Shown here one piece after another: positions 1 to 64,000 of a DNA stretch of 64,000 bases. Numbering within the stretch: position 1 is the stretch's first letter; every line of letters begins with the position of its first letter. Made by a program: the position numbers and the translations under genes. The notes below the pieces were generated by a model that had not been told where the DNA came from, ran no database searches, and saw nothing but the letters and a program-made list of their open reading frames with translations. Source of the stretch: Mesorhizobium sp. (lineage in GTDB: Bacteria; Pseudomonadota; Alphaproteobacteria; Rhizobiales; Rhizobiaceae); contig SAQL01000003.1 of assembly GCA_004020645.1 (NCBI GenBank), forward strand, positions 124,001-188,000, written 5' to 3'.

Positions 1-1027
1 TAATCTTCATGATCTGGCGGCTTTGGGTTTCGGCATGGACCCGAATGTGGTCGCCCAGATAGATCACTTCCGAAATGACCGCAGGCAGGCTGTTGTCCGC
101 CTGTTGTTCGGGTCCGGAGAGCGATAGCCGCTCCGGCCGCACTGACACAACAACGGTATCACCACGCGAGATGTTGCCGGCATATCTGCTCCGGATAAGC
201 GCCCCGTCGGATGTCGTCACCGTGCATTCGGTCCCATCTACATCCGAGACGCTGCCGCGAATTGCATTGTTGTCGCCAATGAAACTTGCAACGAACGCGC
301 TTTGGGGCTGCTCGTAGAGACATTCGGGCGGCGCAATCTGCTCGATCCTGCCATTGTTGAAAATGGCTATGCGGTCGGACATCGTCAGCGCTTCCGACTG
401 GTCATGCGTGACGTACATTACCGCAAAGCCGAGATTGCTGTGGATGCGCTTGATTTCAAGCTGCATGTGCTCGCGAAGATTCTTGTCGAGCGCGCCGAGC
501 GGTTCGTCCATCAACACAAGCGCCGGCTCGAACACGAGCGCCCTGGCGAGTGCGACCCGCTGCTGCTGGCCCCCTGAAAGCTGTACCGGCCGCCTTTCGG
601 CAAAGGCCGACATCTGGACCATGTCGAGCGCCCGCGTAACGCTTGCCTTAATTTCATGTTTCGGGAGTCGGCGGACTTTGAGCGGGTAAGCGAGGTTTTC
701 CGCCACGGTCATGTGCGGGAAGAGCGCATAGTTTTGGAAAACGACGCCGATGTTTCTGCGGTGCGGGGCAAGATTCTGGATCGGCTGCCCATTCAGGCGG
801 ATTTGGCCGCTCGATGGCATCTCGAAACCCGCCAGCATCATCAACGAGGTGGTTTTGCCGGAGCCCGAAGGCCCAAGCAGCGTCAGGAACTCGCCATCGG
901 CGACAACCAGATTGAGATCTTGCACCACCGGCGTTTGGCCATCATAGGATTTGTTCACAGCATCGAATTCGACAAGCACTGACTTGTCGGCCGATGGCGC
1001 TCCACGGTTCGCAGTGTCTTCGGTCAA
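1..1027 (-). CDS. ABC transporter ATP-binding protein, spermidine/putrescine (PotA) type, 3' end outside window
   Basis: This is the cytoplasmic ATPase of an ABC importer of the PotA/CysA class. The minus-strand translation shows a Walker A motif LLGPSGSGKTT about 45 residues in. The visible C-terminus reads EVIYLGDHIRVHA, typical of the TOBE ligand-sensing domain of PotA proteins. About 342 residues are visible and the frame runs off the left edge, so nearly all of a 350-380 aa protein is present. The chosen start is a TTG at 1025-1027, preceded by a good ribosome binding site (GGAGGG at 1031-1036). It lies 62 bp downstream of the aminotransferase and is probably in its operon. The polyamine-type permeases and binding protein at 18.7-21.9 kb lack an ATPase, so this subunit may serve them; equally, its partners may lie left of the window. 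The substrate is not determined. Confidence 0.85.
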   Translation of the reverse strand, partial: MTEDTANRGAPSADKSVLVEFDAVNKSYDGQTPVVQDLNLVVADGEFLTLLGPSGSGKTTSLMMLAGFEMPSSGQIRLNGQPIQNLAPHRRNIGVVFQNYALFPHMTVAENLAYPLKVRRLPKHEIKASVTRALDMVQMSAFAERRPVQLSGGQQQRVALARALVFEPALVLMDEPLGALDKNLREHMQLEIKRIHSNLGFAVMYVTHDQSEALTMSDRIAIFNNGRIEQIAPPECLYEQPQSAFVASFIGDNNAIRGSVSDVDGTECTVTTSDGALIRSRYAGNISRGDTVVVSVRPERLSLSGPEQQADNSLPAVISEVIYLGDHIRVHAETQSRQIMKI

Positions 1028-1089
1028 GAGCCCTCCATCGTGCTTCCGTTCAATCCCAGCACGCGGTGCGGCCCATCCGCGGGCTCGTA

Positions 1090-2460
1090 TCATGCGCTGG
1101 CTGGCTCGTGCGTTGCCGCAAATTGCTCTATGGATCGAGCAAGACGCTCAACAAGCAGGTCGATTTCACCGGGCTCGATCACGAAGGGAGGGCAGACGGC
1201 GATGGTGTCACCCATGTTGCGCACGATCACGCCGTTGCTGCGGCACAATCGTTCAACCTGGCTCCCCGCCTTCGTCATCGGGTCGAATGGGCGGCGCGAA
1301 ACGCTGTCGACCAGTTCAATGCCTGCGAGAAGGCCGACGCTTCGGATTTCTCCCACATTCGGGTGGCCCGCCAACTCGGATCTAAGCTTATTGCGCAGAT
1401 GATTGCCGAGCCTGCGCACGGACGTCAAAATATCCATCTCGCGGTAAATACGCAGCGTCTCGGCAGCGACCGCGGCGGCCACGGGATGGCCGGAATAGGT
1501 GAACCCGTGCCCGAAGACGCCGATGGTCGCGGCCTCATCGGCGATACCTTCGTAAATCTCGTTGGACATGATCACAGCGGCGATTGGCATATGGCCCGCC
1601 GAGAGCCCCTTTGCCACTGACATCATGTCCGGCTGAAAACCGAAAGTCTGCGCGCCGAACCAGTTTCCGGTCCGCCCAAATCCGCAAATGATTTCGTCCG
1701 CCATCAGCAGGATGTCATTTCGCTTCAGGATATCCTGCACGAGAGGAAAGTAGTTTGGAGGGGGGATCACAACACCGCCCCCACCCATGACAGGCTCGGC
1801 GATCATCGCGGCGATCGTGTCTGCCCCTTCACTTTGAATTAGCGCCTCCAACTCTGCAGCAAGCCGCCGCCCGAAGGCCTCCGGCGTCTCGCCGATGCGG
1901 CCTTCATGGAATTGGCTCGGCTTGGTCGCGAAGACCACATCCTGCGTCGGCAAGTTGAAACTGCGGTGCATATGCGGCAACCCAGACAGTGCAGACGCCA
2001 TGATCGTACTGCCGTGATAGGCGCCTTGCCGGCTGATGATTTTGCGCTTCTCTGGCTTTCCTCGCGCGTTGTTGTAGTACCAAGCGAGCTTGACCATCGT
2101 ATCGTTGGCTTCCGATCCGCTGCCGGTGAAGTAGATCTTGCAGGGCGTGATGTTTGAGATCTCGCGCATCAGTCCAACGAGCGTGGTGACGGGTGCGTTG
2201 GAGCGGTGATTTGCGGTGTGATAAAAACCAAGCCGTGACATCTGCTCGTGGGCGACAGACGCCAGCCGTTGATTGGAAAAGCCGAGGGACGCGCACCACA
2301 GCCCGGACATGCCTTCGATGTAGTCTTTGCCGGCATCGTCGGTCACGCTGACGCCTGCGCCGCTAGCTATCATCAAGGGTCCGTCTTCCTCGTGAACGCG
2401 TGGATTGGTTTGGCTGTGAAGATGAAGCTCGATGTCAAGCGATCGCGATGCGTTATTCAT
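1090..2460 (-). CDS. class III (omega) aminotransferase, PLP-dependent
   Basis: This 456-aa protein is a fold-type I, class III aminotransferase, the group that moves amino groups from omega-amines such as taurine, putrescine or beta-alanine to pyruvate or another keto acid. Visible marks are the phosphate-binding stretch FTGSGSEANDTMVKLAW, the GAYHGST loop, ADEIICGFGRTG (cofactor-binding Asp) and the PLP-lysine motif SVAKGLSAGHMPI. Length and motifs match active members. The ATG at 2460 has an AGG-type Shine-Dalgarno; a GTG at 2481 would add seven residues but has no ribosome site. The gene is divergent from a second aminotransferase and shares with it an AT-rich operator. The downstream polyamine-type ATPase suggests an imported amine as substrate. 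The exact amine cannot be read from sequence. Confidence 0.85.
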   Translation of the reverse strand: MNNASRSLDIELHLHSQTNPRVHEEDGPLMIASGAGVSVTDDAGKDYIEGMSGLWCASLGFSNQRLASVAHEQMSRLGFYHTANHRSNAPVTTLVGLMREISNITPCKIYFTGSGSEANDTMVKLAWYYNNARGKPEKRKIISRQGAYHGSTIMASALSGLPHMHRSFNLPTQDVVFATKPSQFHEGRIGETPEAFGRRLAAELEALIQSEGADTIAAMIAEPVMGGGGVVIPPPNYFPLVQDILKRNDILLMADEIICGFGRTGNWFGAQTFGFQPDMMSVAKGLSAGHMPIAAVIMSNEIYEGIADEAATIGVFGHGFTYSGHPVAAAVAAETLRIYREMDILTSVRRLGNHLRNKLRSELAGHPNVGEIRSVGLLAGIELVDSVSRRPFDPMTKAGSQVERLCRSNGVIVRNMGDTIAVCPPFVIEPGEIDLLVERLARSIEQFAATHEPASA

Positions 2461-2504
2461 ACCGAACCTAGGTTTTCTCACGTTATGCGGATTGCGTGTA
2501 CACT

Positions 2505-2521
2505 ACTTATAACTTATAAGT
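2505..2521. promoter_or_regulatory. operator-like site 1, ACTTATAACTTATAAGT
   Basis: The divergent promoter region between the two aminotransferases contains the perfect 10-bp palindrome ACTTATAAGT (2512-2521) preceded by another ACTTATAA half. The same TATAAGT core recurs in four other promoter regions of the island, and two GntR/FCD regulators are encoded nearby. It is therefore a likely operator for one of them. Confidence 0.6.
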
Positions 2522-2577
2522 GACAGCTGCAAGAGCCGAAGCGCGGTTCAGCCGAAATTTGCTCGAAGGGATCAGTC

Positions 2578-3936
2578 ATGAATGTCAATGCCGCCATCGA
2601 AACGGACCCGCGAGAGGCAACACGCCGAACGCCAGACTCGAGCACTGCCAAGACGGAGGCTGCGGTTCAACGTCTACGGCAAAGGCTTGGCGGGGGAATT
2701 GGGAGCGGCGGTCGCTTCGAACATCGAGATCTGTTTATTCAAGCAGGCAAGGGAGCACACGTCACCGACCTGGATGGCAATTCGTACATCGATTACATGC
2801 TGGCCTTCGGACCGCTCATTCTTGGACATGCGCCCGATAGTCTCATGCGGGCAATCAATAGCTCGCTCGCCACGGGAACGATGTTTGGCGCCGCTTGCGA
2901 AGCGGAACTATTGCTATCGGAAGAGGTCGTTTCAGTCCTGCCTTGCGCGGAAAGAGTGCGCTTCACTAACTCTGGGAGCGAAGCCGTTCATGCCGCAATC
3001 CGGCTTGCACGAGCCGCCACGGGCCGCACCAAAGTTCTGAAGTTCGAGGGGCATTTTCACGGCTGGTTGGACAACATCTATCTGAGCGTCAAGCCTTTGG
3101 GGCCGCAGGGACTGAGCAATGCACCGTGGACGGCACGCATGGCGGCGGGCCAGCCGGCGAGCGTCGTCGAAGACGTTGTAGTAGCAACCTGGAATGATCC
3201 AAAGGGCTTTACAGATCTCATGAGTAGCTATGGGCACGACATTGCATGCATCATTCTCGAACCTTACCCGACCAATAATGGGTGCATGGAAGCTGCCGCG
3301 GGATTTCTCGAGCTTACGCGACAACTCGCCACGCAAAATGGCTCGATTCTCATCTTCGATGAAGTAGTCAGCGGTTTTCGCCTTGCACTTGGAGGCGCTC
3401 AACAGGTCTATGGAGTCATTCCGGACCTGTGTGTATTTGGCAAGGCCTTCGCCGGCGGCTTACCGATCGCAGGCTTCGCTGGAAATCTAGACTTGATGCG
3501 CTTGCTCGATGGCAATCAGGTTACCCATCTGGGGACCTATAATTCCAATGCGCTCTGTGCTGCAGGCGCATTGGCGATCCTGCGCGAACTCAAGGAGGGC
3601 AACGGAATGGTGCTGGACCGTATCCGTGACCTCGGTCTCTTGCTCAAAGATGGATTCAACCGGGTTTTCGCCGAATCAGGAGTAGCAATGTGCGCCGAGG
3701 GTCCAGGATCAGTCATCACGGTGTTCGCCGCCCCGACGCCGCCAACGACCTACCGGGAAACGTTGTCACATAACGCGCGGCTGCTGGCAAAATTGCACCG
3801 GGCATTGCTGACTCGTGGCATATGGGCATTTGCGAGGGGCAATTTCATGGTGTCTGCCGCGCATAACGAGGGCGACATTCTGGAGACCATTGCAGTCATG
3901 TCGAGCATTGTCGCAAGCGGAGAGATTCAGCGGTGA
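2578..3936 (+). CDS. glutamate-1-semialdehyde 2,1-aminomutase-like class III aminotransferase
   Basis: This 452-aa PLP enzyme belongs to the GSA-aminomutase branch of class III aminotransferases. It shows RFTNSGSEAVHAAIRLARA, the KFEGHFHGW loop typical of HemL-like proteins, the cofactor Asp in LIFDEVVSGFR, and the PLP-lysine motif VFGKAFAGGLPIAGFAG. An N-terminal extension of about 35 residues precedes the conserved core. Rhizobia use such HemL-like paralogues outside haem synthesis as amino-acid or amine transaminases, and its location in a catabolic cluster fits that role better than haem synthesis. It overlaps the downstream SDR by 4 bp (GTGA), so the two are translationally coupled. The transcript starts from the divergent region holding operator site 1. 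The substrate is unknown. Confidence 0.85.
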   Translation: MNVNAAIETDPREATRRTPDSSTAKTEAAVQRLRQRLGGGIGSGGRFEHRDLFIQAGKGAHVTDLDGNSYIDYMLAFGPLILGHAPDSLMRAINSSLATGTMFGAACEAELLLSEEVVSVLPCAERVRFTNSGSEAVHAAIRLARAATGRTKVLKFEGHFHGWLDNIYLSVKPLGPQGLSNAPWTARMAAGQPASVVEDVVVATWNDPKGFTDLMSSYGHDIACIILEPYPTNNGCMEAAAGFLELTRQLATQNGSILIFDEVVSGFRLALGGAQQVYGVIPDLCVFGKAFAGGLPIAGFAGNLDLMRLLDGNQVTHLGTYNSNALCAAGALAILRELKEGNGMVLDRIRDLGLLLKDGFNRVFAESGVAMCAEGPGSVITVFAAPTPPTTYRETLSHNARLLAKLHRALLTRGIWAFARGNFMVSAAHNEGDILETIAVMSSIVASGEIQR

Positions 3937-4685
3937 GCCTGCCTAGGAAGAAGACGTATTTGGTCACCGGCGGAACACACGGAATTGGCCGCGCTTGTGT
4001 GGAGGCGCTTGCGGCCCAGGGAGGTCGCGTCTTGTTTATAGGGCGCGATGAGGAGGCGGGATCACAACTTGCCGAAAGATTGCCTGGCTGCACGTTCGTT
4101 CGAGCCGACATTGCCGACGCTGAAGCATGCCGTGCCGCGGCAAATCAGGCGATCGACCTCGGTGAAGGGAGTCTGGACGGGCTAGTCAACAACGCCGGCA
4201 TGACTCTGCGCAAGGCGTTTGTCGAGACGAGCTTGCAACAATGGGATGAGGTCTTCGATGTGAACGTCCGCAGCGCGTTCCTCTTCACCCGGGCGGCTCT
4301 GCCTGCTCTGATCCGCGCCAAAGGCTCAGTCGTGGCGGTATCCTCGGTGGCAGGTCTTGTCGGGGCCGAAGGCCTGGTCGCCTACACCGCATCAAAGGCG
4401 GCGCTGATCGGCATGATGCGTTCGCTGGCGATCGAGTGCGGACGCGACGTCCGATTCAACACGGTCTGTCCGGGTCAGATTGGCACGCGAATGATGACCA
4501 AGGCGCTTTCCGACGAACAAAACGTCGCCCGCCTTCTCGAGGGCATTCCAGCCGGGCGCATCGGTGATCCGCGCGATGTTGCGCTGGCTGTAGTTTGGTT
4601 GCTTTCCGAGATGTCGGCCTACGTGAATGGGGCCGTGTTCCCGATCGATGGCGGTGAGACGTCTGGCTTTGCCTCTGCCGGTTAG
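3933..4685 (+). CDS. SDR-family NAD(P)-dependent oxidoreductase
   Basis: This 250-aa classical short-chain dehydrogenase/reductase has the cofactor motif TGGTHGIGRA near residues 12-21, the NNAG motif, the catalytic Ser in AVSSVAG and the YTASKAA (YxxxK) active site. The C-terminal substrate loop ends in the usual FPIDGG. Length and motif order are normal, so it should be active. It starts with GTG overlapping the stop of the aminotransferase. A transaminase coupled to an SDR suggests that the oxo product of transamination, or a hydroxyl on the substrate, is reduced or oxidised next. The substrate cannot be inferred. Confidence 0.85.
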   Translation: MSLPRKKTYLVTGGTHGIGRACVEALAAQGGRVLFIGRDEEAGSQLAERLPGCTFVRADIADAEACRAAANQAIDLGEGSLDGLVNNAGMTLRKAFVETSLQQWDEVFDVNVRSAFLFTRAALPALIRAKGSVVAVSSVAGLVGAEGLVAYTASKAALIGMMRSLAIECGRDVRFNTVCPGQIGTRMMTKALSDEQNVARLLEGIPAGRIGDPRDVALAVVWLLSEMSAYVNGAVFPIDGGETSGFASAG

Positions 4686-4696
4686 TGATTGCGTGC

Positions 4697-4715
4697 CCCG
4701 ACTAAGACAGTCGGG
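4697..4715. terminator. hairpin between convergent genes
   Basis: A perfect 7-bp stem, CCCGACT / AGTCGGG, with a 5-nt loop lies in the 38-bp gap between the convergent SDR (ending 4685) and LivF (ending 4724) genes. Neither side has a U-tract, so it may act as a weak or factor-assisted bidirectional terminator. Confidence 0.45.
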
Positions 4716-4723
4716 ACAGATCA

Positions 4724-5437
4724 TCACGCCGCGTCGGAAACTTCCAGCCAGCGTCGCTGAACGTCGCGATTGTCCTGAAGTTCCGCGGGAGGCCCGGAAA
4801 AGACGATGCGTCCGTAACCCATCACATCGACCCGGTCGCTGATGCTGAGCGCAATTGTCATTTTCTGCTCGACAAGCAAGATCGTAACTCCCCGATTGCG
4901 TATCTCGCGGATCACCTCAACCAGTCTTTCGACGATCAGCGGGGCAAGACCTTCGGTAGGTTCGTCGATCAGCAAGATTGCCGGATTGCCCAGCAGAGAA
5001 CGGCAAAGCGTCAGCATTTGTTGTTCCCCGCCCGACAGCGTCCCCGCAAGCGAAAGGCGGCGGCGCTCCAGGCCCGGGAAAAACTCGAACATCTCGCCCA
5101 CCGTCCATGCGCGCGTACCAGTCCTTGGCTTGCGCACACCAAGCAGAAGATTCTCCTCGACGGTCAAATTGTGAAAGACGTCCCGCTCTTCTGGGACATA
5201 GCCTATGCCGTTGCGGATGATTTCGAAGGTGCGTTTACCACGAAGCTCCGTACCGGACACACGAACCGAACCCTCGCTGGTCTGAACCAACCCGACGATC
5301 GCTTTCAGTGTTGTCGAGCGGCCGACACCGTTGCGTCCGACCAGGCTGACGATCTCGCCAGCGGGAATGGTAAGGTCGACGCCGTGAAGAATACGGCTCT
5401 GACCGTACTGGGCATGAAGGTTAGAAACCTCAAGCAT
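4724..5437 (-). CDS. livF: branched-chain-amino-acid-type ABC transporter ATPase (LivF), Arg in Walker A
   Basis: This 237-aa protein is the second ATPase of a HAAT-family importer. The start ATG at 5437 opens MLEVSNLHAQYG, the normal LivF N-terminus, and overlaps the end of livG by 8 bp. The signature LSGGEQQMLTLCRSLL, Walker B AILLIDEPTEGL and H-loop LLVEQK are present. The Walker A reads GRNGVGRSTT (codons GGC CGC TCG), so the invariant Lys is Arg. This could weaken ATP binding or be tolerated in the subfamily, with LivG (normal GPNGAGKST) carrying the load. The gene is third in the livM-livG-livF operon. The transported ligand may be an amino acid, amide or hydantoin-like compound; sequence does not decide. 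Confidence 0.88.
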   Translation of the reverse strand: MLEVSNLHAQYGQSRILHGVDLTIPAGEIVSLVGRNGVGRSTTLKAIVGLVQTSEGSVRVSGTELRGKRTFEIIRNGIGYVPEERDVFHNLTVEENLLLGVRKPRTGTRAWTVGEMFEFFPGLERRRLSLAGTLSGGEQQMLTLCRSLLGNPAILLIDEPTEGLAPLIVERLVEVIREIRNRGVTILLVEQKMTIALSISDRVDVMGYGRIVFSGPPAELQDNRDVQRRWLEVSDAA

Positions 5438-6185
5438 GACTTTCCGTTGTCCCCAAATAAGCGGTTCGGACGGCTTCGTCCTCGCGGATGGTTTCGGGTG
5501 CGCCCGAAGCGATAACCGTTCCGTAGACCAGAACGGAAATTCTGTCGCACAACTGGAACACCACGGACATGTCATGTTCGACTACCAGCAGTGTCTTCCC
5601 GTCTGTCATGCGATGGATCAATTCGACCATATGTTCCGACTCCCTGCGTGACATGCCGGAGGTCGGTTCGTCGAGCAGGATCACGTCTGGGTCCGTGGCC
5701 AGAGTCAGGGCGATCTCCAGTGCCCGCTGCTCCGAATAGGCCAGTTCGCCCGCCGGCACGTGCCGTTTATCGGACAGGCGAACGTCGTCTAGGATGGCAG
5801 ACGCACGATCGGAGATCGCGCTGTAGGCGCTGAGGGGTCTGCGCACCGAAAATTTGACACCGTGGCGTGACATGACCGCGATGCGCATGTTTTCGAGAGA
5901 TGACAGTCTCGGGAAAATGCTGGTGATCTGAAAGGAACGGCCGAGGCCAAGCCGATTGATCTGTTCGGGCGGCATCCTGTCGATGCGGCGTCCACCCAGT
6001 CTGATCTCGCCCGAGGTCGGCGCGAAACGCCCGGAAATCAGATTAAAGAGCGTGGATTTGCCTGCGCCGTTTGGCCCGATCAGGGCGTGGCGTTCGCCCG
6101 GCAACACTTTAAGGTCGGCACCCCGGATGATCTCGATGGGGCCAAACCGTTTGAAGACCTGAGTGAGGCAAAGCACAGGTTCCAT
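5430..6185 (-). CDS. livG: branched-chain-amino-acid-type ABC transporter ATPase (LivG)
   Basis: This 251-aa cytoplasmic ATPase is the first of the pair that powers the Liv-type importer. It has a canonical Walker A (GPNGAGKSTLFN) near residue 37, Walker B VILLDEPTSGM, and H-loop LLVVEHDM. The C-loop reads LAYSEQR instead of the usual LSYGEQR, a mild change. Its ATG overlaps the livM stop by one base (TAATG), giving tight coupling. The order livM-livG-livF is typical, while the periplasmic binding protein and LivH are on the opposite strand. Confidence 0.9.
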   Translation of the reverse strand: MEPVLCLTQVFKRFGPIEIIRGADLKVLPGERHALIGPNGAGKSTLFNLISGRFAPTSGEIRLGGRRIDRMPPEQINRLGLGRSFQITSIFPRLSSLENMRIAVMSRHGVKFSVRRPLSAYSAISDRASAILDDVRLSDKRHVPAGELAYSEQRALEIALTLATDPDVILLDEPTSGMSRRESEHMVELIHRMTDGKTLLVVEHDMSVVFQLCDRISVLVYGTVIASGAPETIREDEAVRTAYLGTTESHA

Positions 6186-7465
6186 TACAAGGCGCCCTCA
6201 CCATTCTGCCGGCGGGCCGGCGTGTCCGTCACCTTGGCAGCAAACCAGATCAATGCTCCACCAATCGCCGCTGCTGCCGCAGGCCAAAGCCAGGTAGTAA
6301 TGCCAAACGCCGGCCAGCGACGGTGCCATAATTCAACTGACCCGTCGCCCAACCCCTGTGCCAGGAGAGGATCCAGCGAGATTGCGAGCAAAAGCTCCGC
6401 CGCAAACACCATCGCCGCGGCGATGAAAAGAACCCCGACGGCGCCAAGGAGCGACTGGCGCCAGTGCGTGCGCCATAACGCCTGGGCGAAATAATCTCTC
6501 ACAAAGCCGATGACCCCCTGCGGTACGAACATCACTACGACGATAAAAATGATGCCTTGGTACAGTGGCCACAATCGCGTCACGTCCGACGTAACGCTCC
6601 CAAAAAAGGTGAGGGCGGAAGCGCCAATGGCCGGTCCAAGGAAAATGCCCGGCCCACCGACGAAAGTATGGATGACGACAAGCCCGGAATAAGAAGCGCG
6701 AAACACCGTGTAGTCGACGTTTTCATTAACCACGGCGAAGAGCCCGCCGGCGAGCCCGGAAAACATCGCGGACAAGGCAAACACCAGTGTCTTGGTGTGC
6801 CGGGTCCTGTAGCCGAGGAACTGGAGCCGCATCTCATTGTCACCAAGGGCGTATGCGAGTCGGCCAAGCGGCGTCGTGCCGAGGTAATAAATCGCAAGAC
6901 CGCCTGCGAGCGTCCACAGTACGACCAACGCATAGACCTCTTCGACGCTCCCAAAGGCCAGGCCAAGCGAAGGCATTCGCATGGAAGACATGCCAGCTTC
7001 CCCGCCGAACAGCCCTGTCCATTGGGGGGCAATCTGATGCAGCAACTCGGAGAAAGCCAGCGTGATCATGGCGAAGTAGGTGCCGGTGCGAACGGTCGCG
7101 AAATAGCCGATGATGAGCCCGGCTACCAAACCACCCAGCATTCCGGCGACCGGCAGGAGCGGCGCGGGGATGAAGATGGCTTCAGCGGCCACCGCCCGCA
7201 TCAGGTGAATTGTGGCAAAGGCGCCGAGGCCAAAGAACGCCGCATGCCCGAAGGACAGCAGGCGCATTTGCTGCCACACCACATTGAACGACAGCGCAAA
7301 CAGCGCGGCGATCAGCATCTGGTTGACGGTAGCGAGCAGCCTTCCGGGAATAAGAAGCGGCACGGCCACGGCGATCACCAGGACAAGAACCGTCCACCCG
7401 ACCCAAGATGCACCCGATGCGGCGCTGTAGCTTAATCGTCCCGATGACATCTGGTTGGCGGACAT
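6185..7465 (-). CDS. livM: branched-chain-amino-acid-type ABC permease (LivM)
   Basis: This 426-aa inner-membrane permease has many hydrophobic segments and the LivM hallmark SFNVVWQQMRLLSFGHAAFFGLGA. It ends with an extra C-terminal hydrophobic segment (AAAAAIGGALIWFAAKV), making it longer than the usual 320-360 aa. The start chosen is ATG 7465 (MSANQM), with GAAGG about 10 bp upstream. An alternative ATG at 7492 (MSNEEG) would lie inside the operator-like site. It is transcribed divergently from the binding protein at 7567, so one promoter region controls both arms of the transporter. Confidence 0.88.
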   Translation of the reverse strand: MSANQMSSGRLSYSAASGASWVGWTVLVLVIAVAVPLLIPGRLLATVNQMLIAALFALSFNVVWQQMRLLSFGHAAFFGLGAFATIHLMRAVAAEAIFIPAPLLPVAGMLGGLVAGLIIGYFATVRTGTYFAMITLAFSELLHQIAPQWTGLFGGEAGMSSMRMPSLGLAFGSVEEVYALVVLWTLAGGLAIYYLGTTPLGRLAYALGDNEMRLQFLGYRTRHTKTLVFALSAMFSGLAGGLFAVVNENVDYTVFRASYSGLVVIHTFVGGPGIFLGPAIGASALTFFGSVTSDVTRLWPLYQGIIFIVVVMFVPQGVIGFVRDYFAQALWRTHWRQSLLGAVGVLFIAAAMVFAAELLLAISLDPLLAQGLGDGSVELWHRRWPAFGITTWLWPAAAAAIGGALIWFAAKVTDTPARRQNGEGAL

Positions 7466-7485
7466 CTCAGCTCGGCCTTCTTCAT

Positions 7486-7507
7486 TTGACATATCGTATA
7501 AGTTATG
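7486..7507. promoter_or_regulatory. operator-like site 2 (GACATATCGTATAAGTTATG)
   Basis: In the divergent livM/binding-protein promoter region, this stretch has two facing ATA-rich halves and ends in TATAAGTTATG. Site 3 (10577-10592) shares the same ends. It is part of the TATAAGTY family found at operon starts across the island, and is a likely operator for the GntR/FCD regulator encoded at 9837 or 22084. Confidence 0.6.
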
Positions 7508-7566
7508 TTTCATAATTCGGCATCTTTTGCAAGGGCGCGTCGCCCGTCTCGTGGAGGAACGTGGAA

Positions 7567-8799
7567 ATGGCATACCCTGTCAAGGCTACCATCTTTGCCA
7601 CCGCTGTCGCATTTGCGTCGCCAGCCGCGGCCGAGGGCATCAAGATCGCAAACATCGAGAATTTCACGGGCCCCGGGTCCACGACCAACCGCGAATACGC
7701 GCTGGCAGCGAAGTACTGGGCCGATACAGTCAACGCTGCCGGCGGCATCAAGGGAAACAACATCGAATATTTCGAATATGACAGCCAAGGGTCAACCGCG
7801 ACGGCTGCTGAAAAGTTTCGCAGTGCAATCGCGGATGGTGCACAGATCATTGTTCAAAGCGGCTCGTCCGGCATCGCTGGTCAATTGACCGAGGACGTCC
7901 GTAAGCACAATCTTCGCAATCCGGAGCATCCGGTTGTCTATCTTACGGCCGGCGCCGAAGCGCTCGAACTAACCGGCGAGAAGTGCCATTTCTATTTCTT
8001 CAGGTTCGCGCCCAATGCCGCAATGCGCGTAAAGGCCCTCATCACTGTGATGCAGAAGCAGGGCGCCCTTGGCAAAAAGGTCTTCGCCATCAATCCCAAT
8101 TATTCGTGGGGCACGGACATGCAAACCTCGACCGAGGCAAGCGCCGCCGCCGGCGGCTATGCCGTCGTCGACACCGTTCTCCACGAAACCAACAAGTCGC
8201 AGGATTTCGGACCCTATGTGGCCCGGATGAAGTCGGCGGGAGCCGACACGGTCATTACTGGCAGTTGGGGCAACGATCTCATCCTGATGATGAAGGAGAT
8301 CGACAGGACCGGCCTCGACGTCAGTTTTGCTGCAATGTTCCTGGATTTGCCGGGCATGATCGAAAATGCCGGACCCTCGTCGGCCGGCTATTTTGCAGTC
8401 GAGACGGCCAATCGCGAGGTGGGCGGCGAGGCGACGGAAAAGCTCTACGCCGACTACGCTGCCAAGCTCGGACACACCCCAAGCTCTTCGGAGGTTCGCA
8501 CGATCTTCGGCATGTGGGCCCTGCAGGCGGCGCTCGAGCAAGTGGATGTGTCCGGCACGCTGAATGTCACCGATCTGGCCAAGGCTCTGGAAGCGGTCTC
8601 GATTGATACGCCCATGGGAAAGATTGCCGTTCGCGCGGAAGATCATCAGGGTGCGCTCCCGCTGATCGTTTCCCAGGTCAGTGCGGATGCGAAGTTCAAA
8701 CGAGAAAGTCTGGATATCGGCCTGAAGCCGGTTAGCCTTGTTGAGGGCGCAGCCTCAATCAATCCAGTTCAGCCCAGCTGCAAGATGCAGCGTCCTTAA
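7567..8799 (+). CDS. ABC transporter substrate-binding protein, amino-acid/amide (LivK) type
   Basis: This 410-aa periplasmic binding protein of the Leu/Ile/Val-amide family should capture the ligand for the LivHMGF channel. The N-terminus MAYPVKATIFATAVAFASPAAAEG is a signal peptide, probably cut after AAA. The mature start IKIANIENFTGPGS and the internal NAAGGIKGN are standard for Peripla_BP_6 proteins. ATG 7567 is preferred because GGAGG sits 9 bp upstream; a GTG at 7561 is too close. LivH follows 57 bp downstream, then a GntR regulator. Ligand specificity is not readable, but the next operon suggests an amide, hydantoin or cyclic ureide. Confidence 0.87.
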   Translation: MAYPVKATIFATAVAFASPAAAEGIKIANIENFTGPGSTTNREYALAAKYWADTVNAAGGIKGNNIEYFEYDSQGSTATAAEKFRSAIADGAQIIVQSGSSGIAGQLTEDVRKHNLRNPEHPVVYLTAGAEALELTGEKCHFYFFRFAPNAAMRVKALITVMQKQGALGKKVFAINPNYSWGTDMQTSTEASAAAGGYAVVDTVLHETNKSQDFGPYVARMKSAGADTVITGSWGNDLILMMKEIDRTGLDVSFAAMFLDLPGMIENAGPSSAGYFAVETANREVGGEATEKLYADYAAKLGHTPSSSEVRTIFGMWALQAALEQVDVSGTLNVTDLAKALEAVSIDTPMGKIAVRAEDHQGALPLIVSQVSADAKFKRESLDIGLKPVSLVEGAASINPVQPSCKMQRP

Positions 8800-8856
8800 A
8801 GAATTGAAGCGAAGCGCGCGGCCTCCGGGCCGCCCGCCTGTCGCGGAGACGATCAG

Positions 8857-9801
8857 ATGGATTTCATTGCGGTCTCGCTGTTCAACGGCGTTTCCTACGG
8901 CCTGCTCATCTTCATGGTCTCGGCCGGCCTGACGCTCGTCTTTGGCATGATGGGCGTTCTCAACATCGCGCATGCGGCGTTCTATATGATCGGCGCTTAT
9001 GTCGGGTACTGGATGACGACGCACGGCAATTTTTGGGCTGGGCTGGTCCTGGCCACGATGGTCGCGGCAGCAATCGGCGCGGTGGTCGAAAGGGTGATGT
9101 TGCGCCGTGCGCACCGGCACGGCCACGCGCACGAACTCCTGCTGACCTTCGGACTGCTGTTCATTTTCGAGGAACTGGTCAAGATCTTCTTCGGTTTCTA
9201 CCCCGTCAGCTACAGCGCTCCCGACAGCCTGACCTTCACCGCTTTTTCGATCTTCGGTACGAACTACCCCTTCTACCGACTATTTATCGCGCTCGTCGCA
9301 GTGCTGATGTTCGCCGTCGTCTTCCTTCTTTTGCGGTTCACTCGGGCCGGACTGATCGTGCGCGCGTCCGTCTACCGTCCGCAAATGGTCGAGGCGCTTG
9401 GGCACAATGTTCCTATGGTGTTTCTCGGCGTGTTTTCGCTGGGTGCCGGCATGGCCGGCCTGGCCGGTGCGGTGGCGGGAGCATTCTATCCGACGAGTCC
9501 GACGATGGCACAGGAACTCGGCATGATCATCTTCGTAGTGGTAGTTGTCGGCGGACTGGGTTCCATCCACGGCGCGCTCGTCGCCTCGCTCCTGATCGGA
9601 GTCATGTCGAGCTTCGCGATCGGACTGGACTGGACGCTCGCCGATGCATTGCGATCGTTCGGCATGACGCAGGGGGCCGGACAAAGCGGCATCCTGACGG
9701 TGAGGCTGTCGTCGCTGGCAGGAGCGCTGCCGTTCCTCTTCATGCTGATCACGCTGCTTGTTCGTCCGGCAGGGCTGTTTGGCGACAAGACGCAAGCGTA
9801 A
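8857..9801 (+). CDS. livH: branched-chain-amino-acid-type ABC permease (LivH)
   Basis: This 314-aa inner-membrane permease has about eight hydrophobic helices. The N-terminal LFNGVSYGLLIFMVSAGLTL and the LNIAHAAFYMIGAY stretch are diagnostic of LivH, and the conserved cytoplasmic coupling region follows RPQMVEALG. It should form the transmembrane pair with LivM encoded divergently. It lies between the binding protein and a GntR regulator in one operon. Confidence 0.9.
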   Translation: MDFIAVSLFNGVSYGLLIFMVSAGLTLVFGMMGVLNIAHAAFYMIGAYVGYWMTTHGNFWAGLVLATMVAAAIGAVVERVMLRRAHRHGHAHELLLTFGLLFIFEELVKIFFGFYPVSYSAPDSLTFTAFSIFGTNYPFYRLFIALVAVLMFAVVFLLLRFTRAGLIVRASVYRPQMVEALGHNVPMVFLGVFSLGAGMAGLAGAVAGAFYPTSPTMAQELGMIIFVVVVVGGLGSIHGALVASLLIGVMSSFAIGLDWTLADALRSFGMTQGAGQSGILTVRLSSLAGALPFLFMLITLLVRPAGLFGDKTQA

Positions 9802-9836
9802 ATTCGACCAACGAAACTCCACGCGAGGCGAAGTGC

Positions 9837-10535
9837 ATGATGGAGCAAAACGATCTACCCTTGCTCGCGGCCTACAGCGCTCGGTTTGAACGGCTTGCGC
9901 CAAGCAAAACCATGGCCGAGACGGCGTATGACCGTGTGTCTGAACTGTTGATGGACGGGGCTTATCAGCCAGGCGACCGACTGGTCACGCGCGCCGTCGC
10001 GAACGAACTGGACATCGGCCTGACGCCCGTTCGGGAAGCGCTGCTGCGGCTCGCTGGAGAAGGAACGCTAGACCAGGTCAATTCGCGCGCCATGACCGTG
10101 CCTATCCTGTCCGCTGCAAGACTTGTCGAGATCTACAAATTGCGTCTTGCTTTGGAGCCCATGATCGCCGCGGAGGCGATCGACAAAATTTCGGTGGCAG
10201 CATTCAGCAACCTGGAGGCGTCCATGGTTGCCATGGCCGACGCCTACAAGCGCCAAGACTACCGCGCAGCGTTCAAGCAGAACCGCCGCTTCCATTTCGC
10301 CATTTACCAGGCAGCCGAGATGCCGTTTGTCCTCAATGTAATCCGTTCAGCGTGGCGAATGGTCGGGCCCATGTTCAGACAGGCCGATCCGGGGGCCGCC
10401 GATCCGAAGGAAGCGCTGGAAATCCACAGCGGTGTCATGGACGCGCTGAAGCGGCGCAACGCGGCGCAGCTGCGAAGCTGGCTTTGCCAGGATCTAAAGC
10501 GCGGAAGGCGGCTGCTGCGCAGTCTTATCGACTAA
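9837..10535 (+). CDS. GntR-family (FCD domain) transcriptional regulator
   Basis: This 232-aa regulator has an N-terminal winged HTH (ERLAPSKTMAETAYDRVSELLMDG onward; LTPVREALLRLAGEG is the recognition-helix region, residues about 60-75). An FCD ligand-binding domain follows, with the helical, metal-coordinating pattern seen as NRRFHFAIY and LEIHSGVM. FCD regulators normally bind an organic acid that releases DNA. The ATG doublet at 9837/9840 has GAGG about 9 bp upstream. As the last gene of the livKH operon, it probably controls the island through the TATAAGTY sites, one of which lies 40 bp beyond its stop, before hyuA. A second FCD regulator at 22084 is a paralogue. Confidence 0.88.
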   Translation: MMEQNDLPLLAAYSARFERLAPSKTMAETAYDRVSELLMDGAYQPGDRLVTRAVANELDIGLTPVREALLRLAGEGTLDQVNSRAMTVPILSAARLVEIYKLRLALEPMIAAEAIDKISVAAFSNLEASMVAMADAYKRQDYRAAFKQNRRFHFAIYQAAEMPFVLNVIRSAWRMVGPMFRQADPGAADPKEALEIHSGVMDALKRRNAAQLRSWLCQDLKRGRRLLRSLID

Positions 10536-10576
10536 TCAGTGGCGCCCAAGCCATTCTTTTTTAGACCGACTTGATA

Positions 10577-10592
10577 TGACATATAAGTTATG
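10577..10592. promoter_or_regulatory. operator-like site 3 upstream of the hydantoinase operon
   Basis: TGACATATAAGTTATG lies just upstream of hyuA and shares its ends with site 2. A further TATAAG follows at about 10596-10601. If transcription starts nearby, bound repressor would block the seven-gene operon. Confidence 0.55.
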
Positions 10593-10604
10593 CAATATAA
10601 GATC

Positions 10605-12707
10605 ATGAACAATCGAACTGACAGGGCGGGATGGCGTATAGCAATCGATGTTGGCGGGACGTTCACGGACGTCGTGCTGGTGACTTCGGACGGCGCAGTC
10701 CACGCTAGCAAATCTCCGTCCCATCCCACCGATCCCGCAGAAGGAATTATGAACGCGCTGCAGGCCATGGCAGCCGGTCAGCACCTGTCGCTGGGCGAAC
10801 TGCTGGGCAGATGCGATTCGGTGATTCATGGATCGACGGTGGCAACCAACACCGTTCTTGAAGGCAAGGGGGCGTCTGTCGGGCTGCTATGCACGCGCGG
10901 CTTCAGGGATACTCTCACGATCCGGCGCGGGATTCGCGTCAATCCTTGGGAGCATCGAGCGCCCCACCCCGAGCCAATGGTGCCGCGGTATCGGCGCCGG
11001 CCCGTTGCTGGACGCATCGACGCGGGCGGTCTTGAGATCGAGCCCCTGGGCATGCGCGATGTCGAGGCAGGCCTTACTTTCCTGCTTGAGACGGGAATTG
11101 AAGCACTCGCCATCAGCTTTCTTCATGCATACGCCAACAACGCCCACGAGGTCGCGGCCCGAGCAATGGTCTCGGCGCTGGCGCCCGACCTTCCCGTATT
11201 TATCTCCTCCGAGATTGCGCCCCTCATCGGTGAGTATGTGCGGACCTCCTCGACCGTGACCGCAGCCTATGTGTCGAAGCGGGTGGTTCCCTATCTCACG
11301 TCCTTGAGCAGATCGCTTGCCGGCGCGGGTTTGCATGGCAGACTGCACGTCATGCAGAGCAATGGTGGCCTGATCACCCTGGACGAAGTGGCACGCAACC
11401 CCGCCTTGCTGCTTTTGTCGGGGCCGGCGGGAGGCGTTGGTGCGCTTCGCTGGATCGCCGAAGCGACGGAGCGAAAGCGGCTGATCACAATGGAGATGGG
11501 TGGCACATCATGCGACCTCATTCTCTTCCACGATGGCCATGTCGACCGGACTGATGCGCTCGAAGTTGCGGGCTATCACATCAGTATCCCGTCCGTTGAC
11601 ATACACACCGTCAGCGCTGGCGGAGGATCCATAGCCCGCGTCGACCAAGGCGGCGTCCTGACGCTCGGTCCTGATGGCGCGGGAAGCACGCCTGGACCAG
11701 CTGCTTACGGGCGAGGCGGTAGGCTCGCAACGGACACCGATGCGCAGCTTGTGCTTGGGCGGCTCGCCCCGGGACCGTTTGCCGGAGGCGCGATCCACCT
11801 TGACGGCGGCCGCGCGTACGCCGTGGTTCACGACACGGTTGCCGCGGCTCTGAAGATTGATGCGAGCAAATCCGCCGACGGGATCGTAAGGCTCCAACAG
11901 CAGAACCTCGTTCACGCGGTGGAGCGCGTCAGCATCGAGCGTGGATTTGATCCGCGTGATTTTACGCTCGTGGCCGTTGGCGGTGCGGCGGCGCTGCATG
12001 CGGGATCGGTGGCACGCGCGCTCGGCTGCTCGGAAGTGATCATCCCCCGATTGGCAGGGGTCTTCTGTGCTTTCGGCATGCTTCATGCACCGATCCGGCG
12101 CGACCATGTTCGCACGCTGTCCCTGCAACTCGAAGCAGCCACGATGCCGCAGTTGCTGCGCGCTATGGACGATCTTCAGGACGATGTCCGCGAGGCCCTG
12201 CGCCGCCAGGACTTGGACGTCAGCAAAGCGACCTTCGAGAAGGCGATTGACCTTAACTATGCCGGTCAGCAATCCGCGATCACCGTTGCCTTCGAAGGAT
12301 CCGCAATGGAAATCCGAGAACGGTTCCTGTCGTTGCACAACGCACTTTATGGTCACGTACAGAAAGGATCGAACCCGCAGCTTAGCGCCATTCGTGTGGC
12401 AGGGCTGCTTGCTCCACCGCCGGTGCCGGTCAGGATCCGGCGGGCAACGGCCGCGCTTGCGCCTGCGCCGCGCCTCAGGCGCGATGTCTGGATCGGCGAC
12501 CGTACGCAGCTGGGCGTTCCGGTTTTCGATGGAGCGACGCTTCAGCCGGGCCACGTGATCGAGGGCCCATGTGTAATCGAGGAAGCAACAACAACGATCC
12601 TTCTCGAAAAGGGAGACCGGGCCACAATCGATCTCCACGACAACTACATCGTCAGCACGATTGCGGCCGCCGCTTCATCAGATCGTGCAGTGGAGGCCAT
12701 TGCATGA
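10605..12707 (+). CDS. hyuA: hydantoinase/oxoprolinase family protein, subunit A (ATP-binding)
   Basis: This 700-aa protein is the A subunit of an N-methylhydantoinase/5-oxoprolinase-type ATP-dependent ring-opening enzyme. The N-terminal IAIDVGGTFTDVVL is the phosphate-binding signature of the Hydant_A_N domain. GSTVATNTVLEGKG and MEMGGTSCDLILF are the second and third family blocks, and GAAALHAGSVARALG closes the ATPase fold. It starts at ATG 10605 (MNNRTD); an in-frame ATG at 10590 would sit inside the operator. It overlaps hyuB by 4 bp. The pair could also be read as an acetone-carboxylase-like AB pair, but there is no gamma subunit and HyuB is too short for AcxB. Probable substrates are hydantoins, lactams or cyclic imides. 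Confidence 0.85.
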   Translation: MNNRTDRAGWRIAIDVGGTFTDVVLVTSDGAVHASKSPSHPTDPAEGIMNALQAMAAGQHLSLGELLGRCDSVIHGSTVATNTVLEGKGASVGLLCTRGFRDTLTIRRGIRVNPWEHRAPHPEPMVPRYRRRPVAGRIDAGGLEIEPLGMRDVEAGLTFLLETGIEALAISFLHAYANNAHEVAARAMVSALAPDLPVFISSEIAPLIGEYVRTSSTVTAAYVSKRVVPYLTSLSRSLAGAGLHGRLHVMQSNGGLITLDEVARNPALLLLSGPAGGVGALRWIAEATERKRLITMEMGGTSCDLILFHDGHVDRTDALEVAGYHISIPSVDIHTVSAGGGSIARVDQGGVLTLGPDGAGSTPGPAAYGRGGRLATDTDAQLVLGRLAPGPFAGGAIHLDGGRAYAVVHDTVAAALKIDASKSADGIVRLQQQNLVHAVERVSIERGFDPRDFTLVAVGGAAALHAGSVARALGCSEVIIPRLAGVFCAFGMLHAPIRRDHVRTLSLQLEAATMPQLLRAMDDLQDDVREALRRQDLDVSKATFEKAIDLNYAGQQSAITVAFEGSAMEIRERFLSLHNALYGHVQKGSNPQLSAIRVAGLLAPPPVPVRIRRATAALAPAPRLRRDVWIGDRTQLGVPVFDGATLQPGHVIEGPCVIEEATTTILLEKGDRATIDLHDNYIVSTIAAAASSDRAVEAIA

Positions 12708-14479
12708 CCACCCGGCGCACTGATCCCATCAGCTTGGCTCTCGGCCAGAAGCAGATTGATCACATCACAAAAACTATGGGGACCGTGATGGTTCGCACAG
12801 CGCGCAGCCCCATTTTCAGCCAGAGCCACGATTTCTCGTGTTTCATCGGCGACGCTGAAGGGAATGTTGTCGGCCAAGCGGACGGCATTCCGATTCACAC
12901 CGGAGCAGGCGGTTTTGCGCTCCGGAAGGTTCTCGAGAGCTATGGGGACGACATCCACGACGGGGACGTCTTCATCCTCAGCGATCCCTACGTTGCCGGT
13001 GGCAATCACTTGCCGGACTGGACGGTCATTCAGCCCGTGTTCCTGAATGGGGCCAGGGTGGCGATGGTAGCCAATCGTGCGCACCAGTCCGACATCGGCG
13101 GCGGCGCAGGGGGCACCTACAACGCTGCAGCGACCGAGATCTATCATGAAGGCATTCGCATTCCGGTCCTCAAGATCGTCATCGAGGGAACGCTGCGTGA
13201 GGACATCGTCCGTCTGCTATGCCTGAACAGCCGCACGCCTGATCTCATCGAGGGTGATCTCGCCGCTATGCTGGGATCGACCGAGGTGGGCGCCCGGCGT
13301 ATCCGGGCCTTTGCAGCGGCCCTCGGGTCTTCCGACTTTCGACAGCTTTTGGATGACATGCTGGACTGGGGTGAAGAAATCATTGCGGCGGCAATCGCTT
13401 CCCTCCCGTGTGGGAGGTGGACGGGCGCCGATTTCATGGGGACCGATTGCTTCGAACCCACAGATGCCCGCATCGTTGTTGAGATCACTAATGACGGTTC
13501 GCATCTGATCTGTGACTTTTCGCGCACGGATGTGCAGGTCAAGGGCTTCAAGAACAGCTCACTGCCCAACACCTGCTCCGCCGTCTACCTGGCGGTCGTC
13601 GCGACGTTGGGAGCGCACATCCCGCGAAACGAGGGAGCTTATCGACGCATCAAGGTAATTGCGCCGGAAGGCACGATCGTCAATCCGCGCCACCCCGCGC
13701 CCCTCACAATGTGCACGACCTATCCCGCCCATCAGATCATTCACGCGGTGTGGCAGGCGCTGGGACAGGCGGCCCCCGATCTTGCTTGCGCAGGCTGGGG
13801 CCGGTCCTCCCACTGCAACACCTCCGGCTGGCGCGACAGCGGGGGCTATTACGTCGCTTATCAATGGCTTGGCATGGCCGGCGCCGGCGCCGCTAAGGAG
13901 CGCGACGGCTTTGAAAGCATGGGCCACATCGCCACGCTGGGTGGTCTCACGCTTCCTGATGTCGAGGGATTCGAGGCGGAATATCCATTCCGCGTCCTGC
14001 TCAACGAGCTGCGCCTCGATGGCGGCGGCGCCGGCAGATTCAGGGGCGGAACCGGAGCCCGTGTCGAGGTCGACGTCCTTGGCCCCGCGGAATATTCTTA
14101 TCGCGGTGAGGGGACGGGAGTGCCCACCGGCTTCGGAACGTGCGGGGGTTTGTCTGGCGATGCAGGCCATTGCGTAATCGCCTTCCCCGACGGGCAGACC
14201 TATCTCCCGCCCCAATATGGCGTGGAAAAGCTTGGGCCTCTCCGGCTAGTGATCTCGTCCTCGGGCGGCGGCGGCTATGGCGATCCCAATGAGCGGGACC
14301 CTGTCCTTGTCAGGGCCGATGTCAGGGATGGGCTCGTTTCCGAGGCGAGCGCCGCAAGCCAATATGGTGTCGTCCTCGGTCCCGGCCCGCATTACGCGAT
14401 TGATGAAGCGGCAACACGCGCATTGCGGTTCGCAGAAGCAGGGTCAGTGGCGGCCGCGACGGATGCATGGAGCAGATGA
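12704..14479 (+). CDS. hyuB: hydantoinase/oxoprolinase family protein, subunit B
   Basis: This 591-aa protein has the Hydant_B signature: SHDFSCFIGDAEGNVV, IPIHTGAGGFAL, DGDVFILSDPYVAGGNHLPD and, near the end, SSSGGGGYGDP. It starts at ATG 12704, overlapping the hyuA stop (ATGA). In-frame sequence upstream lacks family features. HyuA and HyuB assemble into the active hydrolase, with HyuA using ATP. The amidohydrolase start codon follows immediately after the hyuB stop, so the products of ring opening are probably passed to the downstream enzymes. Confidence 0.85.
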   Translation: MTTRRTDPISLALGQKQIDHITKTMGTVMVRTARSPIFSQSHDFSCFIGDAEGNVVGQADGIPIHTGAGGFALRKVLESYGDDIHDGDVFILSDPYVAGGNHLPDWTVIQPVFLNGARVAMVANRAHQSDIGGGAGGTYNAAATEIYHEGIRIPVLKIVIEGTLREDIVRLLCLNSRTPDLIEGDLAAMLGSTEVGARRIRAFAAALGSSDFRQLLDDMLDWGEEIIAAAIASLPCGRWTGADFMGTDCFEPTDARIVVEITNDGSHLICDFSRTDVQVKGFKNSSLPNTCSAVYLAVVATLGAHIPRNEGAYRRIKVIAPEGTIVNPRHPAPLTMCTTYPAHQIIHAVWQALGQAAPDLACAGWGRSSHCNTSGWRDSGGYYVAYQWLGMAGAGAAKERDGFESMGHIATLGGLTLPDVEGFEAEYPFRVLLNELRLDGGGAGRFRGGTGARVEVDVLGPAEYSYRGEGTGVPTGFGTCGGLSGDAGHCVIAFPDGQTYLPPQYGVEKLGPLRLVISSSGGGGYGDPNERDPVLVRADVRDGLVSEASAASQYGVVLGPGPHYAIDEAATRALRFAEAGSVAAATDAWSR

Positions 14480-15571
14480 ATGGCACTGATCGACGACCGG
14501 CAGAATGAGCCGGCAGCCCAACGCATCGACTGCGATATTCACCCGTCGGTGCCGAACTGCGCCGCGCTGTTCCCCCATCTCGACGACCATTGGCGTGAAA
14601 TGAGCATCGTGCGCGGGATAGACGATCTGCATTCCGCAAATTACCCCGACAACACGCCGCTGACGGTGCGCCCCGATTGGAAACCCGCACATGGCCGCGC
14701 CGCAACATCCGCCGAGGCCATAGCCGGTCAATGCCTCGATCCGAGCGGCAGCACGCTGGCTATCTGCAATTGTCTGTTCGGAATCCAAACGCTCTACAGC
14801 GAAGACCTTGCAGGAGCCTATGCGAAGGCGCTGAACGACTGGGTTCGCACCGAGTTCCTGGACAAGGACGCCCGCTTGCGCGCGTCCATTATCGTGTCCC
14901 TCGACAGCGTTGAAATGGCTGTCGAGGAAATTCATCGCTGCGCTGCGGACCGCCGCTTTGTTCAGGTCCTGCTGCTGGTCGCGACCGCGCAGCCACTCGG
15001 CAAGCGGCATTTTTGGCCAATCTACGAAGCGGCCGTTCGCTATGATCTGCCGATCGGCATTCACGCCGGGAGCGAATTTCGCAATCCCCCCACGCCGATG
15101 GGTTGGCCGAGCTATTACCTGGAAGACTATGTCGTAAACGCCCAGTCATTTCAGTCGCAATTGACGAGCCTGTTTTGCGAAGGCGTCTTCAACAAGTTCC
15201 CCACACTCATGGTGGTTATGCTCGAGTCTGGCTGGACCTGGTTGCCCGCGCATCTGTGGCGCATGACAAAATACTGGCATGGGCTGCGGATGGAAATTCC
15301 CTGGGCCGATCGGTCGCCCGCGGAAGTGGTGAAAGACCAGATACGCTTCTCGCTCCAGCCCATCGATGGCCCGGGCGACGTCGACCAGATGCGGCGTTTG
15401 ATGGATCATATCGGGACGGATGATCTCCTGGTCTATTCCTCCGACTATCCGCACAACCAATTCGCCGGCGCCGACGTGTTCCACGAGACGTTTACGCGCG
15501 ATGAGATACGCAAACTCACCCGCGATACGCCCCTCGCAACCTATCCGAGATTGAGGAGTGCCTCATCATGA
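14480..15571 (+). CDS. amidohydrolase family (TIM-barrel, amidohydrolase_2) protein 1
   Basis: This 363-aa protein resembles the ACMSD/amidohydrolase_2 group of metal-dependent TIM-barrel hydrolases and decarboxylases. It opens with IDCDIHPSVPN, where D-x-H marks the first metal-binding strand. The usual second His of HxH is replaced (HPS), as in the neighbouring paralogue. Later blocks are PIGIHAGSEF (metal-binding His), VVMLESGWTWLPAHLWRM and the catalytic Asp region YSSDYPHNQF. Its ATG touches the hyuB stop and its end overlaps the next gene by 4 bp. It probably hydrolyses or decarboxylates the ring-opened product. Two paralogues in tandem could act on successive intermediates or form a heteromer. 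Confidence 0.8.
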   Translation: MALIDDRQNEPAAQRIDCDIHPSVPNCAALFPHLDDHWREMSIVRGIDDLHSANYPDNTPLTVRPDWKPAHGRAATSAEAIAGQCLDPSGSTLAICNCLFGIQTLYSEDLAGAYAKALNDWVRTEFLDKDARLRASIIVSLDSVEMAVEEIHRCAADRRFVQVLLLVATAQPLGKRHFWPIYEAAVRYDLPIGIHAGSEFRNPPTPMGWPSYYLEDYVVNAQSFQSQLTSLFCEGVFNKFPTLMVVMLESGWTWLPAHLWRMTKYWHGLRMEIPWADRSPAEVVKDQIRFSLQPIDGPGDVDQMRRLMDHIGTDDLLVYSSDYPHNQFAGADVFHETFTRDEIRKLTRDTPLATYPRLRSASS

Positions 15572-16677
15572 CAGTCGTGTTGACATCAGCCGCGCGCCAA
15601 GAGGCGCAACCCGTCATCAGCGGCGTCGCCGATTGTGACATTCACCCGTCGGTCAAGAGCATGGCTGATCTGCACCCGTGGCTTTCCTCGAAATGGATCG
15701 AGCACTTCAAATCCTACGGGTCGCTGCGCAATCAGCACTATGTTACCGGCGCGGCGTATCACAAGAGCCAGCCCAATGCGTCGCGGCGAGACGCCTATCC
15801 GCCGGAAGGCGGTCCGCAAGCGTCGAGCCTCGCTTTCATGAAACAACAGCTTCTCGATAGCCACGGTATCGCCTTGGGCATCCTCAATCCGCTTGTGCCC
15901 TCGCAAGGCGTACGGAACCTGGATCACAGCGCCGCACTCTGCCGGGCCATCAATCATTGGCAGGTCGAGTGTTGGACCAGCAAAGAAGCCAGGCTGAGGG
16001 CGTCCATCGTGGTGCCCTACGAGGACCCAGAAGCCTCGGCGGCCGAGATCCGCTTTTGGGCGGGCAACGCGTCTTTTGTCCAGGTCCTCATGCTCAGCAG
16101 GACGTCGTTTCCAACGGGCAACAAGCGTTACTGGCCCATTTACGATGCGGCGGCGGAGGCAGGGCTTCCTGTCGGTATTCACGCGTTCGGCAACAGCGGC
16201 CTGCCGATAACGAGCGCGGGCTGGCCAAGTTATTACATGGAAGACATGGTCGCCCACGCACAGTCCAGCCAGGCGGGCCTGGTCAGCCTCGTTATCGAGG
16301 GTGTGTTCGAACGGTGGCCGGCTCTCAAGTTCGTCTTGATCGAATCGGGCTTCAGTTGGGCGCCGTCGTTGATCTGGCGCCTGGATCGAAACTGGCGCAC
16401 ATTGCGTAGTGAGGTTCCGCATCTGAAGATGTCGCCCGGGGAATACATCAGGCGCAATGTCTGGTGGACGAGCCAGCCGATCGACGAACCGGAAAACGCC
16501 ACCCACGTGTCGGACATATTCGACTGGCTGGGCTGGGACCGCATCATGTTTTCGACCGATTACCCCCACTGGGACTTCGACGACCCGGCGCGGGTGCTGG
16601 CTTTCCGCACTAGTGCCGAGAAGCGCCAGCAGTTCTTTCGCGGCAATGCCCACCACGTCTACGGGGTCGCCGCGTGA
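15568..16677 (+). CDS. amidohydrolase family (TIM-barrel, amidohydrolase_2) protein 2
   Basis: This 369-aa protein is a clear paralogue of the preceding gene: ADCDIHPSV near the start, PVGIHAFGNSG, VLIESGFSWAPSLIWRLDR and FSTDYPHWDFDDP, in the same order. All metal-site blocks are present, with the same HPS in place of HxH. The C-terminus ends in NAHHVYGV, the usual family ending (N-x-x-x-x-Y). Start ATG 15568 overlaps the upstream stop (ATGA), and its own stop overlaps the Rieske start. Tandem retention and divergence point to non-identical roles. The substrate is unknown. Confidence 0.8.
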   Translation: MTVVLTSAARQEAQPVISGVADCDIHPSVKSMADLHPWLSSKWIEHFKSYGSLRNQHYVTGAAYHKSQPNASRRDAYPPEGGPQASSLAFMKQQLLDSHGIALGILNPLVPSQGVRNLDHSAALCRAINHWQVECWTSKEARLRASIVVPYEDPEASAAEIRFWAGNASFVQVLMLSRTSFPTGNKRYWPIYDAAAEAGLPVGIHAFGNSGLPITSAGWPSYYMEDMVAHAQSSQAGLVSLVIEGVFERWPALKFVLIESGFSWAPSLIWRLDRNWRTLRSEVPHLKMSPGEYIRRNVWWTSQPIDEPENATHVSDIFDWLGWDRIMFSTDYPHWDFDDPARVLAFRTSAEKRQQFFRGNAHHVYGVAA

Positions 16678-17087
16678 AAAAGCATGTGGTCGCATCGACT
16701 GCGGAGATTCCGCCCGGCGCGCGAAAACTCGTGACGGTGGCCGGCCGTCCGATCGTCATCTTCAATCTCGACGGCAACTTCTTCGGCCTTTTCAATCGCT
16801 GTCCACACAATGGCGGCAGCCTGGCTGACGGCATCGTCACAGGTCTCGTCAGGTCCACGGAGCCCGGGACCTATACGTATTGCCGAAGGGGAGAGGTGGT
16901 TCGCTGCCCGTGGCATGGCTGGGAGTTCGACATACGAACGGGTCAATCCTTCTGCCGGCCCGGCGACTTGAAGGCTCGGCAGTTCAACATCGAGGTAGCA
17001 GACGGACGCGATATAGTCGAAGGCCCCTATGTGGCGGAGACCGTGAGCGTCAGGACCGAAGACAATTATATCGTCGTCGAGGTTTGA
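16674..17087 (+). CDS. small Rieske [2Fe-2S] protein
   Basis: This 137-aa soluble protein consists of one Rieske domain. Ligands are visible as RCPHNGG (C43, H45) and RCPWHGWEF (C78, H81), with 32 residues between pairs. There is no mononuclear-iron domain, so it is not an oxygenase alpha subunit. It starts with GTG overlapping the previous stop. It is 20-30 residues longer than typical ferredoxins because of the insert between the ligand pairs. It may be an electron carrier or a redox subunit of an oxygenase encoded elsewhere. The adjacent second Rieske protein and reductase support electron transfer. Confidence 0.85.
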   Translation: MKKHVVASTAEIPPGARKLVTVAGRPIVIFNLDGNFFGLFNRCPHNGGSLADGIVTGLVRSTEPGTYTYCRRGEVVRCPWHGWEFDIRTGQSFCRPGDLKARQFNIEVADGRDIVEGPYVAETVSVRTEDNYIVVEV

Positions 17088-17094
17088 TCGCCTG

Positions 17095-17448
17095 ATGGAA
17101 GACGAAGCGGGCCTTAGCCATGCGTCAGAGCGGGACTGGATCACAGTTGCCGACGCCGATGCAATTGGCGAACAGGAAGTGATGTGCGTAACGTTAGGGG
17201 ACCTGAACCTGGCGCTCTACCGTGTCTGCGCGGACGAGTGGTACTGCACCGACAATTTGTGCACGCACGGCAACGCGATGTTGCATGAAGGTTGGCTCGA
17301 AGATTGCTCGATCGAATGTCCGCTTCACGGCGGCCGTTTCGACGTCCGAACCGGCGAGCCGTTGTCTGAGCCGGCGCAGGAGCCGCTCTCGACTTATCCA
17401 GTTCGTGTGATCCTGGGGCAGGTGCAAGTCTGGGTCGCTCGATCGTGA
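17095..17448 (+). CDS. Rieske-type ferredoxin of a ring-hydroxylating oxygenase system
   Basis: This 117-aa protein has the size and pattern of NDO/BphA3-type Rieske ferredoxins. Ligands are LCTHGNAML (C56, H58) and ECPLHGGRF (C75, H78), and TGEPLSEPAQEPLSTYPV is the usual post-cluster segment. It starts 8 bp after the first Rieske gene and is followed 17 bp later by its likely reductase. It would carry electrons from the FAD reductase to a terminal oxygenase. No terminal oxygenase gene is present in the window. Confidence 0.88.
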   Translation: MEDEAGLSHASERDWITVADADAIGEQEVMCVTLGDLNLALYRVCADEWYCTDNLCTHGNAMLHEGWLEDCSIECPLHGGRFDVRTGEPLSEPAQEPLSTYPVRVILGQVQVWVARS

Positions 17449-17464
17449 GCGGGAGGAGGCCGTG

Positions 17465-18664
17465 ATGTCGAGACCTCACCACGTAATTGTCGGCGCGGGG
17501 CAGAGTGGAGCCAACGCCGCCTTTGCTATGCGCCGGGCAGGCTTCGAAGGCGCGATCACGATCGTCGGCGCCGAGAACCATTTTCCGTACGAAAGACCGC
17601 CGCTGTCGAAGGACGTCCTCACCGGGCAGGACAGCCAACCGCCGCTCTTTTTCTCAGAAGCCAGATACGATGAAAAGAACATTGCCATCAAGCTTGGCCA
17701 GCGGGTGACTGCGATCGATGCGGCATCGGCACGCCTCAAGACGGAGGAGGGAGCATCAATTCCCTACGACCGGCTGCTCATTGCAACTGGCGGTCGGCCG
17801 CGGCCACTTGATTTTCCCGGCAGCGAGAGCGTGGTTCAGTTGCGCGACGTCGACGACGCGGCGCGATTGCGGGCCAGCCTGAAAAAGGGACTGCGCGTCG
17901 CATGTGTAGGAGCCGGACCGATCGGGCTCGAGGTTGCAACCGCCGCGCGCGCCCTGGGGTGCGACGTCACGGTTCTGGAGAAATCCGCTTCGATCATGGG
18001 CCGCTGCCTGCCGGCTGAAGCGGCGGGCTGGCTTCGCCGCCGTCATGATGCGCAGGGCATCAAGATCATCACCGGCTTTTCCCTCGTCGCCTTCGAGGCT
18101 GGACAGGTGGTCGAGGCTTCCGGCGACAGGATCGCCGCCGATCTGGTCGTTGCAGGCACGGGCATGGTGCCGAACATCGAACTCGGGGCATCCGCAGGGG
18201 CGAAGCTCGACCGCGGCATCATGGTCGATACATTCGGCGAGACATCGTCGCCTGGAATCTATGCGGCGGGTGACGTCGCGACCTTCTGGCATCCGCTCCA
18301 TGCTTCCCACCTCAGCTGGGAGACATGGCGCCACGCGATGAACCACGGCATTGCCGTGGGTAAGTCGATGGCGGGTCGGCGCGAGCCTTATGTCGAATTT
18401 CCCTATTTCTGGACAGACCAGGCCGGGGTGAGGGTTCAAGTCGTCGGCGCCGCCGCGGGAAGCTCAAGCGTGCGCCGAGGCAGCGAGAGCGAAGACAGGT
18501 TCTCCATCTGGTATCTCGACGAGGAAAACGTGGTCAAGGGCGTTGTCGCCGTCGATGCCCCGCGCGAGATCAAGATTGCCGAGCGGCTCATCCAGAGTGG
18601 TAGGCCGATTGATCCGATGCGCATCGCCGACCTGGCTTTCGAGCTTCGCGATCTCCTGCGCTAG
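17465..18664 (+). CDS. FAD/NAD(P)-dependent ferredoxin reductase
   Basis: This 399-aa flavoprotein is of the class I ferredoxin-reductase family (like BphA4/PdR). The FAD-binding motif VIVGAGQSGANAAFAM is at the N-terminus, FPYERPPLSKD follows as in all ring-hydroxylating reductases, VACVGAGPIGLEVA binds NAD(P)H, and GIYAAGDVA is the second FAD motif. It starts at ATG 17465 behind GGGAGGAGG; the GTG at 17462 is an alternative. It should reduce the ferredoxin encoded just upstream. It is the last gene of the operon and converges with the PotC-like permease. Confidence 0.9.
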   Translation: MSRPHHVIVGAGQSGANAAFAMRRAGFEGAITIVGAENHFPYERPPLSKDVLTGQDSQPPLFFSEARYDEKNIAIKLGQRVTAIDAASARLKTEEGASIPYDRLLIATGGRPRPLDFPGSESVVQLRDVDDAARLRASLKKGLRVACVGAGPIGLEVATAARALGCDVTVLEKSASIMGRCLPAEAAGWLRRRHDAQGIKIITGFSLVAFEAGQVVEASGDRIAADLVVAGTGMVPNIELGASAGAKLDRGIMVDTFGETSSPGIYAAGDVATFWHPLHASHLSWETWRHAMNHGIAVGKSMAGRREPYVEFPYFWTDQAGVRVQVVGAAAGSSSVRRGSESEDRFSIWYLDEENVVKGVVAVDAPREIKIAERLIQSGRPIDPMRIADLAFELRDLLR

Positions 18665-18688
18665 AGACTAGAGTTCGATCCCCACTGC

Positions 18689-19486
18689 CTATTCCTGGAC
18701 CGTGCTGCGAAGCCGGGACTGCACGCGCGATATGAAAGCGAGCGCGAGCACAAGCGCGACCGTGGCAAGAATGAGAAGGGTCGACATTGCCAAGATGGAA
18801 GGGTCGATGTTGTCGCGGATGCCGTCGAACATCTGCCTGGGCAATGTACGATGCGCGGGGCCGCCGATGAACAGCGCGACAATGATTTCGTCGAGTGAAA
18901 TGACGAAGGCGAACAGCGCGCCCGCGATGACGCCCGACGAGATGATGGGGAGCGTGACCGTGAAAAATGCAACGACAGGACTGGCCCCCAGGCTGGACGC
19001 GGCTCTGAGCAGGTTCCGATCGAAGTTCTGCAGCGTTGCGGCCACCGTGACGACGACAAACGGAGTTCCAAGAACGGTGTGGGCGAGGATGAGGCCTGCA
19101 TAGGACGCATTGAGTCCCATCCGGGCAAAGAGAAAGAACATGCCCACACCCGAGACAACGCTCGGAACGATCATAGGTGAAACGATGAACGCAAGAAGGG
19201 CGGATCGGGCGCGCGACGCGCTCTGGGTCAGGCCGAGCGCTGCGAGTGTGCCGAGGACCGTGGCCAGAACGGTGGTTCCCGAAGCCACGATCAGGCTGTT
19301 CTTGAGCGCTGTCAGCCACGGCACCGGCTGGAGCGCGCGCGCATACCATCGCAGCGTCAGGTCCGAAATCGGGTAGGAAAGGAAGCCCGATCCGGAAAAC
19401 GAGATCGGCACGATCGCCAGGATCGGTCCGACGAGGAAAACCATCATCGCCGCACCGTATATGTAGAGTCCATGATGGAGCTTCAC
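18689..19486 (-). CDS. ABC transporter permease, PotC type
   Basis: This 265-aa permease has six predicted helices and the inner-membrane EAA-type loop (LLRAASSLGASPVVAFFTVTL) that contacts the ATPase. The start is GTG 19486 with AGGAG 5 bp upstream, lying 11 bp after the PotB-like stop. It forms the second channel half of a spermidine/putrescine-type importer. No ATPase follows it, so the transporter needs one from elsewhere, possibly the gene at 1-1027. Confidence 0.87.
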   Translation of the reverse strand: MKLHHGLYIYGAAMMVFLVGPILAIVPISFSGSGFLSYPISDLTLRWYARALQPVPWLTALKNSLIVASGTTVLATVLGTLAALGLTQSASRARSALLAFIVSPMIVPSVVSGVGMFFLFARMGLNASYAGLILAHTVLGTPFVVVTVAATLQNFDRNLLRAASSLGASPVVAFFTVTLPIISSGVIAGALFAFVISLDEIIVALFIGGPAHRTLPRQMFDGIRDNIDPSILAMSTLLILATVALVLALAFISRVQSRLRSTVQE

Positions 19487-19497
19487 GATATCTCCTG

Positions 19498-20733
19498 TCA
19501 ATTCAGCCCGACGATCTTCGACACGCCGATCAGCTTTCCGAGGCTGGCGTAGAGCACGAGAACCGTGGCGAGCAGGATCAGGCCGATGGCGGCCGCCATG
19601 CCCCAATTGATCGTCTCGTTGGTGTAGAAGGCGATGAAGTAGCTGATCATGTTGTCGCCGCCGCCGCCGACGAGCAGCGGCGTCACGTAGTAGCCAACGG
19701 CGATGATGAACGTCATCATGCAGCCAGCGCCGATACCGGGCATCGTCAACGGCAGGTACACGCTGAGAAAGCCGCGCACCGGATGCGCTCCCAGCGAGGA
19801 CGACGCCTTCATGTAGGTGGACGAAACACCGCGCATGACGCTCAGGATGGGCAACACCATGAAGGGCAAGAGAACATGCACCATGGTGATGAAGACGCCG
19901 GTCCGGTTGAACACCAGGTTCAACGGGGCATCGACAATTGCCGCGCCGGTCAGGAGCGAATTGATGATGCCTTCTTGTGACAGCACGACAATCCACGCGG
20001 TCGTGCGCACCAGCAGGGACGTCCAGAAAGGCAGGAGCACGCTGAACATCAGGAGAGCCGAAAATTCCGGCCGCAGCGATATCAGCGCGTAGGCGAGGGG
20101 ATAGCCGAGCACGAGACAGATCAGTGTCACCGTCGCCGCAATCCAGATGCTGCGCAGGAAAGTCGAGACAAAGATGCGACGATCTTCCGGAACGGGTGAA
20201 ATGCCGCCTGTGCCATTGACCTCCAGATCGAGCGCCGCCAAAAAATAGTAGGGCGTGACCGTCGACGTGGCGCGCTTGAAGGCCGCCCAGTAGCGCACCT
20301 CGCCCCAGTGAGGATCGGCTCTGATGACCTCCTCTTTCAACGCGGCGGGGTTGCTGATGTCGGCGGCCGCCAAGTTTCGCTTCGTTCGGCTTATGACTGT
20401 GCGAAAGCCGCTGATTTCATAATTAAGACGGCGCGCCGCTTCGCCGACCAGAAACTCGCTCTCCGGATTGAGCAGGTCCGCTGCCAACGCCAGGTAGGTG
20501 TCGGAATCCGGGATGTCAGGTCCTTGCCAACGATCGATCTGCTGGCTCGTCAAAGGGAAAGCGCGGCTGACCTCGGGACTGTAGAACGAATACAGCAGTA
20601 CAAGGCAAAGAGGCGCGACAAAGAAGACTATGAGATAGCCAACGAGGGGAAAAACCAGCAGAAATGATCGGATCACCGCCGCATGTTGCGCTTTCCTGAT
20701 GCTCGTCATTTCGATAACGGCAGCATGCTCCAT
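19498..20733 (-). CDS. ABC transporter permease, PotB type with large periplasmic insert
   Basis: This 411-aa permease has its first helix (residues about 22-45, SFLLVFPLVGYLIVFFVAPL) followed by an unusual soluble insert of about 140 residues before the standard five-helix core, so it is much longer than E. coli PotB (about 275 aa). The EAA loop is MKASSSLGAHPVRGFLSVYL. The insert lies on the periplasmic side and may help dock the binding protein. The start at ATG 20733 (MEHAAV) is the most upstream well-placed one; ATG 20709 is possible. It sits between the binding-protein gene and PotC in one operon. Confidence 0.85.
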   Translation of the reverse strand: MEHAAVIEMTSIRKAQHAAVIRSFLLVFPLVGYLIVFFVAPLCLVLLYSFYSPEVSRAFPLTSQQIDRWQGPDIPDSDTYLALAADLLNPESEFLVGEAARRLNYEISGFRTVISRTKRNLAAADISNPAALKEEVIRADPHWGEVRYWAAFKRATSTVTPYYFLAALDLEVNGTGGISPVPEDRRIFVSTFLRSIWIAATVTLICLVLGYPLAYALISLRPEFSALLMFSVLLPFWTSLLVRTTAWIVVLSQEGIINSLLTGAAIVDAPLNLVFNRTGVFITMVHVLLPFMVLPILSVMRGVSSTYMKASSSLGAHPVRGFLSVYLPLTMPGIGAGCMMTFIIAVGYYVTPLLVGGGGDNMISYFIAFYTNETINWGMAAAIGLILLATVLVLYASLGKLIGVSKIVGLN

Positions 20734-20828
20734 CTCGCAATCTTCGCTTTCATTCGTGGTTGAACGGATCGTCACAACCTGCCTGGCAACGAGGCTCTGT
20801 GCGGGTGGCTCAGCGTTGTGGATGCTTT

Positions 20829-20871
20829 TTGCAACCCCATGGCGCGCCGAAAGCGCGCCATGGGGTTGCAA
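20829..20871 (-). other. intercistronic 19-bp hairpin behind the binding-protein gene
   Basis: A perfect 19-bp stem (20829-20847 with 20853-20871) and a CGAAA loop lies 4 bp after the stop codon of the binding-protein gene and ahead of the PotB gene. There is no U-tract on the minus strand, so it is unlikely to be a full terminator. Such hairpins between binding protein and permeases commonly stabilise the upstream mRNA and set the excess of binding protein. Confidence 0.75.
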
Positions 20872-20875
20872 TCAA

Positions 20876-21925
20876 TTACTTTGCCTGCCAGGCCTTGAAA
20901 CGCTCCTCAAGTTCTTCGCCATAGTCCGCCCAAAACTCAGAGCTCAACGCGGTTGCCGATTTCAGGTTCTCCGGCGCCGTCGGCATATCGGCCAACAGGC
21001 TCGGGTCGACCAACTCGATGCCCTTCTTATTGAGGATGCCGTAGGTTATGTACTTGGGAAATTCCTTTTGAATTTCGGGTGTGCTCGCGAACTTGATGAA
21101 TTGCTCCGCCAGTTCCAGACGAGGCGACCCCTTCACGATCCCCCAATAGTCCTGCCCATAGATTTGCCCATCCCAGTGTATGGCTAGATCCTTGCCCTTC
21201 TGATTGGCCGCGGTAACCCGGCCGTTGAAGGTCGTCGTTATCGCGACATCTCCGGCCACCAGTCTTTCGATAGACTCAGCGCCGCTGCCCCAGAAAACCG
21301 TCTCGGCCTTGATCTCGTCAAGCTTAGCGAAGGCGCGATCGACACCCTCTGGCGTGGCGAGCACCTGATAGACCTCGGAAGCGGGAACACCATCGGCGAA
21401 CAAAGCAGTTTCAAGGGTTAAACGCGCTGTGGCACGCACCCCTCGTTTGCCGGGAAACTTCTTCAGGTCGAAGAAGTCCGCCCAACTCTTTGGACCTTCC
21501 GCCATCTTGGTCTTGTCGTAGGAGGTGACGAACCCCCATGCGAATGCGCCGGCGCCGCAGTCACTCGTCGCACCGGGCAGGAAGTCGTCTCGGTTTGCGA
21601 TCTTGGACCAGTCGAGCTTTTCAAACAGTCCTTCCTCGCACCCGCGCAACATCTCGGTGCTGTCGATCTGCATGACGTCCCAAGTCACCTGGTTGGCCAT
21701 TACCATGGCACGCACCTTCGCCATTTCTCCCGTGTAGGTATCCTCCACGACCTTGACCTTGAACTGTTCGGCGAAGGGTTCAAAAAACGCCTTCCTCTCG
21801 GCGTCTTGGAGCGCCCCTCCCGCGCCGACGATAGTCAATTCTTGACTGGCGGCAGGGAGGCTTAAGGCCAGCGCGATAACGCAGGCCAGCGCTCCAGCGC
21901 CTGTGTTGTAGCAATTCCTCAACAT
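20876..21925 (-). CDS. ABC transporter substrate-binding protein, spermidine/putrescine (PotD) type
   Basis: This 349-aa periplasmic protein of the SBP_bac_8/PotD family has a signal peptide (LACVIALALSLPAASQ) and mature start ELTIVGAGGALQDAERKAF. It has the usual two-lobe pattern (VRAMVMANQVTWDVMQIDS, KFASTPEIQKEFPKYITYG). Start ATG 21925 has GGGGA 6-7 bp upstream. It is the first gene of the potD-potB-potC-like operon and its promoter carries operator-like site 4. The family also binds compounds other than polyamines, for example opines and other small amines, so the ligand is open. Confidence 0.87.
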   Translation of the reverse strand: MLRNCYNTGAGALACVIALALSLPAASQELTIVGAGGALQDAERKAFFEPFAEQFKVKVVEDTYTGEMAKVRAMVMANQVTWDVMQIDSTEMLRGCEEGLFEKLDWSKIANRDDFLPGATSDCGAGAFAWGFVTSYDKTKMAEGPKSWADFFDLKKFPGKRGVRATARLTLETALFADGVPASEVYQVLATPEGVDRAFAKLDEIKAETVFWGSGAESIERLVAGDVAITTTFNGRVTAANQKGKDLAIHWDGQIYGQDYWGIVKGSPRLELAEQFIKFASTPEIQKEFPKYITYGILNKKGIELVDPSLLADMPTAPENLKSATALSSEFWADYGEELEERFKAWQAK

Positions 21926-21976
21926 TGACTTTCCCCAGTGTTTGATTTGAACCGCGTATGCCAAGCGACGATATGC

Positions 21977-21995
21977 AACTTATATCTTATATGTC
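21977..21995. promoter_or_regulatory. operator-like site 4 (AACTTATA-TCT-TATATGTC)
   Basis: This imperfect inverted repeat has 8-bp arms and a 3-bp centre upstream of the PotD-type gene. Read on the minus strand it is GACATATA-AGA-TATAAGTT, almost the same as site 5 at 22919-22937 with identical architecture. It is a likely repressor site controlling uptake. Confidence 0.65.
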
Positions 21996-22083
21996 AACAG
22001 CAGTGGCCAAATGCCAATCGGCGTTTTGGAGCGAACGTGTGCGATTTGTGTGAATGACCTGATGTTGCGTTCCGGCTGCGGCG

Positions 22084-22854
22084 TCAGTCGGATAGTGCAT
22101 CCAGGGCTGCTAGGTGGTCGAGAATACTGTCGCTTCCCAGCTCGATATCGCGCCGCATAGCCCGTTGAGCGGCTGCACCATCTCTGCGCTCCAACGCGTC
22201 GAGCAGGTTGACGTGCTCTTCACCCCCGAGATGCTTCAGGGTGATCTCACCATAATACACGACCAGGATCGGGCTCATGGACACCCACAGCATCTCGATA
22301 TGATTGTAGAGCATGTCGAGGCCCGCCGCCTCGCACACGCCCAAGTGAAATTCTCGATTGCTGCGGAACGCTTCCTGCACCCGGCGCTCGGCCTCCGCAC
22401 TAACGTAGGCGACATGAATCTTTCGCAACTGCGCAATCCTGGACTTAGTTATCTTCTCGGCTGCAAACTTGGCCGCCAGCCCTTCAAGGGACGTGCGCAA
22501 AACCTTCAACTGCTCGTAACGTCGAAGCGTGACATCGGGCACATGGATAAACCGTCTGGAACGGATCTCAAGCGCGAACTCGCTCACCAATCTGAGGCAC
22601 GCCTCGCGAATTGGGGTGACGCTGGTTCCCAGCATGTCGGCGACATCGCGCATGACGATGCGATCACCGGGCCGAAAGCTGCCATCGAGCAGAGCATTTC
22701 TTAGCGCCAGATAGCACCGTGCAGACAGGCTGCCTTGCTCGACGGGCGATACGCGTCGTCCTCGCTGTAAAAGGTTTGATTTGGTGTCCATGTGTTCGCC
22801 GCCCGACGCACCGTTTGAGGCTTTCATTGGCGATAATTCCCAATGGATTCTCAC
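22084..22854 (-). CDS. GntR-family (FCD domain) transcriptional regulator 2
   Basis: This regulator of up to 256 aa has a winged HTH (ARCYLALRNALLDGSFRPGD, then TSVTPIREACLRLVSE) and a C-terminal FCD domain with the metal/ligand pattern NREFHLGVCEAAG and a late EEHVNLLDAL. The GTG at 22854 has GGAG 8 bp upstream; ATGs at 22830 and 22791 are alternatives. It is divergent from the transketolase genes and the intergenic region has two operator-like sites, so it very likely represses itself and tktN. With the paralogue at 9837, it is a candidate reader of the TATAAGTY sites. Confidence 0.87.
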   Translation of the reverse strand: MRIHWELSPMKASNGASGGEHMDTKSNLLQRGRRVSPVEQGSLSARCYLALRNALLDGSFRPGDRIVMRDVADMLGTSVTPIREACLRLVSEFALEIRSRRFIHVPDVTLRRYEQLKVLRTSLEGLAAKFAAEKITKSRIAQLRKIHVAYVSAEAERRVQEAFRSNREFHLGVCEAAGLDMLYNHIEMLWVSMSPILVVYYGEITLKHLGGEEHVNLLDALERRDGAAAQRAMRRDIELGSDSILDHLAALDALSD

Positions 22855-22883
22855 TTCCTATTCTCCCGCGACGATAAACGTCA

Positions 22884-22937
22884 ACATGTAAGTTATCACT
22901 TGTCATTGTCCGAATCGCGACTTATAAGATATAAGTC
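22884..22937. promoter_or_regulatory. operator-like sites 5 and 6 between gntR2 and the transketolase genes
   Basis: Site 5 (22919-22937) is GACTTATA-AGA-TATAAGTC, a perfect inverted repeat with 8-bp arms and a 3-bp centre. It is the best example of the family. Site 6 (about 22884-22904, AACATGTAAGTTATCACTTG) is a weaker match with the TGTAAGTTAT half. The position between a GntR gene and its divergent neighbour is classic for an autoregulatory operator. Confidence 0.7.
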
Positions 22938-22956
22938 ATCGGATGCGAGAGGACAC

Positions 22957-23799
22957 ATGTTAACCAATCAGTCGCCACCACCTCCTGCTTCTTTCGAACT
23001 GCTCAGGGAAAGAGCCCATCAACTGCGTCGCAACATGTTGGTCCAGGCCAGGGGAAAGGGTCAGGGATATGTCGGCCAGGCCCTGGGAACAGCCGAATTC
23101 CTGTCCGCACTCTATTTCAATGAAATGCGTTATGACGCAGCCCGAATGGATGATCCCGATCGAGACCGCTTTCTTATGTCTACAGGGCACTACGCGCTGT
23201 CACTGTGGGCGGTCTTCGCTGAGATTGGACTAATTTCCAGAGACGTTTTGCCATTGTATGGGAAAGATGCCGGCCCGATCGACATGACTACTTTCGACGC
23301 GGTGCTAGGTGTGGAAATCACCGGTGGTTCGCTTGGCCAAGGGCTGGGCCAAGCGGTCGGAATGGCTCTTGGCCACAAGATGGACAAGCGCACCTGCCGT
23401 ATCTTCATCGAGACATCCGACGGCGAATTGCAAGAGGGCTCGACCTGGGAGGCTGCGATGTCAGCCTCTGCTTTCCGGCTCGACAACCTCGTCGCCCTCA
23501 TCGACTGCAATGGCATCCAGGCCGACGGTGCGATCGTCATAGACATGGAGCCAATTGCAGCAAAATGGCAGGCATTTGGTTGGGATGTCGCCGAGATCAA
23601 TGGAAACGATTTGGAACAGGTCGTTAACGCCCTGGTGGGAGCCCGCACGCGCAATGGGCGACCGAAGGCTATCGTCATGCGCACCAAGCCCGGCAAGGGA
23701 ATACCCACTCTTGAGGCGCGCGAAAAGTCGCATTTCATCCGGGTTGAGGCTGCCGAATGGGAAATGCTCGAGCAAGAACTGGAGCGGAACTATGTCTAA
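22957..23799 (+). CDS. transketolase, N-terminal (TPP-binding) subunit
   Basis: This 280-aa subunit is one half of a split transketolase, a type common in rhizobial sugar and catabolic clusters. The TPP/Mg motif is SDGELQEGSTWEAA with LDNLVALIDCNGIQADG. The first Gly of the usual GDGE is Ser, while the acidic ligand, EG and N...QxDG parts are intact. STGHYALSLWAVFAE and VEITGGSLGQGLGQAVGMAL are also present. ATG 22957 has GAGAGGA upstream. It overlaps the C-terminal subunit by 8 bp. Two-carbon ketol transfer might salvage a keto-sugar-like product of the island, but the donor is unknown. Confidence 0.87.
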   Translation: MLTNQSPPPPASFELLRERAHQLRRNMLVQARGKGQGYVGQALGTAEFLSALYFNEMRYDAARMDDPDRDRFLMSTGHYALSLWAVFAEIGLISRDVLPLYGKDAGPIDMTTFDAVLGVEITGGSLGQGLGQAVGMALGHKMDKRTCRIFIETSDGELQEGSTWEAAMSASAFRLDNLVALIDCNGIQADGAIVIDMEPIAAKWQAFGWDVAEINGNDLEQVVNALVGARTRNGRPKAIVMRTKPGKGIPTLEAREKSHFIRVEAAEWEMLEQELERNYV

Positions 23800-24772
23800 C
23801 TCTGGTTTTCAGGTCTCGATGGCCGAATCGCTGAAGGCTGGTACCCGGCAGACGGTGCAGGCGCCTTTCGGTCTGGCGCTCGCCGAACTGGCAGGGAAGC
23901 ACGAAGACGTTGTCGGGCTCACGGCTGACCTCGGGAAGTATACGGATATTCTGCCTTTCGCGAAGGCATTTCCGGACAGGTACTTCAATGTCGGAATGGC
24001 AGAACAGAATCTGATCGCCATCTCGGCCGGTCTTGCGAAGATCGGGAAGGTACCGTTTGCGACTACTTACGGCGTCTTTGCCACACGGCGCGCCTATGAG
24101 TTTATCGCTGTCCTTTGCGCGCACGGTCATCTCAACGTTAAGGTATTCGGTGCGCTTCCGGGACTGACAACCTCTTACGGCTGCTCCCATCAGGCCATAG
24201 AAGACACTGGTCTCATGAGGCTCATTCCTGGGTTGACGGTGATCGATCCCTGTGACGCAACTGAGATTGGGCAGGTCGTGCACACGTCCTATCAGATCGC
24301 GGGGCCGGTATATGTGCGTTTGCAGCGGGGCAACGTGATCAAAGCGCTGCCGGAGGGATATGAGTTCCGGCATGGCAAGGCACAAATCGTCCGCCAAGGT
24401 TCGCAGATCGGGATCATCAGCACCGGGTTGATGACGGCCCACGCCCTTGATGCCGCGGCAGCACTAGAGAAGCAAGGCGTTTCGGTCGCTGTGCTTCACG
24501 CCCCATGCATCAAGCCTTTTGACGCCAAAGCCGTTGTTGAATTTGCGCGTTCGGTCGAAAGGCTGGCGACCTTGGAGAACCACGTAGTCGCAGGCGGCTT
24601 GGCTACGCTTGTTGCGGAGGTTCTGTTCGAGGCCGGCGTCAGTCAAAAGCTTGTCAGAATGGGGCTCCCTGACGAGTACATTGAGTGTGGGTCTCCTGGT
24701 TATCTGATGGACAAGTATGGGATTTCATCAGCAAGGATCGAACAGAAGCTTTCTTCAATGATGAAGAACTGA
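23792..24772 (+). CDS. transketolase, C-terminal (pyrimidine-binding) subunit
   Basis: This 326-aa protein carries the transketolase pyrimidine-binding domain. GLTADLGKYTDILPF, the catalytic-Glu block VGMAEQNLIAISAGLAKIG, TYGVFATRRAYEF, and the C-terminal transketolase_C domain (GIISTGLMTAHALDAA) are all present. The start ATG 23792 overlaps the upstream subunit, ensuring stoichiometric synthesis. A strong terminator follows at 24854. Length is normal for the split form. Confidence 0.88.
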   Translation: MSNSGFQVSMAESLKAGTRQTVQAPFGLALAELAGKHEDVVGLTADLGKYTDILPFAKAFPDRYFNVGMAEQNLIAISAGLAKIGKVPFATTYGVFATRRAYEFIAVLCAHGHLNVKVFGALPGLTTSYGCSHQAIEDTGLMRLIPGLTVIDPCDATEIGQVVHTSYQIAGPVYVRLQRGNVIKALPEGYEFRHGKAQIVRQGSQIGIISTGLMTAHALDAAAALEKQGVSVAVLHAPCIKPFDAKAVVEFARSVERLATLENHVVAGGLATLVAEVLFEAGVSQKLVRMGLPDEYIECGSPGYLMDKYGISSARIEQKLSSMMKN

Positions 24773-24853
24773 ACCCCATTCCGATCTGGCGATGCTTCCC
24801 GATGCTCGCCTGCAGACCTCACGTTGTTCAGCCTGCCTCCCAAGGCCCAACTG

Positions 24854-24888
24854 CCCGGCGACTGGCTTCGGCCGCCGCCGGGTTTTTT
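24854..24888 (+). terminator. rho-independent terminator after the transketolase genes
   Basis: Stem CCCGGCG (24854-24860) pairs with CGCCGGG (24876-24882), followed directly by TTTTTT (24883-24888). The 15-nt loop can form an inner GGC-TTCG-GCC hairpin. It ends the transketolase transcript and insulates the dehydrogenase gene. Confidence 0.8.
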
Positions 24889-24947
24889 GGGAATAGGCTG
24901 TTAGTAAGTCCGGTTGGCATGGCAACTTAAGAAAGCAGGAGTGGCGA

Positions 24948-26438
24948 ATGTGCCAGGAAATCAGCGGTTTCATGCGCCCGGCCAATCTGATCGGCGGCGA
25001 TTGGGTGCAGGCCGACAGCGGCGCCACGGTCGACGTGACCAATCCGGCCACCGGCCTGAAGATCGGCACCGTGCCGAGGTCGGGCAAGGCCGAGACCCGC
25101 CGCGCTATCGAAGCAGCCGAAACGGCTTTCCAGTCGTGGAAATGGACCTCGGCGCTCAACCGCCACAAGCTGCTGCGCAAGCTACATGACGCGATCATGG
25201 ACAATCAGGATTCGTTGGCCCAACTGCTGACGATGGAGCAGGGCAAGTCGCTGTTCGAATCCAAGGGCGAGATCGCGATTTCCGCCGCCTATATCCTCTG
25301 GTTCGCGGAGGAGGGCCGCCGCACCTATGGCGACGTCGTGCCGTCGCCCTGGGCCGACCGCCGCATTATCACCACCAAGGCTCCGGTAGGCGTCATCGCC
25401 GCCATCACGCCGTGGAATTTCCCGTCCTCGATGCTTGCCCGCAAACTCGGCCCGGCGCTCGCGGCGGGTTGCACTGCCGTGGTCAAGCCGGCGACGCAGA
25501 CGCCCTATTCGGCGCTCGCCTGGGGCGTGCTGGCCGAGGAAGCCGGCATCCCGAAGGGCGTGATCAACATCGTCACCGGGTCGCCCGGCGAGATCGGCGA
25601 CGAGATCTGCGCAAACCCGCTGGTGCGCAAGCTGACCTTTACCGGCTCCACCGAGGTCGGCAAGATCCTGATCCAGAAATGCGCCGCGACCGTCAAGAAG
25701 GTGTCGATGGAGCTTGGCGGCAACGCACCTTTCATCGTTTTCGACGACGCCGACGTCGATCGCGCGGTCGAAGGCGCGATGATCTCGAAATACCGCAATT
25801 CCGGCCAGACCTGTGTGTGCACCAACCGTTTTCTCGTGCAGGGCGGCATCTATGAGGAGTTCGTACAGAAGCTCGCTGCGGCAAGCGTCAAGCTCAAGGT
25901 CGGTTCCGGCCTGGAGGACGGCACCCAGCAGGGGCCGCTGATCGACAACAAGGCAGTCGTCAAGGTCGAGGAGTTCGTCGCCGACGCGAAGGCCAAGGGC
26001 GCGCGGATCGTTACCGGCGGCAAGCGCCACGCGCTCGGCGGCTCCTTCTTCGAGCCGACGGTTATTGCCGACGCCAACCCCGAGATGCGCTTCATGAAGG
26101 AAGAGATTTTCGGGCCTGTCGCCCCGGTCTTCAAGTTTGAGACCGAGGAAGAGGCGATCAATCTCGCCAACGACACGGAATTCGGTCTCGCCTCCTATTT
26201 CTACACCAGCAGCCTTGGCCGGTCCTTCCGCGTCATGGAAGGCCTGAAATACGGCATGGTGGGCGTCAACGAGGGCCTGATCACCACGGTCGAGGCGCCG
26301 TTCGGCGGCGTCAAGGAGTCGGGCCTCGGTAAGGAAGGCGGGTATCAAGGCATCGAGGACTATCTTGACACAAAGTACGTTCTGTTTGGTGGAGTCCTGC
26401 CCCCAGTGGCCACTAGCTGTGCTGCCCCGGCACCATGA
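24948..26438 (+). CDS. gabD: NAD(P)-dependent aldehyde dehydrogenase, succinate-semialdehyde (GabD) type
   Basis: This 496-aa protein has full aldehyde dehydrogenase architecture: ITPWNFPSSM (cofactor), TFTGSTEVGK (NAD(P) loop), catalytic Glu in MELGGNAPF, and catalytic Cys in NSGQTCVCTNRF. The general sequence (ESKGEIAISAAYILWFAEEG, EAPFGGVKESGLGKEGGYQG) resembles GabD most closely. It starts at ATG 24948 with AGGAG 7 bp upstream. It would oxidise succinate semialdehyde or a related omega-oxo acid, the expected end product of transaminating a C4 amine, to a TCA intermediate. It is not preceded by the TATAAGTY operator, so it may be constitutive or separately controlled. Confidence 0.85.
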   Translation: MCQEISGFMRPANLIGGDWVQADSGATVDVTNPATGLKIGTVPRSGKAETRRAIEAAETAFQSWKWTSALNRHKLLRKLHDAIMDNQDSLAQLLTMEQGKSLFESKGEIAISAAYILWFAEEGRRTYGDVVPSPWADRRIITTKAPVGVIAAITPWNFPSSMLARKLGPALAAGCTAVVKPATQTPYSALAWGVLAEEAGIPKGVINIVTGSPGEIGDEICANPLVRKLTFTGSTEVGKILIQKCAATVKKVSMELGGNAPFIVFDDADVDRAVEGAMISKYRNSGQTCVCTNRFLVQGGIYEEFVQKLAAASVKLKVGSGLEDGTQQGPLIDNKAVVKVEEFVADAKAKGARIVTGGKRHALGGSFFEPTVIADANPEMRFMKEEIFGPVAPVFKFETEEEAINLANDTEFGLASYFYTSSLGRSFRVMEGLKYGMVGVNEGLITTVEAPFGGVKESGLGKEGGYQGIEDYLDTKYVLFGGVLPPVATSCAAPAP

Positions 26439-26492
26439 GGTCGGCCCGGTTCGTACTATTTGTGTTCGGAACACTTAAGCGCAGCCCAGGAC

Positions 26493-27216
26493 ATGACGCA
26501 TCTCGATCTTGCCTTCAGAGATTTCGTTGACGCACTTGAGACGGCTCATGACGAGGTTGGCTTCAAAGGTGCTGCGGATCGTTTTGCTGCGCGATTGGGT
26601 TACCGATGGTTTGCTTATCTCGGATTTTCAGAACCCGCCCTCAAGGTGCTTTCGTCATATCCAGGTTCATGGGCGCGGCAAATATATCGAGCGCCGCTAC
26701 GAGGACATAGACCCAGTCGTCGGACTGGCGCGATCATCGCAACGGTCGTTTTCAATGGGATCGTCGGACGCTGCGACTGCCATCGACGTCTCAACAGCGT
26801 TTTTTCTCAGAGGCCGCTAAATTCAGGATTCACAGTGGCGCGACTATTCCGATACGCGGGGGATTTGGCCGCTTCGCCGCGTTCACGGTCGCGGGCGATA
26901 GGGACGCAAGTCTCGAGCATCGCCCAACTGAAGTGATGGATATCCTGCAACTTGCCGGGCTCGACTATTATGCCCATGTCTATGCGAAACTCCAACTGGG
27001 GCTGACCCGTCTTGCCGACGCGCCGCTCACCCAACGAGAGCGGCAGTGCCTGTTCTGGGCAGCACGCGGCACGAAGATGCTAGAGATCGCCAAAATTCTC
27101 GGTATCACCACGCGGACGGTGGTCTTCCATATCGAGAATGCCCGGTCGAAGCTAAGCGCGTCCACGGTGCGCAAGCCGTCGCCGAGGCAGCGCAGCGCGG
27201 CCTCATCATGTCCTGA
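26493..27216 (+). pseudogene. LuxR/TraR-type quorum-sensing regulator, broken by frameshifts
   Basis: Pieces of one LuxR-family regulator occur in successive frames. The first is MTHLDLAFRDFVDALETAHD to about 26680, the start of the autoinducer domain. A second frame follows with KYIERRYEDIDPVVGLARSS. A third frame runs from about 26800 (FFSEAAKFRIHSGATIPIRG, then the HTH LTQRERQCLFWAARGTKMLE). The natural C-terminal end (AQAVAEAAQRGLIMS, stop 27214-27216) lies in a fourth register, after about 27160. At least three indels are needed, one probably in the TTTTTT run near 26798, so it is unlikely to be functional. It suggests the plasmid once had AHL-controlled transfer. Confidence 0.8.
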
Positions 27217-27413
27217 TAGAGCGCCGCCTCTGCTTTGCATCAGACCGCCGCGGGCGCAGTGAGCCCGATTTGCTCGCCCTGATCGACATCTCCCATCGAC
27301 GCAACACCCACTGCCAATGCAGCAGTGCTTTAACTCGTTCGCGTCAACGCCCTGTAAAACCCTACAGCTAGCCCCCTCGGCTCGTCGACTGCTGACGCTT
27401 GCGCTTTGAACGT

Positions 27414-27854
27414 TCAGATCCCCGTTTCACGGCAGATGACAACCCGCCAGCCATCTGGGTCCGCGTAGGTGAAGCTGCGCCCAAGCCAGTATGGATTCTC
27501 CGGCTCAACCGGTGCATAGCCCATCCGCTGCATACGGTTGTTCAACCGATCATAGGCAGCGGTATCGGTCACATAGAGGACGATGAGGTTGTCGAGGCTG
27601 GGGGCAGGGCAAGGACTGCCTGCTTCATGCTGGGTAAATTCAAGATGCACGGCCTTTCCGGGCAGCCCAAGCATAACACCGTCATAGTTGGCATGCGACT
27701 GGAAACGGGCGAGTTCCGGCAAGCCAAGCCCATCCCGGTAGAAAGCAATCAAATCGCTGAGCTTGTCCGTTGGCCGGGCGATGCGCACCTGGACGGGCAC
27801 CGCGTTTTCGCCAAGCGCGTATTGGGTTTCTCGCGGTTGGTTATGATCATTCAT
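27414..27854 (-). CDS. VOC-family (glyoxalase/bleomycin-resistance-like) protein
   Basis: This 146-aa single-module vicinal-oxygen-chelate protein shows VRIARPTDKLSDLIAFYRDG at the start of the fold, HLEFTQHE in the centre and TYADPDGWRVVICRETG at the end. These are the usual metal-ligand strands (His, Glu). Functions in the family range from lactoylglutathione lyase to antibiotic binding and dioxygenases, and none can be assigned. It is 22 bp downstream of a small transporter gene, probably in one operon divergent from a LysR regulator. An exported or detoxified electrophile is a reasonable guess only. Confidence 0.8.
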   Translation of the reverse strand: MNDHNQPRETQYALGENAVPVQVRIARPTDKLSDLIAFYRDGLGLPELARFQSHANYDGVMLGLPGKAVHLEFTQHEAGSPCPAPSLDNLIVLYVTDTAAYDRLNNRMQRMGYAPVEPENPYWLGRSFTYADPDGWRVVICRETGI

Positions 27855-27876
27855 GTTACTTCTCCTTCTTTGAAAT

Positions 27877-28392
27877 TTACGTGCCGGACTGGGTCAGGCG
27901 CCAAAGGCTTGGCCCCTGCATGACGAGGACGCCCGCGACGACGACAGCGGCTCCAATGAGACGAGGTAGGGTTAGGGGCTTGGCCTGAAACCCCACCAAG
28001 CCAAAATAGTCGATGGCCAGCGAAGCCAGGATCTGGCCAGCGATGACGGCGGTCATGAAAATGGCGGCACCCAGTTTCGGCGCCAACAGAAGTGCTGCTG
28101 TTATGTAGACCACCCCCACGATCCCACCGATCCATATCCATTTGGGTTGGTCTGCCAGACCGGCGATTGACGGGCCTGAAACCCGAAGCGCCAACATGAC
28201 CGGCACAACGCAAATGGCGCTCACCGCCAGCGAAATCATCGTGGCCCAGAGAGGATGCCCCAGGCCTCGGCCGAGGGCCGCATTGGCGCCAGCCTGCAGG
28301 GGCACTAGCACCCCGGCGATCAGCGCAGCAAAAAAGGTGACAGATTGCATCGGAGGACCTTTCGCAAAGAGCAGGGTCCCTCTCTTAGCCAT
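27877..28392 (-). CDS. small DMT-superfamily membrane protein (YdcZ/DUF606 type)
   Basis: This 157-171-aa membrane protein with five predicted helices has the YdcZ pattern: FFAALIAGVLVPLQAGANAALG, WIWIGGIVGVVYITAALLLAP, IFMTAVIAGQILASLAIDYFG and LIGAAVVVAGVLVM. Such half-size DMT proteins act as dimers and probably export small metabolites. The start may be ATG 28392 or ATG 28350 (MQSVTFF, the usual family N-terminus). It is divergent from the LysR gene at 28441 with only 48 bp between, so the two share a control region. Confidence 0.8.
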   Translation of the reverse strand: MAKRGTLLFAKGPPMQSVTFFAALIAGVLVPLQAGANAALGRGLGHPLWATMISLAVSAICVVPVMLALRVSGPSIAGLADQPKWIWIGGIVGVVYITAALLLAPKLGAAIFMTAVIAGQILASLAIDYFGLVGFQAKPLTLPRLIGAAVVVAGVLVMQGPSLWRLTQSGT

Positions 28393-28440
28393 CTGGTTCT
28401 CTTATTTGAAATTCATCTTTTCTCGCATATTATGCACGAT

Positions 28441-29394
28441 ATGAATAATCTTCGTGGGACCGACCTCAACCTGCTTGTCGTTCTCGATGCGCTGCTGGTT
28501 GAACGGCATGTGTCACGCACGGCGCTGCGTCTGAATATGAGCCAGCCAGCCGTCAGCCATGCGCTCGCGCGCTTGCGTTCTTTGCTCGGTGATCCACTGT
28601 TTACCCGGCACGGCGGCGGGCTGGCGCCGACGATACGGGCCATGGAATTATCGAAGCCACTGGCCGAAGCGCTGGCCCAAATCCGCACCGTGTTTGGGCC
28701 GGACAGCTTTGAGCCTGGTCGCACAAGACACACCTTCAGGCTGGCAATGTCCGACTATGGCGCGGAAATCGTCTTGCCAAACCTATTGCGCGCACTGCGG
28801 CGCTCCGCCCCAAATATCGATCTTGCTGTCACCCAACTGAGCCGAGAGGGAATGATCGCCGGAACTATGGACGGAGACATCGATCTTGGACTGGGTGTGT
28901 TTCCGCTATTGCCCGAGCAGATCCTTCCCGAACATTTGCTCAACGATGATTATGCCTGCCTGATCGACCGGGCTACACTTCCCCTATCCGCGCAGTCGAT
29001 CGATCTGGACACCTATCTCGCCCGCCCCCATGCGCTCGTGGCTGTTCATGGCGAGGCGTCAACGGAAATCGATGAAGCTATCCATGCGGCGGGATATGCC
29101 CGACGTGTTGCACTTATCATCCCGCATTGGAGTGTGGCGCCAAAGATGATCGCTGGAACGGATCTGATTTTGACCGTGGCCCGGACAAGTCTGAAATCCT
29201 CCTTGGAGGTCAAAGGGCTGGCCGTTCTTCCGCCGCCGATCCCGCTTCCGGCCATTCCCTTCAGCCAGATTTCACACAAAAGACGCCGGAGCGATCCGGC
29301 ACTTCGCTGGTTGCGGGGGATGATCGTTGCATCTACAGCGCGTTGCACCGAATTGTCATATCCACCATTCGCATCGCCGCAACCGCCCGACTAA
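28441..29394 (+). CDS. LysR-family transcriptional regulator
   Basis: This 317-aa regulator has an N-terminal winged HTH typical of LysR proteins (GTDLNLLVVLDALLVERHVS, then LNMSQPAVSHALARLRSLLG) and a C-terminal periplasmic-binding-like effector domain. It resembles the NodD/SyrM-like group in the RHTFRLAMSDYGAEIVLPNL block. ATG 28441 gives the usual MNNLRGTDLNLL start; ATG 28432 would add three residues. It should control the divergent transporter and VOC operon. The ligand is unknown. Confidence 0.85.
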   Translation: MNNLRGTDLNLLVVLDALLVERHVSRTALRLNMSQPAVSHALARLRSLLGDPLFTRHGGGLAPTIRAMELSKPLAEALAQIRTVFGPDSFEPGRTRHTFRLAMSDYGAEIVLPNLLRALRRSAPNIDLAVTQLSREGMIAGTMDGDIDLGLGVFPLLPEQILPEHLLNDDYACLIDRATLPLSAQSIDLDTYLARPHALVAVHGEASTEIDEAIHAAGYARRVALIIPHWSVAPKMIAGTDLILTVARTSLKSSLEVKGLAVLPPPIPLPAIPFSQISHKRRRSDPALRWLRGMIVASTARCTELSYPPFASPQPPD

Positions 29395-29505
29395 TCAAAT
29401 GAGATGCTGTAACGAGGCCTGCGTCGTGCGCTGCCCGTTACCGATTGCATGCTGACCGGTCGCCGCCGACGTTCCCGTATCTGATTCTGACAGGAGGATT
29501 ACGGG

Positions 29506-30327
29506 ATGAAACTGTTCATTGGGTTGGATGTCTCACTCGCCAAGACTGCGGTCTGCGTTGTCAGCGAGCACGGCAAGATCGTGAAGGAGGCTGAGGTCGG
29601 CAGCGATCCCGCGGCGCTGACGCAATTCGCGCTGGAGCAACAGTGCGAAATTGCGATGATCGGGATGGAAGCCGGGCCGTTGTCGCAATGGCTGCACCGT
29701 GGGCTGACCGAAGCCGGCCCTGGAAGTGGTTCTGATGGAAACCCGGCAAGTGAAGGGTGCTCTGAAAGCCATGCCGATCAAGACAGACCGGCGCGATGCT
29801 GAAGGTATTGCCCGGCTGCTACATTTGGGCTGGTTCCGGCCGGTCCATTGCAAGTCGGTGTCTGCCCAGGAGATCCGCGCACTCCTCGGGGCGCGCAAAT
29901 CCATCCAGCAGGGCATGATCGCTCTGGAAATGTCCTTGCGCGGGCTATTGCGGAACTTCGGCTTGAAAGTCGGCGCCATCTCCAAAGGACGGTTTGATGC
30001 TCGCATTCAGGAACTGGTTGCCAGCAACACTACGCTTGTGGCGGCAACCGAGCCGATGCTTCGCGCCCGTGCTACCCTCCGCCATGAACTGGCGCGACTG
30101 GAGCGGCATGTGCGCAGCCTAGCACAGGACGACCCGACCTGCCGCTTGCTGATGACCATGCCGGCCGTCGGCGCGGTGGTCGCATTGACCTTCAAGTCGG
30201 CCGTGGATGATCCGGCTCGGTTCTCGTCGTCGAAGAAAGTCGGCCCGTGGGTTGGCCTCACCCCTTCACGGCAGCAGTCCGGCGAGCGCGACGTGACAGG
30301 CGGTATCACCAAAGCCGGTGACGCCCA
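29506..30327 (+). mobile_element. IS110-family transposase, frameshifted and 3'-truncated
   Basis: The N-terminal part (MKLFIGLDVSLAKTAVCVV, a DEDD RuvC-like catalytic domain) begins at 29506 with AGGAGG upstream. Near 29716-29720 one extra C (GGCCCTGG where GGCCTGG is expected) shifts the frame. The rest (VVLMETRQVKGALKAMPIKT, then the DDP..F..S...GPWVGLTPSR transposase-20 domain) continues to GGITKAGDA. There the family sequence normally goes on but here becomes an amine-oxidase fragment. The element is therefore doubly damaged: one frameshift and loss of about the last 60-80 residues and the right end. About 110 bp separates it from the LysR gene; in IS110-group elements the upstream end encodes the bridge RNA. 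Confidence 0.82.
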
Positions 30328-30643
30328 TTTTTTCGAGAACGACCCGCCGATGAAGCGTAACGCCTACATCGAGTACTCCGTCTGGAACACGGTGCATGAC
30401 CCGGAGCAGCGGTATGCCGGCGGCAAGTTCGCCATGCAGAGCGACGGGTCCGATACGCTCGCCGAATGGGTGAAGAAGGACCAGAGCCTGATGGGCAAGG
30501 ACATCGTCACCTGGTTCTCCGCCGGCTTCCACCACATTCCGCGCATGGAGGACTGGCCGGTCATGTCGACGGAGTGGAAGACCGTGCACATCATGCCGCA
30601 CAACTTCTTCGCGCATAACCCGGCGCTGACGATCAGGAAGTAG
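30328..30643 (+). pseudogene. C-terminal fragment of a copper-containing primary-amine oxidase
   Basis: Fused in frame to the transposase remnant are about 105 residues matching the C-terminal end of copper amine oxidases: VWNTVHDPEQRYAGGKF, DIVTWFSAGFHHIPRMEDWP and FFAHNPALTIRK. The TPQ-forming Tyr and the first copper His pair, which lie further N-terminal, are missing, so it cannot be active. Full-length enzymes are about 650 aa. It is the remnant of a gene cut by recombination with the IS110 element. An amine oxidase would have fitted the amine-uptake theme of the left island. Confidence 0.75.
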
Positions 30644-30772
30644 TGGGCCGCTATTCGCTCTCCTTTTGCGGCGGCCATGAACCGGACACATAGAGCTTGG
30701 GAATTCCACTTGGCGCGCGCTGGATGAAGACCACCGGATATCGGTATCTTTTTCAAGGCGGCGCCGCACTGA

Positions 30773-30808
30773 CTTTGCAGGGTCTTGACTAATCAACGCC
30801 CTGCAAAG
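30773..30808. repeat. inverted repeat spanning the virD4 stop
   Basis: CTTTGCAGGG (30773-30782) and CCCTGCAAAG (30799-30808) form a perfect 10-bp inverted repeat with a 16-bp spacer, covering the end of virD4. It may terminate the T4SS transcript, although no U-tract follows. Confidence 0.5.
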
Positions 30809-32963
30809 CCGTCTCGAGGTCGCGCACTCCGGCGTCGGCTTCCGCTTTATCGGCCGCCTTCGCGGCGACCCTGGCGACCCGGGTGATTGCCTCAGCAATC
30901 TTTGCCTGTGCTTCTGTCGATATTGCGTGGTTGCGCGCGGCGGCGCGCGTCATCGCAGCCAGGTCAGGCTTGTTCCGAGGCAGGGGTGGCCGACTGGTTG
31001 ATGGTTTAGGGTTCGCTGCAATATAGGTCATCACGGTGACCGGACGCATTGGTGCGGGAGGGCGCCTGCCAGCCTTGGCCGCGAAAACGGCACCGCGCGG
31101 CAGCGTTGACGCCGGCGGCGCTTCGTTGGCGCGCACAAGCCGCGGCGGAACCAACATGTCACCAAAACTAGCACTCGGTCTTGGTGCAGGTTTCGGGCCG
31201 TCATCCGGCTCCGTGTCCACCTTGGCGGCCGACGCTTTGAAGGCCGGGATCGGCATCCAGGCACATTTCGACAGCTCAGAGTCGGCAAAATAAAAATTAC
31301 GCGTGCCGAAAATCGCATGCGAGCCGCGAGGAAGGATGATGCATTTGTTCCGGCTCATCGTGCGGATCTCGTCGGGGCGCATCAAGGGCCGACGGACCTC
31401 CTTCATGTGCACAGTGCGCGCGTGATGCATGTCGAACATCGTCGATTGCGTTTTGCTGACATCCTTCTGGACTTCGGTGCGCTCGCCCAGGGTGTCAGAA
31501 ATGTATTTCAGGTCTTCGGCGTCTTGCGCGCCGAAAAACACCTGGACACGCGCGGAGTTGACCAGCGTCTTGCGGCCTTCCTCGCGATAGATGGTATCCA
31601 CCGACTTGAGCGACTGGACAAAGAACCAGATCGGTACGCCATAGCCGCCGAGGATGGTGGCCGCTTCCATGACGTTTTCGAGTTTCCCGAGGTTCTGGAA
31701 CTCGTCGAGCAAGATCAGGACGCGATGCTCACCCCGTCCAGGCACCTCTTTGGCCATGTAGTTCATCAGCTGCGTGATCAGGACGTTGAACAACGGCCCG
31801 ATCGACCGGATTTGCTCGATGCGAAAGTCGAGATAGAGCGAGACCTTTTCACGCTTGAGATTGCGGATGTCGAATGTGCTCTTGTCGGTCGCGCGCAAAA
31901 GGCGTTCGTTCATGAACGGGTTGAGGCCGGTTCTCACGCTACCGAACAGGCCGGAAAACTGCTTGTCCGACATGTCGGCGTAGCTGGCGAGCATCTGTAG
32001 CGTGTAGTCTGAAATTTCCCGCGCTTCCTCGTCGCGGAGTGCCTGAATCCATTCCAGGAACGGCCGGTCGGCGCCATTCATGATGCGAAGCGCCTGGCGC
32101 AGCGTTCGCTGGTTGTCCTTGAGGCGGGGCGTCTCCATGACGTAGGAAATCACGCCGGCAAAAAGCATGCGGCCGTCGTCGACCCAATAGGTTTCGCCTG
32201 TCGTTGGTCGCGGAAAGAGCGCGGCGGCGATGTTGCGGATGTCGATATCGCGCTGGTCGCTGTCGAGGCTAATGAAATCGAGCGGATTATAACATTCCGT
32301 CTCACCTTTTTCGTCGGCAGGCGAAAACCGAATGACCTTGGAAAAGGTCGAGCGATAACCCGCTGTCGCCTGATAGGTCTCGCCTCGCATGTCCAGCACG
32401 ACAAGCGAATCCGGCCAGAGCAGGGCATTCGGGATGATCAGCGCGGCACCCTTGCCCGATCGCGGCGGCCCGACGACGAAGCCGCCGACGTCGTCGCCAT
32501 CGACCCATAGTTTTTTTCCGCCGACGAGCTTTGGTTTGGTGAAGCGCCTCTTATTAGAACCGCGCTGGGTGAACGCGCCGATGACGTTCACGAGGCTGCC
32601 GCCTGCGCGGCCGATGAAGACGCCTCTGCGTTTCGTCAAGCCGGCCCGATTGACGTCGGCCAAGCTGAGAAACCTGGCGTCATTCGATGCCTTGCGCGTC
32701 ATCAGCAAGGTCATGACAGCCAGCACCATCATGCCAATGAGCGCCAGGCCGGCCGCATAAAGCGCCTGCTGATAGTAACCTAGATCGGCAACATCGGCGT
32801 AGGCGCGGCGCAGCGTGGCAAAGGGATCCCGGTCGAGATCCTGGATCAGGGCGAAGGAGTCCGTCTCGTACCAATGGACGCCGGCATAGGCGATGGCGAA
32901 AAAAACAACGCCCACCGCTGCGACCATGAGCGTCACGACCAATCCCTTGATGACCTGCACCAT
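30789..32963 (-). CDS. virD4: type IV secretion coupling protein VirD4/TraG
   Basis: This 724-aa inner-membrane ATPase passes substrates or the relaxosome to the T4SS channel. Two N-terminal helices (residues about 8-30 and 65-90) precede the ATPase. Walker A is VVGPPRSGKGAALIIPN, Walker B RVLILLDEFQNLGKLENV, and the TraG family block FVQSLKSVDTIYREEGR is present. The C-terminal 150 residues are proline- then alanine/lysine-rich, a variable tail probably used for substrate recognition. It follows virB11 by 27 bp as the last gene of the operon. The start could be 32966 or 32963 (tandem ATG). No relaxase is in the window. Confidence 0.93.
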   Translation of the reverse strand: MVQVIKGLVVTLMVAAVGVVFFAIAYAGVHWYETDSFALIQDLDRDPFATLRRAYADVADLGYYQQALYAAGLALIGMMVLAVMTLLMTRKASNDARFLSLADVNRAGLTKRRGVFIGRAGGSLVNVIGAFTQRGSNKRRFTKPKLVGGKKLWVDGDDVGGFVVGPPRSGKGAALIIPNALLWPDSLVVLDMRGETYQATAGYRSTFSKVIRFSPADEKGETECYNPLDFISLDSDQRDIDIRNIAAALFPRPTTGETYWVDDGRMLFAGVISYVMETPRLKDNQRTLRQALRIMNGADRPFLEWIQALRDEEAREISDYTLQMLASYADMSDKQFSGLFGSVRTGLNPFMNERLLRATDKSTFDIRNLKREKVSLYLDFRIEQIRSIGPLFNVLITQLMNYMAKEVPGRGEHRVLILLDEFQNLGKLENVMEAATILGGYGVPIWFFVQSLKSVDTIYREEGRKTLVNSARVQVFFGAQDAEDLKYISDTLGERTEVQKDVSKTQSTMFDMHHARTVHMKEVRRPLMRPDEIRTMSRNKCIILPRGSHAIFGTRNFYFADSELSKCAWMPIPAFKASAAKVDTEPDDGPKPAPRPSASFGDMLVPPRLVRANEAPPASTLPRGAVFAAKAGRRPPAPMRPVTVMTYIAANPKPSTSRPPLPRNKPDLAAMTRAAARNHAISTEAQAKIAEAITRVARVAAKAADKAEADAGVRDLETALQGVD

Positions 32964-32990
32964 CACGCCCTCATACGTCGCCTTCTCAGA

Positions 32991-34031
32991 TCAGCCGAGG
33001 CGTTCGGCTTTTGTGAATTTGATCTCGCTCACGACGCGCCGGCCGGCATCCCGGCGCGAGAGCTGGACCACGATCGGGATCACCTCTTTCAGGTAATCCA
33101 TGATCTCGTCGCGGAAGAGTTTCACGCCGCCCTGCATGACCATCAAAGCCAAACGCTCATAGGCAGCGCGCGCCGAATTGGCATGCACTGTAGTCAACGA
33201 TCCGGGGTGTCCCGTGTTGATCGCCTGCAGAAAGGAAAAAGCTTCCGCGCCGCGCAATTCGCCGAGCAGCAGCCGGTCCGGTCGCATTCGTAACGATGCC
33301 TCGAGGAGGCTTTGCGCATCGACCTTCGCCAGGCCTTGGTCGCCTTTGGAGGAGAGCAGGGCGACCGTATTCGGCGTGACGGGCTTCAGCTCGCGAGTAT
33401 CCTCGATCGTGATGATCCGTTCGCTCGAAGGAATAAGCTTTAGCAAGGCGTTTAAGAAGGTCGTCTTGCCGGTCGACGTGCCGCCCGAAACAACGATCGA
33501 CACGCGGTTCTTGACAGCATGCTCGAGAAACTTCATCGGATCGGAGCCGCCGATCAGCTCAACCAGTTCCGTTTCCTCTTCCGACAAGCCAAGCTCATTT
33601 CCCATTCGCGTTTCTTCGAAGGCGCCGCGCTTGGCGTAGTCGTCGACGGTCATATCCATGATGACCTGCTTTCGGATCGAAATCGCGCCGCCGTCCGGTG
33701 CAGCCGGCGGCAGTACGAATTGAATGCGCTCGCCGCTGGGGAGCGCTGCCGACAGGATCGGCTTTTCCTCATTCACCAGTTGATTGGTCGAGCTGGCGAC
33801 AAGTGTCGCAAGGTTGCGAATCCATTTCTCGGTCAGCCTGGTGTCAACGATCCGCTCCATTTCTTTGGCGCCAAGCCGCTCGACAAAGATTTCGCCCGGC
33901 CTGTTGATGGAAAGCTCGGAAACGTTGTCCTGCCGTAGCAGTTCGTGAAGCGGTCCCAGTTCCATTTCCAGAATGGGGAACTTGGCATAAGGGCTCGCCG
34001 AAGCAGCGGCCGGGTGTTTGATCATGTTCAT
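32991..34031 (-). CDS. virB11: type IV secretion ATPase VirB11
   Basis: This 346-aa hexameric traffic ATPase sits at the base of the T4SS. Walker A is VVSGGTSTGKTTFLNALL, the Asp box RIITIEDTREL, Walker B RPDRLLLGELRGAEAF, and the His box LTTVHANS. Start ATG 34031 overlaps the virB10 stop (ATGA). Length is normal (about 340 aa). It switches the machine between pilus assembly and secretion through VirB4 and VirD4. Confidence 0.95.
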   Translation of the reverse strand: MNMIKHPAAASASPYAKFPILEMELGPLHELLRQDNVSELSINRPGEIFVERLGAKEMERIVDTRLTEKWIRNLATLVASSTNQLVNEEKPILSAALPSGERIQFVLPPAAPDGGAISIRKQVIMDMTVDDYAKRGAFEETRMGNELGLSEEETELVELIGGSDPMKFLEHAVKNRVSIVVSGGTSTGKTTFLNALLKLIPSSERIITIEDTRELKPVTPNTVALLSSKGDQGLAKVDAQSLLEASLRMRPDRLLLGELRGAEAFSFLQAINTGHPGSLTTVHANSARAAYERLALMVMQGGVKLFRDEIMDYLKEVIPIVVQLSRRDAGRRVVSEIKFTKAERLG

Positions 34032-35473
34032 TTGGTCACCGGGGGTGCTGCCGGAAACCAATTGTCCTTCGGCGTCGTGTAGAGGGGAACAGGGTCGATC
34101 GCGACACGCGGCTTGCCGCCGCGTTTCAGCCTCGCCAGCTCTTGCTGGACCGGATCGGCGTAGAGCTCCGAAAAATCGAGATCGCGCCGCACAAAAACGA
34201 TCACCGACGTACCTTGGTCGACATAGATCGTCGGCGGGATGTTGCGCGAATCCTCGAAAGCCTCCTTGGCCAATTCGGTCATCGTGCTTGCGGAGCGTTC
34301 GATCGCGATCTGGCGGGCTTCCTCTTCCGTCCTCTCCGGATCGATCGTGATCGTTGTCACCTCGCCGGTGACAGGATCGACACGGGTAATGGTCTCTTGG
34401 CGCCGGCCGCCGCTAGGGTCGGCGAGCGCCGAAAGGTATTCCGCCGCACCGCCAACGATCGACAGCACAATTGCCGAGCCGAAGCGCTCCAGCCAATGGC
34501 GATCGACACGACCGGCCATGCCGCCCCGGCCGAGGCTGTCAGCACCAGGCGAACCGATGTTGACCGACACGCCGTCGGACCGGATCATCCGGTTCCAGAC
34601 GATAAAAACGCGCGTTTGGCCGCGAGCGATGCCGGACTTGTATTCGCCGGTCAGTCGGGATCCTTTTGGGATCAACACGCGTCGGCCATCAAGGGAATAC
34701 ACATCCTCGCGAACCACCGCACGGACCATGCCGGGCAGGTCCGTGTTGATGGCCGTTTCAAGAAAACCGCGGATCATGGTGCCCTCTGCGATCAGGGCAT
34801 CCGTGCGGTAGTTCTTCGTCGCCGTCGCCTGAGCGTTCCGACTGACCTCGGCCTGGGCGAGGAACGCCTTGTTGGGGTCCAGGTCTGCCCCAGGAACAGG
34901 AACGAGCTGCCCGTCGCCCGCAATGGCCGGCGCCGCTTCGCCGGCCGGGGCGTCCTGTTCGCCGTCGGTGACGATCTGGTTCGAACGAAGACGCTCCCAC
35001 AGCTCCTTTTCTTCCTGCTCTTTGCGCTTGCGTGCCTCCGCCGCCAACCGTGCCTCTTCCTCCCGGCGACGGGCCTCCTCTTCCGCTAGCCGGCGGGCTT
35101 CGGCTTCGCGCATTTGCTGTTCCAGCAATCGGCGCTGCTCCTCGAGATCGACGCCGGGCGCTACCGTCTGGTCGACGTCGGCCGATTGTTGCGGTGGCGG
35201 CGTCTGAGGTGGTGGAATGACAATCTGGTCTTGTGGGGGCAATGCCGTCGCCGGCGTCGCCGGCTCGCGCGGCTGAAAAGTCGAGGGCTCGAAAGCTTCG
35301 TCCTCATTCGATGTCGTGTTCCGGTCGGACGGCCCGCTCGGCCAATTTATATAAAGCAGGCCGCCGGCCAGCAGCAGCCCGATCCCGGCAATACCGAGTT
35401 TCGTGCCCAAGCCTGCATTTCGCCGGGCAACCGGGCTACCACCGTCGAGCTCTGAAAAGTCTATGTTCGACAT
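34028..35473 (-). CDS. virB10: type IV secretion core-complex protein VirB10
   Basis: This 481-aa protein links the inner and outer membranes. It has one N-terminal helix (residues about 24-43, LGIAGIGLLLAGGLLYINWP), a proline-rich periplasmic stretch (residues 70-100), a charged helical segment of Arg/Glu/Ala (110-170), and the C-terminal TrbI/VirB10 barrel starting near MIRGFLETAINTDLPGMVRA. The barrel has GSRLTGEYKSGIARGQTRVF, the usual channel-forming block, and IYVDQGTSVIVFVRRDLDF. It is longer than A. tumefaciens VirB10 (377 aa), mainly because of the repetitive linker. Confidence 0.94.
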   Translation of the reverse strand: MSNIDFSELDGGSPVARRNAGLGTKLGIAGIGLLLAGGLLYINWPSGPSDRNTTSNEDEAFEPSTFQPREPATPATALPPQDQIVIPPPQTPPPQQSADVDQTVAPGVDLEEQRRLLEQQMREAEARRLAEEEARRREEEARLAAEARKRKEQEEKELWERLRSNQIVTDGEQDAPAGEAAPAIAGDGQLVPVPGADLDPNKAFLAQAEVSRNAQATATKNYRTDALIAEGTMIRGFLETAINTDLPGMVRAVVREDVYSLDGRRVLIPKGSRLTGEYKSGIARGQTRVFIVWNRMIRSDGVSVNIGSPGADSLGRGGMAGRVDRHWLERFGSAIVLSIVGGAAEYLSALADPSGGRRQETITRVDPVTGEVTTITIDPERTEEEARQIAIERSASTMTELAKEAFEDSRNIPPTIYVDQGTSVIVFVRRDLDFSELYADPVQQELARLKRGGKPRVAIDPVPLYTTPKDNWFPAAPPVTK

Positions 35474-36282
35474 CAGCGGCTCCTGTGTTCGAACTGGCGG
35501 CGCTTGCTCTTTTTGTCGAGTTTCGACGGACCATAAATGTCTTCAATCGGGTCCGGCATGCGCTGCGATGGGGATTGACGGTTGTAGAGGCACAACGTCT
35601 TGTCGCCGGCGCGCAGGGTGAATTGCTGCGCAACCTTGTCGACGATCATGTATTCGCCTTCGGTGCGCAGGTTCACCAAGGATTCACGGCCTTTGGCCTC
35701 GACAACGAAGATCGCCGGCACGTCGCCGGTGAATTGCAAGAACATTTTCTTGCCGTCATCGAACACGACGCGCGGCTTGAGCGAGTCATCACCGCGATAG
35801 GCATAGTCGTAGTTCAGCATCGACGGATCGATGTTCTTAAGCGATGGATCGCGGGCGCTTTCTTCGGCTTGGGCGAGGAGCCGCGCGTTTACGTCCTCGT
35901 CAGGGTATTTGAAGCGAACATGAAACGACGCCCGCAGGGACGGTTCGCGGGAGCCGACCAGGAGCAGAGAATAGACCCGTTTGTTGGTGACGACGTTGAC
36001 ATTGGTCTCGGCGCTTTCGACCAGCGGCTTGACGAACAGGATGCCCGATCCCTTCTTTGGGACGATCGACCAACCGATCGTGTCGCCGGCGGAAATCGTT
36101 TCGATAACTTCCGTCGGGCTCAGCTGGATCATCGTCGAGACGCCGATCGCCGCCTGGACCGTCACGACATTGTCGTTGTTGAAGGTGACGTAGCGAATCC
36201 GGCTGTCGCGCGAGAGCGCCGGGACCGACAACGCCAAGCAAAGTGCGGCCGACAGCGCCACCGTTTTCAGCCGCCGCCTCAT
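35473..36282 (-). CDS. virB9: type IV secretion core-complex protein VirB9
   Basis: This 269-aa periplasmic protein has a signal peptide ([17 protein letters not shown]) and mature [18 protein letters not shown]. The CagX domain includes [12 protein letters not shown] and ends with a C-terminal beta region ([40 protein letters not shown]). It forms the outer-membrane core ring with VirB10 and VirB7. It overlaps both neighbours by 1-4 bp. Confidence 0.94.
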
Positions 36283-36995
36283 TGTACCGTCCTGTCGGCC
36301 GGCGCGGCGTCTGGCAGCGATTCCTGGTCGCGCCGGTATTCCGTAACCTGGAAGCCTAATGGATTATCGAACCGATACTCGTTTTTGAGCGGCGTGCTGG
36401 TGTAGCGGAATTTGATAACCGCCACCCAGTGCTCACGCCGCGTTGTGTTTTGCCGCTTTTCCTCGGTCGAAAGGCGGACCGTGGCCGTCGTCCGATTCAG
36501 GAACGAAACCGATTTCACCGTTACGGCGATGGTCGTGTCCATCCCGTAACGCTTATCTCTGGAATTCGGATTTGAGGGCGTAAATTCCCGCACAAGATCG
36601 TCGGCAGCTGCTCCGGTCGAATAAAGCTGGGCCAGATCGAAATTCGATTTGATCATGCGCGGGTCATAGGTTTCGCGCGCCCTGATGTAGCGCACGATGT
36701 TCGCCGCCGTGACCGCTTCATCCTGGGACAGGTCACCCGGTTTCAGGGCTCGTGCAATTTCCAGGTAGCCGGTCGTCTTGTCGACGGCGACCATATAGGG
36801 TTCGTACTGCTTGAGCGGAAAAAGCAGGACGAGCGCCACCAATGAGAGAAGCGCTATGACGCCGAAGACCCCGGTCAGCAGCCACGCGAATGTTCGCGAC
36901 CGCCGTAAACGGCGATGGGTGTCGTCTTCCCACGATTTGCCTTGCTGGTAGTAGCGCTGGTCGACCAAGCCAGTTTCAGTCGGTGCGTTTGACAC
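36279..36995 (-). CDS. virB8: type IV secretion inner-membrane protein VirB8
   Basis: This 238-aa bitopic protein has a short cytoplasmic N-terminus, one helix (residues about 37-60, [20 protein letters not shown]) and the NTF2-like periplasmic VirB8 domain with [30 protein letters not shown] and [14 protein letters not shown]. It starts with GTG 36995. It nucleates the inner-membrane complex and contacts VirB10. Confidence 0.93.
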
Positions 36996-37013
36996 TTTAA
37001 TTTAGCCTTGCTT

Positions 37014-38129
37014 TCAAGCTCGCTTCTCGCCGTCATCAGATCGCAAGCGATTGATGACGAATTCGGCGCTTTCTGCCGTCTCCCGTGGACCCAATAGCGA
37101 GGACGCGTTTTTGGCCGTCTCGCGTTGAATGCTTGCCTTCCCCACATCAGCCGCAAGTCGGGGGCGTCCGTCGGCTGATCTCCTAAGAAGCGAACTGCCA
37201 GCCCGCGTCGTGGTCCGCGTAACCGCGTTGTCCACTGTTCCCCTTGCCGCGCGCCGAATGCCGTGAATGGCTCCGGCGGTGCCTATCGGTCCGCTCCCGG
37301 TCAAAATGCCGGCGATGATGGGTATTTGTAACAGAACATAGAACCCGACCAACGTGACCAGCAGGAGTGGCATCACGTGAGAAAGCTTGCCGGTTATGTC
37401 GGTCCCGGCGCCGCCCTCCATCGCGGAAACCGAGAGCTGAACCATGTAGTAGTAGAAACCCAGGAAGCCGTAGATCAGCAACTGCTGCACCACCAAATTC
37501 GCAGTGACGGAGAAAAAGCCTTCGGTGAATTTGAAGGAATAATTGAAGAGGGCCATGATGATCCACACCGGCCCAAGAGCCAGGATGATGAAAAGAAGGA
37601 CTTTTGCAGCGATAATCGCCGCTACGGCGACGCCGATGAATAGCAGCGTAAAAATGATGATGATGATCGCCAGAAGGGCGCCGAAGAAGTCGGTCAACAC
37701 TGACGTGTAGAGTTCGGGCACCACCCGCAATGTCGCTTCGTAGAGGGCGTCGAACATTGCCGGCACAGCATCGACCGACGAGACCTGAGTGCCGGTCGTC
37801 GACGAAATCGTTTGGACGATGCGGTTGGCCAGAACTTCCGGGATCGACTGGACGAGCGTATAGATCGTCTCGGAGAAAGGAGCCCAGTTCGTGACGATCC
37901 AGTAGATGAACATCGCGCGGCCGAGACGCCATGCGGCCTCCAGCGGCGAGGCCGTCGAGCGGCCGAAAATCTGCATGTAACCCCAAATGACCACATAGAG
38001 GACCAGCATCGCGAAGAACAGGTTTTCGCTATAAAGGCCGATGCGCTTGTAAAGGACCTCAACAAAGCGAGCCCCGGCCTGATCGACACCGCTCAGAAGG
38101 TCGCTGATGATGGTCGAAACGGGGTTCAT
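37014..38129 (-). CDS. virB6: type IV secretion inner-membrane protein VirB6
   Basis: This 371-aa polytopic protein has a TrbL/VirB6 domain of about 300 residues with six or more helices (FAMLVLYVVIWGYMQIFG, IIIIIFTLLFIGVAVAAIIA, LLVTLVGFYVLLQIPIIAGI). A soluble basic tail of about 70 residues follows. The central loop (residues 110-150) is periplasmic. It begins 3 bp after the small lipoprotein gene. It forms part of the inner-membrane stalk base. Confidence 0.92.
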   Translation of the reverse strand: MNPVSTIISDLLSGVDQAGARFVEVLYKRIGLYSENLFFAMLVLYVVIWGYMQIFGRSTASPLEAAWRLGRAMFIYWIVTNWAPFSETIYTLVQSIPEVLANRIVQTISSTTGTQVSSVDAVPAMFDALYEATLRVVPELYTSVLTDFFGALLAIIIIIFTLLFIGVAVAAIIAAKVLLFIILALGPVWIIMALFNYSFKFTEGFFSVTANLVVQQLLIYGFLGFYYYMVQLSVSAMEGGAGTDITGKLSHVMPLLLVTLVGFYVLLQIPIIAGILTGSGPIGTAGAIHGIRRAARGTVDNAVTRTTTRAGSSLLRRSADGRPRLAADVGKASIQRETAKNASSLLGPRETAESAEFVINRLRSDDGEKRA

Positions 38130-38132
38130 GCC

Positions 38133-38306
38133 TTATTCCGACGCAACCTTGTCGAATGCCGAGTTTGCCGGCTTCAACTCGCCGCACGCGTCATTGGCCG
38201 CGTACGAGGAAATCGGGCCGCAAGGCGCCTTGAGCTCACGGCCCGGTCTCGCGCAGGCAGTTGCCAGCGCGACGATCATCAGCGCCAAAAACACCCGAGA
38301 ATTCAT
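38133..38306 (-). CDS. virB7: small lipoprotein, VirB7-like
   Basis: This 57-aa protein starts MNSRVFLALMIVALATACAR. The last cysteine of that stretch follows a short hydrophobic helix and is a plausible lipobox, giving a mature lipoprotein of about 40 residues with two further cysteines. The start ATG 38306 has GGAG about 10 bp upstream. Position between virB5 and virB6 and size fit VirB7, which stabilises VirB9 by lipid anchoring. An entry-exclusion lipoprotein is the alternative, since such genes also sit between virB5 and virB6. Confidence 0.65.
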   Translation of the reverse strand: MNSRVFLALMIVALATACARPGRELKAPCGPISSYAANDACGELKPANSAFDKVASE

Positions 38307-38391
38307 GAGCTTTTCTCCGCCGTCAGAGTCACGATCGCCGGCACCGTGCCCCGGATCGATGCCGGCGATCTCCGCCCCCGTAGCAAACGAT

Positions 38392-39129
38392 TTACTGTGA
38401 ACCGCCGGCATCCTTGAACGGGTTAACGTCTTTGAATTGCAGCAGCTTTTGTACCTGAGATTGTTGCGTCAGCCGGAACTTCAGGTCTTCGTTCAGGGCC
38501 GATACCGCGCCGTTCTGGACGCCGATCAGCTCGTTGATCGAGCGCGCGGTTTCCAGCTGCATGCGCGTGTTTTCGTCCACCGAACCCTTGACGTTCTCCG
38601 CCTGACCGATTTGGCCGGTCGCCGACTGCAATGACTGTTCCCGGGTCGTCACGCCTTGCGAAGCTTGCTGCGTCAGTGCGGCCAGCAGCGCCGAGGCGTT
38701 GACGCTGCCGCTGTAAAGGCTGTTCACGGCGCCCGGGTCCTCACCCTGGATGACGGCCTTCAGCTGTTTGACCAACTGCAGGCCGTTGATCACGGCGCCG
38801 GCGACCTGTTGCGCCTGACCACCAAGCCCGCCAAAGGAGAGTGTCCCGCCGTTGAGAACCGATCCGAATGATGGTGCGGAGGCGATCGACATTCCTCCGC
38901 CGAGCCCCTGTTGACCGATGCCAAGTGATCCGTTTCGTGTCCCGGAAAGTGCCTGCAGGATCTCTTGCGACTTCTCAAGGATGTCCTCGTTGCTCTTCAT
39001 GATTGAGCTGGTGTTTTCGGCGTTTTCTCGCGCGACATCCAGATTGGCGCCGTCGATAACCGCGATTTGCGCGTTGCCGAGCGCAGTCGACGCGAGCAGG
39101 AATAGCGATGCTGCAACAGTCCGTTTCAT
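38392..39129 (-). CDS. virB5: type IV secretion minor pilin VirB5
   Basis: This 245-aa secreted protein has a signal peptide (TVAASLFLLASTALGNAQ) followed by a long helical coiled region and a glycine-rich insert (residues 72-108), ending in LLQFKDVNPFKDAGGSQ. The VirB5/TraC fold is mostly helical; the N-terminal IAVIDGANLDVARENAENT and late VQKLLQFKDVNPF match family members. It caps the T-pilus tip. It lies between a lytic transglycosylase gene and the lipoprotein gene. Confidence 0.88.
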   Translation of the reverse strand: MKRTVAASLFLLASTALGNAQIAVIDGANLDVARENAENTSSIMKSNEDILEKSQEILQALSGTRNGSLGIGQQGLGGGMSIASAPSFGSVLNGGTLSFGGLGGQAQQVAGAVINGLQLVKQLKAVIQGEDPGAVNSLYSGSVNASALLAALTQQASQGVTTREQSLQSATGQIGQAENVKGSVDENTRMQLETARSINELIGVQNGAVSALNEDLKFRLTQQSQVQKLLQFKDVNPFKDAGGSQ

Positions 39130-39147
39130 AACGGGGCTCCTTTCACT

Positions 39148-40323
39148 CTATTGCGCGTTGCGTTGCATGATTTCCAAAGCACCCGCCGCCGCGTTGGCAT
39201 TGGGAACCAGTGTGCTGTCTTCCGCGCCGCCCGATCCTGTGACTCGTTTGGCGCAGCCGGGCCACAAATGCTCCGGCACCTCCAGCCTTCCCAGGATGAC
39301 GGGGTCGCATGAGAACGGGTTTTCCGTGCCCTCACTGGTACCGAATTTTGACACCTGAGAGAGCTTGGTGTTGCGCAGCAGAAGACGGCCATTCAGCAGC
39401 TCGTTCACCGCTGCGGAACCCTGGATTAGCTGGTTGAGCAGGTCAGCATTCAAACTGCGCGCAGTGGAGTTTTCGTCCCAGGCATCCATGTATTCTTCCT
39501 TCTTCCCGACACCCGCCGCCAACGTGTCGATGAGGCTGGAATACTGCGATCGCTGCGCATCGCTTGCTTCGAGCCCCGCAGCCGTCTTGTTGATGGCAGT
39601 GACACCGCCAGTCTGTGCGGCACCGGCAGCGGCGGTGCCGCTAACCTCGATGCTGAAGGGCGGCGGGGCGGCAGCCGGCGCTTTACCGGACCCCGCATAC
39701 TCATTGAAGTATCCATGCCAGCGCCCGACGCCGGCCGACCAATTGGCCTGTTCGGCCGCCGTCGAACCGTTGTAATAGGAGGCGAGGCATGCGTAGTTCG
39801 TGCCGCCGCATTTCTTGACCGCCTGGCTCAGCAGCTTCACCCCGCCCTCGACATTCTGTTCGTTGATATCGCGATCGAATCCGAGGCCGCGTCCCGTCCT
39901 CTTGGTGAGCTGCATCGCGCCTTTCACGCCGGTATGGCTGCCGGCGCAGGTGTCGAAGCGCGCTTCCTGATAGGACACGGACAGCGCCAATCCTTCCGAA
40001 ATGCCATACTTCTTTGCGTAGTGCCGGATGAGCGACACATTGGCCGCATCGCGGGCGAGCGCCTGTTGTGGCGAGCGCCGAAACATTTCGTTCCGGTACT
40101 TGTTCGAGTAGGTGCAGACGACGGCCTTGCGCTGTCCGGTTTCAGACTTCTTGTCCGCATTGGAACTGTCGTTCTGGAACTCATCCTTTTTCCGCTCGAC
40201 GAGGTTGGGATCGTCTTCAACAGCGATTTGTGCCAGACCAATGCCCGGGGCGATGAGCATCGGCGCCGTCACGACCGTTGCGAACAATGTGGCCGACCGG
40301 CCGGCTTTAGGCTGCCTGCTCAT
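39148..40323 (-). CDS. secreted lytic transglycosylase with long C-terminal extension, inside the T4SS operon
   Basis: This 391-aa protein has a signal sequence (residues 8-31) and an SLT domain at about 95-210: catalytic Glu E120 in SYQEARFDTCAGSHTGVKG, then AMQLTKRTGRG and ACLASYYNGS. A C-terminal region of about 170 residues follows, rich in Ala, Asn and Ser, with no recognised domain. It overlaps the virB4 end by 17 bp. The operon already has a standard VirB1, so this is a second peptidoglycan hydrolase between virB4 and virB5. The extra region may tether it to the channel or act as a released effector like VirB1*. Extra cysteines (70, 124 and others) suggest disulphides. Confidence 0.82.
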   Translation of the reverse strand: MSRQPKAGRSATLFATVVTAPMLIAPGIGLAQIAVEDDPNLVERKKDEFQNDSSNADKKSETGQRKAVVCTYSNKYRNEMFRRSPQQALARDAANVSLIRHYAKKYGISEGLALSVSYQEARFDTCAGSHTGVKGAMQLTKRTGRGLGFDRDINEQNVEGGVKLLSQAVKKCGGTNYACLASYYNGSTAAEQANWSAGVGRWHGYFNEYAGSGKAPAAAPPPFSIEVSGTAAAGAAQTGGVTAINKTAAGLEASDAQRSQYSSLIDTLAAGVGKKEEYMDAWDENSTARSLNADLLNQLIQGSAAVNELLNGRLLLRNTKLSQVSKFGTSEGTENPFSCDPVILGRLEVPEHLWPGCAKRVTGSGGAEDSTLVPNANAAAGALEIMQRNAQ

Positions 40324-42718
40324 CCGCTTCCGTCTCCCATCCACAAAAATAGGGGAGCCACGCCGTCGGCTCTTCGCCATAGCGCTTGCGTAGCTCCTCA
40401 CACTCACGAACGGTTTTTTCGTTGCCCGACAGGACCCTCACCAGGTCTGGCATCGTCGAAAGGTCGAGTTTGGCGACGATCGAATCCGACGCATGCTTCA
40501 CAAGAAACGCGCGGCTTTCCTTTGCCGTCTCCCTGACAAACCGAAACTCCTTGGACGTTAAGGTGAACCGTCTGCGGTAGGATTCCTGATCGGCCTTCGG
40601 GTTTGGAAAGAAAATGTTGGTGGAGGTTTGCTCAATCAGCGTGTTCGAGATTGCCGACCTTGCTACATCGTCCGCGGATTGGGTGCCGAAGCCGACCACG
40701 CCGTTGCGCTTGCGGATCGTCTTCAACAGGTCCTTGATGAACTCGACGAAAACGTCGTCATCCAGGAGCTTCCAGCCTTCATCGAGGAATACCAGGAACG
40801 GATCGCCGTTTATCTCCTGGTCGATGCGGAAGAACATATAGAGCAGTGCCGCCGTGCGGATTTTCGGCTCGTTCAGGATTTTGGTCATGTCGAAGCCGAT
40901 CACCGCCGACGAGAAGTCGAGTTGGTCGGTCGCATTGTTGAAGAGCCAGCCTCTGCTCTTCGTGTCGAGCCACGGCTCGAGCCGTTGTGTCAGGTCGTTC
41001 ATCCCCGGTTGCAAACGACCGCGCAGGACCTCCGGCAGCATCGAAAAGACGCGCCGCTCTTTTGGAATCCTGAAAATCTGGTCGACCGCATCGCCGATCA
41101 CCCGGATCTCGGCGGGCTCCAATGTACCGTTGTCAGGCTTCAGCAGATACTGGAGCAGCGTGTCGACGAATGACCGGTTTTCCGGCGTGTCATCCAGCTG
41201 CAGGGGCGCGAACCCGGTTTGAACACCGGGCTGCAGAACTTCATAGCGGCCGCCGAGCGCTCGTACGAAGATTTCCGCGCCGCGATCCTTGTCAAAGTAA
41301 ACGCAGCGCGGCCGAGGCTCCACCCTCATGCTTTGAGCCAGCAGGAAGGACATCGCCACGGTCTTGCCCCAGCCGGTCGGGCCAAAAACCGTGAAATTTC
41401 CCACGTCGTCGACATGGAAATTGAAATAGTAGGCCGTTTGGCTTGTCGTCTCGAGCAGGGCGATTGGACGTTTCCAATGCAGCCGGTCCTTCTGGCCGGA
41501 CGGGAAATTGTGCCCCGAAAACAGTCCCGCGAAATTCATCGACGAAATCATTGCCTTGCGCGCGATGTAGCTGAAATTCCCGGGCAGTTGCGCCCAAAAA
41601 GCAGGCTCCATGTTCAGGCGCTCTCGTACCGGAATGATCGCCAGACGCGACATTTCTGACTGCACGTCGGAAATTGCCTTGTTGAGCTCCGGAACTGACC
41701 GAGCGACCACGCAAACAGTCAGATGATGGTCGCCGAACACGACTTCGCCTTGCGCCAGCTTGTCCATGCCGTCGTGAACGGATTGCTCGACTGAGGTGCC
41801 TCCTTCGTCAGACCCGACAACCTGTCGACCGATCTTGCGGATTTGGCCCATTGCGGCAACGCGGTCCTCCAGGGCGAAGGACTGTGTAATGATGATCTCA
41901 TGAGGCAGGCGAAGAAGCCCGTCGAGGCCGCCCGGCGTTGTGTACGGGGGATACTCCTTCATGGAGATCATCGCGGCCAATTTCGAACTGGAGGGCTCTG
42001 CCCCCTTGATTTCGATCGCCTCGCGCCCGAACAGCAGTTGCCGCGTTGGAATTGCCTCAGCCAAGCTCATTCGGGGGAGCGGGACTTCCACCTCATCGGC
42101 GCCCGCCAAGATCTTCGCCAGAAATTCCCCAGGTTCCGAAAATACGCTGCCGTTGCGCTCGACCACGCCGAGTTTGCGCGCCCCATAGGCGCCGAAATCC
42201 TGCACGATGCTGTCGGTCACATCGTGCAGTTCCTTGAGTGCTTCGGCGCGGGTTTCCTCGCCGGCCGATTGCAAACGAAACTGATCAAAAATCTTGTCCA
42301 CCCAGCCGATCTTCCCGGCCATCGGCCGGCGTATGACCGTCATATAAACTTCGTTGATGAACAGATTTTTGGAGGACAGCGCCTCCATGTAACGCGCGTC
42401 CAGCTCCGCGACAAACGGGTTGTCGAAGCTGCCTTCGATCTCCGGCGTGATGTGACGACGGATGATCGTCGCATAGACGGCAAAGCGCGACGACGAGAGA
42501 TTGCGGAATGTGGTGTTGCGGTTCAGGACACGGGCGTTGAGCTCTGACTGGTCCATCGTCTGGAACGGCAGACCGCCCATGCGGATGGTGCAGGCCAGAA
42601 AGCCCGCCTTGGTAACCAATACATTATCATCTACATGACGCAAAAAAGGGACGTGCTCACTTACGCCCTGCTCTTTTTTGCGCTGCTTGCCGTATTTCAG
42701 ATCAGCGTTGATGCTCAC
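40307..42718 (-). CDS. virB4: type IV secretion ATPase VirB4
   Basis: This 803-aa protein is the largest T4SS ATPase. The N-terminal CagE domain is followed by Walker A VFGPTGWGKTVAMSFLLAQ (residues about 445-463), Walker B FLVFLDEGWKLLDDD and the Gln motif VGFGTQSADDVA. Start GTG 42718 overlaps the virB3 stop (GTGA) with AGGAG about 10 bp upstream; in-frame sequence further upstream is virB3 in another frame. It energises pilus assembly and interacts with VirB3 and VirB8. Confidence 0.95.
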   Translation of the reverse strand: MSINADLKYGKQRKKEQGVSEHVPFLRHVDDNVLVTKAGFLACTIRMGGLPFQTMDQSELNARVLNRNTTFRNLSSSRFAVYATIIRRHITPEIEGSFDNPFVAELDARYMEALSSKNLFINEVYMTVIRRPMAGKIGWVDKIFDQFRLQSAGEETRAEALKELHDVTDSIVQDFGAYGARKLGVVERNGSVFSEPGEFLAKILAGADEVEVPLPRMSLAEAIPTRQLLFGREAIEIKGAEPSSSKLAAMISMKEYPPYTTPGGLDGLLRLPHEIIITQSFALEDRVAAMGQIRKIGRQVVGSDEGGTSVEQSVHDGMDKLAQGEVVFGDHHLTVCVVARSVPELNKAISDVQSEMSRLAIIPVRERLNMEPAFWAQLPGNFSYIARKAMISSMNFAGLFSGHNFPSGQKDRLHWKRPIALLETTSQTAYYFNFHVDDVGNFTVFGPTGWGKTVAMSFLLAQSMRVEPRPRCVYFDKDRGAEIFVRALGGRYEVLQPGVQTGFAPLQLDDTPENRSFVDTLLQYLLKPDNGTLEPAEIRVIGDAVDQIFRIPKERRVFSMLPEVLRGRLQPGMNDLTQRLEPWLDTKSRGWLFNNATDQLDFSSAVIGFDMTKILNEPKIRTAALLYMFFRIDQEINGDPFLVFLDEGWKLLDDDVFVEFIKDLLKTIRKRNGVVGFGTQSADDVARSAISNTLIEQTSTNIFFPNPKADQESYRRRFTLTSKEFRFVRETAKESRAFLVKHASDSIVAKLDLSTMPDLVRVLSGNEKTVRECEELRKRYGEEPTAWLPYFCGWETEADEQAA

Positions 42719-43017
42719 GGAGAATAACTCCTGGCTCCCCAAAACGAGGTGTTTCCCATCGCCCGCTTGGTCAGAAAAAGACGCTCGAAAATATGAAAAA
42801 TGTGAATGTCGCGTTGACACAGATAGGCCGATACCGCGTGGCCGATCACGGCCACGAGGGGCGGAAGCAGAATGTTGCTGGTGGCGATGAAAAACACGAC
42901 GCCGATCAAACCGTTCAGCCAAAAAATCTCGTAACGCACCCCCAACACCATCAAGGGGCGCGTTAAGGCGAGGCTCACAGGCTCGGCGGTCGGCAGGTCG
43001 TCTTCGTTGTCGTTCAT
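42715..43017 (-). CDS. virB3: type IV secretion protein VirB3
   Basis: This 100-aa inner-membrane protein shows PVSLALTRPLMVLGVRYEIF followed by two short hydrophobic segments (residues 34-62) and a cytoplasmic tail DIHIFHIFERLFLTK. It is the normal VirB3 size and place between virB2 and virB4, and works with VirB4 in pilus assembly. Confidence 0.92.
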   Translation of the reverse strand: MNDNEDDLPTAEPVSLALTRPLMVLGVRYEIFWLNGLIGVVFFIATSNILLPPLVAVIGHAVSAYLCQRDIHIFHIFERLFLTKRAMGNTSFWGARSYSP

Positions 43018-43020
43018 GTC

Positions 43021-43329
43021 TTAGCTCGAGGCGGTCTCACGGATTGCGTCGACCAGCGTTGAGGCGCCAAACACGAAAGCGATGCCGACGACGATCGAGA
43101 ACGCCAGCGGCCAGGCCAGGCGGCCTGTCATTGCCATAAACCCGAGGAAACAGACCGCGATGATCGCAATAGAGCGCGCGATGTTGCCCTGCAGGACGCC
43201 GACCAGCCAATCGAAGACACCTTCGATTGGCGCGGCGTCCTGGGCGTAGGCCGCGACCGGCTGCAAAAGCGTGCCGATTGCGACGGCAGCGGCGAACTGC
43301 AGCGTCAACTTACTCCACTTCAATAACAT
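43021..43329 (-). CDS. virB2: type IV secretion major pilin VirB2
   Basis: This 102-aa prepilin has a long signal peptide (LQFAAAVAIGTLLQPVAAYA) probably cut after AYA. The mature part has two helices separated by a short polar loop (GNIARSIAIIAVCFLGFMAM, then RLAWPLAFSIVVGIAFVFGA). The ATG at 43329 has GAAGG upstream and lies inside the end of virB1. Mature pilin would be about 74 aa, as in other VirB2 proteins. Confidence 0.92.
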   Translation of the reverse strand: MLLKWSKLTLQFAAAVAIGTLLQPVAAYAQDAAPIEGVFDWLVGVLQGNIARSIAIIAVCFLGFMAMTGRLAWPLAFSIVVGIAFVFGASTLVDAIRETASS

Positions 43330-44014
43330 GTCCGTCCTTCCACGCATTTTCGAGTTTCCCTTCTCCGTTGACCTCAGACACGTTCGCCGGCTGCGACGAG
43401 CCGACCATGGCTGACAGCTTCCAGCGGTTGAGAACCTTGATGATGTAGCCGGCTGTCTCCGGAAACTCCGGAATGCCCTGGCTCTGACGAACGTTTGCAG
43501 GCCCAGCATTGTATGCGGCGAGCATCAACAGTGGGTCGCCGAACTCACCGTAGAGCTGCTTCAGATATTTGATGCCGCCGCGAACGTTCGCCTCGACATC
43601 ACACCTGTCACGGACGCCAAGATCGCCCGCCGTTCCCGGCATCAGCTGCATGATCCCCACGGCGCCTGCCGACGATTGCTTGCGCGCCGCGCCATGCCGG
43701 CTTTCGACCCAAGCCACCGCATCGGCCAAGTCAGCATCGACACCTTCCTCTGCGGCCACCGCGCGCACGAGGTCGCTTACTGCCTTGCTGTCGACTGCCG
43801 GACACTCGGTTGCCGCTGGCGACCGCGTCTCAGGCGACTGATAATTCAACGTCACGGTGTACGCGGCAGGTTTCTCGTTCCGAAACGCCGCTGCCATGCG
43901 GGCTGCTACATTTACCGGTTGCAGAGGGTGCCGAGGGACGGCATCCTGCGCATGCCCCTGTGTTGCTAGCGCAACCCCCGCCGAAACAATTCCGACGAAC
44001 GAAACTCTGGCCAT
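43310..44014 (-). CDS. virB1: lytic transglycosylase VirB1
   Basis: This 234-aa periplasmic SLT-family hydrolase opens peptidoglycan for the channel. It has a signal peptide (residues 1-23), catalytic Glu E104 in DAVAWVESRHGAA, then GAVGIMQLMPGTA, NVRGGIKYLKQLY and LAAYNAGPANV, all the SLT blocks. A tail of about 40 residues follows the domain. The ATG at 44014 has GGAG 7 bp upstream. As first gene of the T4SS operon, it is preceded by the GTTAAAGTAATAAC motif and a 9-bp inverted repeat. Confidence 0.93.
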   Translation of the reverse strand: MARVSFVGIVSAGVALATQGHAQDAVPRHPLQPVNVAARMAAAFRNEKPAAYTVTLNYQSPETRSPAATECPAVDSKAVSDLVRAVAAEEGVDADLADAVAWVESRHGAARKQSSAGAVGIMQLMPGTAGDLGVRDRCDVEANVRGGIKYLKQLYGEFGDPLLMLAAYNAGPANVRQSQGIPEFPETAGYIIKVLNRWKLSAMVGSSQPANVSEVNGEGKLENAWKDGHVIEVE

Positions 44015-44025
44015 TGCGTCGCTCC

Positions 44026-44053
44026 GGTTATTACTTTAACTTACGTAATAACC
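44026..44053 (-). promoter_or_regulatory. virB promoter region: 9-bp inverted repeat containing GTTAAAGTAATAAC
   Basis: GGTTATTAC (44026-44034) and GTAATAACC (44045-44053) form a perfect inverted repeat with a 10-bp spacer, ending 12 bp before the virB1 start. On the minus strand, 44027-44040 reads GTTAAAGTAATAAC, the same 14-bp motif seen at 56649, 58872 and (degenerate) 57185. This is a strong candidate operator for the plasmid regulator that controls the T4SS, such as the tandem-HTH protein at 58294. Confidence 0.7.
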
Positions 44054-44255
44054 GCGGCGATCCCGCTCGTCAACAAGCGACTACAACCATGGCTTTCTTT
44101 CTCGTCGGTAATTCGCCCCTTTTGCTGCTGACCATAGCGCGGGCGACCTCAGTGCGTCCAAGCCGCCCGTGTTGCGCCTTCGGCGCTGCCCGCGCCAGCC
44201 GCTTGACGCTTTCGGTCAGCCGCGCACAAATGCAGCCAAAACGGAGAATACCGTC

Positions 44256-44873
44256 ATGAAATTGATCGTTCCCGCTTTGATTGCCGCCGCTGCCTCGATG
44301 AGCGCGGCATCCGCCCAGGACGAGCCGTCACCGTTCGCCGAACCGCGTGTTGAATATCTCAGCCAGTTCGCCGAACCTCACAAGAAGGTCTTCGTTCTTG
44401 AACGCTACGATGCATCCGGCAAGCTCGTAGCTCGCGAGGTCGACGAAATCTCGTCTCCCGTCGAAATCATTGACGCGACCCATCGCAAGATCAACGACGT
44501 CGAATATGTCTTGCGCGGCCTCAGGTCGTGCCCGTCCAAGAAGGTCATCTACAATCGGGTGCAGACGTGGGATTGCGTGGACGCCGCGAAAGACGACGCC
44601 GGCACGATCTACAACGAGCGCGCCAGCGTAATCCTGTGCAAGACGCTGGTCCTGCAATCGACGCCTGGAACGCCCGACCCTGTGTCCTGTTTCGCTCGCG
44701 TTGGCGAAGGATCGAACAACGATCCGTTCCTCGTCGCAAACGATGACGACTCCATGGTCTTCCAGGGCTTTGCTCAGATCGCTGTAGACAAGGAGGGCAA
44801 GCCGCTTCGCCCCGACCTCCTCGAGTCGGCTGTCATGGGAAAGGAAATGGGCCTTGGCGATACGAGCCAGTGA
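44256..44873 (+). CDS. secreted protein of unknown function, divergent from virB
   Basis: This 205-aa protein has a signal peptide (LIVPALIAAAASMSAASAQ) and a mature domain with four or more cysteines (RSCPSKKVIY, WDCVDAAK, LCKTL, SCFARVG). No family is recognised. The ATG at 44256 has GGAG 9 bp upstream. It is the first gene of a four-gene plus-strand operon with end-to-start overlaps, divergent from virB1, so co-regulation through the shared 240-bp region is possible. A periplasmic partner of the T4SS or an exclusion factor is conceivable. Confidence 0.7.
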   Translation: MKLIVPALIAAAASMSAASAQDEPSPFAEPRVEYLSQFAEPHKKVFVLERYDASGKLVAREVDEISSPVEIIDATHRKINDVEYVLRGLRSCPSKKVIYNRVQTWDCVDAAKDDAGTIYNERASVILCKTLVLQSTPGTPDPVSCFARVGEGSNNDPFLVANDDDSMVFQGFAQIAVDKEGKPLRPDLLESAVMGKEMGLGDTSQ

Positions 44874-45414
44874 CATTCTTTTGACGGCGACGACAATCGC
44901 CGCAACCTTGCTTCCGGCCTATGGCCAGCAGGTGGCATCGAGCTTCGCCGTTCCTAAGAATATCACGATGCAGACTGGCGATACCTGGGAGTCCGATGGT
45001 CAGGTCTTCCGCCTGTATGGCGTCCAGTCCTGTATTCGCGGCAGCATAGCTATCGACGCCGCCGGCAATAAGCGCGACTGCGGAAGTCTTTCGCTGGCCC
45101 AGCTCGGAGGCTTGTTTCAGACCGCGACCGTGACTTGCCAACCGATCGGGCGAGCGCGGGACAACGCGATTTTCGCCGTTTGCGCCGCTGAGATAGACGG
45201 CTCGACCATCGACGTTGGCACAGCGATGATTTCTTCGGGCTTCGCCTTTGCGGCGACCTATGCCGATGGCAATACCGTCAACATGAGTTATGTTATTGCG
45301 GAATTGACCGCAAAAGGCGCCGGCGAGGGCTTGTGGGCTTTTAAATTCCCACACCCCGTCCAGGCGCTTTTGCAGTTCTCGCAGCCGGCAGCTACGAAAG
45401 GAGCTGGCCAGTGA
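44854..45414 (+). CDS. secreted SNase-like (thermonuclease-fold) protein, active site apparently missing
   Basis: This protein of up to 186 aa has a signal peptide (ILLTATTIAATLLPAYGQ) and the thermonuclease pattern: a RLYGVQSC strand, LGGLFQTATVTCQPIGRARD, FAVCAAEIDG..IDVGTAMISSGFA and the closing GEGLWAF. In active enzymes GIDAPE and DRYGR carry the catalytic Asp/Glu and Arg; here they read GVQSC and ARDNA, so nuclease activity is doubtful. It starts with TTG 44854 (AAGGA upstream), overlapping the preceding gene by 20 bp. Such degenerate SNases occur widely in rhizobial plasmids and their role is unknown. Confidence 0.65.
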   Translation: MAIRASDILLTATTIAATLLPAYGQQVASSFAVPKNITMQTGDTWESDGQVFRLYGVQSCIRGSIAIDAAGNKRDCGSLSLAQLGGLFQTATVTCQPIGRARDNAIFAVCAAEIDGSTIDVGTAMISSGFAFAATYADGNTVNMSYVIAELTAKGAGEGLWAFKFPHPVQALLQFSQPAATKGAGQ

Positions 45415-45623
45415 CAATGCCTGATTCTCACTACAATCGCCCTATGACAATCGTGCACTCGGAAGGGCTAGAAGCGCAAAGGCAAGCTGAACGGGATCTC
45501 GCCGATCTCCACAGCGGTAACGGTTGGGCTGTAGCCGCCATCATTTTCCTTCTGGCGCTCACGTGGCTTTGCAATCAATTTCCCGCTCTAGGCGATTTTC
45601 TCCTTAGTCTTTGGTATTCATGA
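45411..45623 (+). CDS. small single-pass membrane protein
   Basis: This 70-aa protein has a charged N-terminal half (GLEAQRQAERDLADLHSGNG) and one transmembrane helix (WAVAAIIFLLALTWLCNQF). The GTG at 45411 overlaps the upstream stop, and its own stop overlaps the next start (ATGA), so it is translated as part of the four-gene operon. No family is recognised; the coupling makes it likely real. Confidence 0.6.
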   Translation: MTMPDSHYNRPMTIVHSEGLEAQRQAERDLADLHSGNGWAVAAIIFLLALTWLCNQFPALGDFLLSLWYS

Positions 45624-45955
45624 ACAGCATCACATCCTCTGCCATCGCTCTCGTGATCGGAATCGCCATAGGAATCGGCGGGACCTATGCACTGACATCG
45701 TCTGCGTCTGGAAAGTTTCAGTTGGAAATTCCTACTGAGGAAGAAGCTCGCGCGTCGCTTCAAGCCGCGAAGCCCAATGACTGGCCGAATCTGCAATTGT
45801 CGTTGGGGCAATGCGACAAAGACACCCTGGGACCCGGTGTACGATGCGCCGTTGACGTCACTTATGACGGTCTCGGCGGCGGCCAAAGGAAGAGACAATC
45901 CATCGTCGGCTTTTCTCAAACCCCGAGCGGCTGGATGGCCTCGCTCTATCAATAG
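45620..45955 (+). CDS. membrane-anchored periplasmic small protein
   Basis: This 111-aa protein has an N-terminal helix (SSAIALVIGIAIGIGGTYAL) acting as signal or anchor and a soluble domain of about 80 residues with a cysteine pair (LGQCDKDTLGPGVRCAVDVT) that may form a disulphide. Start ATG 45620 overlaps the preceding stop. It ends convergently with the next minus-strand gene (7-bp overlap). Function unknown. Confidence 0.6.
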   Translation: MNSITSSAIALVIGIAIGIGGTYALTSSASGKFQLEIPTEEEARASLQAAKPNDWPNLQLSLGQCDKDTLGPGVRCAVDVTYDGLGGGQRKRQSIVGFSQTPSGWMASLYQ

Positions 45956-46284
45956 CCGTCATGATCTGAAAACGACTGCAAAAGCGTCTCCCAGTCCTTC
46001 TCGTCCAAACCGCTCGCACCGTCGCGCAGCAGCGTCCGCACATAGGCCGCCTTGGCGGCTACATCGATCATTGACGTAGCTCTGAAAGCCAACAAAGCGT
46101 ATCGCGCTTTCCGCTCCGCTCCAACCACTGTTGTGTCGGAAGAACGCGAACGGTCGCCACTTCTCTCCTTCACCACTTCCTGCAACGCCCGGCAGGCTCT
46201 TCGATGCCTCGCGATCAGCACCAACAATATGCGGCCGACACGCTCAATGAGCTTGCCGTCCGAAACAACCAGCTTGATATCCAT
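45949..46284 (-). CDS. small helical protein, paralogue of the gene at 52343
   Basis: This 111-aa soluble protein is rich in Arg, Ala and Leu. Its C-terminal half (DVAAKAAYVRTLLRDGASGL, then DWETLLQSF) matches the end of the protein at 52343 (CAAKAEHLRWLLNEGDSGL, DWNLLLQSF), and the Arg/Leu-rich N-terminal helices also correspond. The ATG at 46284 has AAGGGAAG just upstream. No known domain. Two plasmid copies in different contexts suggest a general plasmid-backbone role, possibly a regulator or toxin-antitoxin-like component; this is unproven. Confidence 0.65.
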   Translation of the reverse strand: MDIKLVVSDGKLIERVGRILLVLIARHRRACRALQEVVKERSGDRSRSSDTTVVGAERKARYALLAFRATSMIDVAAKAAYVRTLLRDGASGLDEKDWETLLQSFSDHDGY

Positions 46285-46324
46285 GATCTTCCCTTTTCCG
46301 CGTAGCGGTCCTGGTCTGCCGCAA

Positions 46325-46478
46325 GGCAGGGCTGTCCGCCCTGCCCTCGCAGCGTCGCAAGTCAGACCCGGCAGAAAGGGGAAAGGCCAAAATCGGAAGG
46401 GGGATCACCCACCCGCAGGGGCATCCTGGAGGGCTGCGAGCAGCCCGGAGGGATGGTGCTGCAACGGCCGCAGGCCGG
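46325..46478. other. GC-rich structured intergenic segment with several hairpins
   Basis: Between the small genes ending at 46284 and 46540 there is no convincing coding sequence, but perfect stems recur: GGCAGGGC/GCCCTGCC (46325-46345, 5-nt loop), GGGCTGC/GCAGCCC (46431-46446) and GGCC-GCA-GGCC (about 46468-46478). The segment could encode a structured RNA or be a leader of the minus-strand gene at 46284. Confidence 0.4.
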
Positions 46479-46539
46479 AAGCATGGGGAAGACCGATTTT
46501 TGCCTTGTTGGGGAAAGATGGCTGGAACCATCGTCCCCC

Positions 46540-46752
46540 TCAGCTACTTGAAAAAGCGCGAGCGATCCGCTCCATCAGTCTTTCCAGCGCCTGTTTGTGA
46601 AGCTCGTCGCGAGGAACGCGCGCAAGGAAATCGTCGATCGACATCCAATCGGCCTTGTTCGATGGCGCGAACTCTACATAGAGGTGCAAAATCGCCGGCT
46701 CAAAGACCGCGCGCCAGCATCCTCGCGGTTCTCCGGCAAGCACACAGATCAT
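46540..46752 (-). CDS. small hypothetical protein
   Basis: This 70-aa protein starts MICVLAGEPRGC and contains FAPSNKADWMSIDDFLARVP and a helical Arg-rich C-terminus (LERLMERIARAFSSS). The ATG at 46752 is preceded by GGGAGGCCGAGGATC, a usable ribosome site. No family recognised. It lies in a zone of small plasmid genes of the same strand. Confidence 0.5.
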   Translation of the reverse strand: MICVLAGEPRGCWRAVFEPAILHLYVEFAPSNKADWMSIDDFLARVPRDELHKQALERLMERIARAFSSS

Positions 46753-46989
46753 GATCCTCGGCCTCCCTAGCTCGTCAGCAGCAGAGACTTAATGAACTCG
46801 ACTCTGGCTGAGCCGTCGATCGCAAGAAATGAGTATTGACAGGGGTTGCGACGTGGACGCTGGGCGCTTGCATCGTGTGATTTCCGGCTGCCGCTAGACT
46901 CCCGCAATTGCTCGACGGCCGCACTCGATACCTCCCGGCCGTCTCCATCCCTCAGGTGTTTGACGGGCAAGCTACGATGGCCCCCTCCC

Positions 46990-47376
46990 CTATCCTTTCC
47001 ACATTGTCGAACGGAGAAGAGCCTGCATGTGTTCTGCCAAGTCGAGCTCGCCGCGCGCCTCGGTCTTCAAAAGATATCGGGCCTTGGCCCGGCGATCACC
47101 TTCCCTGACCGCAGGATAGGCGCAGACAGCCAGCAGTGCCCTTTCCTCGGCCCGGCTGGCTCTGTCGTGTTCGCGATTACTGCCGTCCCTTTCTTGGATT
47201 GCCTTGCCGAACGCCGCGTATGTTGCCTTGTGCGCCTTTATCAGCGCCCGCAGGTCGCGCGACGGTTCCCGGTCCCGGCGTCGCGGCTCTGTGGCGTAAG
47301 CCGTTGCCGCACCCATCGAGGCGATGACGGCGCTGCCGGAGCTGAGAAGCAAGGCGCGGCGGTTGATCCTGGACAT
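46990..47376 (-). CDS. exported small helical protein, twin-arginine-like signal
   Basis: This 128-aa protein starts MSRINRRALLLSSGSAVIAS, in which NRRALLL followed by a hydrophobic stretch and ATAYA resembles a Tat-type signal (the strict RR-x-F-L-K is not complete). The mature part is Arg/Glu/Ala-rich and helical (EHDRASRAEERALLAVCAYP). The ATG at 47376 has GAGGAGAG 7 bp upstream. Similar small exported proteins are common in rhizobial accessory DNA; function unknown. Confidence 0.65.
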   Translation of the reverse strand: MSRINRRALLLSSGSAVIASMGAATAYATEPRRRDREPSRDLRALIKAHKATYAAFGKAIQERDGSNREHDRASRAEERALLAVCAYPAVREGDRRAKARYLLKTEARGELDLAEHMQALLRSTMWKG

Positions 47377-47853
47377 GGTGAACTCTCCTCTTCACTTCAT
47401 GGCAGGCTGGCAGATCGGTGTCGTAAACACCGGCCGACCGCTCTCACCGTAGCACGACAGTTGGCGCGTTCCTGTCAGGATGGTTCGCACTGTCGTCCGC
47501 GTTACAGTCAGGGCATGCCAGTGCGACCGCGCGGAGCGGGCTTGTCGCGGACCTGTTCGATCGATCAATTCCCCTCTGACGTCGAACCCGAAAGAACGCG
47601 TTGCGGAAGTTCGTTCGACCCTGCCGAATTCACGCCCATGACCCAACACTTGTTCGAGTGAAATGTCGCCGATTGCCACCCGAAAGCGACCTTCGCCGCG
47701 GGCGACTAGCTTACGTCACTGTCTGACCACATGGGCGGCAACGCTGGGGATCGGAGCCGAAACTACCCCCCCCGCTGGAATCTCTGAGGCGACTGCGCCA
47801 TCATTCCGACCCTCCGGAGCGTCAAGGCCGGAGCGCACGAGGACGGTGCACAG
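47377..47853. other. 477-bp intergenic region, nothing convincing
   Basis: No promoter, RNA or repeat stands out. A minus-strand frame (47392-47679) lacks family features and a ribosome site, and was not accepted. The region probably holds the promoter of the MFS gene. Confidence 0.4.
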
Positions 47854-49050
47854 GTGCAGCGGATCCATTCGACGACCTTTCTGTTTATGGCGCGCGCCTT
47901 GCGCGACATGGGCGATGGCTTCGTGGCTGTCCTGCTGCCGGCTTACCTGCTTGCACTTGGTTTCTCGCCTCTTCAGGTCGGGGTCATCGCGACCGCGTCC
48001 CTGCTTGGTTCGGCACTCTTGACCGTCGGCGTCGGCATCATCGGCGTTCGATACGATCATCGCCAACTCCTGTTTGCCGCTGCCAGTCTGATGGTCGCCA
48101 CGGGTGTGGCTTTTGCCCTGGTTCATGACTTCGCGCTGCTGCTCGTGGTCGCGTTCGCCGGCACGGTCAATCCTTCGGCCGGCAGCGTCAGTGTCTTTGT
48201 GCCATTGGAGCACGCCGTGCTCGCGCGCGAAGTCACCGATGGAGAGCGTACCAGGATGTTCGCCAGTTACAGCCTTGTGGGTGCGCTCGCGGGCGCAGTT
48301 GGAGCGCTCGCCTCGGCAACACCTGATCTGCTGGTCCCGCTCGGCTTTGACCAACTCAGCGCCATCAAGGCGATGTTCGTTCTCTATGCATTTCTGGGCC
48401 TGCTCGGCGGCTTCCTCTACGCGCGGATCCCGCGACGTCGTGCCTCGGCGGAACCTACAACAGCGTCTGCGCTCGGCCCCTCGCGCAAGATCGTGTTCAA
48501 GCTTGCGGCCCTGTTCAGCCTCGACGCCTTTGCCGGAGGCTTCGTCGTTCAGTCGCTGCTTGCGCTGTGGCTGTTCGAGAAGTTCGGATTGTCGCTCGCC
48601 GAGGCAGGCGTCTTCTTTTTCTGGTCGGGGATCCTGTCGGCATTCTCGTTCCCCGTTGCCGTCTGGCTGTCGCGGCGCATCGGGCTCATCAACACGATGG
48701 TGTTCACGCACATCCCGTCCAGTATCGCCCTGATGCTGGCGGCGCTTGCGCCGACGCTGCCTCTCGCACTCGCCCTGCTGTTGATCCGCGCGGGGCTGTC
48801 GCAGATGGACGTCCCGACGCGGTCGTCCTACGTCATGGCGGTCGTCACCGAGGCGGAGCGGGCGGCGGCGGCAAGCTTCACGTCGGTGCCGCGCAGCCTC
48901 GCCGCTGCTGTCAGCCCCACGCTGGCCGGGGCACTGTTCGCCGCCTCCTTTCGCGCCTGGCCGCTCCTCATCTGCGGTGCCCTCAAGATCGCCTACGATC
49001 TGCTGCTGCTGATTCAATTCCGGCATCTCAAGCCGCCGGAAGAACGCTGA
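47854..49050 (+). CDS. MFS transporter
   Basis: This 398-aa inner-membrane transporter has twelve predicted helices. The loop 2-3 region (GVRYDHRQLLFAAASLMV) and the two six-helix halves separated by a charged loop (YARIPRRRASAEPTT) are typical of the major facilitator superfamily. Start GTG 47854 has a distant GAGG; a downstream ATG at 47887 is possible. It is convergent to the nickel-type operon. No substrate is assigned. Position beside metal exporters makes drug or metal efflux plausible. Confidence 0.8.
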   Translation: MQRIHSTTFLFMARALRDMGDGFVAVLLPAYLLALGFSPLQVGVIATASLLGSALLTVGVGIIGVRYDHRQLLFAAASLMVATGVAFALVHDFALLLVVAFAGTVNPSAGSVSVFVPLEHAVLAREVTDGERTRMFASYSLVGALAGAVGALASATPDLLVPLGFDQLSAIKAMFVLYAFLGLLGGFLYARIPRRRASAEPTTASALGPSRKIVFKLAALFSLDAFAGGFVVQSLLALWLFEKFGLSLAEAGVFFFWSGILSAFSFPVAVWLSRRIGLINTMVFTHIPSSIALMLAALAPTLPLALALLLIRAGLSQMDVPTRSSYVMAVVTEAERAAAASFTSVPRSLAAAVSPTLAGALFAASFRAWPLLICGALKIAYDLLLLIQFRHLKPPEER

Positions 49051-49270
49051 TCCCGGATGAATCGGAGGTTTCACGCTGCATGGCGTCAGCCAGTCTGCTG
49101 CCTGAGGCGCGGGAACAAATCCGATTCGGCCTTCGTTGAGGCACGGCGCAGTGCTCGATTTGGAGCGTGGTGCGAAGACGCGAGCAATTCGTCAGCCTCA
49201 GGTTTTCGGCTGCCACGGAAGTTCGATCACTTGCGAGTGATCGGGTTCCCCGCCTCGGGAAGCCAACGCC

Positions 49271-50002
49271 TCACACGACTTCATTGAGAGCGACGGCGAC
49301 AAGAATCGCCCCGACAACGGCTTCCATCGAGCGTGTCAAAGCCGCGATGAGCTTGGGGCGCGATTCCAGCAGTCTGACCAGTTGAATGCGGAAGAAGACA
49401 GTGATGAGCGCGACCGCCGAGAGCGTGAACGCCACCCCCGCCATCATCGTGACGGCAAAGGCGATGCCGGCCTCGGGCACGCCGCGGCTGATTGCGAAGG
49501 TCATCACAAAGAGCGTCAGCGGACACGGGATCAGCCCCGCCATGAAGCCGACCGTGGCGTCCTGCCCGGTGCGATGCGCATGCGCTGGACGCTTAAGGCC
49601 TCGCCACAACATCCACAGGCCGATGAGGCCCAGCAGCCCGCGGCTGAGGTCTTCGAGCAGCGGTGCACGGCCGACGCTTCCCAGCACGACCGACAACAAG
49701 GGAAGCGACAGAGCCGCGATCATGACGGCCATGCCGACATGGGTGAATGACAGGACCAGGGAGACCATCAGGCTGCGGCCCATGCCCGAGGAAGAGCCGG
49801 CGAGATAGGTTGCAAGCACAGATTTGCTGTGGCCGGGCGTCATTGCGTGCACGGCACCGAACCCGATGCCCATCGGCAGGAAGGCGGCAAGCGCAGTCCA
49901 GCCGCCGCCCGCCGCGAACGCTTTTATGTGCCCGGCGAAGGTGAGATAGATGTCCCGCTGGATTTCAACGAGCCATTGCAGCATTCCGGACGGGGCCTCC
50001 AT
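49271..50002 (-). CDS. nickel/cobalt exporter, NicO/RcnA family
   Basis: This 243-aa protein has six predicted helices. GIGFGAVHAMTPGHSKSVLA carries the H-x4-GH metal pattern of NicO/RcnA proteins, and GFMAGLIPCPLTLFVM is the second conserved helix. The His-rich loop of E. coli RcnA is short here (AHAHRTG). ATG 50002 is 6 bp after the NreB-like stop; ATG 49984 is an alternative with GGAGG upstream. With the RcnR/NreA-like repressor two genes upstream, it should export Ni2+/Co2+. Confidence 0.85.
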   Translation of the reverse strand: MEAPSGMLQWLVEIQRDIYLTFAGHIKAFAAGGGWTALAAFLPMGIGFGAVHAMTPGHSKSVLATYLAGSSSGMGRSLMVSLVLSFTHVGMAVMIAALSLPLLSVVLGSVGRAPLLEDLSRGLLGLIGLWMLWRGLKRPAHAHRTGQDATVGFMAGLIPCPLTLFVMTFAISRGVPEAGIAFAVTMMAGVAFTLSAVALITVFFRIQLVRLLESRPKLIAALTRSMEAVVGAILVAVALNEVV

Positions 50003-50008
50003 CAGCGC

Positions 50009-51328
50009 TCAGGGTTCGCGCGGCCATTGCGGATGCAAGTCGTCGACAACCAAGGCATGGGCATGGCGATCTTCGCCGCGCCGGGGCCCTTCTGCCCAAT
50101 GTGCATCGCCCTCATCCAGGCCGGGATGCCGGTGCTCGAGGATCTCTGGATCGGACGCCGGCCAGACAAGCACCGCCGCCACCAAGGCGGCAGCCGCAAT
50201 CGCGGCCAGGATCAGGAATGTCGCGTCGAGCCCAACGAAGGCGCCCAGCCATCCGGCCAGCGGATAGGTTACCAGCCAGCAGGCATGCGACAGCGCGAAC
50301 TGCGCCGCGAACAAGGCCGGCCGGTCCTCGGGATGCGAGGAGCGCCGCAGCAGCCGACCCGATGGAGTTTGCGCCGCCGAATAACCCAACCCGAGGACAA
50401 ACCAGAGCGGTAGGAGAGCCGCATAGTCAGCGATCGCTGCCCCCACCGCGAGGCCGACGATCATCAGGACTACGCCAGCCAGCATCGCCGCGCGATCGGA
50501 GACTGCTTCAAGTATTCTTGGCAAGGCGAGTGCGGCGACCATGGACCCGCCGCCGAACGCGGCCAGCGCCAGTGCCGTCGCGCGCTGCGGCAGACCTAAC
50601 TCGCCCTGAACAATGACGACCGTGTTGACGATCACCATCGCACCGGCGGCGGCGACGGCCATGTTCACCGTCAGCAGTCCGCGCAGCCTTGGCGTGGCGA
50701 GGTAAATGCGCGTGCCGCGTGTCGTTCGCTCGTAGATGGCGCGCGGCGCGGATGGCTTTGGACTTGGAAGCACGACCGAGACAACAAATGCCGCCGACAC
50801 CAGGAAGCCGATTACGGTGCCGGCAAAGAGGGCGTGGAAGCTCACGACGGTCAGCAGCGCTGCGGCGAGCGCCGGGCTGAGAAGGCTTTCGAGATCGTAG
50901 GCGAGCCGCGACACGGACAGCGCCCGCGTGTACTCCTTCTCGTCGGGCAGCACGTCGGGAATGGTCGCCTGGAAGGTCGGCGTGAACCCCGCCGATGCCG
51001 ATTGCAGAACGAAGATCAACACATACACCTGCCAGACCTCGGTGACGAAGGGGAGCAGCACCGCAACCGCCGCGCGCACGAGATCGAGGCTGACCAGCAT
51101 CGCGCGCCGGGGCAGCTGTTCAGCGAAGGCGGCGGCAACCGGCGCGACGCCGACATAGGCGATCATCTTGATGGCCAGCGCCGTACCTAGCACCGCGCCG
51201 GCTTCGCCGCCGGCCAGCTCAAACGCCAGAAGGCCAAGCGCGACCGTAGCAAGCCCGGTGCCGATCAGCGCGATTACCTGCGCGGCGAAGAGATGGCGGT
51301 AGGTGCGATTTGCGAGAATGCCGAGCAC
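50009..51328 (-). CDS. MFS exporter, nickel-resistance (NreB) type with His-rich C-terminus
   Basis: This 439-aa, twelve-helix transporter begins with TYRHLFAAQVIALIGTGLAT. The last 45 residues are hydrophilic and carry about seven histidines (EHRHPGLDEGDAHW, EDRHAHALVVDDLH), a likely metal-binding tail as in NreB of Achromobacter. It starts 9 bp after the repressor gene and ends 6 bp before the NicO gene, so the three form one operon. Ni2+ (or Co2+) efflux is the expected role. Confidence 0.8.
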   Translation of the reverse strand: MLGILANRTYRHLFAAQVIALIGTGLATVALGLLAFELAGGEAGAVLGTALAIKMIAYVGVAPVAAAFAEQLPRRAMLVSLDLVRAAVAVLLPFVTEVWQVYVLIFVLQSASAGFTPTFQATIPDVLPDEKEYTRALSVSRLAYDLESLLSPALAAALLTVVSFHALFAGTVIGFLVSAAFVVSVVLPSPKPSAPRAIYERTTRGTRIYLATPRLRGLLTVNMAVAAAGAMVIVNTVVIVQGELGLPQRATALALAAFGGGSMVAALALPRILEAVSDRAAMLAGVVLMIVGLAVGAAIADYAALLPLWFVLGLGYSAAQTPSGRLLRRSSHPEDRPALFAAQFALSHACWLVTYPLAGWLGAFVGLDATFLILAAIAAAALVAAVLVWPASDPEILEHRHPGLDEGDAHWAEGPRRGEDRHAHALVVDDLHPQWPREP

Positions 51329-51337
51329 GGGGCGGCC

Positions 51338-51616
51338 TCAGAGATATTTCGTGATTTCCTTGAACTCCTTAATCGAGCGTTGCTGGTCGACGGGCAAGGA
51401 CTGTGCGGCGTCGCCGAGGCAGTGGTCGAGGTGGTCGCGAATGAGCGTCTTCTTGGCTTCGGCTATGGCCTTTTCGACTGCGTGAAGCTGCTGGGCGAGT
51501 TCGAGGCAGGGCCGGCCGGCTTCGATCATGGCGACAACGCTGCGCAAATGGCCTTCCGCGCGCTTCAGGCGCTTGACGATGGCGGGGTGGGAAGAATGGA
51601 TGATCGTATCGGACAT
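51338..51616 (-). CDS. metal-sensing repressor, CsoR/RcnR/DmeR (NreA) family
   Basis: This 92-aa all-helical tetrameric repressor has the family blocks KRLKRAEGHLRSVVAMIEAG, RPCLELAQQLHAV (metal-ligand Cys37) and IRDHLDHCLGDAA (His61, His64). The N-terminal His7/His10 may complete a Ni/Co site of RcnR type rather than the Cu site of CsoR. The ATG at 51616 lies just behind a perfect palindrome with a G-tract, the expected DNA site. It controls its own operon with the two exporters. Confidence 0.9.
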   Translation of the reverse strand: MSDTIIHSSHPAIVKRLKRAEGHLRSVVAMIEAGRPCLELAQQLHAVEKAIAEAKKTLIRDHLDHCLGDAAQSLPVDQQRSIKEFKEITKYL

Positions 51617-51624
51617 GCTTCGAC

Positions 51625-51645
51625 CTATCCTCCTGGGGAGGATAG
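51625..51645. promoter_or_regulatory. RcnR/NreA-type operator, CTATCCTCC-TGG-GGAGGATAG
   Basis: A perfect 9-bp inverted repeat with a 3-bp centre containing GGGG begins 9 bp upstream of the repressor start. CsoR/RcnR proteins bind G-tracts flanked by short inverted repeats. The right arm also supplies the Shine-Dalgarno-like AGGATAGG on the minus strand, so binding would block expression directly. Confidence 0.8.
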
Positions 51646-51752
51646 AGTCAAGACGACAGCGAGTTCACAGCGATCGCCCGGCGCGCTATTCAGCACCTGT
51701 TCAGGCCGCATATGAAACGATTGCCGTCATGAACTGCGCGTGAGGTCTGCTG

Positions 51753-52088
51753 ATGCTGAAATGTCTATTCCTTGCTGGTGCCTTCGGTCTGATCGCCTCG
51801 TCCGCCCTTGCCGATCCCGATAAGGACGAGAGCGGCAAGGGCTCCTACCGTATTTGGGACCGCCGTGACGGCGACAGGCACCCCGATTGGCTAGAACGCG
51901 ACTGGGACGATCACGGGCGCTACTCCTACCGGATTCCCCGCGGGCATTTGCCTCCGCCGGGACGCTGCCGTGTATGGTTCGACGACCGCCCGGCTGGCCA
52001 TCAGCCTCCTCCGATGAGCTGTCGGCAGGCGCAGCGATTGGCTTACCGATATGGCGGCCGGGTGATCTGGGGCGGTGAGCGGTACTAG
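51753..52088 (+). CDS. small secreted protein with PPG-C-W-x-P/DRP-GHQPPP motif
   Basis: This 111-aa protein has a signal peptide (LKCLFLAGAFGLIASSALA). A charged Asp/Arg/Trp-rich middle (IWDRRDGDRHPDWLERDWDD) and a C-terminal block IPRGHLPPPGRCRVWFDDRP plus GHQPPPMSC follow. This block recurs in secreted proteins of many Gram-negatives without known activity. The ATG at 51753 has GAGG 8 bp upstream. It is divergent from the metal-repressor operon and shares its control region, so a periplasmic role in metal homeostasis (RcnB-like) is possible. Confidence 0.7.
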   Translation: MLKCLFLAGAFGLIASSALADPDKDESGKGSYRIWDRRDGDRHPDWLERDWDDHGRYSYRIPRGHLPPPGRCRVWFDDRPAGHQPPPMSCRQAQRLAYRYGGRVIWGGERY

Positions 52089-52342
52089 GCCCGCGTCGAC
52101 ATTCCACCAAGGCCGTCATGTGAAAGCATATCGTTTCGGGAGGGCTCCACCCGCTAGAGGTCAGCTTCCCAGACGAAACCAGCCGGCATCTGATCCGGTT
52201 GGCAAAGCCTGCTTGTGGCGCTGCCTGTGCATTCCGGCAGTCGGCTCAGACAGCAAGATTCCACCCTTTCGCGACGGCGAAGATGGCGCCTTCTGAAAAA
52301 TCTTCGTTTTCTGGCAGGCACCTTTGGCGTCCGCACGCAAGC

Positions 52343-52726
52343 TTAGGAGAAAGCGCCGGCGGCCACCGGGGTACTATTCACAAACGACTGCAACAGGAGA
52401 TTCCAATCGGCGTCTTCCAATCCGCTGTCGCCCTCGTTGAGCAACCACCGAAGGTGCTCGGCCTTGGCAGCGCAATCCTCGATGCTTTCGACCGCAAATC
52501 GAAGCATCTCGTCCCGCGCATGCTCTTCCTGGGCAAGGAGCTCGTTCAGTCGCATCTCGAGCCGCGCTGAAAACCGACTTTCCGTCTCGCACTCGACGAG
52601 ACGCCGACACAGACGCTCCACCTGCTCTCTCAGCTGACGATGCCGTAGAAGTATCGTTGTGAGCGGCCTTTCAGTGATAGGATCCTCAATGCGTTCACCA
52701 TTAAACGTTATTACAGCCAGAGCCAT
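52343..52726 (-). CDS. small helical protein, paralogue of the gene at 45949
   Basis: This 127-aa soluble protein begins MALAVITFNGERIEDPITER and has long charged helices. It ends with CAAKAEHLRWLLNEGDSGL and DWNLLLQSF, shared with the protein at 45949. The start ATG 52726 is chosen because AAGGAGG lies 9 bp upstream; a further ATG at 52735 overlaps that site. Its middle (residues 30-90) has no counterpart domain. Function unknown. Confidence 0.65.
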   Translation of the reverse strand: MALAVITFNGERIEDPITERPLTTILLRHRQLREQVERLCRRLVECETESRFSARLEMRLNELLAQEEHARDEMLRFAVESIEDCAAKAEHLRWLLNEGDSGLEDADWNLLLQSFVNSTPVAAGAFS

Positions 52727-52970
52727 ATCGCGCATCCTCCTTGTGGGGTGAGAAGCTACGTTGGGCGTCCCTCGCCCGCTCCAAGGAAATGATTTCGGCC
52801 ATGTTCCTTCCCAAAATCAATCAGTTGTACGCTTCATCCGGGGGCGCACGTCCAAAGCTTGGAAGCGCGTTTCGTAGTTGCATTGAGTTGATAAAAACGT
52901 TGATTGAGGACGAAGGCACGATAGGATACGAAGCCTAGCGAAACGGAACGAAACTAGAGCCTGTAAGTCA

Positions 52971-54581
52971 TTGTTTAGGAACGGAAAGTTATTTCTCCCT
53001 CCGCCGAGAGACGGGAGTGATTTCAAAGAATTATTCAAACGATTGGCGGCGGCGGGTGCGGGTCGGCCGTTGGGCAAAGACGGGTTTCCTGCGGGCCCAT
53101 GGACGCCCGAGCTTCTTGCAGAGGCGATTTCACGGATTGATTCCAACCGGGCTGGGGTCGATCTGCGAACGGTGCAGCTTTGGTTTCAAGAGAACGAGAA
53201 GGGAATTAGCACTGCCAACATTCGTTGGCTGGCGAGGATTTTTGGATGCGAAGATCCGGTCGCAACTAGCGAATGGCAGATGGAGCTCAGTGCGGCGCAA
53301 TCGCGGTTATCGGCCAAGAGACGAGAATGGAAGAGGGCCGGAAGCAGCGTTGCACAGGAGATTCCAGATACGGCACTGACTGCGACCTTCGATGACAAGA
53401 CAGATTCGCCGGCAGAGCTGACACGGGATACTGACGCCAAGGAGCCGAGGCGGAGTTTTAGTTTGGCGAGGAAATCGGAGGCGTTTTTTAGTCACGGATC
53501 TCCCCTGAATTTACCGGCGTCGGTGTTTGCCGGCATGACCGCCCTCGGCTTTTTGTCGTACATCATTGGTATCCACAACGTCACCTACGAGCGAGCGGAC
53601 GGGCTCGTTAAGCAGGTTGGATTCCTTTGGGCCGCAAATTGGACACTCGACTTTATGGTGTTCTTACCGCTGTTTTTCTTCTTCGTTATAGAGCTGCTGG
53701 TCTTCTGGAAAAGTGAAGGGCGCAGAAAGCTCGCAGCGCAGGGCGATGATATGGAAAGCGACGACGCCTGGTTGCGCAACGTTGACGCTTCCTCGTACAC
53801 ATATTGGTCGGTTTTTCTGATTTGCTTGCTGTTCGCGGGTCTTTTTCAATGGATCGGCGTGTCCTTGATCCCGTTGATGAAGGGCGGTGGCAACTATGCC
53901 GTGGATTGGGGAAAAATAGCTCTTGTGCGTCCTGAGGTCATATCTGTCCCCGAGACAGTCATTTTTACGGGGCTCGCTTACCTATACATGTGCCTGGTGT
54001 TTTATCTTTTCTTCGCAGGTCTCATTTTGCTCTATACGGTTGTTCATGATCTTTGGAGAATTGGATTGAAGAAGCTGCCGCATGTTGATTATCAGCAAGA
54101 GCTCAATGAAGCCGGCCTCACAGTGATGCGTGGGGTTTTTCGGTGTACTGTTTTGGGGGTTCTGGTCGCCATATGGATGAAGGTCCAAAGCTCTTATCTG
54201 GTATCCAGTGGGGAGAATATTGTGGTGTGGTTGGTCGGCGATATGTCTTCGATGTTCCAAGGTCGCGATGATGTGAGCACCGGGTTCCACTATCGTATGC
54301 CGACGCATTACAGCAGCCTTCTTATCGTTATTTCGACCTGTTTTGTATTTCTGTATGGCTCCATCCGATTAAGTGTCGGAGGTCGATTTCATGCGCCTTT
54401 GTGGAAGATGTCGGCGGTCGTGGCGTTACTTGTTGTTAGCTACTTGTTGATCGATGCGTTTGCCGGCTTTTCCACCCTTCTGGCCATTTCAGTGCCAGTC
54501 GCACTATACGGCCTGTTCGATCCAGGATTAGCCCGCCGCTGGCGAGCGAGCGAGTTGGGAAACAATCAGAGTGTTTCATAG
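52971..54581 (+). CDS. multi-pass membrane protein with HTH-like N-terminus, RcgA-like putative transporter
   Basis: This 536-aa protein has a soluble N-terminal domain of about 175 residues with a helix-turn-helix-like pattern (LRTVQLWFQENEKGISTANI, IRWLARIFGCED) and then 8-9 hydrophobic segments (FAGMTALGFLSYIIGIHNVT, FMVFLPLFFFFVIELLVFW, VFLICLLFAGLFQWIGVSLI). It starts with TTG 52971; no good ribosome site is visible. It overlaps the hydrolase gene by 11 bp. The pair resembles RcgA (putative transporter) and RcgR (putative quorum-lactone hydrolase) of quorum-regulated repABC plasmids, recalled from memory and not checked. Its base composition is visibly more AT-rich than its neighbours. 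Confidence 0.6.
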   Translation: MFRNGKLFLPPPRDGSDFKELFKRLAAAGAGRPLGKDGFPAGPWTPELLAEAISRIDSNRAGVDLRTVQLWFQENEKGISTANIRWLARIFGCEDPVATSEWQMELSAAQSRLSAKRREWKRAGSSVAQEIPDTALTATFDDKTDSPAELTRDTDAKEPRRSFSLARKSEAFFSHGSPLNLPASVFAGMTALGFLSYIIGIHNVTYERADGLVKQVGFLWAANWTLDFMVFLPLFFFFVIELLVFWKSEGRRKLAAQGDDMESDDAWLRNVDASSYTYWSVFLICLLFAGLFQWIGVSLIPLMKGGGNYAVDWGKIALVRPEVISVPETVIFTGLAYLYMCLVFYLFFAGLILLYTVVHDLWRIGLKKLPHVDYQQELNEAGLTVMRGVFRCTVLGVLVAIWMKVQSSYLVSSGENIVVWLVGDMSSMFQGRDDVSTGFHYRMPTHYSSLLIVISTCFVFLYGSIRLSVGGRFHAPLWKMSAVVALLVVSYLLIDAFAGFSTLLAISVPVALYGLFDPGLARRWRASELGNNQSVS

Positions 54582-55578
54582 TTGGCTCGATCGTTGGGAC
54601 GAACGCCGGGCCCTTCGCGGAGAGGAAGGGAAGAAACCAACGGATTTCGTCCTTGACGCGGAACGCGCCTTTCCAGGTGCGAAGAAGATAACAAGTATCG
54701 AGGAATTCTGTGCCCTTGCGGACCAAGCCGTGGCTGATCCAGCCTTTTTCGATGAGCCGAGTGTGAGTGATCAGGGTTTTGAAAGGCAAGACGGGTGGCT
54801 CAAATTTCCATCGGACATTTCTACTGATATCGAACAGAACAATGTCGTCTCGGCGAAAATCACAGAAAGCGAGTCGTTCGATCAGGCGATGGTGATTTTT
54901 CACCATTGGAATGCAAGCGCCCGGAATCGTCAGATTGCCAACTTTTTCTCGCAGCGTGGCATCACGGTTGTCGAGATTGCTATGCCTTATCACTTCGAAC
55001 GCAGCCGTCCCGGCTCCGTGCACGCCGACTATATGCTTAGCCCTAATCTCGGTCGAACGATCCAATCTGTAAGGCAGGCAGTGTTGGATGGGCGAAAACT
55101 CATACGTTGGTTGAAAAGCGAAGGCTATCGAGAGATTTCGGTTCTCGGAATGAGCTTAGGTTCCTGGGTTGCGGCCATAGTCGCGGCACACGACTTGGCT
55201 GTGTCAAAAGCCTCGTTGTTTCTGACGGCCGGGAGTCTAGCGGATATGGTTTGGACGGGCCGGGCGACACGATCGATACGCGATAGCCTTGAACCTGAGA
55301 TTGAGCTGACCGATCTCAGAAGGGTCTGGGGTCCACTTAACTTGGAGAATTACGCGCATAGTTTGGCACGGCCTGATCTCGATCTTCAGGTTGAGTTGGC
55401 TAAGAGAGACAAAGTGGTGTTGCCAGAGCTATCGGAAAGATTCATGCAGAGGCTGAAGGACGCCGGGGCTAGGCCAAATATTTTGGAATTAAACTGTGGT
55501 CACTATTCGCTCGCCATGCCGCCTTACATTTTGTTGGCCGGTTTGAGCTTGAAGCGGTTACTAAGGCGCGGCCGTTGA
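54571..55578 (+). CDS. alpha/beta-hydrolase-fold protein, RcgR-like putative lactone hydrolase
   Basis: This 335-aa protein has a nucleophile elbow ISVLGMSLGSWVAAIVAAHD (GxSxG) at about residues 190-209 and an upstream oxyanion-type block MVIFHHWNASARNRQ. A late His (LNCGHYSLAMPPY) could complete a Ser-His-Asp triad. The N-terminal 100 residues are not part of the fold. Start GTG 54571 lies inside the end of the membrane-protein gene. A secreted signal is absent, so it acts in the cytoplasm. AHL hydrolysis is a hypothesis from the RcgA/RcgR resemblance; other esters are equally possible. Confidence 0.65.
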   Translation: MFHSWLDRWDERRALRGEEGKKPTDFVLDAERAFPGAKKITSIEEFCALADQAVADPAFFDEPSVSDQGFERQDGWLKFPSDISTDIEQNNVVSAKITESESFDQAMVIFHHWNASARNRQIANFFSQRGITVVEIAMPYHFERSRPGSVHADYMLSPNLGRTIQSVRQAVLDGRKLIRWLKSEGYREISVLGMSLGSWVAAIVAAHDLAVSKASLFLTAGSLADMVWTGRATRSIRDSLEPEIELTDLRRVWGPLNLENYAHSLARPDLDLQVELAKRDKVVLPELSERFMQRLKDAGARPNILELNCGHYSLAMPPYILLAGLSLKRLLRRGR

Positions 55579-55739
55579 GCGGTTTCTGTCGTCTGCTGAC
55601 AAGTCGGCCCGGCGAGCATGAATTTGGCGTTGGCCGGTCAGTGGGGGAGCGACAACGTCGCAGACGTGAACAATTCGGCCGGTTTTTTGCCGGTCCGGAC
55701 GCGGCGATTGGCTGGTATCTATTGGACGGGAACAGTTCC

Positions 55740-55961
55740 CTAGCGGCCAAAAAATTTCATGCCGGCGCAACGGCGGCAAGGCTCAGCTGCGTATCCCACA
55801 CCGTTCTTGATCACGGCGGCGTCGCGATCATTTTCGAGCGCCTGCAGCCCGACGCCGTGACACGATACGCAAGGCACGCTGCCTTGCTGATCCTTGCCAA
55901 GTTCAGCGGCCCACCATTGGAGTTCCCGACGCTGCCTTCGGGTCAAACTGTCCGGTGTCAT
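55740..55961 (-). CDS. small zinc-knuckle-like protein
   Basis: This 73-aa protein has two CxxC pairs, VPCVSCHGVG and EPCRRCAGMK, like the zinc fingers of DnaJ. The basic N-terminus MTPDSLTRRQRRELQWW is helical. The ATG at 55961 overlaps the stop of the secreted-protein gene (ATGA), making a three-gene operon. Function unknown. Confidence 0.65.
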   Translation of the reverse strand: MTPDSLTRRQRRELQWWAAELGKDQQGSVPCVSCHGVGLQALENDRDAAVIKNGVGYAAEPCRRCAGMKFFGR

Positions 55962-56440
55962 CCCTTTGGCATTCCCGCCGATTCGGGAAGGCAAAAAACG
56001 CCTTGCGTGATCGAAAGCACGACCCCTCCTTTCGGTTCGACAATGGCACCCGTCCAGGCTTGCGAGTAAGTGCGGCTCGCATCGACCGCCGTCAACCACA
56101 GGACGCGGTTGTCCGCCAGCTCGACTTTCACCTCCGCCTGCAGGGGACTGTCATTGACCGTCTGCCGGTAGTGACGCTTGATCTTCACCGTCCCGTCGGG
56201 AAACAGCGCGCGGTTATTTTCATATTCGATCTCGAACTTCACACCGCCTGCATCGCCGTTTTTGCAAGTCCCGTCTCGCTCACAGATCGTGCGGGCCGTC
56301 GCTTCGCACGTCCAATTATACCCTGACTGCCACATCGGATTGCCTGCCTGCGCAAACGTGAATCCGGGCACCAGCAGAGTGATGATCGCTGCGGGGGCGA
56401 TCGCACGCATTCGAAAGAGTGAAACGCTGTCATTGTTCAT
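55958..56440 (-). CDS. secreted protein of unknown function
   Basis: This 160-aa protein has a signal peptide (RAIAPAAIITLLVPGFTFAQ) and a beta-rich mature domain with four cysteines (WTCEATARTICERDGTCKN, VFCLPES). The ATG at 56440 has GGAAG upstream and overlaps the preceding gene by 4 bp. It belongs to the operon led by the gene at 56640. No family recognised. Confidence 0.65.
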   Translation of the reverse strand: MNNDSVSLFRMRAIAPAAIITLLVPGFTFAQAGNPMWQSGYNWTCEATARTICERDGTCKNGDAGGVKFEIEYENNRALFPDGTVKIKRHYRQTVNDSPLQAEVKVELADNRVLWLTAVDASRTYSQAWTGAIVEPKGGVVLSITQGVFCLPESAGMPKG

Positions 56441-56640
56441 CGTTCTTCCGGCCCGTTTACCTCAGTCGTCGGCGTGACCAGCAACGGCCCTTGTCGCCGA
56501 TGAAATCCAGTGCTGGCGCTGTTCTGATAGAACGCCAGCGTCATCGCTGCCACATGCAACGCAGCGTCAATCCCCTCGCGCCCTGCGCGTTCGCGCAGTT
56601 CCTCAAAATACATGTCCGCGATCTGTTGGGCGTCGCTCAT
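56437..56640 (-). CDS. small hypothetical protein, first gene of a three-gene operon
   Basis: This 67-aa soluble protein (MSDAQQIADMYFEELRERAG, IDAALHVAAMTLAFYQNSAS) is helical. The GTTAAAGTATCAAC motif lies 8 bp upstream of its start, so its promoter is probably controlled together with virB. Its stop overlaps the next start. Function unknown; overlap and motif support that it is real. Confidence 0.6.
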   Translation of the reverse strand: MSDAQQIADMYFEELRERAGREGIDAALHVAAMTLAFYQNSASTGFHRRQGPLLVTPTTEVNGPEER

Positions 56641-56648
56641 GCAGCGAT

Positions 56649-56662
56649 GTTAAAGTATCAAC
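56649..56662. promoter_or_regulatory. GTTAAAGTATCAAC motif
   Basis: This is one of four copies of the 14-bp near-palindrome, here in the plus orientation just upstream of the small-gene operon starting at 56640. It differs from the copy at 58872 by one base. Confidence 0.6.
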
Positions 56663-56840
56663 TCCTTTGTCGCTAGAGGGGAAAGGCGGGCTCTGCCCCC
56701 TCTCCCCAAAAAGGCGAAAAACGGCATCCCCCCATTCTTCCTCCGCGGCTTCGCCGACTCCGTGCAGGACCGGCTGCGGATCCGCATGCGAGAATCTTGC
56801 GCCGGCCCTTCGGGTGAGTGGTCCCCCTACCGGTTTTCGC

Positions 56841-57054
56841 CTTACAGTCACGATCCTGAGCGGCACGCGCGCCGACTGGATCAAGAACAACGTGAACGTT
56901 GGCGACAGCTTTTACGTGGAAGGCCGGGTTGGCAAACTCGTCCAACGAAAAGGACGGCAAGACGGTCTACACGACCGATGTTATCGCGGCGATATTCACC
57001 CGCGTCCATCCTCGCTCCGAAGCGAATGACAACACTGACGACAGCGACGAATAG
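56841..57054 (+). pseudogene. truncated, frameshifted single-stranded DNA-binding protein gene
   Basis: TVTILSGTRADWIKNNVNVG and DSFYVEGRVG in one frame continue in another as NSSNEKDGKTVYTTDVIAAI and end EANDNTDDSDE at 57054. The intact ssb at 59504 reads TVTVFDDQAAWIKDNVSKG, then EGRVSNSSYEKDGETVYTTD. So this copy lost its first half and carries a frameshift near 56935. It marks a duplication of a plasmid ssb. Confidence 0.8.
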
Positions 57055-57434
57055 TTAAAGACAGGGGCGGCGAAAGCCGCCCTCCCCTGTGCAGCGAAGG
57101 CGATCGGCCGGGAACGGATGCGCCGACAGTGCAAAGCCGAGCCGCCTCGGCGGCACCGCGTATTCCGAGGTTGTCGGCAATCATGTTTTTACTTTAATTT
57201 ATGCGTCGTGCCGCTTACCGTGGCAAATCATCGAATCGTAGGAGAACTGATAGGCAAAAAGAAAACCCGGCGCGAAGGCCGGATTTCCTAGAGGTCGTAG
57301 CTAGAACGGAACGCCAATTCCGTCGAATTGCCACCAAAACAAGATGGCAAAATCTAGCTGCTTCCCCTGACAGTCGCAACAGGAAAATGCGCTTTCGCGC
57401 CACGGATTTTCTTTGCCGGAAGCAAGGGAAAGAC
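57055..57434. other. 380-bp non-coding region with hairpins and a GTTAAAGTA-like motif
   Basis: The region holds GGGCGGC-GAAA-GCCGCCC (57065-57082, a GNRA-loop hairpin). It also holds the degenerate motif copy at 57185-57198 (minus strand ATTAAAGTAAAAAC) and the minus-strand terminator described next. No convincing gene was seen. Confidence 0.5.
57252..57300 (-). ncRNA. candidate short antisense RNA with rho-independent terminator
   Basis: On the minus strand CCGGC-CTTCGC-GCCGG (57267-57282) is followed by GTTTTCTTTTT, a convincing intrinsic terminator. No minus-strand gene ends here: the next gene on that side reads plus. Upstream on the minus strand TAGCTACGACC resembles the start of the ctRNA before repC (TGCTACGAAACG). 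This suggests a small counter-transcribed RNA of about 40-50 nt controlling the downstream winged-helix gene. The promoter is only weakly supported. Confidence 0.4.
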
Positions 57435-58190
57435 GTGGTGACTATACACACCGAAATGGCCCAGTGGCTTGCCGACATCACGACGGTCAAGCAGATCGAC
57501 CACTATCTGGCGCTGGTCTGGCGAGGGCACGCTGAGGGCGCCTTGAGGGACCAGGAGGCGCAAGAGCTCAGCGAGGCCGCGCACTCGCGGCGCTCCCTGC
57601 TGAAAGTGGCGCGCGAAGCCCGGTTGCCGCCGGCGCGCACCTACTTTCCGCAGCGTCCGAAATCCAAGCAGTCGCGCCACCAAGCGGCGAGCGGGTCGCG
57701 CTGCCCCGTCCGATGGGCGAGGAAACGGCGCTTGGGCGATATGGCCGCCCTACCTCCAAATGTGCGGGATCGCTTCACGGAGGGTGAACGGGCCGTACTT
57801 TATATTGTCGCCTCAGATTGCCGTCAGCACGGCTCTTGCGGATCGAGCGTCAAGGAGATCGGCCACCGCGCCGGCGTCGGCGCCACCACCGTCCGCAATG
57901 CGCTGCGCCGGGCCCGCCATCTTGGCCTGCTCGACATCACAGACCGCCCGCAATGGCGCGCCAGGCATCTGCCGAACCTGGTAAAAATCCAGTGCCGGCG
58001 CTGGCTCGCATGGCTCAAAAAATTTCGGCCGAACCTCGGCCTTAAATTTTATCCGACTGGGTTCAAAAAAGCGGCGTCCTCAGGAACCTTCGGCAATAAA
58101 CAGAAGGGCGGACAGCCTTCTTACAGCCGGGCGGATGGCCCTTCGGGCCGCTTTCAGCGGTTTGCTAGACGCAAACCACCGTCCGGCTGA
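57435..58190 (+). CDS. winged-helix DNA-binding protein of plasmid backbone
   Basis: The central part reads LPPNVRDRFTEGERAVLYIV, then a helix-turn-helix (SVKEIGHRAGVGATTVRNAL) and DITDRPQWRARHLPNLVKI, a family often found on rhizobial plasmids. An N-terminal segment of about 100 residues and a Lys/Arg/Ser-rich tail flank it. The start is uncertain: GTG 57435 has GGGAAAG upstream, ATG 57456 is next. In-frame sequence reaches back to 57201 without support. It could regulate transfer or assist replication. It converges on the XRE regulator gene. Confidence 0.6.
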   Translation: MVTIHTEMAQWLADITTVKQIDHYLALVWRGHAEGALRDQEAQELSEAAHSRRSLLKVAREARLPPARTYFPQRPKSKQSRHQAASGSRCPVRWARKRRLGDMAALPPNVRDRFTEGERAVLYIVASDCRQHGSCGSSVKEIGHRAGVGATTVRNALRRARHLGLLDITDRPQWRARHLPNLVKIQCRRWLAWLKKFRPNLGLKFYPTGFKKAASSGTFGNKQKGGQPSYSRADGPSGRFQRFARRKPPSG

Positions 58191-58293
58191 CGGCTCGGAC
58201 GCCTAACCCAATCAGTCCGCACCTAGTCGAACCGTCGCAAAGGGGGCTTTTGAACAAGCCTGCCGGAGCCGCTTGCGCCCGGCAAGGCAAAAA

Positions 58294-58824
58294 TCAGCGC
58301 TTGGGGACGCGGCCGAGGAGCAGAGCGGCCGTCGGCACGCCAAGCCCTTTGGCGATCATGCCGATTATCGCCAGGGTCAGGTTCTGTTGCCCTTGCTCGA
58401 TCTTGTAATAGGTGACGGTCGAGATGCCGATCAGGTCGGCAACATCCTTCTTCATCATGTCCTTGCGGCTGCGGAAGCCATTTATCGCGCGCGCGATGTT
58501 GTCCTTGATCTGTTGGACGTCGAGTCGCTTCATCGATGGCTCCAGGACTGCCGCCGGCAGCAGCAATTCAGCGACGCTGATTTCAAGGGCCCGTGCAAAT
58601 AACGCGACCGTCGCGAGTGTCAGGTTCTGCTCCTGGCGCATCGTCAAATAGTAGGTCCGGTAGGAGAACTCCTTTTCGCTGGCCAAGCTCTTGATCAGCG
58701 CCACGAAATCTCGATTCGAGAGATTGCGCCGCTGTCGTTCTTCTTCGAGTTTTGCCGCTATTTGCGCCTGCATCGCATCGCGCTCTGGGTTGTCCAAAAC
58801 GTTTCTCGGATCGTATTTTTCCAC
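58294..58824 (-). CDS. transcriptional regulator with two tandem XRE helix-turn-helix domains
   Basis: This 176-aa protein carries two HTH units: residues about 20-90 (LSNRDFVALIKSLASEKEFS, LTLATVALFARALEISVAEL) and about 105-172 (MKKDVADLIGISTVTYYKIE, LTLAIIGMIAKGLGVPTAAL). A single chain with two Cro/CI-type units could bind both halves of a near-palindrome. It starts with GTG 58824. GTTAAAGTATAAAC lies 48 bp upstream, between it and the divergent secreted-protein gene, so it probably regulates itself and, through copies of the motif, virB and the 56.6-kb operon. Confidence 0.8.
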   Translation of the reverse strand: MEKYDPRNVLDNPERDAMQAQIAAKLEEERQRRNLSNRDFVALIKSLASEKEFSYRTYYLTMRQEQNLTLATVALFARALEISVAELLLPAAVLEPSMKRLDVQQIKDNIARAINGFRSRKDMMKKDVADLIGISTVTYYKIEQGQQNLTLAIIGMIAKGLGVPTAALLLGRVPKR

Positions 58825-58871
58825 CGCCGTCCAACCCCATACAAACCTCCTTTCGCGGCCGCAAGAAATAA

Positions 58872-58885
58872 GTTAAAGTATAAAC
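58872..58885. promoter_or_regulatory. GTTAAAGTATAAAC motif in the XRE divergent promoter
   Basis: This is the best-conserved copy of the 14-bp motif, lying between the tandem-HTH regulator (start 58824, minus) and the secreted-protein gene (start 58912, plus). Confidence 0.65.
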
Positions 58886-58911
58886 TGCGACACCCGTGAA
58901 AGGAGCTCCTT

Positions 58912-59418
58912 TTGACCAAATCTCTGCTCTATGCGGCCGCCATTGCGGCTGGCTCCCTTTACGCCAGCAGCGCGCCGGCATCCGAATGGGGCTGTCAGGT
59001 ACTGCTGTGCGTTTCCGGGAACTGGCAAGCCACCCCAAGCTGCCACCCGCCAATGTACCGGCTCCTCGCCGCCATGAAGCGTCCGGGTTTCTCGTGGCCG
59101 ACGTGTCCCGCCGCGAGTTCCTCTGCGGCGCGGAAAGACGTCTATGACGACTGCCCGGAAGGTTGGACCGTCGGCTACAGCGACGTCGGGCACGACGGCA
59201 ACCGCTCAAAACCAAACATCTGCGAGAAGCGCGAGAATCTGTGCTTCAACCATCGCAACGCCAGGCCAATCTTCAAGCCAGTCACCAACCGGCGTGACGG
59301 CGACAGTTGCCAGAAGACCATCAGCATGCCGCGGCCGGTGCGGTCAAAGCCTTGGTACGTCGAGTACACCGACGCCAAGGGCTCGAGGCAGCGGGCCTGG
59401 TTCAATCTCAACATCTGA
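58912..59418 (+). CDS. secreted cysteine-rich plasmid protein
   Basis: This 168-aa protein has a signal peptide (SLLYAAAIAAGSLYASSAPA) and a mature start SEWGCQVLLCVSGNW. About eight cysteines include PSCHPPMYRLLAAM, FSWPTCPAA, DDCPEGW and ICEKRENLC. This family is often seen next to conjugation genes in plasmids and ICEs, without known activity. It starts with TTG 58912 behind AAGGAG. It is divergent from the XRE regulator with the motif in between. Confidence 0.7.
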   Translation: MTKSLLYAAAIAAGSLYASSAPASEWGCQVLLCVSGNWQATPSCHPPMYRLLAAMKRPGFSWPTCPAASSSAARKDVYDDCPEGWTVGYSDVGHDGNRSKPNICEKRENLCFNHRNARPIFKPVTNRRDGDSCQKTISMPRPVRSKPWYVEYTDAKGSRQRAWFNLNI

Positions 59419-59503
59419 CTGCTGCTTCCGCCGATTCTATTATGACACTCTAATTGACGTGCGAACGGAAATCGAGCCACCTAATTACAGAAGGTATCCC
59501 AAT

Positions 59504-59833
59504 ATGCGCAGCATCAACCGTTTCACCGTTGCCGGGAACGTAGGCAGCGTCACCAGCTTCAATAAGGCGGTCAAGGTCAGCATCGCTGCCGACCGCCATT
59601 GGACCAACGACGCCGGGAAAAAGGAAACCAGGACGGACTGGGTCACCGTCACCGTGTTCGATGATCAGGCCGCCTGGATCAAAGACAACGTTTCCAAAGG
59701 CCAGCCGGTCATAGCCGAAGGCCGCGTCAGCAACTCATCCTACGAAAAGGACGGCGAGACGGTCTACACGACCGATCTGGTCGCAACGACCTTCAACGCC
59801 TTTCAGGCCACCAATGCCAATGCGAACGACTGA
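59504..59833 (+). CDS. ssb: single-stranded DNA-binding protein (plasmid type)
   Basis: This 109-aa OB-fold protein has MRSINRFTVAGNVGSVTSFN at the N-terminus, then TDWVTVTVFDDQAAWIKDN and GQPVIAEGRVSNSSYEKDGE. It lacks the acidic C-terminal tip (DDDIPF) used by chromosomal SSB to recruit partners; the end is NANAND. The ATG at 59504 has AGAAGG upstream. Plasmid SSBs protect transferred strands and damp SOS in recipients. A broken paralogue lies at 56841. Confidence 0.88.
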   Translation: MRSINRFTVAGNVGSVTSFNKAVKVSIAADRHWTNDAGKKETRTDWVTVTVFDDQAAWIKDNVSKGQPVIAEGRVSNSSYEKDGETVYTTDLVATTFNAFQATNANAND

Positions 59834-60057
59834 CAGAACCCGTCCGACGGATCAGCACCTTCGGCCCTCCTTCCGGGAGCGGTGTCAGCGGGTTGGTCAC
59901 CGCGGCGCCGCAATTCGGCAAAGAACGGCAATGGCCGCCGAGTTTGCACCCCCTCCCCTTTGGCCGAGTGGCGCCCTGGCAAGCCATCCGCCAAAACAAG
60001 GACGATAGTCATGGAAGACGGCCTACTTGATGTGATCACGGTCGCGACCACGGGGAC

Positions 60058-60270
60058 GTGTGCAGCGAAATCGAATGCCGCCGCGGCGGCCTCGACTATC
60101 CGTCATGGCTGATCCTGGACGAATATAACCGGGTCCAGGTCGATGAAGCCTATGATCTGGTGACGACGACGCCGATCGGCGCGTTCAGTCCCGCATTTGT
60201 CCGCAAGATTGCTGGCGTGATCAATGAGACGGCGGCGCAGCGTCGATTGTGCGGCATCGTTCGCAAATAG
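60058..60270 (+). CDS. small hypothetical protein, possibly 5'-frameshifted
   Basis: This 70-aa protein reads GLDYPSWLILDEYNRVQVDE and GAFSPAFVRKIAGVINETAA. A GTG at 60058 could start it. The preceding frame from ATG 60011 (MEDGLLDVITVATTG) would continue naturally into it if one G were added in the GGGG run near 60055. So the original gene was probably about 86 aa and this copy may be broken. Confidence 0.5.
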   Translation: MCSEIECRRGGLDYPSWLILDEYNRVQVDEAYDLVTTTPIGAFSPAFVRKIAGVINETAAQRRLCGIVRK

Positions 60271-60713
60271 CCGGACTGATTTTCTTGGCAGGCCTCCGGT
60301 CCTTATCCGCATCGAGCGGGCCAGGACCGGAGCGAGGGGCGCCCTACGCCCCTCCCCTCGCATTCCCCTCCCCGACCACGGCCGCCGCTCCGTTTCACGT
60401 TGCGGGGTCACTTCAGCCTGCGAGAGACGGGATCTTGTTATCCACGCAGCAGACATCGACCCAGCGGCTCTGGCAGTCGCGCAAATACAATGCTCGCATG
60501 CACGGCGCATCAGCATACAGCCGGTCGCCCGAAAGGTAGCCGCGTAGTCCTGCGGTTCTCCGGTCTGTTCTTTTGCATACCCACGCCGCCAGCAACGCAG
60601 ACCGAGGGCCAACGCCGGGCTTTGCCGCCGCGACACGGTTGCCTTGACGGTTGGTTTGCGGACCAAGATGGGAGCTGATGTAAGTGGCGGATGGGCTTCG
60701 TGGAGAATTCCAA
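60271..60713. other. non-coding region upstream of repA
   Basis: There is a GC-rich hairpin GAGGGGCG/CGCCCCTC (60334-60354, 5-nt loop) inside a pyrimidine-rich stretch. Beyond it no gene is convincing. A minus-strand frame ending at 60413 has a cysteine-bearing C-terminus but no start signals. Confidence 0.4.
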
Positions 60714-60755
60714 TTGTCAGCCGTACTTTTCCGCGTTTCAGTCAATGATAACAAT
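60714..60755. repeat. 42-bp Rep-region repeat, copy 1 (upstream of repA)
   Basis: This copy shares 34 of 42 bases with 62109-62150, including TTGTCAGCCGTAC at the left and AGTCAA..GAT.ACAAT at the right. In copy 1 the outer ends extend to CCAATTGT...ACAATTGG, an inverted repeat. Only two copies were noticed, one on each side of repA, so it is a candidate RepA/RepB binding or partition site. Confidence 0.65.
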
Positions 60756-60810
60756 TGGGTAAGTTCGATTCCGGCTCGCAAGTTGTGGGACGTGATGCCC
60801 GATCGCTCCC

Positions 60811-60827
60811 GTTAACCTTTTGTTAAC
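60811..60827. promoter_or_regulatory. tandem GTTAAC palindromes before repA
   Basis: GTTAAC-CTTTT-GTTAAC lies about 95 bp upstream of the repA start. The promoter of repABC operons is repressed by RepA with RepB through palindromic operators, so this pair is a candidate. Confidence 0.45.
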
Positions 60828-60921
60828 TCAATATTTCTTGCCGGGCCGCATAGAATCGGGCGATAGTAACGATAATTTGGGGGGAAACCCGAAAATATCG
60901 TTCCTGAAGGGCCAGCGGGCA

Positions 60922-62100
60922 ATGAACATAGCCGCTCAAGTTGAAGAAATCGGCTTTGCAGACACCATTCTCGACCAAGGCAGCGAGATTTCACGCAAGC
61001 TGGACATGCTCCGTATCGAAAAGTTTCCGCCAAATGCCCAGAAGACGCTTCGGCAATTTTCTCTTGCGGAGGTAGCAGATTACATTGGGGTGTCCCAGAG
61101 CTACCTGAAGAAGCTGCATCTGGAAGGCAAAGGCGTGCAGCCGATCACATCGTCAACGGGGCGCCGCTCGTACACTGCGGAGCAGATGAACGAACTCAGG
61201 AGGTTTCTCGACCGTGAACCACGTCGCCGAGCAGGCGACAAACTGCAGGTCCTGGCTGTCGTCAATTTCAAGGGCGGCTCAGGCAAGACAACGACTGCAG
61301 CGCATCTAGCGCAGTATCTCGCGCTCACCGGACATCGCGTGTTGGCGATTGACCTCGATCCGCAAGCCTCTCTCACTGCCCTTCACGGCATTCAACCTGA
61401 ACTGGATCAAAATCCCTCGTTGTATGAATCGCTGCGGTACGACGAACAGAAGAAGTCGATCGTCGAGGTCATTCGACCTACGAATTTTCCGAACCTCGAC
61501 ATCGTGCCCGCGAACCTGGAGCTTCAGGAGTACGAATACGACACACCTCTGGCGATGCAGGACAAGGGGTCCAGTGCGGGGAAGATGTTCTATACCCGCA
61601 TCGGGGACGCATTGGCCGAGGTTGATGACCGTTACGATGTTGTTGTTGTCGATTGCCCGCCGCAACTCGGATACCTGACACTGACCGCACTGACTGCGGC
61701 GACCTCCGTTCTGATCACTGTTCATCCGCAGATGCTCGATATCATGAGCATGAGCCAGTTCCTGCTTATGCTCGGCGAAATCCTTAAGTCGATCGAGGGG
61801 GCCGGTGTGAAGGTTTCCCTGAACTGGTTCCGCTATCTCGTCACCCGGTTCGAACCTACCGACATACCGCAGACCCAGATGGTCGGATTCATGCAGTCCA
61901 TGTTCGCGAAGCAGATGCTGAAGAACCACATGCTGAAGTCGACCGCGATCTCGGACGCAGGGCTGACCAAACAGACACTGTACGAAGTCGAACGGTCGCA
62001 GTTCACTCGATCGACATATGACCGCGCAATGGAATCCTTAACTGCCGTGAACGGAGAGATTGCCGCTCTCGTCCATCAAGCATGGGGACGCAGGCAATGA
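60922..62100 (+). CDS. repA: plasmid partition ATPase RepA (ParA family)
   Basis: This 392-aa protein has an N-terminal HTH region (FSLAEVADYIGVSQSYLKKL, residues about 50-70) that binds the operator. Deviant Walker A is VVNFKGGSGKTTTAAHLAQY and Walker B-like is YDVVVVDCPPQLG. ATG 60922 (MNIAAQVEEI) matches the usual RepA N-terminus; in-frame sequence upstream has no family features. RepA segregates the plasmid with RepB and represses the operon. Confidence 0.95.
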   Translation: MNIAAQVEEIGFADTILDQGSEISRKLDMLRIEKFPPNAQKTLRQFSLAEVADYIGVSQSYLKKLHLEGKGVQPITSSTGRRSYTAEQMNELRRFLDREPRRRAGDKLQVLAVVNFKGGSGKTTTAAHLAQYLALTGHRVLAIDLDPQASLTALHGIQPELDQNPSLYESLRYDEQKKSIVEVIRPTNFPNLDIVPANLELQEYEYDTPLAMQDKGSSAGKMFYTRIGDALAEVDDRYDVVVVDCPPQLGYLTLTALTAATSVLITVHPQMLDIMSMSQFLLMLGEILKSIEGAGVKVSLNWFRYLVTRFEPTDIPQTQMVGFMQSMFAKQMLKNHMLKSTAISDAGLTKQTLYEVERSQFTRSTYDRAMESLTAVNGEIAALVHQAWGRRQ

Positions 62101-62108
62101 CCGTTCTG

Positions 62109-62150
62109 TTGTCAGCCGTACAATCGCGGGTTTTAGTCAACGATGACAAT
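62109..62150. repeat. 42-bp Rep-region repeat, copy 2 (between repA and repB)
   Basis: This copy begins TTGTCA and ends TGACAA-T, so its outer six bases form an inverted repeat. It starts 9 bp after the repA stop and ends 30 bp before repB. It may be the centromere-like site bound by RepB, or an operator. Confidence 0.65.
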
Positions 62151-62179
62151 GACATGTTTCATTTTCGGAGAAGCTGAAG

Positions 62180-63178
62180 ATGGCAAGGCGAGACGTGCTA
62201 CTAGGCATTACGCAAGCGGAGACGACTAAGCCGGATCGCCCGGCGACCGCTGGTTACGCGACGCGTGGGGCCTCACGATCGATGCTGTCATCCATCGGCG
62301 AGCTTGCAGCCCAGGCGGCAAAGGCCGAACGGCTGCTTGAAGGCGAGACAGTGGTCGACCTCGATCCCAATCTCATCGATGGCTCGTTCGTTTCCGATCG
62401 CATGGAAGACGACGACGAAGCGTTCGCTGAATTGGTGGCCGCAATTAGGGAGAGGGGGCAGGACAGTCCGATTCTGGTTCGGCCTCACCCCGCGAAGAAC
62501 GGGCGCTATCAGATCGTATTCGGTCACCGTCGTGCTCGCGTGGCAAAACAACTTGGGAAACCCGTCCGCGCCGTCGTCAAGGAGCTTCATGACAAGGATC
62601 ATGTGGTTGCGCAGGGACAGGAAAACTCAGCACGGGCCAATCTGTCTTTCATCGAGCGGGCGGTGTTCGCACACAATCTGGCGGATCTCGGCCATGACAG
62701 GGAAACCATTCAGTCAGCTTTGGCGATCGACGCTCCAATGCTTACGAGAATGCTTTCGGTCACAAAACGCATTCCAACTGCCATCATCCATGCGATCGGA
62801 GCCGCAAAAGGTATCGGCCGCGACCGCTGGCTTGACCTGACGCTGCTGATCGAGAAGCCGTCAAATCTGGTGAAGGCACAGGAATTCGTTGAGACTGAGG
62901 AGTTCAAGTCGGCGGCAACCGATGACCGCTTCAACCTCCTCTTCAATTCTTTAAAGACACCCAGAAAACCCAAGAAGGGGGCAGGTGCGTCCCCCAATGC
63001 CAAATCCTGGGCTATGGCAGGCAAATTGGTCAGCGTGACCACGAAGGACACCGGGAAGGCATTCACCTTGGCTGTGAAGGCCAAGGACGCCTCCCGTTTC
63101 GGTGCGTACCTTTCCGAGAACCTGGAGCAGCTCTATCGAGCCTTCAGGGATTTGGAAGCGAAGCAAACAGGAGACTGA
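62180..63178 (+). CDS. repB: plasmid partition protein RepB (ParB family)
   Basis: This 332-aa protein has the ParB N-terminal domain: LVAAIRERGQDSPILVRPHP, QIVFGHRRARVAKQLGKPVR and QENSARANLSFIERAVFAHN. An HTH follows near LAIDAPMLTRMLSVTKRIP. The N-terminal ASRSMLSSIGELAAQAAKAE is typical of RepB. GGAGAAGCTGAAG precedes the ATG. RepB binds parS sites and interacts with RepA. Confidence 0.95.
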   Translation: MARRDVLLGITQAETTKPDRPATAGYATRGASRSMLSSIGELAAQAAKAERLLEGETVVDLDPNLIDGSFVSDRMEDDDEAFAELVAAIRERGQDSPILVRPHPAKNGRYQIVFGHRRARVAKQLGKPVRAVVKELHDKDHVVAQGQENSARANLSFIERAVFAHNLADLGHDRETIQSALAIDAPMLTRMLSVTKRIPTAIIHAIGAAKGIGRDRWLDLTLLIEKPSNLVKAQEFVETEEFKSAATDDRFNLLFNSLKTPRKPKKGAGASPNAKSWAMAGKLVSVTTKDTGKAFTLAVKAKDASRFGAYLSENLEQLYRAFRDLEAKQTGD

Positions 63179-63184
63179 AACCGC

Positions 63185-63241
63185 AAAAGAAAAAGGCCCC
63201 CGAACGTCACCGTCGCGGAAGCCCTTCTCGTTTCGTAGCAG
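63185..63241 (-). ncRNA. counter-transcribed RNA (ctRNA, incompatibility RNA) of repABC
   Basis: On the minus strand TTGACA (63269-63274) and GATTCT (63246-63251) are spaced by 17 bp, a good promoter. About 45-50 nt downstream, an imperfect stem pairs AAGG(G)CTTCCG with CGGGGGCCTT and is followed by TTTTTC, an intrinsic terminator (63185-63225). All repABC plasmids studied carry such a small antisense RNA between repB and repC, limiting RepC synthesis and causing incompatibility. Its end points are estimates. Confidence 0.8.
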
Positions 63242-63335
63242 ATCGAGAATCCCATTTCCGCGAATCAGTGTCAAGAGTTTTGAGCGTCGTTTCGGCGAGC
63301 GGATTTCTTTTGCCTAATTGAAGGCGAAGGAAGAA

Positions 63336-64000
63336 ATGGAAACGCATACCTCAACGACGCCCTTTGGGCGGCGGTCGATGACGCTTGGCATGATTTCAAG
63401 CCAAGTCACCGCAAGGGCGGTGCCGAAGGACGTGATCGTCCACAAATGGCATGTCTTTCAAGATATCAAGGACGCCAGGATCGCTCTGGGCGCCACTGAT
63501 CGCGCCTTGGCCATTCTTGACGCGCTTCTGTCGTTCCATCCTGACACGGCCCTTCATGGCGACAGCGAGCTGATCGTCTGGCCATCCAACGAGCAGCTGA
63601 TGCGCCGCGCCAACGGAATGCCCCCGACGACCTTACGCCGGCATTTGGCCGTCCTGGTCGAGTGTGGATTGATCATCCGTCGCGACAGCCCGAACGGCAA
63701 GCGGTTCGCCCGGAAAGGGCAGGGCGGCGAGATCGAGCAAGCCTATGGCTTCGACATCTCGCCGATCGTCGCGCGCGCCGAGGAGTTCAAGGATCTTGCG
63801 GATGCGGTCAGATCTGAGAAGAAGGCCTTTCGTCTCGTTAAGGAGCGGCTAACCATATGCCGGCGTGACATCGTCAAGATGATCGACGCAGGCATTGAGG
63901 AAGGCGTGCCGGCGAACTGGGGCAGGATCCAGCAGGCCTACCAGGCGATTGTCGGCCAGATGCCACGAACCGCACCCCGACAGGCGTTCGAGGCGATCGC
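63336..64000 (+). CDS. repC: replication initiator RepC, 3' end outside window
   Basis: The first 221 residues are visible: METHTSTTPFGRRSMTLGMI is the classic RepC N-terminus, followed by KWHVFQDIKDARIALGATDR, LIVWPSNEQLMRRANGMPPT and a winged HTH (TLRRHLAVLVECGLIIRRDS). GGCGAAGGAAG precedes the ATG. RepC initiates replication at an origin inside its own gene. Full length is usually about 400 aa. Confidence 0.95.
   Translation, partial: METHTSTTPFGRRSMTLGMISSQVTARAVPKDVIVHKWHVFQDIKDARIALGATDRALAILDALLSFHPDTALHGDSELIVWPSNEQLMRRANGMPPTTLRRHLAVLVECGLIIRRDSPNGKRFARKGQGGEIEQAYGFDISPIVARAEEFKDLADAVRSEKKAFRLVKERLTICRRDIVKMIDAGIEEGVPANWGRIQQAYQAIVGQMPRTAPRQAFEAI

Follow-up and report, generated by a model that had tools for sequence, protein, structure and literature searches.

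The 64,000-nucleotide stretch of Mesorhizobium sp. DNA analysed here (the window) overlaps a 26-kb island of catabolic genes in which predicted AT-rich operators, given here without strand, lie in front of several operons. Their scores come from a matrix trained on 42 sites, all from other genomes and with the window sites left out; the training sites were gathered with a window-seeded pattern, and the k-mer count described below is the only unseeded analysis. The five sites listed in the first-pass annotation were all present, with coordinates right to within a base or two. The first, ACTTATAACTTATAAGT (2505..2521), is a perfect 8-1-8 dyad, ACTTATAA-C-TTATAAGT, with a score of 30.9, unequalled in 8 Mb of simulated sequence. 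It occupies the gap between two divergent class III aminotransferase genes. That on the left (1090..2481, minus strand; PF00202, NF004767 above cut-off) is the most conserved partner gene, its cluster being found in 34 of 48 loci; further left, and in part beyond the window edge, come genes for a PotA-type ATPase and an amidase (PF01425). The other is accompanied by an SDR dehydrogenase (together 2578..4685, plus strand), whose cluster occurs in 24 of the 48 loci; these counts include our own locus.

Two of the sites are degenerate, each with 3 mismatches to the palindrome. One (7487..7512) lies in the divergent livM/livK gap, with a matrix centre at 7502, a score of 13.3 and an E value of 0.05 per 104 kb; the halves of the site at 7486 are not spaced by 3. 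The other (10570..10602), directly 5' of hyuA, consists of two overlapping matches 14 bp apart: the one centred on 10580 scores 16.6, unequalled in 8 Mb of simulated sequence, and the one on 10594 scores 8.6 (E 0.14 per 104 kb). The proposed common core RACWTATA-N3-TATAAGTY is matched exactly, on the minus strand, by AACTTATATCTTATATGTC (21977..21995; 0 mismatches, score 31.2). The 21977 site precedes the minus-strand gene of a PotD-type solute-binding protein (20876..21964; PF13416), which heads an ABC transporter operon and whose cluster was found in 18 of the 48 loci, own included. In the gap between gntR2 and a split transketolase-like pair, GACTTATAAGATATAAGTC (22919..22937; score 30.7) is indeed the perfect 8-3-8 inverted repeat it had been called. 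A weaker second operator in the same gap (22884..22900; 3 mismatches; score 20.3, unequalled in 8 Mb simulated) was absent from the original list and is added here. Two further sites, at -3100 and -2455 just upstream of the window, precede another split transketolase pair and the GntR3 gene.

The transketolase-like pair (22957..24772, plus strand) comprises an N-terminal gene ending at 23799 and a C-terminal gene starting at 23792, which give partial NF004559 matches, each below the whole-protein cut-off. From its position, a succinate-semialdehyde-dehydrogenase-type gene (SSADH; 24948..26438, plus strand; TIGR01780, 674.8 bits against a cut-off of 646.35) is probably the last of this operon. 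We propose that hyuA, hyuB, two amidohydrolase_2 genes, two Rieske genes and a ferredoxin-reductase-like gene (10605..18664, plus strand; Pfam assignments) form one target operon and would be transcribed together. The nearest NCBIfam model to hyuA is caprolactamase CapA; a caprolactam-type pathway was considered on this basis and not adopted, the match reaching 537 bits against a cut-off of 1000.

It had been suggested that the clusters degrade one compound class. For the core set of transaminases, split transketolase, PotABCD-like transporter, amidase and SSADH this is plausible, as these genes accompany the operator in different genera. It is less certain for the liv/hyuAB/amidohydrolase/Rieske part, which bears the weakest operator sites; in twelve stretches from other genomes, livM, livK, livH, both amidohydrolases, the first Rieske gene and the reductase were without a match at E≤1e-15, and the liv ATPases, hyuA, hyuB and the second Rieske gene gave matches at 28-39% identity only. 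Since the operators match palindromes that adjoin relatives of two of the island regulators in many other bacteria, the island genes are probably coregulated as a single set for the use of nitrogen-containing compounds. Nothing usable on the substrate of this gene set was among the papers listed by literature searches, and one query with the operator letters gave one match, unrelated to judge by its abstract. In the portion of PMC7268258 consulted, potABCD2 (SMa0799-803) are symbiosis-linked genes; we dropped an equation of the S. meliloti Rm41 locus with potABCD2, since the identity of the locus was not established and no NifH signature was found in the surrounding 123 kb.

The strong operator form is confined to the island. 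With at most one mismatch, ACWTATA-N3-TATAWGT occurs at four places in the 7.66-Mb genome, all four within these 26 kb. At two mismatches to the full palindrome one of six genome places falls in the island, and at three mismatches 4 of 51 do (two of them overlapping), where about 0.16 would be expected in 26 kb. The pattern ACWTATAAGNTATAAGT with up to 3 mismatches gave 11 strand-matches in the whole genome, all within contig positions 120900-146936, compared with 39 genome matches for the reversed pattern used as a control. Within the window, TATAAGTY with at most one mismatch occurs 30 times against 16.9 expected, a number that none of 100 shuffles reached. The top nine matrix matches in 104 kb are island sites, those of livM/livK and hyuA among them, and seven of the nine are unequalled in 8 Mb of simulated sequence. 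The family of sites is therefore a real local group, and equal frequency of the motif elsewhere, the observation named beforehand as speaking against a regulon, was not what the genome-wide search returned.

The first-pass annotation had also reported two GntR/FCD paralogues in the island. Both are present (GntR1, 9813..10535, plus strand, PF00392 and PF07729; GntR2, 22084..22854, minus strand), but genes of this type total three, the third, GntR3, starting ∼2.3 kb upstream of the window (-2254 to -1583). GntR2 combines an N-terminal winged helix (PF00392, 45.3 bits, cut-off 27) with a C-terminal FCD domain (PF07729, 75.3 bits, cut-off 24.3), the architecture of the FCD (FadR) subfamily of the GntR superfamily, and is 46% identical to GntR3 over 214 residues. 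Of the three island proteins, only GntR2 and GntR3 fall in the clade whose loci bear the operator. A recognition helix ending in REAC and a wing of SGRF or SRRF are common to both and to nearly all clade members (GTSVTPIREAC and EIRSRRF in GntR2); outgroup proteins and GntR1 (IGLTPVREAL and DQVNSRAM) differ. GntR1 is itself a GntR/FCD protein; its gene adjoins livH and hyuA and has the two weakest sites on either side, and it might be thought to read all the sites or at least those of liv and hyuA. We consider this improbable. Its helix and wing are unlike those of the operator-bearing clade and it shares only 30% identity with GntR2, which makes it an unlikely site reader. Moreover, the strong sites adjoin GntR2/3-type genes in many genomes. 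No relative of GntR1 at E≤1e-45 was found in 393 other genomes of the family; its plasmid relatives, among the best 15 of 113 matches, have 33-38% identity. As far as protein and site comparisons can tell, GntR2 and GntR3 are the likely regulators, not GntR1.

Conservation of the operator alongside this clade was examined at 53 loci encoding clade relatives, from Rhizobiales, Azospirillum, Pseudomonas, Acetobacteraceae and others. Some of them come from closely related genomes or sit side by side on one contig, and the loci are not independent. The palindrome with at most 2 mismatches was found at 46 of the 53; the stretch examined had none at L091, L102, L112, L124, L129, L130 and L144. Forty-seven loci found by protein homology gave 90 matches at ≤2 mismatches and 49 at ≤1, with 41 loci positive, compared with 4 and 2 matches, one of them at ≤1 mismatch, for two scrambled-arm controls. 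In the unseeded k-mer count over 46 loci, the operator supplied the top-ranked 9-mers, ACTTATAAG occurring in 31 loci against a resampled mean of 0.0. Among the 393 other family genomes, all five of the proteins closest to GntR2 (44-50% identity) are encoded within 10 kb of a site with ≤1 mismatch. In a second collection (10 of 14 plasmid matches), such a site was present at all five loci of relatives with 47-52% identity and at none of the five with 37-45%. Of 394 family genomes, ours among them, 53 contain a site with ≤1 mismatch, and many of these 53 are small; a by-eye comparison placed a listed GntR relative within 10 kb of such a site only in our genome, in the five that encode the closest GntR2 relatives and in G089, where gntR is cut at the contig end. 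Relatives of the three GntR proteins were not found in the 14-16 kb examined around the sites of G305, G342, G216 and G233 (down to 3.9 kb on one side). The nearest genes around 79 sites were most often those for an aminotransferase (34), the transketolase N-terminal half (31) and gntR (21). Taken together, these comparisons show that operator, regulator clade and gene set are co-conserved across genera.

Fifty non-redundant sites give the consensus AACTTATAA-S-TTATAAGTT, in which the TATA-N3-TATA centre hardly varies. The bacterial -10 hexamer has the consensus TATAAT. Since TATAAG resembles it and the sites stand 5' of genes, they could in principle be mere AT-rich promoter elements serving as no regulator's operator, a reading to which we give very little credence: the two-armed spacing of 3 is kept (90 matches over the 47 loci, compared with 6, 0, 1 and 8 at spacings 1, 2, 4 and 5, none of these at ≤1 mismatch), conserved bases extend to positions 7-10 on either side of the centre, and the strong form is found nowhere else in the genome. 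A search for a fixed -35 box 17 bp upstream of a TATAAG half-site revealed no general rule; counts were raised at offsets -14 and -11 only, and both of these overlap the operator's own flank. Promoter overlap is for this reason put forward only as a proposal.

Because TTATAA is self-complementary, a dyad and a 7-bp repeat coincide here, and the site might instead be a NanR-like series of tandem direct repeats, (TTATAAG)n. Of 92 flanks, 14 indeed have a further TATAA-like box at the next 7-bp step, starting at +9, whereas other offsets yield 0-3; most flanks, however, lack this third repeat, and exact TATANNNTATA cores show an excess of the outer C and G on either side (34 and 36 of 54, with 24 having both), as a dyad predicts. 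We therefore regard the direct-repeat reading as unlikely and favour the dyad. For the same reasons the sites do not conform to NanR-type tandem TGGTATAW, the repeat word being TTATAAG. Nor does their consensus have the TTAT/ATAA arms at spacing 2 of a BioR site, its TATA arms standing at spacing 3 and the spacing-2 palindrome having no match in the 47 loci.

In the part of PMC4494728 available to us, the usual FadR-subfamily operator has TKGT/ACMA boxes with GT and AC 2-3 nt apart. The GT-N3-AC core is missing from our 50-site consensus, which weakens only a claim to a canonical site and not domain membership, since exceptions are known: BioR (TTATMKATAA) and NanR, which uses TGGTATAW repeats, likewise depart from it in that account, with sequence and spacing unlike the island operator (PMC4494728). 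For 23 orthologous groups, Suvorova, Korostelev and Gelfand (2015) also describe extra, weaker half-sites near GntR-family palindromes, at 7-12 nt from the centre of the site (PMC4494728); the island-type box resembles these in beginning at +9 and differs in its 7-bp register and its presence in 14 of 92 flanks.

By sequence profile, the best-scoring solved relative is E. coli McbR (4p9f, E 1.5e-42); the 6z74 group, which we take to be Atu1419 of Agrobacterium fabrum, also matched (E 4.5e-13). Both are VanR-group FCD repressors of the same domain family as GntR2. In the section of PMC7797058 consulted, Atu1419 represses catabolic promoters and its own until a metabolite releases it, acting from short palindromes that coincide with the -10 box or fall in the interval between the -10 and -35 boxes. 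We count this mode of action as support, by analogy, for GntR2 and GntR3 as repressors. The Atu1419 site described there is a 10-mer, ATGTATACAT, compared with 17-21 bp and a TATA-N3-TATA centre in the island. The operator sites here precede catabolic genes as well as the genes of the proposed regulators. Sites reported for K12 McbR include ATATAT (PMC13343897).

These results support the earlier proposal of a local regulon under a GntR/FCD regulator, and we hold with good confidence that its operators are read by GntR2 and GntR3, paralogues of one clade, with repression until an effector binds; we infer that the proteins bind physically, that they repress and do not activate, that both paralogues use the same sites, and what kind of compound the effector is. 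In this model each subunit of a dimer would contact one half-site of the dyad, at times with a further box in 7-bp register. The effector-free dimer would occupy DNA at or near promoters, repressing both regulator genes, gntR2 and gntR3, along with the operons for transaminases, split transketolase, transporter, liv and hyuAB. Binding of an amine- or amide-derived compound to the FCD domain would then make the dimer let go of the DNA.

A broader reading is offered tentatively, as a possibility we rate somewhat below even. The McbR-like FCD group may be a wide one whose operators all follow one 7-bp-periodic frame, W-TATA-W-S-W-TATA-W, with clades exchanging the flanking A and T along with the recognition helix (TTATAA-S-TTATAA with REAC, ATATAT-S-ATATAT with REAI); the REAC clade would then control an undescribed route of transaminase and split transketolase, with deamidating enzymes (amidase, HyuAB, HDAC-type deacetylase) that vary by bacterium. 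The analysis thus supplies a widespread catabolic gene set with its likely regulators and operator. It also extends the exceptions to the GT-N3-AC rule of FadR-subfamily operators, and puts sister clades at hand for studying joint change of operator and recognition helix. Pathway genes of any genome could be listed by means of the operator, and a reporter built on it could serve to identify the inducing compound. The gene set itself was found on plasmids of Sinorhizobium, Agrobacterium, Shinella, Pararhizobium and Mesorhizobium, and also in Pseudomonas and Azospirillum.

All five AT-rich sites that the first-pass annotation had assigned to one operator family marking five operon starts between 2505 and 22937 are present when the sequence is read directly (the window corresponds to contig positions 124001-188000). 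Three of them are strong, namely 2505-2521, a perfect 8-1-8 dyad, 21977-21995, and 22919-22937, a perfect 8-3-8 dyad; those at livM/livK (around 7487-7512) and hyuA (10570-10602) are degenerate, each with three mismatches to the palindrome ACWTATA-N3-TATAWGT. An additional operator, missing from the original five, occupies 22884-22900 in the gap between gntR2 and the transketolase gene. Two more lie outside the window, one at contig 120900-120916 (window -3100), preceding another split transketolase pair, and one at contig 121545-121561 (window -2455), preceding the gene of a third GntR regulator, GntR3 (contig 121746-122417). The ~26-kb catabolic island carrying these sites extends leftward over window positions -4984 to -103 (C175:119017-123897, the same contig); this extension holds the second split transketolase pair and the third GntR gene, each with its own operator, followed by an amidase and a PotA-type gene that reach back to the window edge.

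When the frequency of the motif was determined genome-wide, full palindromes with no or one mismatch were confined to the 26-kb island (4 of 4 places in the genome), which also held one of six with two mismatches and four of 51 with three. Since the 47 three-mismatch places outside predict only ~0.16 in the island by chance, even the weak sites are enriched there, although two of the four overlap. At up to three mismatches, ACWTATAAGNTATAAGT gave 11 matches on both strands of the 7.66-Mb genome, all within 120900-146936, and its reversed control gave 39. We also scanned 104 kb (84001-188000) with a 21-bp matrix, for which 42 sites from other genomes served as the training set. Its nine best matches were the island sites, after which scores dropped to background; seven had no equal in simulated third-order sequence totalling 8 Mb, and those at 7502 and 10594 had E values of 0.05 and 0.14 per 104 kb, respectively. 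The training sites were gathered by a window-derived pattern and the matrix is hence seeded. As an unseeded check, 9-mers in 46 loci picked by protein homology alone were ranked against resampled sequence, and the top-ranked words were ACTTATAAG, in 31 loci (resampled mean 0.0), and AACTTATAA, in 34 (0.2). A few operator-unrelated words also ranked high among the 10- and 12-mers of these loci and are probably conserved coding sequence.

The sites had been linked to the two GntR/FCD genes of the window, GntR1 (9813-10535, + strand) and GntR2 (22084-22854, - strand); we retain GntR2 as a likely regulator and add GntR3 as another, but do not retain GntR1. The best GntR2 relatives outside the genome itself, among 394 family genomes, show 44-50% identity (G160, G290, G379, G188 and G074, handles for these genomes), and each has a site at ≤1 mismatch within 10 kb; GntR3 is 45-46% identical to GntR2. 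A profile built on these seven proteins identified 47 loci among 84,980 species genomes, spanning Mesorhizobium, Rhizobium, Ensifer, Shinella, Azospirillum, Pseudomonas, Acidisoma, Acetobacteraceae, Rhodobacterales and others (six share contigs with the family stretches, and L089/L100 and L090/L102 are same-contig pairs of loci). Palindromes at ≤2 mismatches were found in 41 of the 47, 90 in total (6 with none, 43 with one and 41 with two). The same arms at spacings of 1, 2, 4 and 5 gave 6, 0, 1 and 8 matches, every one with two mismatches, and two scrambled-arm controls gave 4 and 2, one of these with one mismatch. A further collection took in ten out of fourteen plasmid hits; here sites at ≤1 mismatch accompanied all five proteins with 47-52% identity to GntR2 and none of the five with 37-45%.

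When 62 proteins were placed in a tree, 55 rows, GntR2 and GntR3 among them, grouped together (support 91/90, with long-branch warnings). A site at ≤2 mismatches accompanies 46 of the 53 other members, and one at ≤1 mismatch 38; seven (L091, L102, L112, L124, L129, L130 and L144) have none at ≤2. The six outgroup rows (L145, L146, L147, G231, G298 and G315) yielded one match at ≤1 mismatch and one more at ≤2. The recognition helix of the group ends in REAC (REAA in L141) and the wing carries SGRF, SRRF or AGRF; outgroup helices end in REAI, REAL or RESL. Because GntR1 differs from the group in both helix and wing, is 30% identical to GntR2 and has no relative at E≤1e-45 among the 393 other family genomes, it is an unlikely reader of the operators.

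Palindromes at ≤1 mismatch occur in 53 of the 394 family genomes, this one included, and by-eye comparison of the listed GntR relatives placed one within 10 kb only here and in G160, G290, G379, G188, G074 and G089. In four other match-bearing genomes, relatives of the three GntR proteins were absent from the stretch around the match, which was as short as 3.9 kb on one side. Lone operator-like matches are therefore no proof of the regulon, for which the argument is one of clustering, gene context and co-occurrence. Seven further genomes of the genus were searched at E≤1e-30; no GntR2 relative in them exceeded 37% identity, and a lone operator-like match turned up in just one, so that the island (C175:119000-151000) looks accessory and was probably acquired. 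The operator-regulator-catabolic cassette is found on large plasmids of Agrobacterium, S. meliloti Rm41 (pSymA), Shinella, M. huakuii and Pararhizobium (L136, L137, L140, L142 and L143), which fits spread by plasmids.

A gene-order survey of 79 sites, our own weak sites counted, gave as nearest genes most often class III aminotransferase (34), transketolase N (31) and gntR (21), besides PotD type (4) and unclassified (14), with no gene within 350 bp at two sites. Clusters recurring across 48 loci, our own included, were aminotransferase (34), transketolase N (27), transketolase C (26), SDR (24) and the transporter types PotB (18), PotD (18) and PotA (16). Annotated site-bearing plasmids carry the same gene set; those of Agrobacterium, Shinella and Pararhizobium also encode amidase and histone-deacetylase-type proteins, and those of Agrobacterium and M. 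huakuii succinate-semialdehyde dehydrogenase. This gene set suggests that an amine or amide is taken up and deaminated. At some loci with operators (L089/L100, L125 and L126) hydantoinase A/B genes are neighbours of the regulator, as they are in Phaeobacter at a locus lacking any site; the hyuAB of the window thus has parallels (~30% identity where compared). The run at 10605-18664 is unusual, comprising hyuA, hyuB, two amidohydrolase_2 genes, two tandem Rieske proteins and a ferredoxin-reductase-like gene; the nearest model for hyuA, the caprolactamase alpha-subunit, scores 537 bits, well below its cut-off of 1000.

We propose that a dimer of GntR2 or GntR3 would occupy each operator, the two paralogues presumably sharing sites, and would repress the adjoining operons along with its own gene until an amine- or amide-derived effector freed the operator. 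A worked example of an FCD repressor is Atu1419, whose palindromes lie either at -10 or in the interval from -10 to -35 (PMC7797058). Most sites lie 8-150 bp upstream of a mechanically called ORF start, and a search for a shared -35 box near them found none. The symmetrised consensus of 50 non-redundant sites (8 our own) is AACTTATAA-S-TTATAAGTT, with TATA-N3-TATA nearly invariant. Outer C and G flank exact TATANNNTATA cores in 34 and 36 of 54 cases and both in 24, as the dyad predicts for the two sides. Of 92 flanks, 14 carry an extra TATAA-like box beginning at +9 (0-3 at other offsets); additional half-sites located 7-12 nt from the centre have been described (Suvorova and co-workers, PMC4494728).

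The usual FadR-subfamily operator has TKGT/ACMA boxes, with NanR and BioR listed as exceptions in the same account (PMC4494728), and the island operator is another. It was not found in print among the papers listed in searches of an open-access library. The best-scoring solved relative is McbR; ATATAT is said to be among its sites (PMC13343897). Sister-clade loci (G315, G231, L146 and L147) carry related but different repeats, ATATATCATATATGAT-like and TATAATATATTATAT-like, and the G188 stretch also holds one site of this type; in this small, post hoc sample there are hints that flanking bases vary between clades around a constant TATA frame. Such AT-rich repeats, of 7-bp periodicity but other than the island operator, at loci of sister GntR clades (L088 5236-5260 and 11910-11930; L087 6715 and 7144; L146 9939; L078 9156; L147 7923 and 15974) suggest that the operator group is wider, its letters differing from clade to clade.
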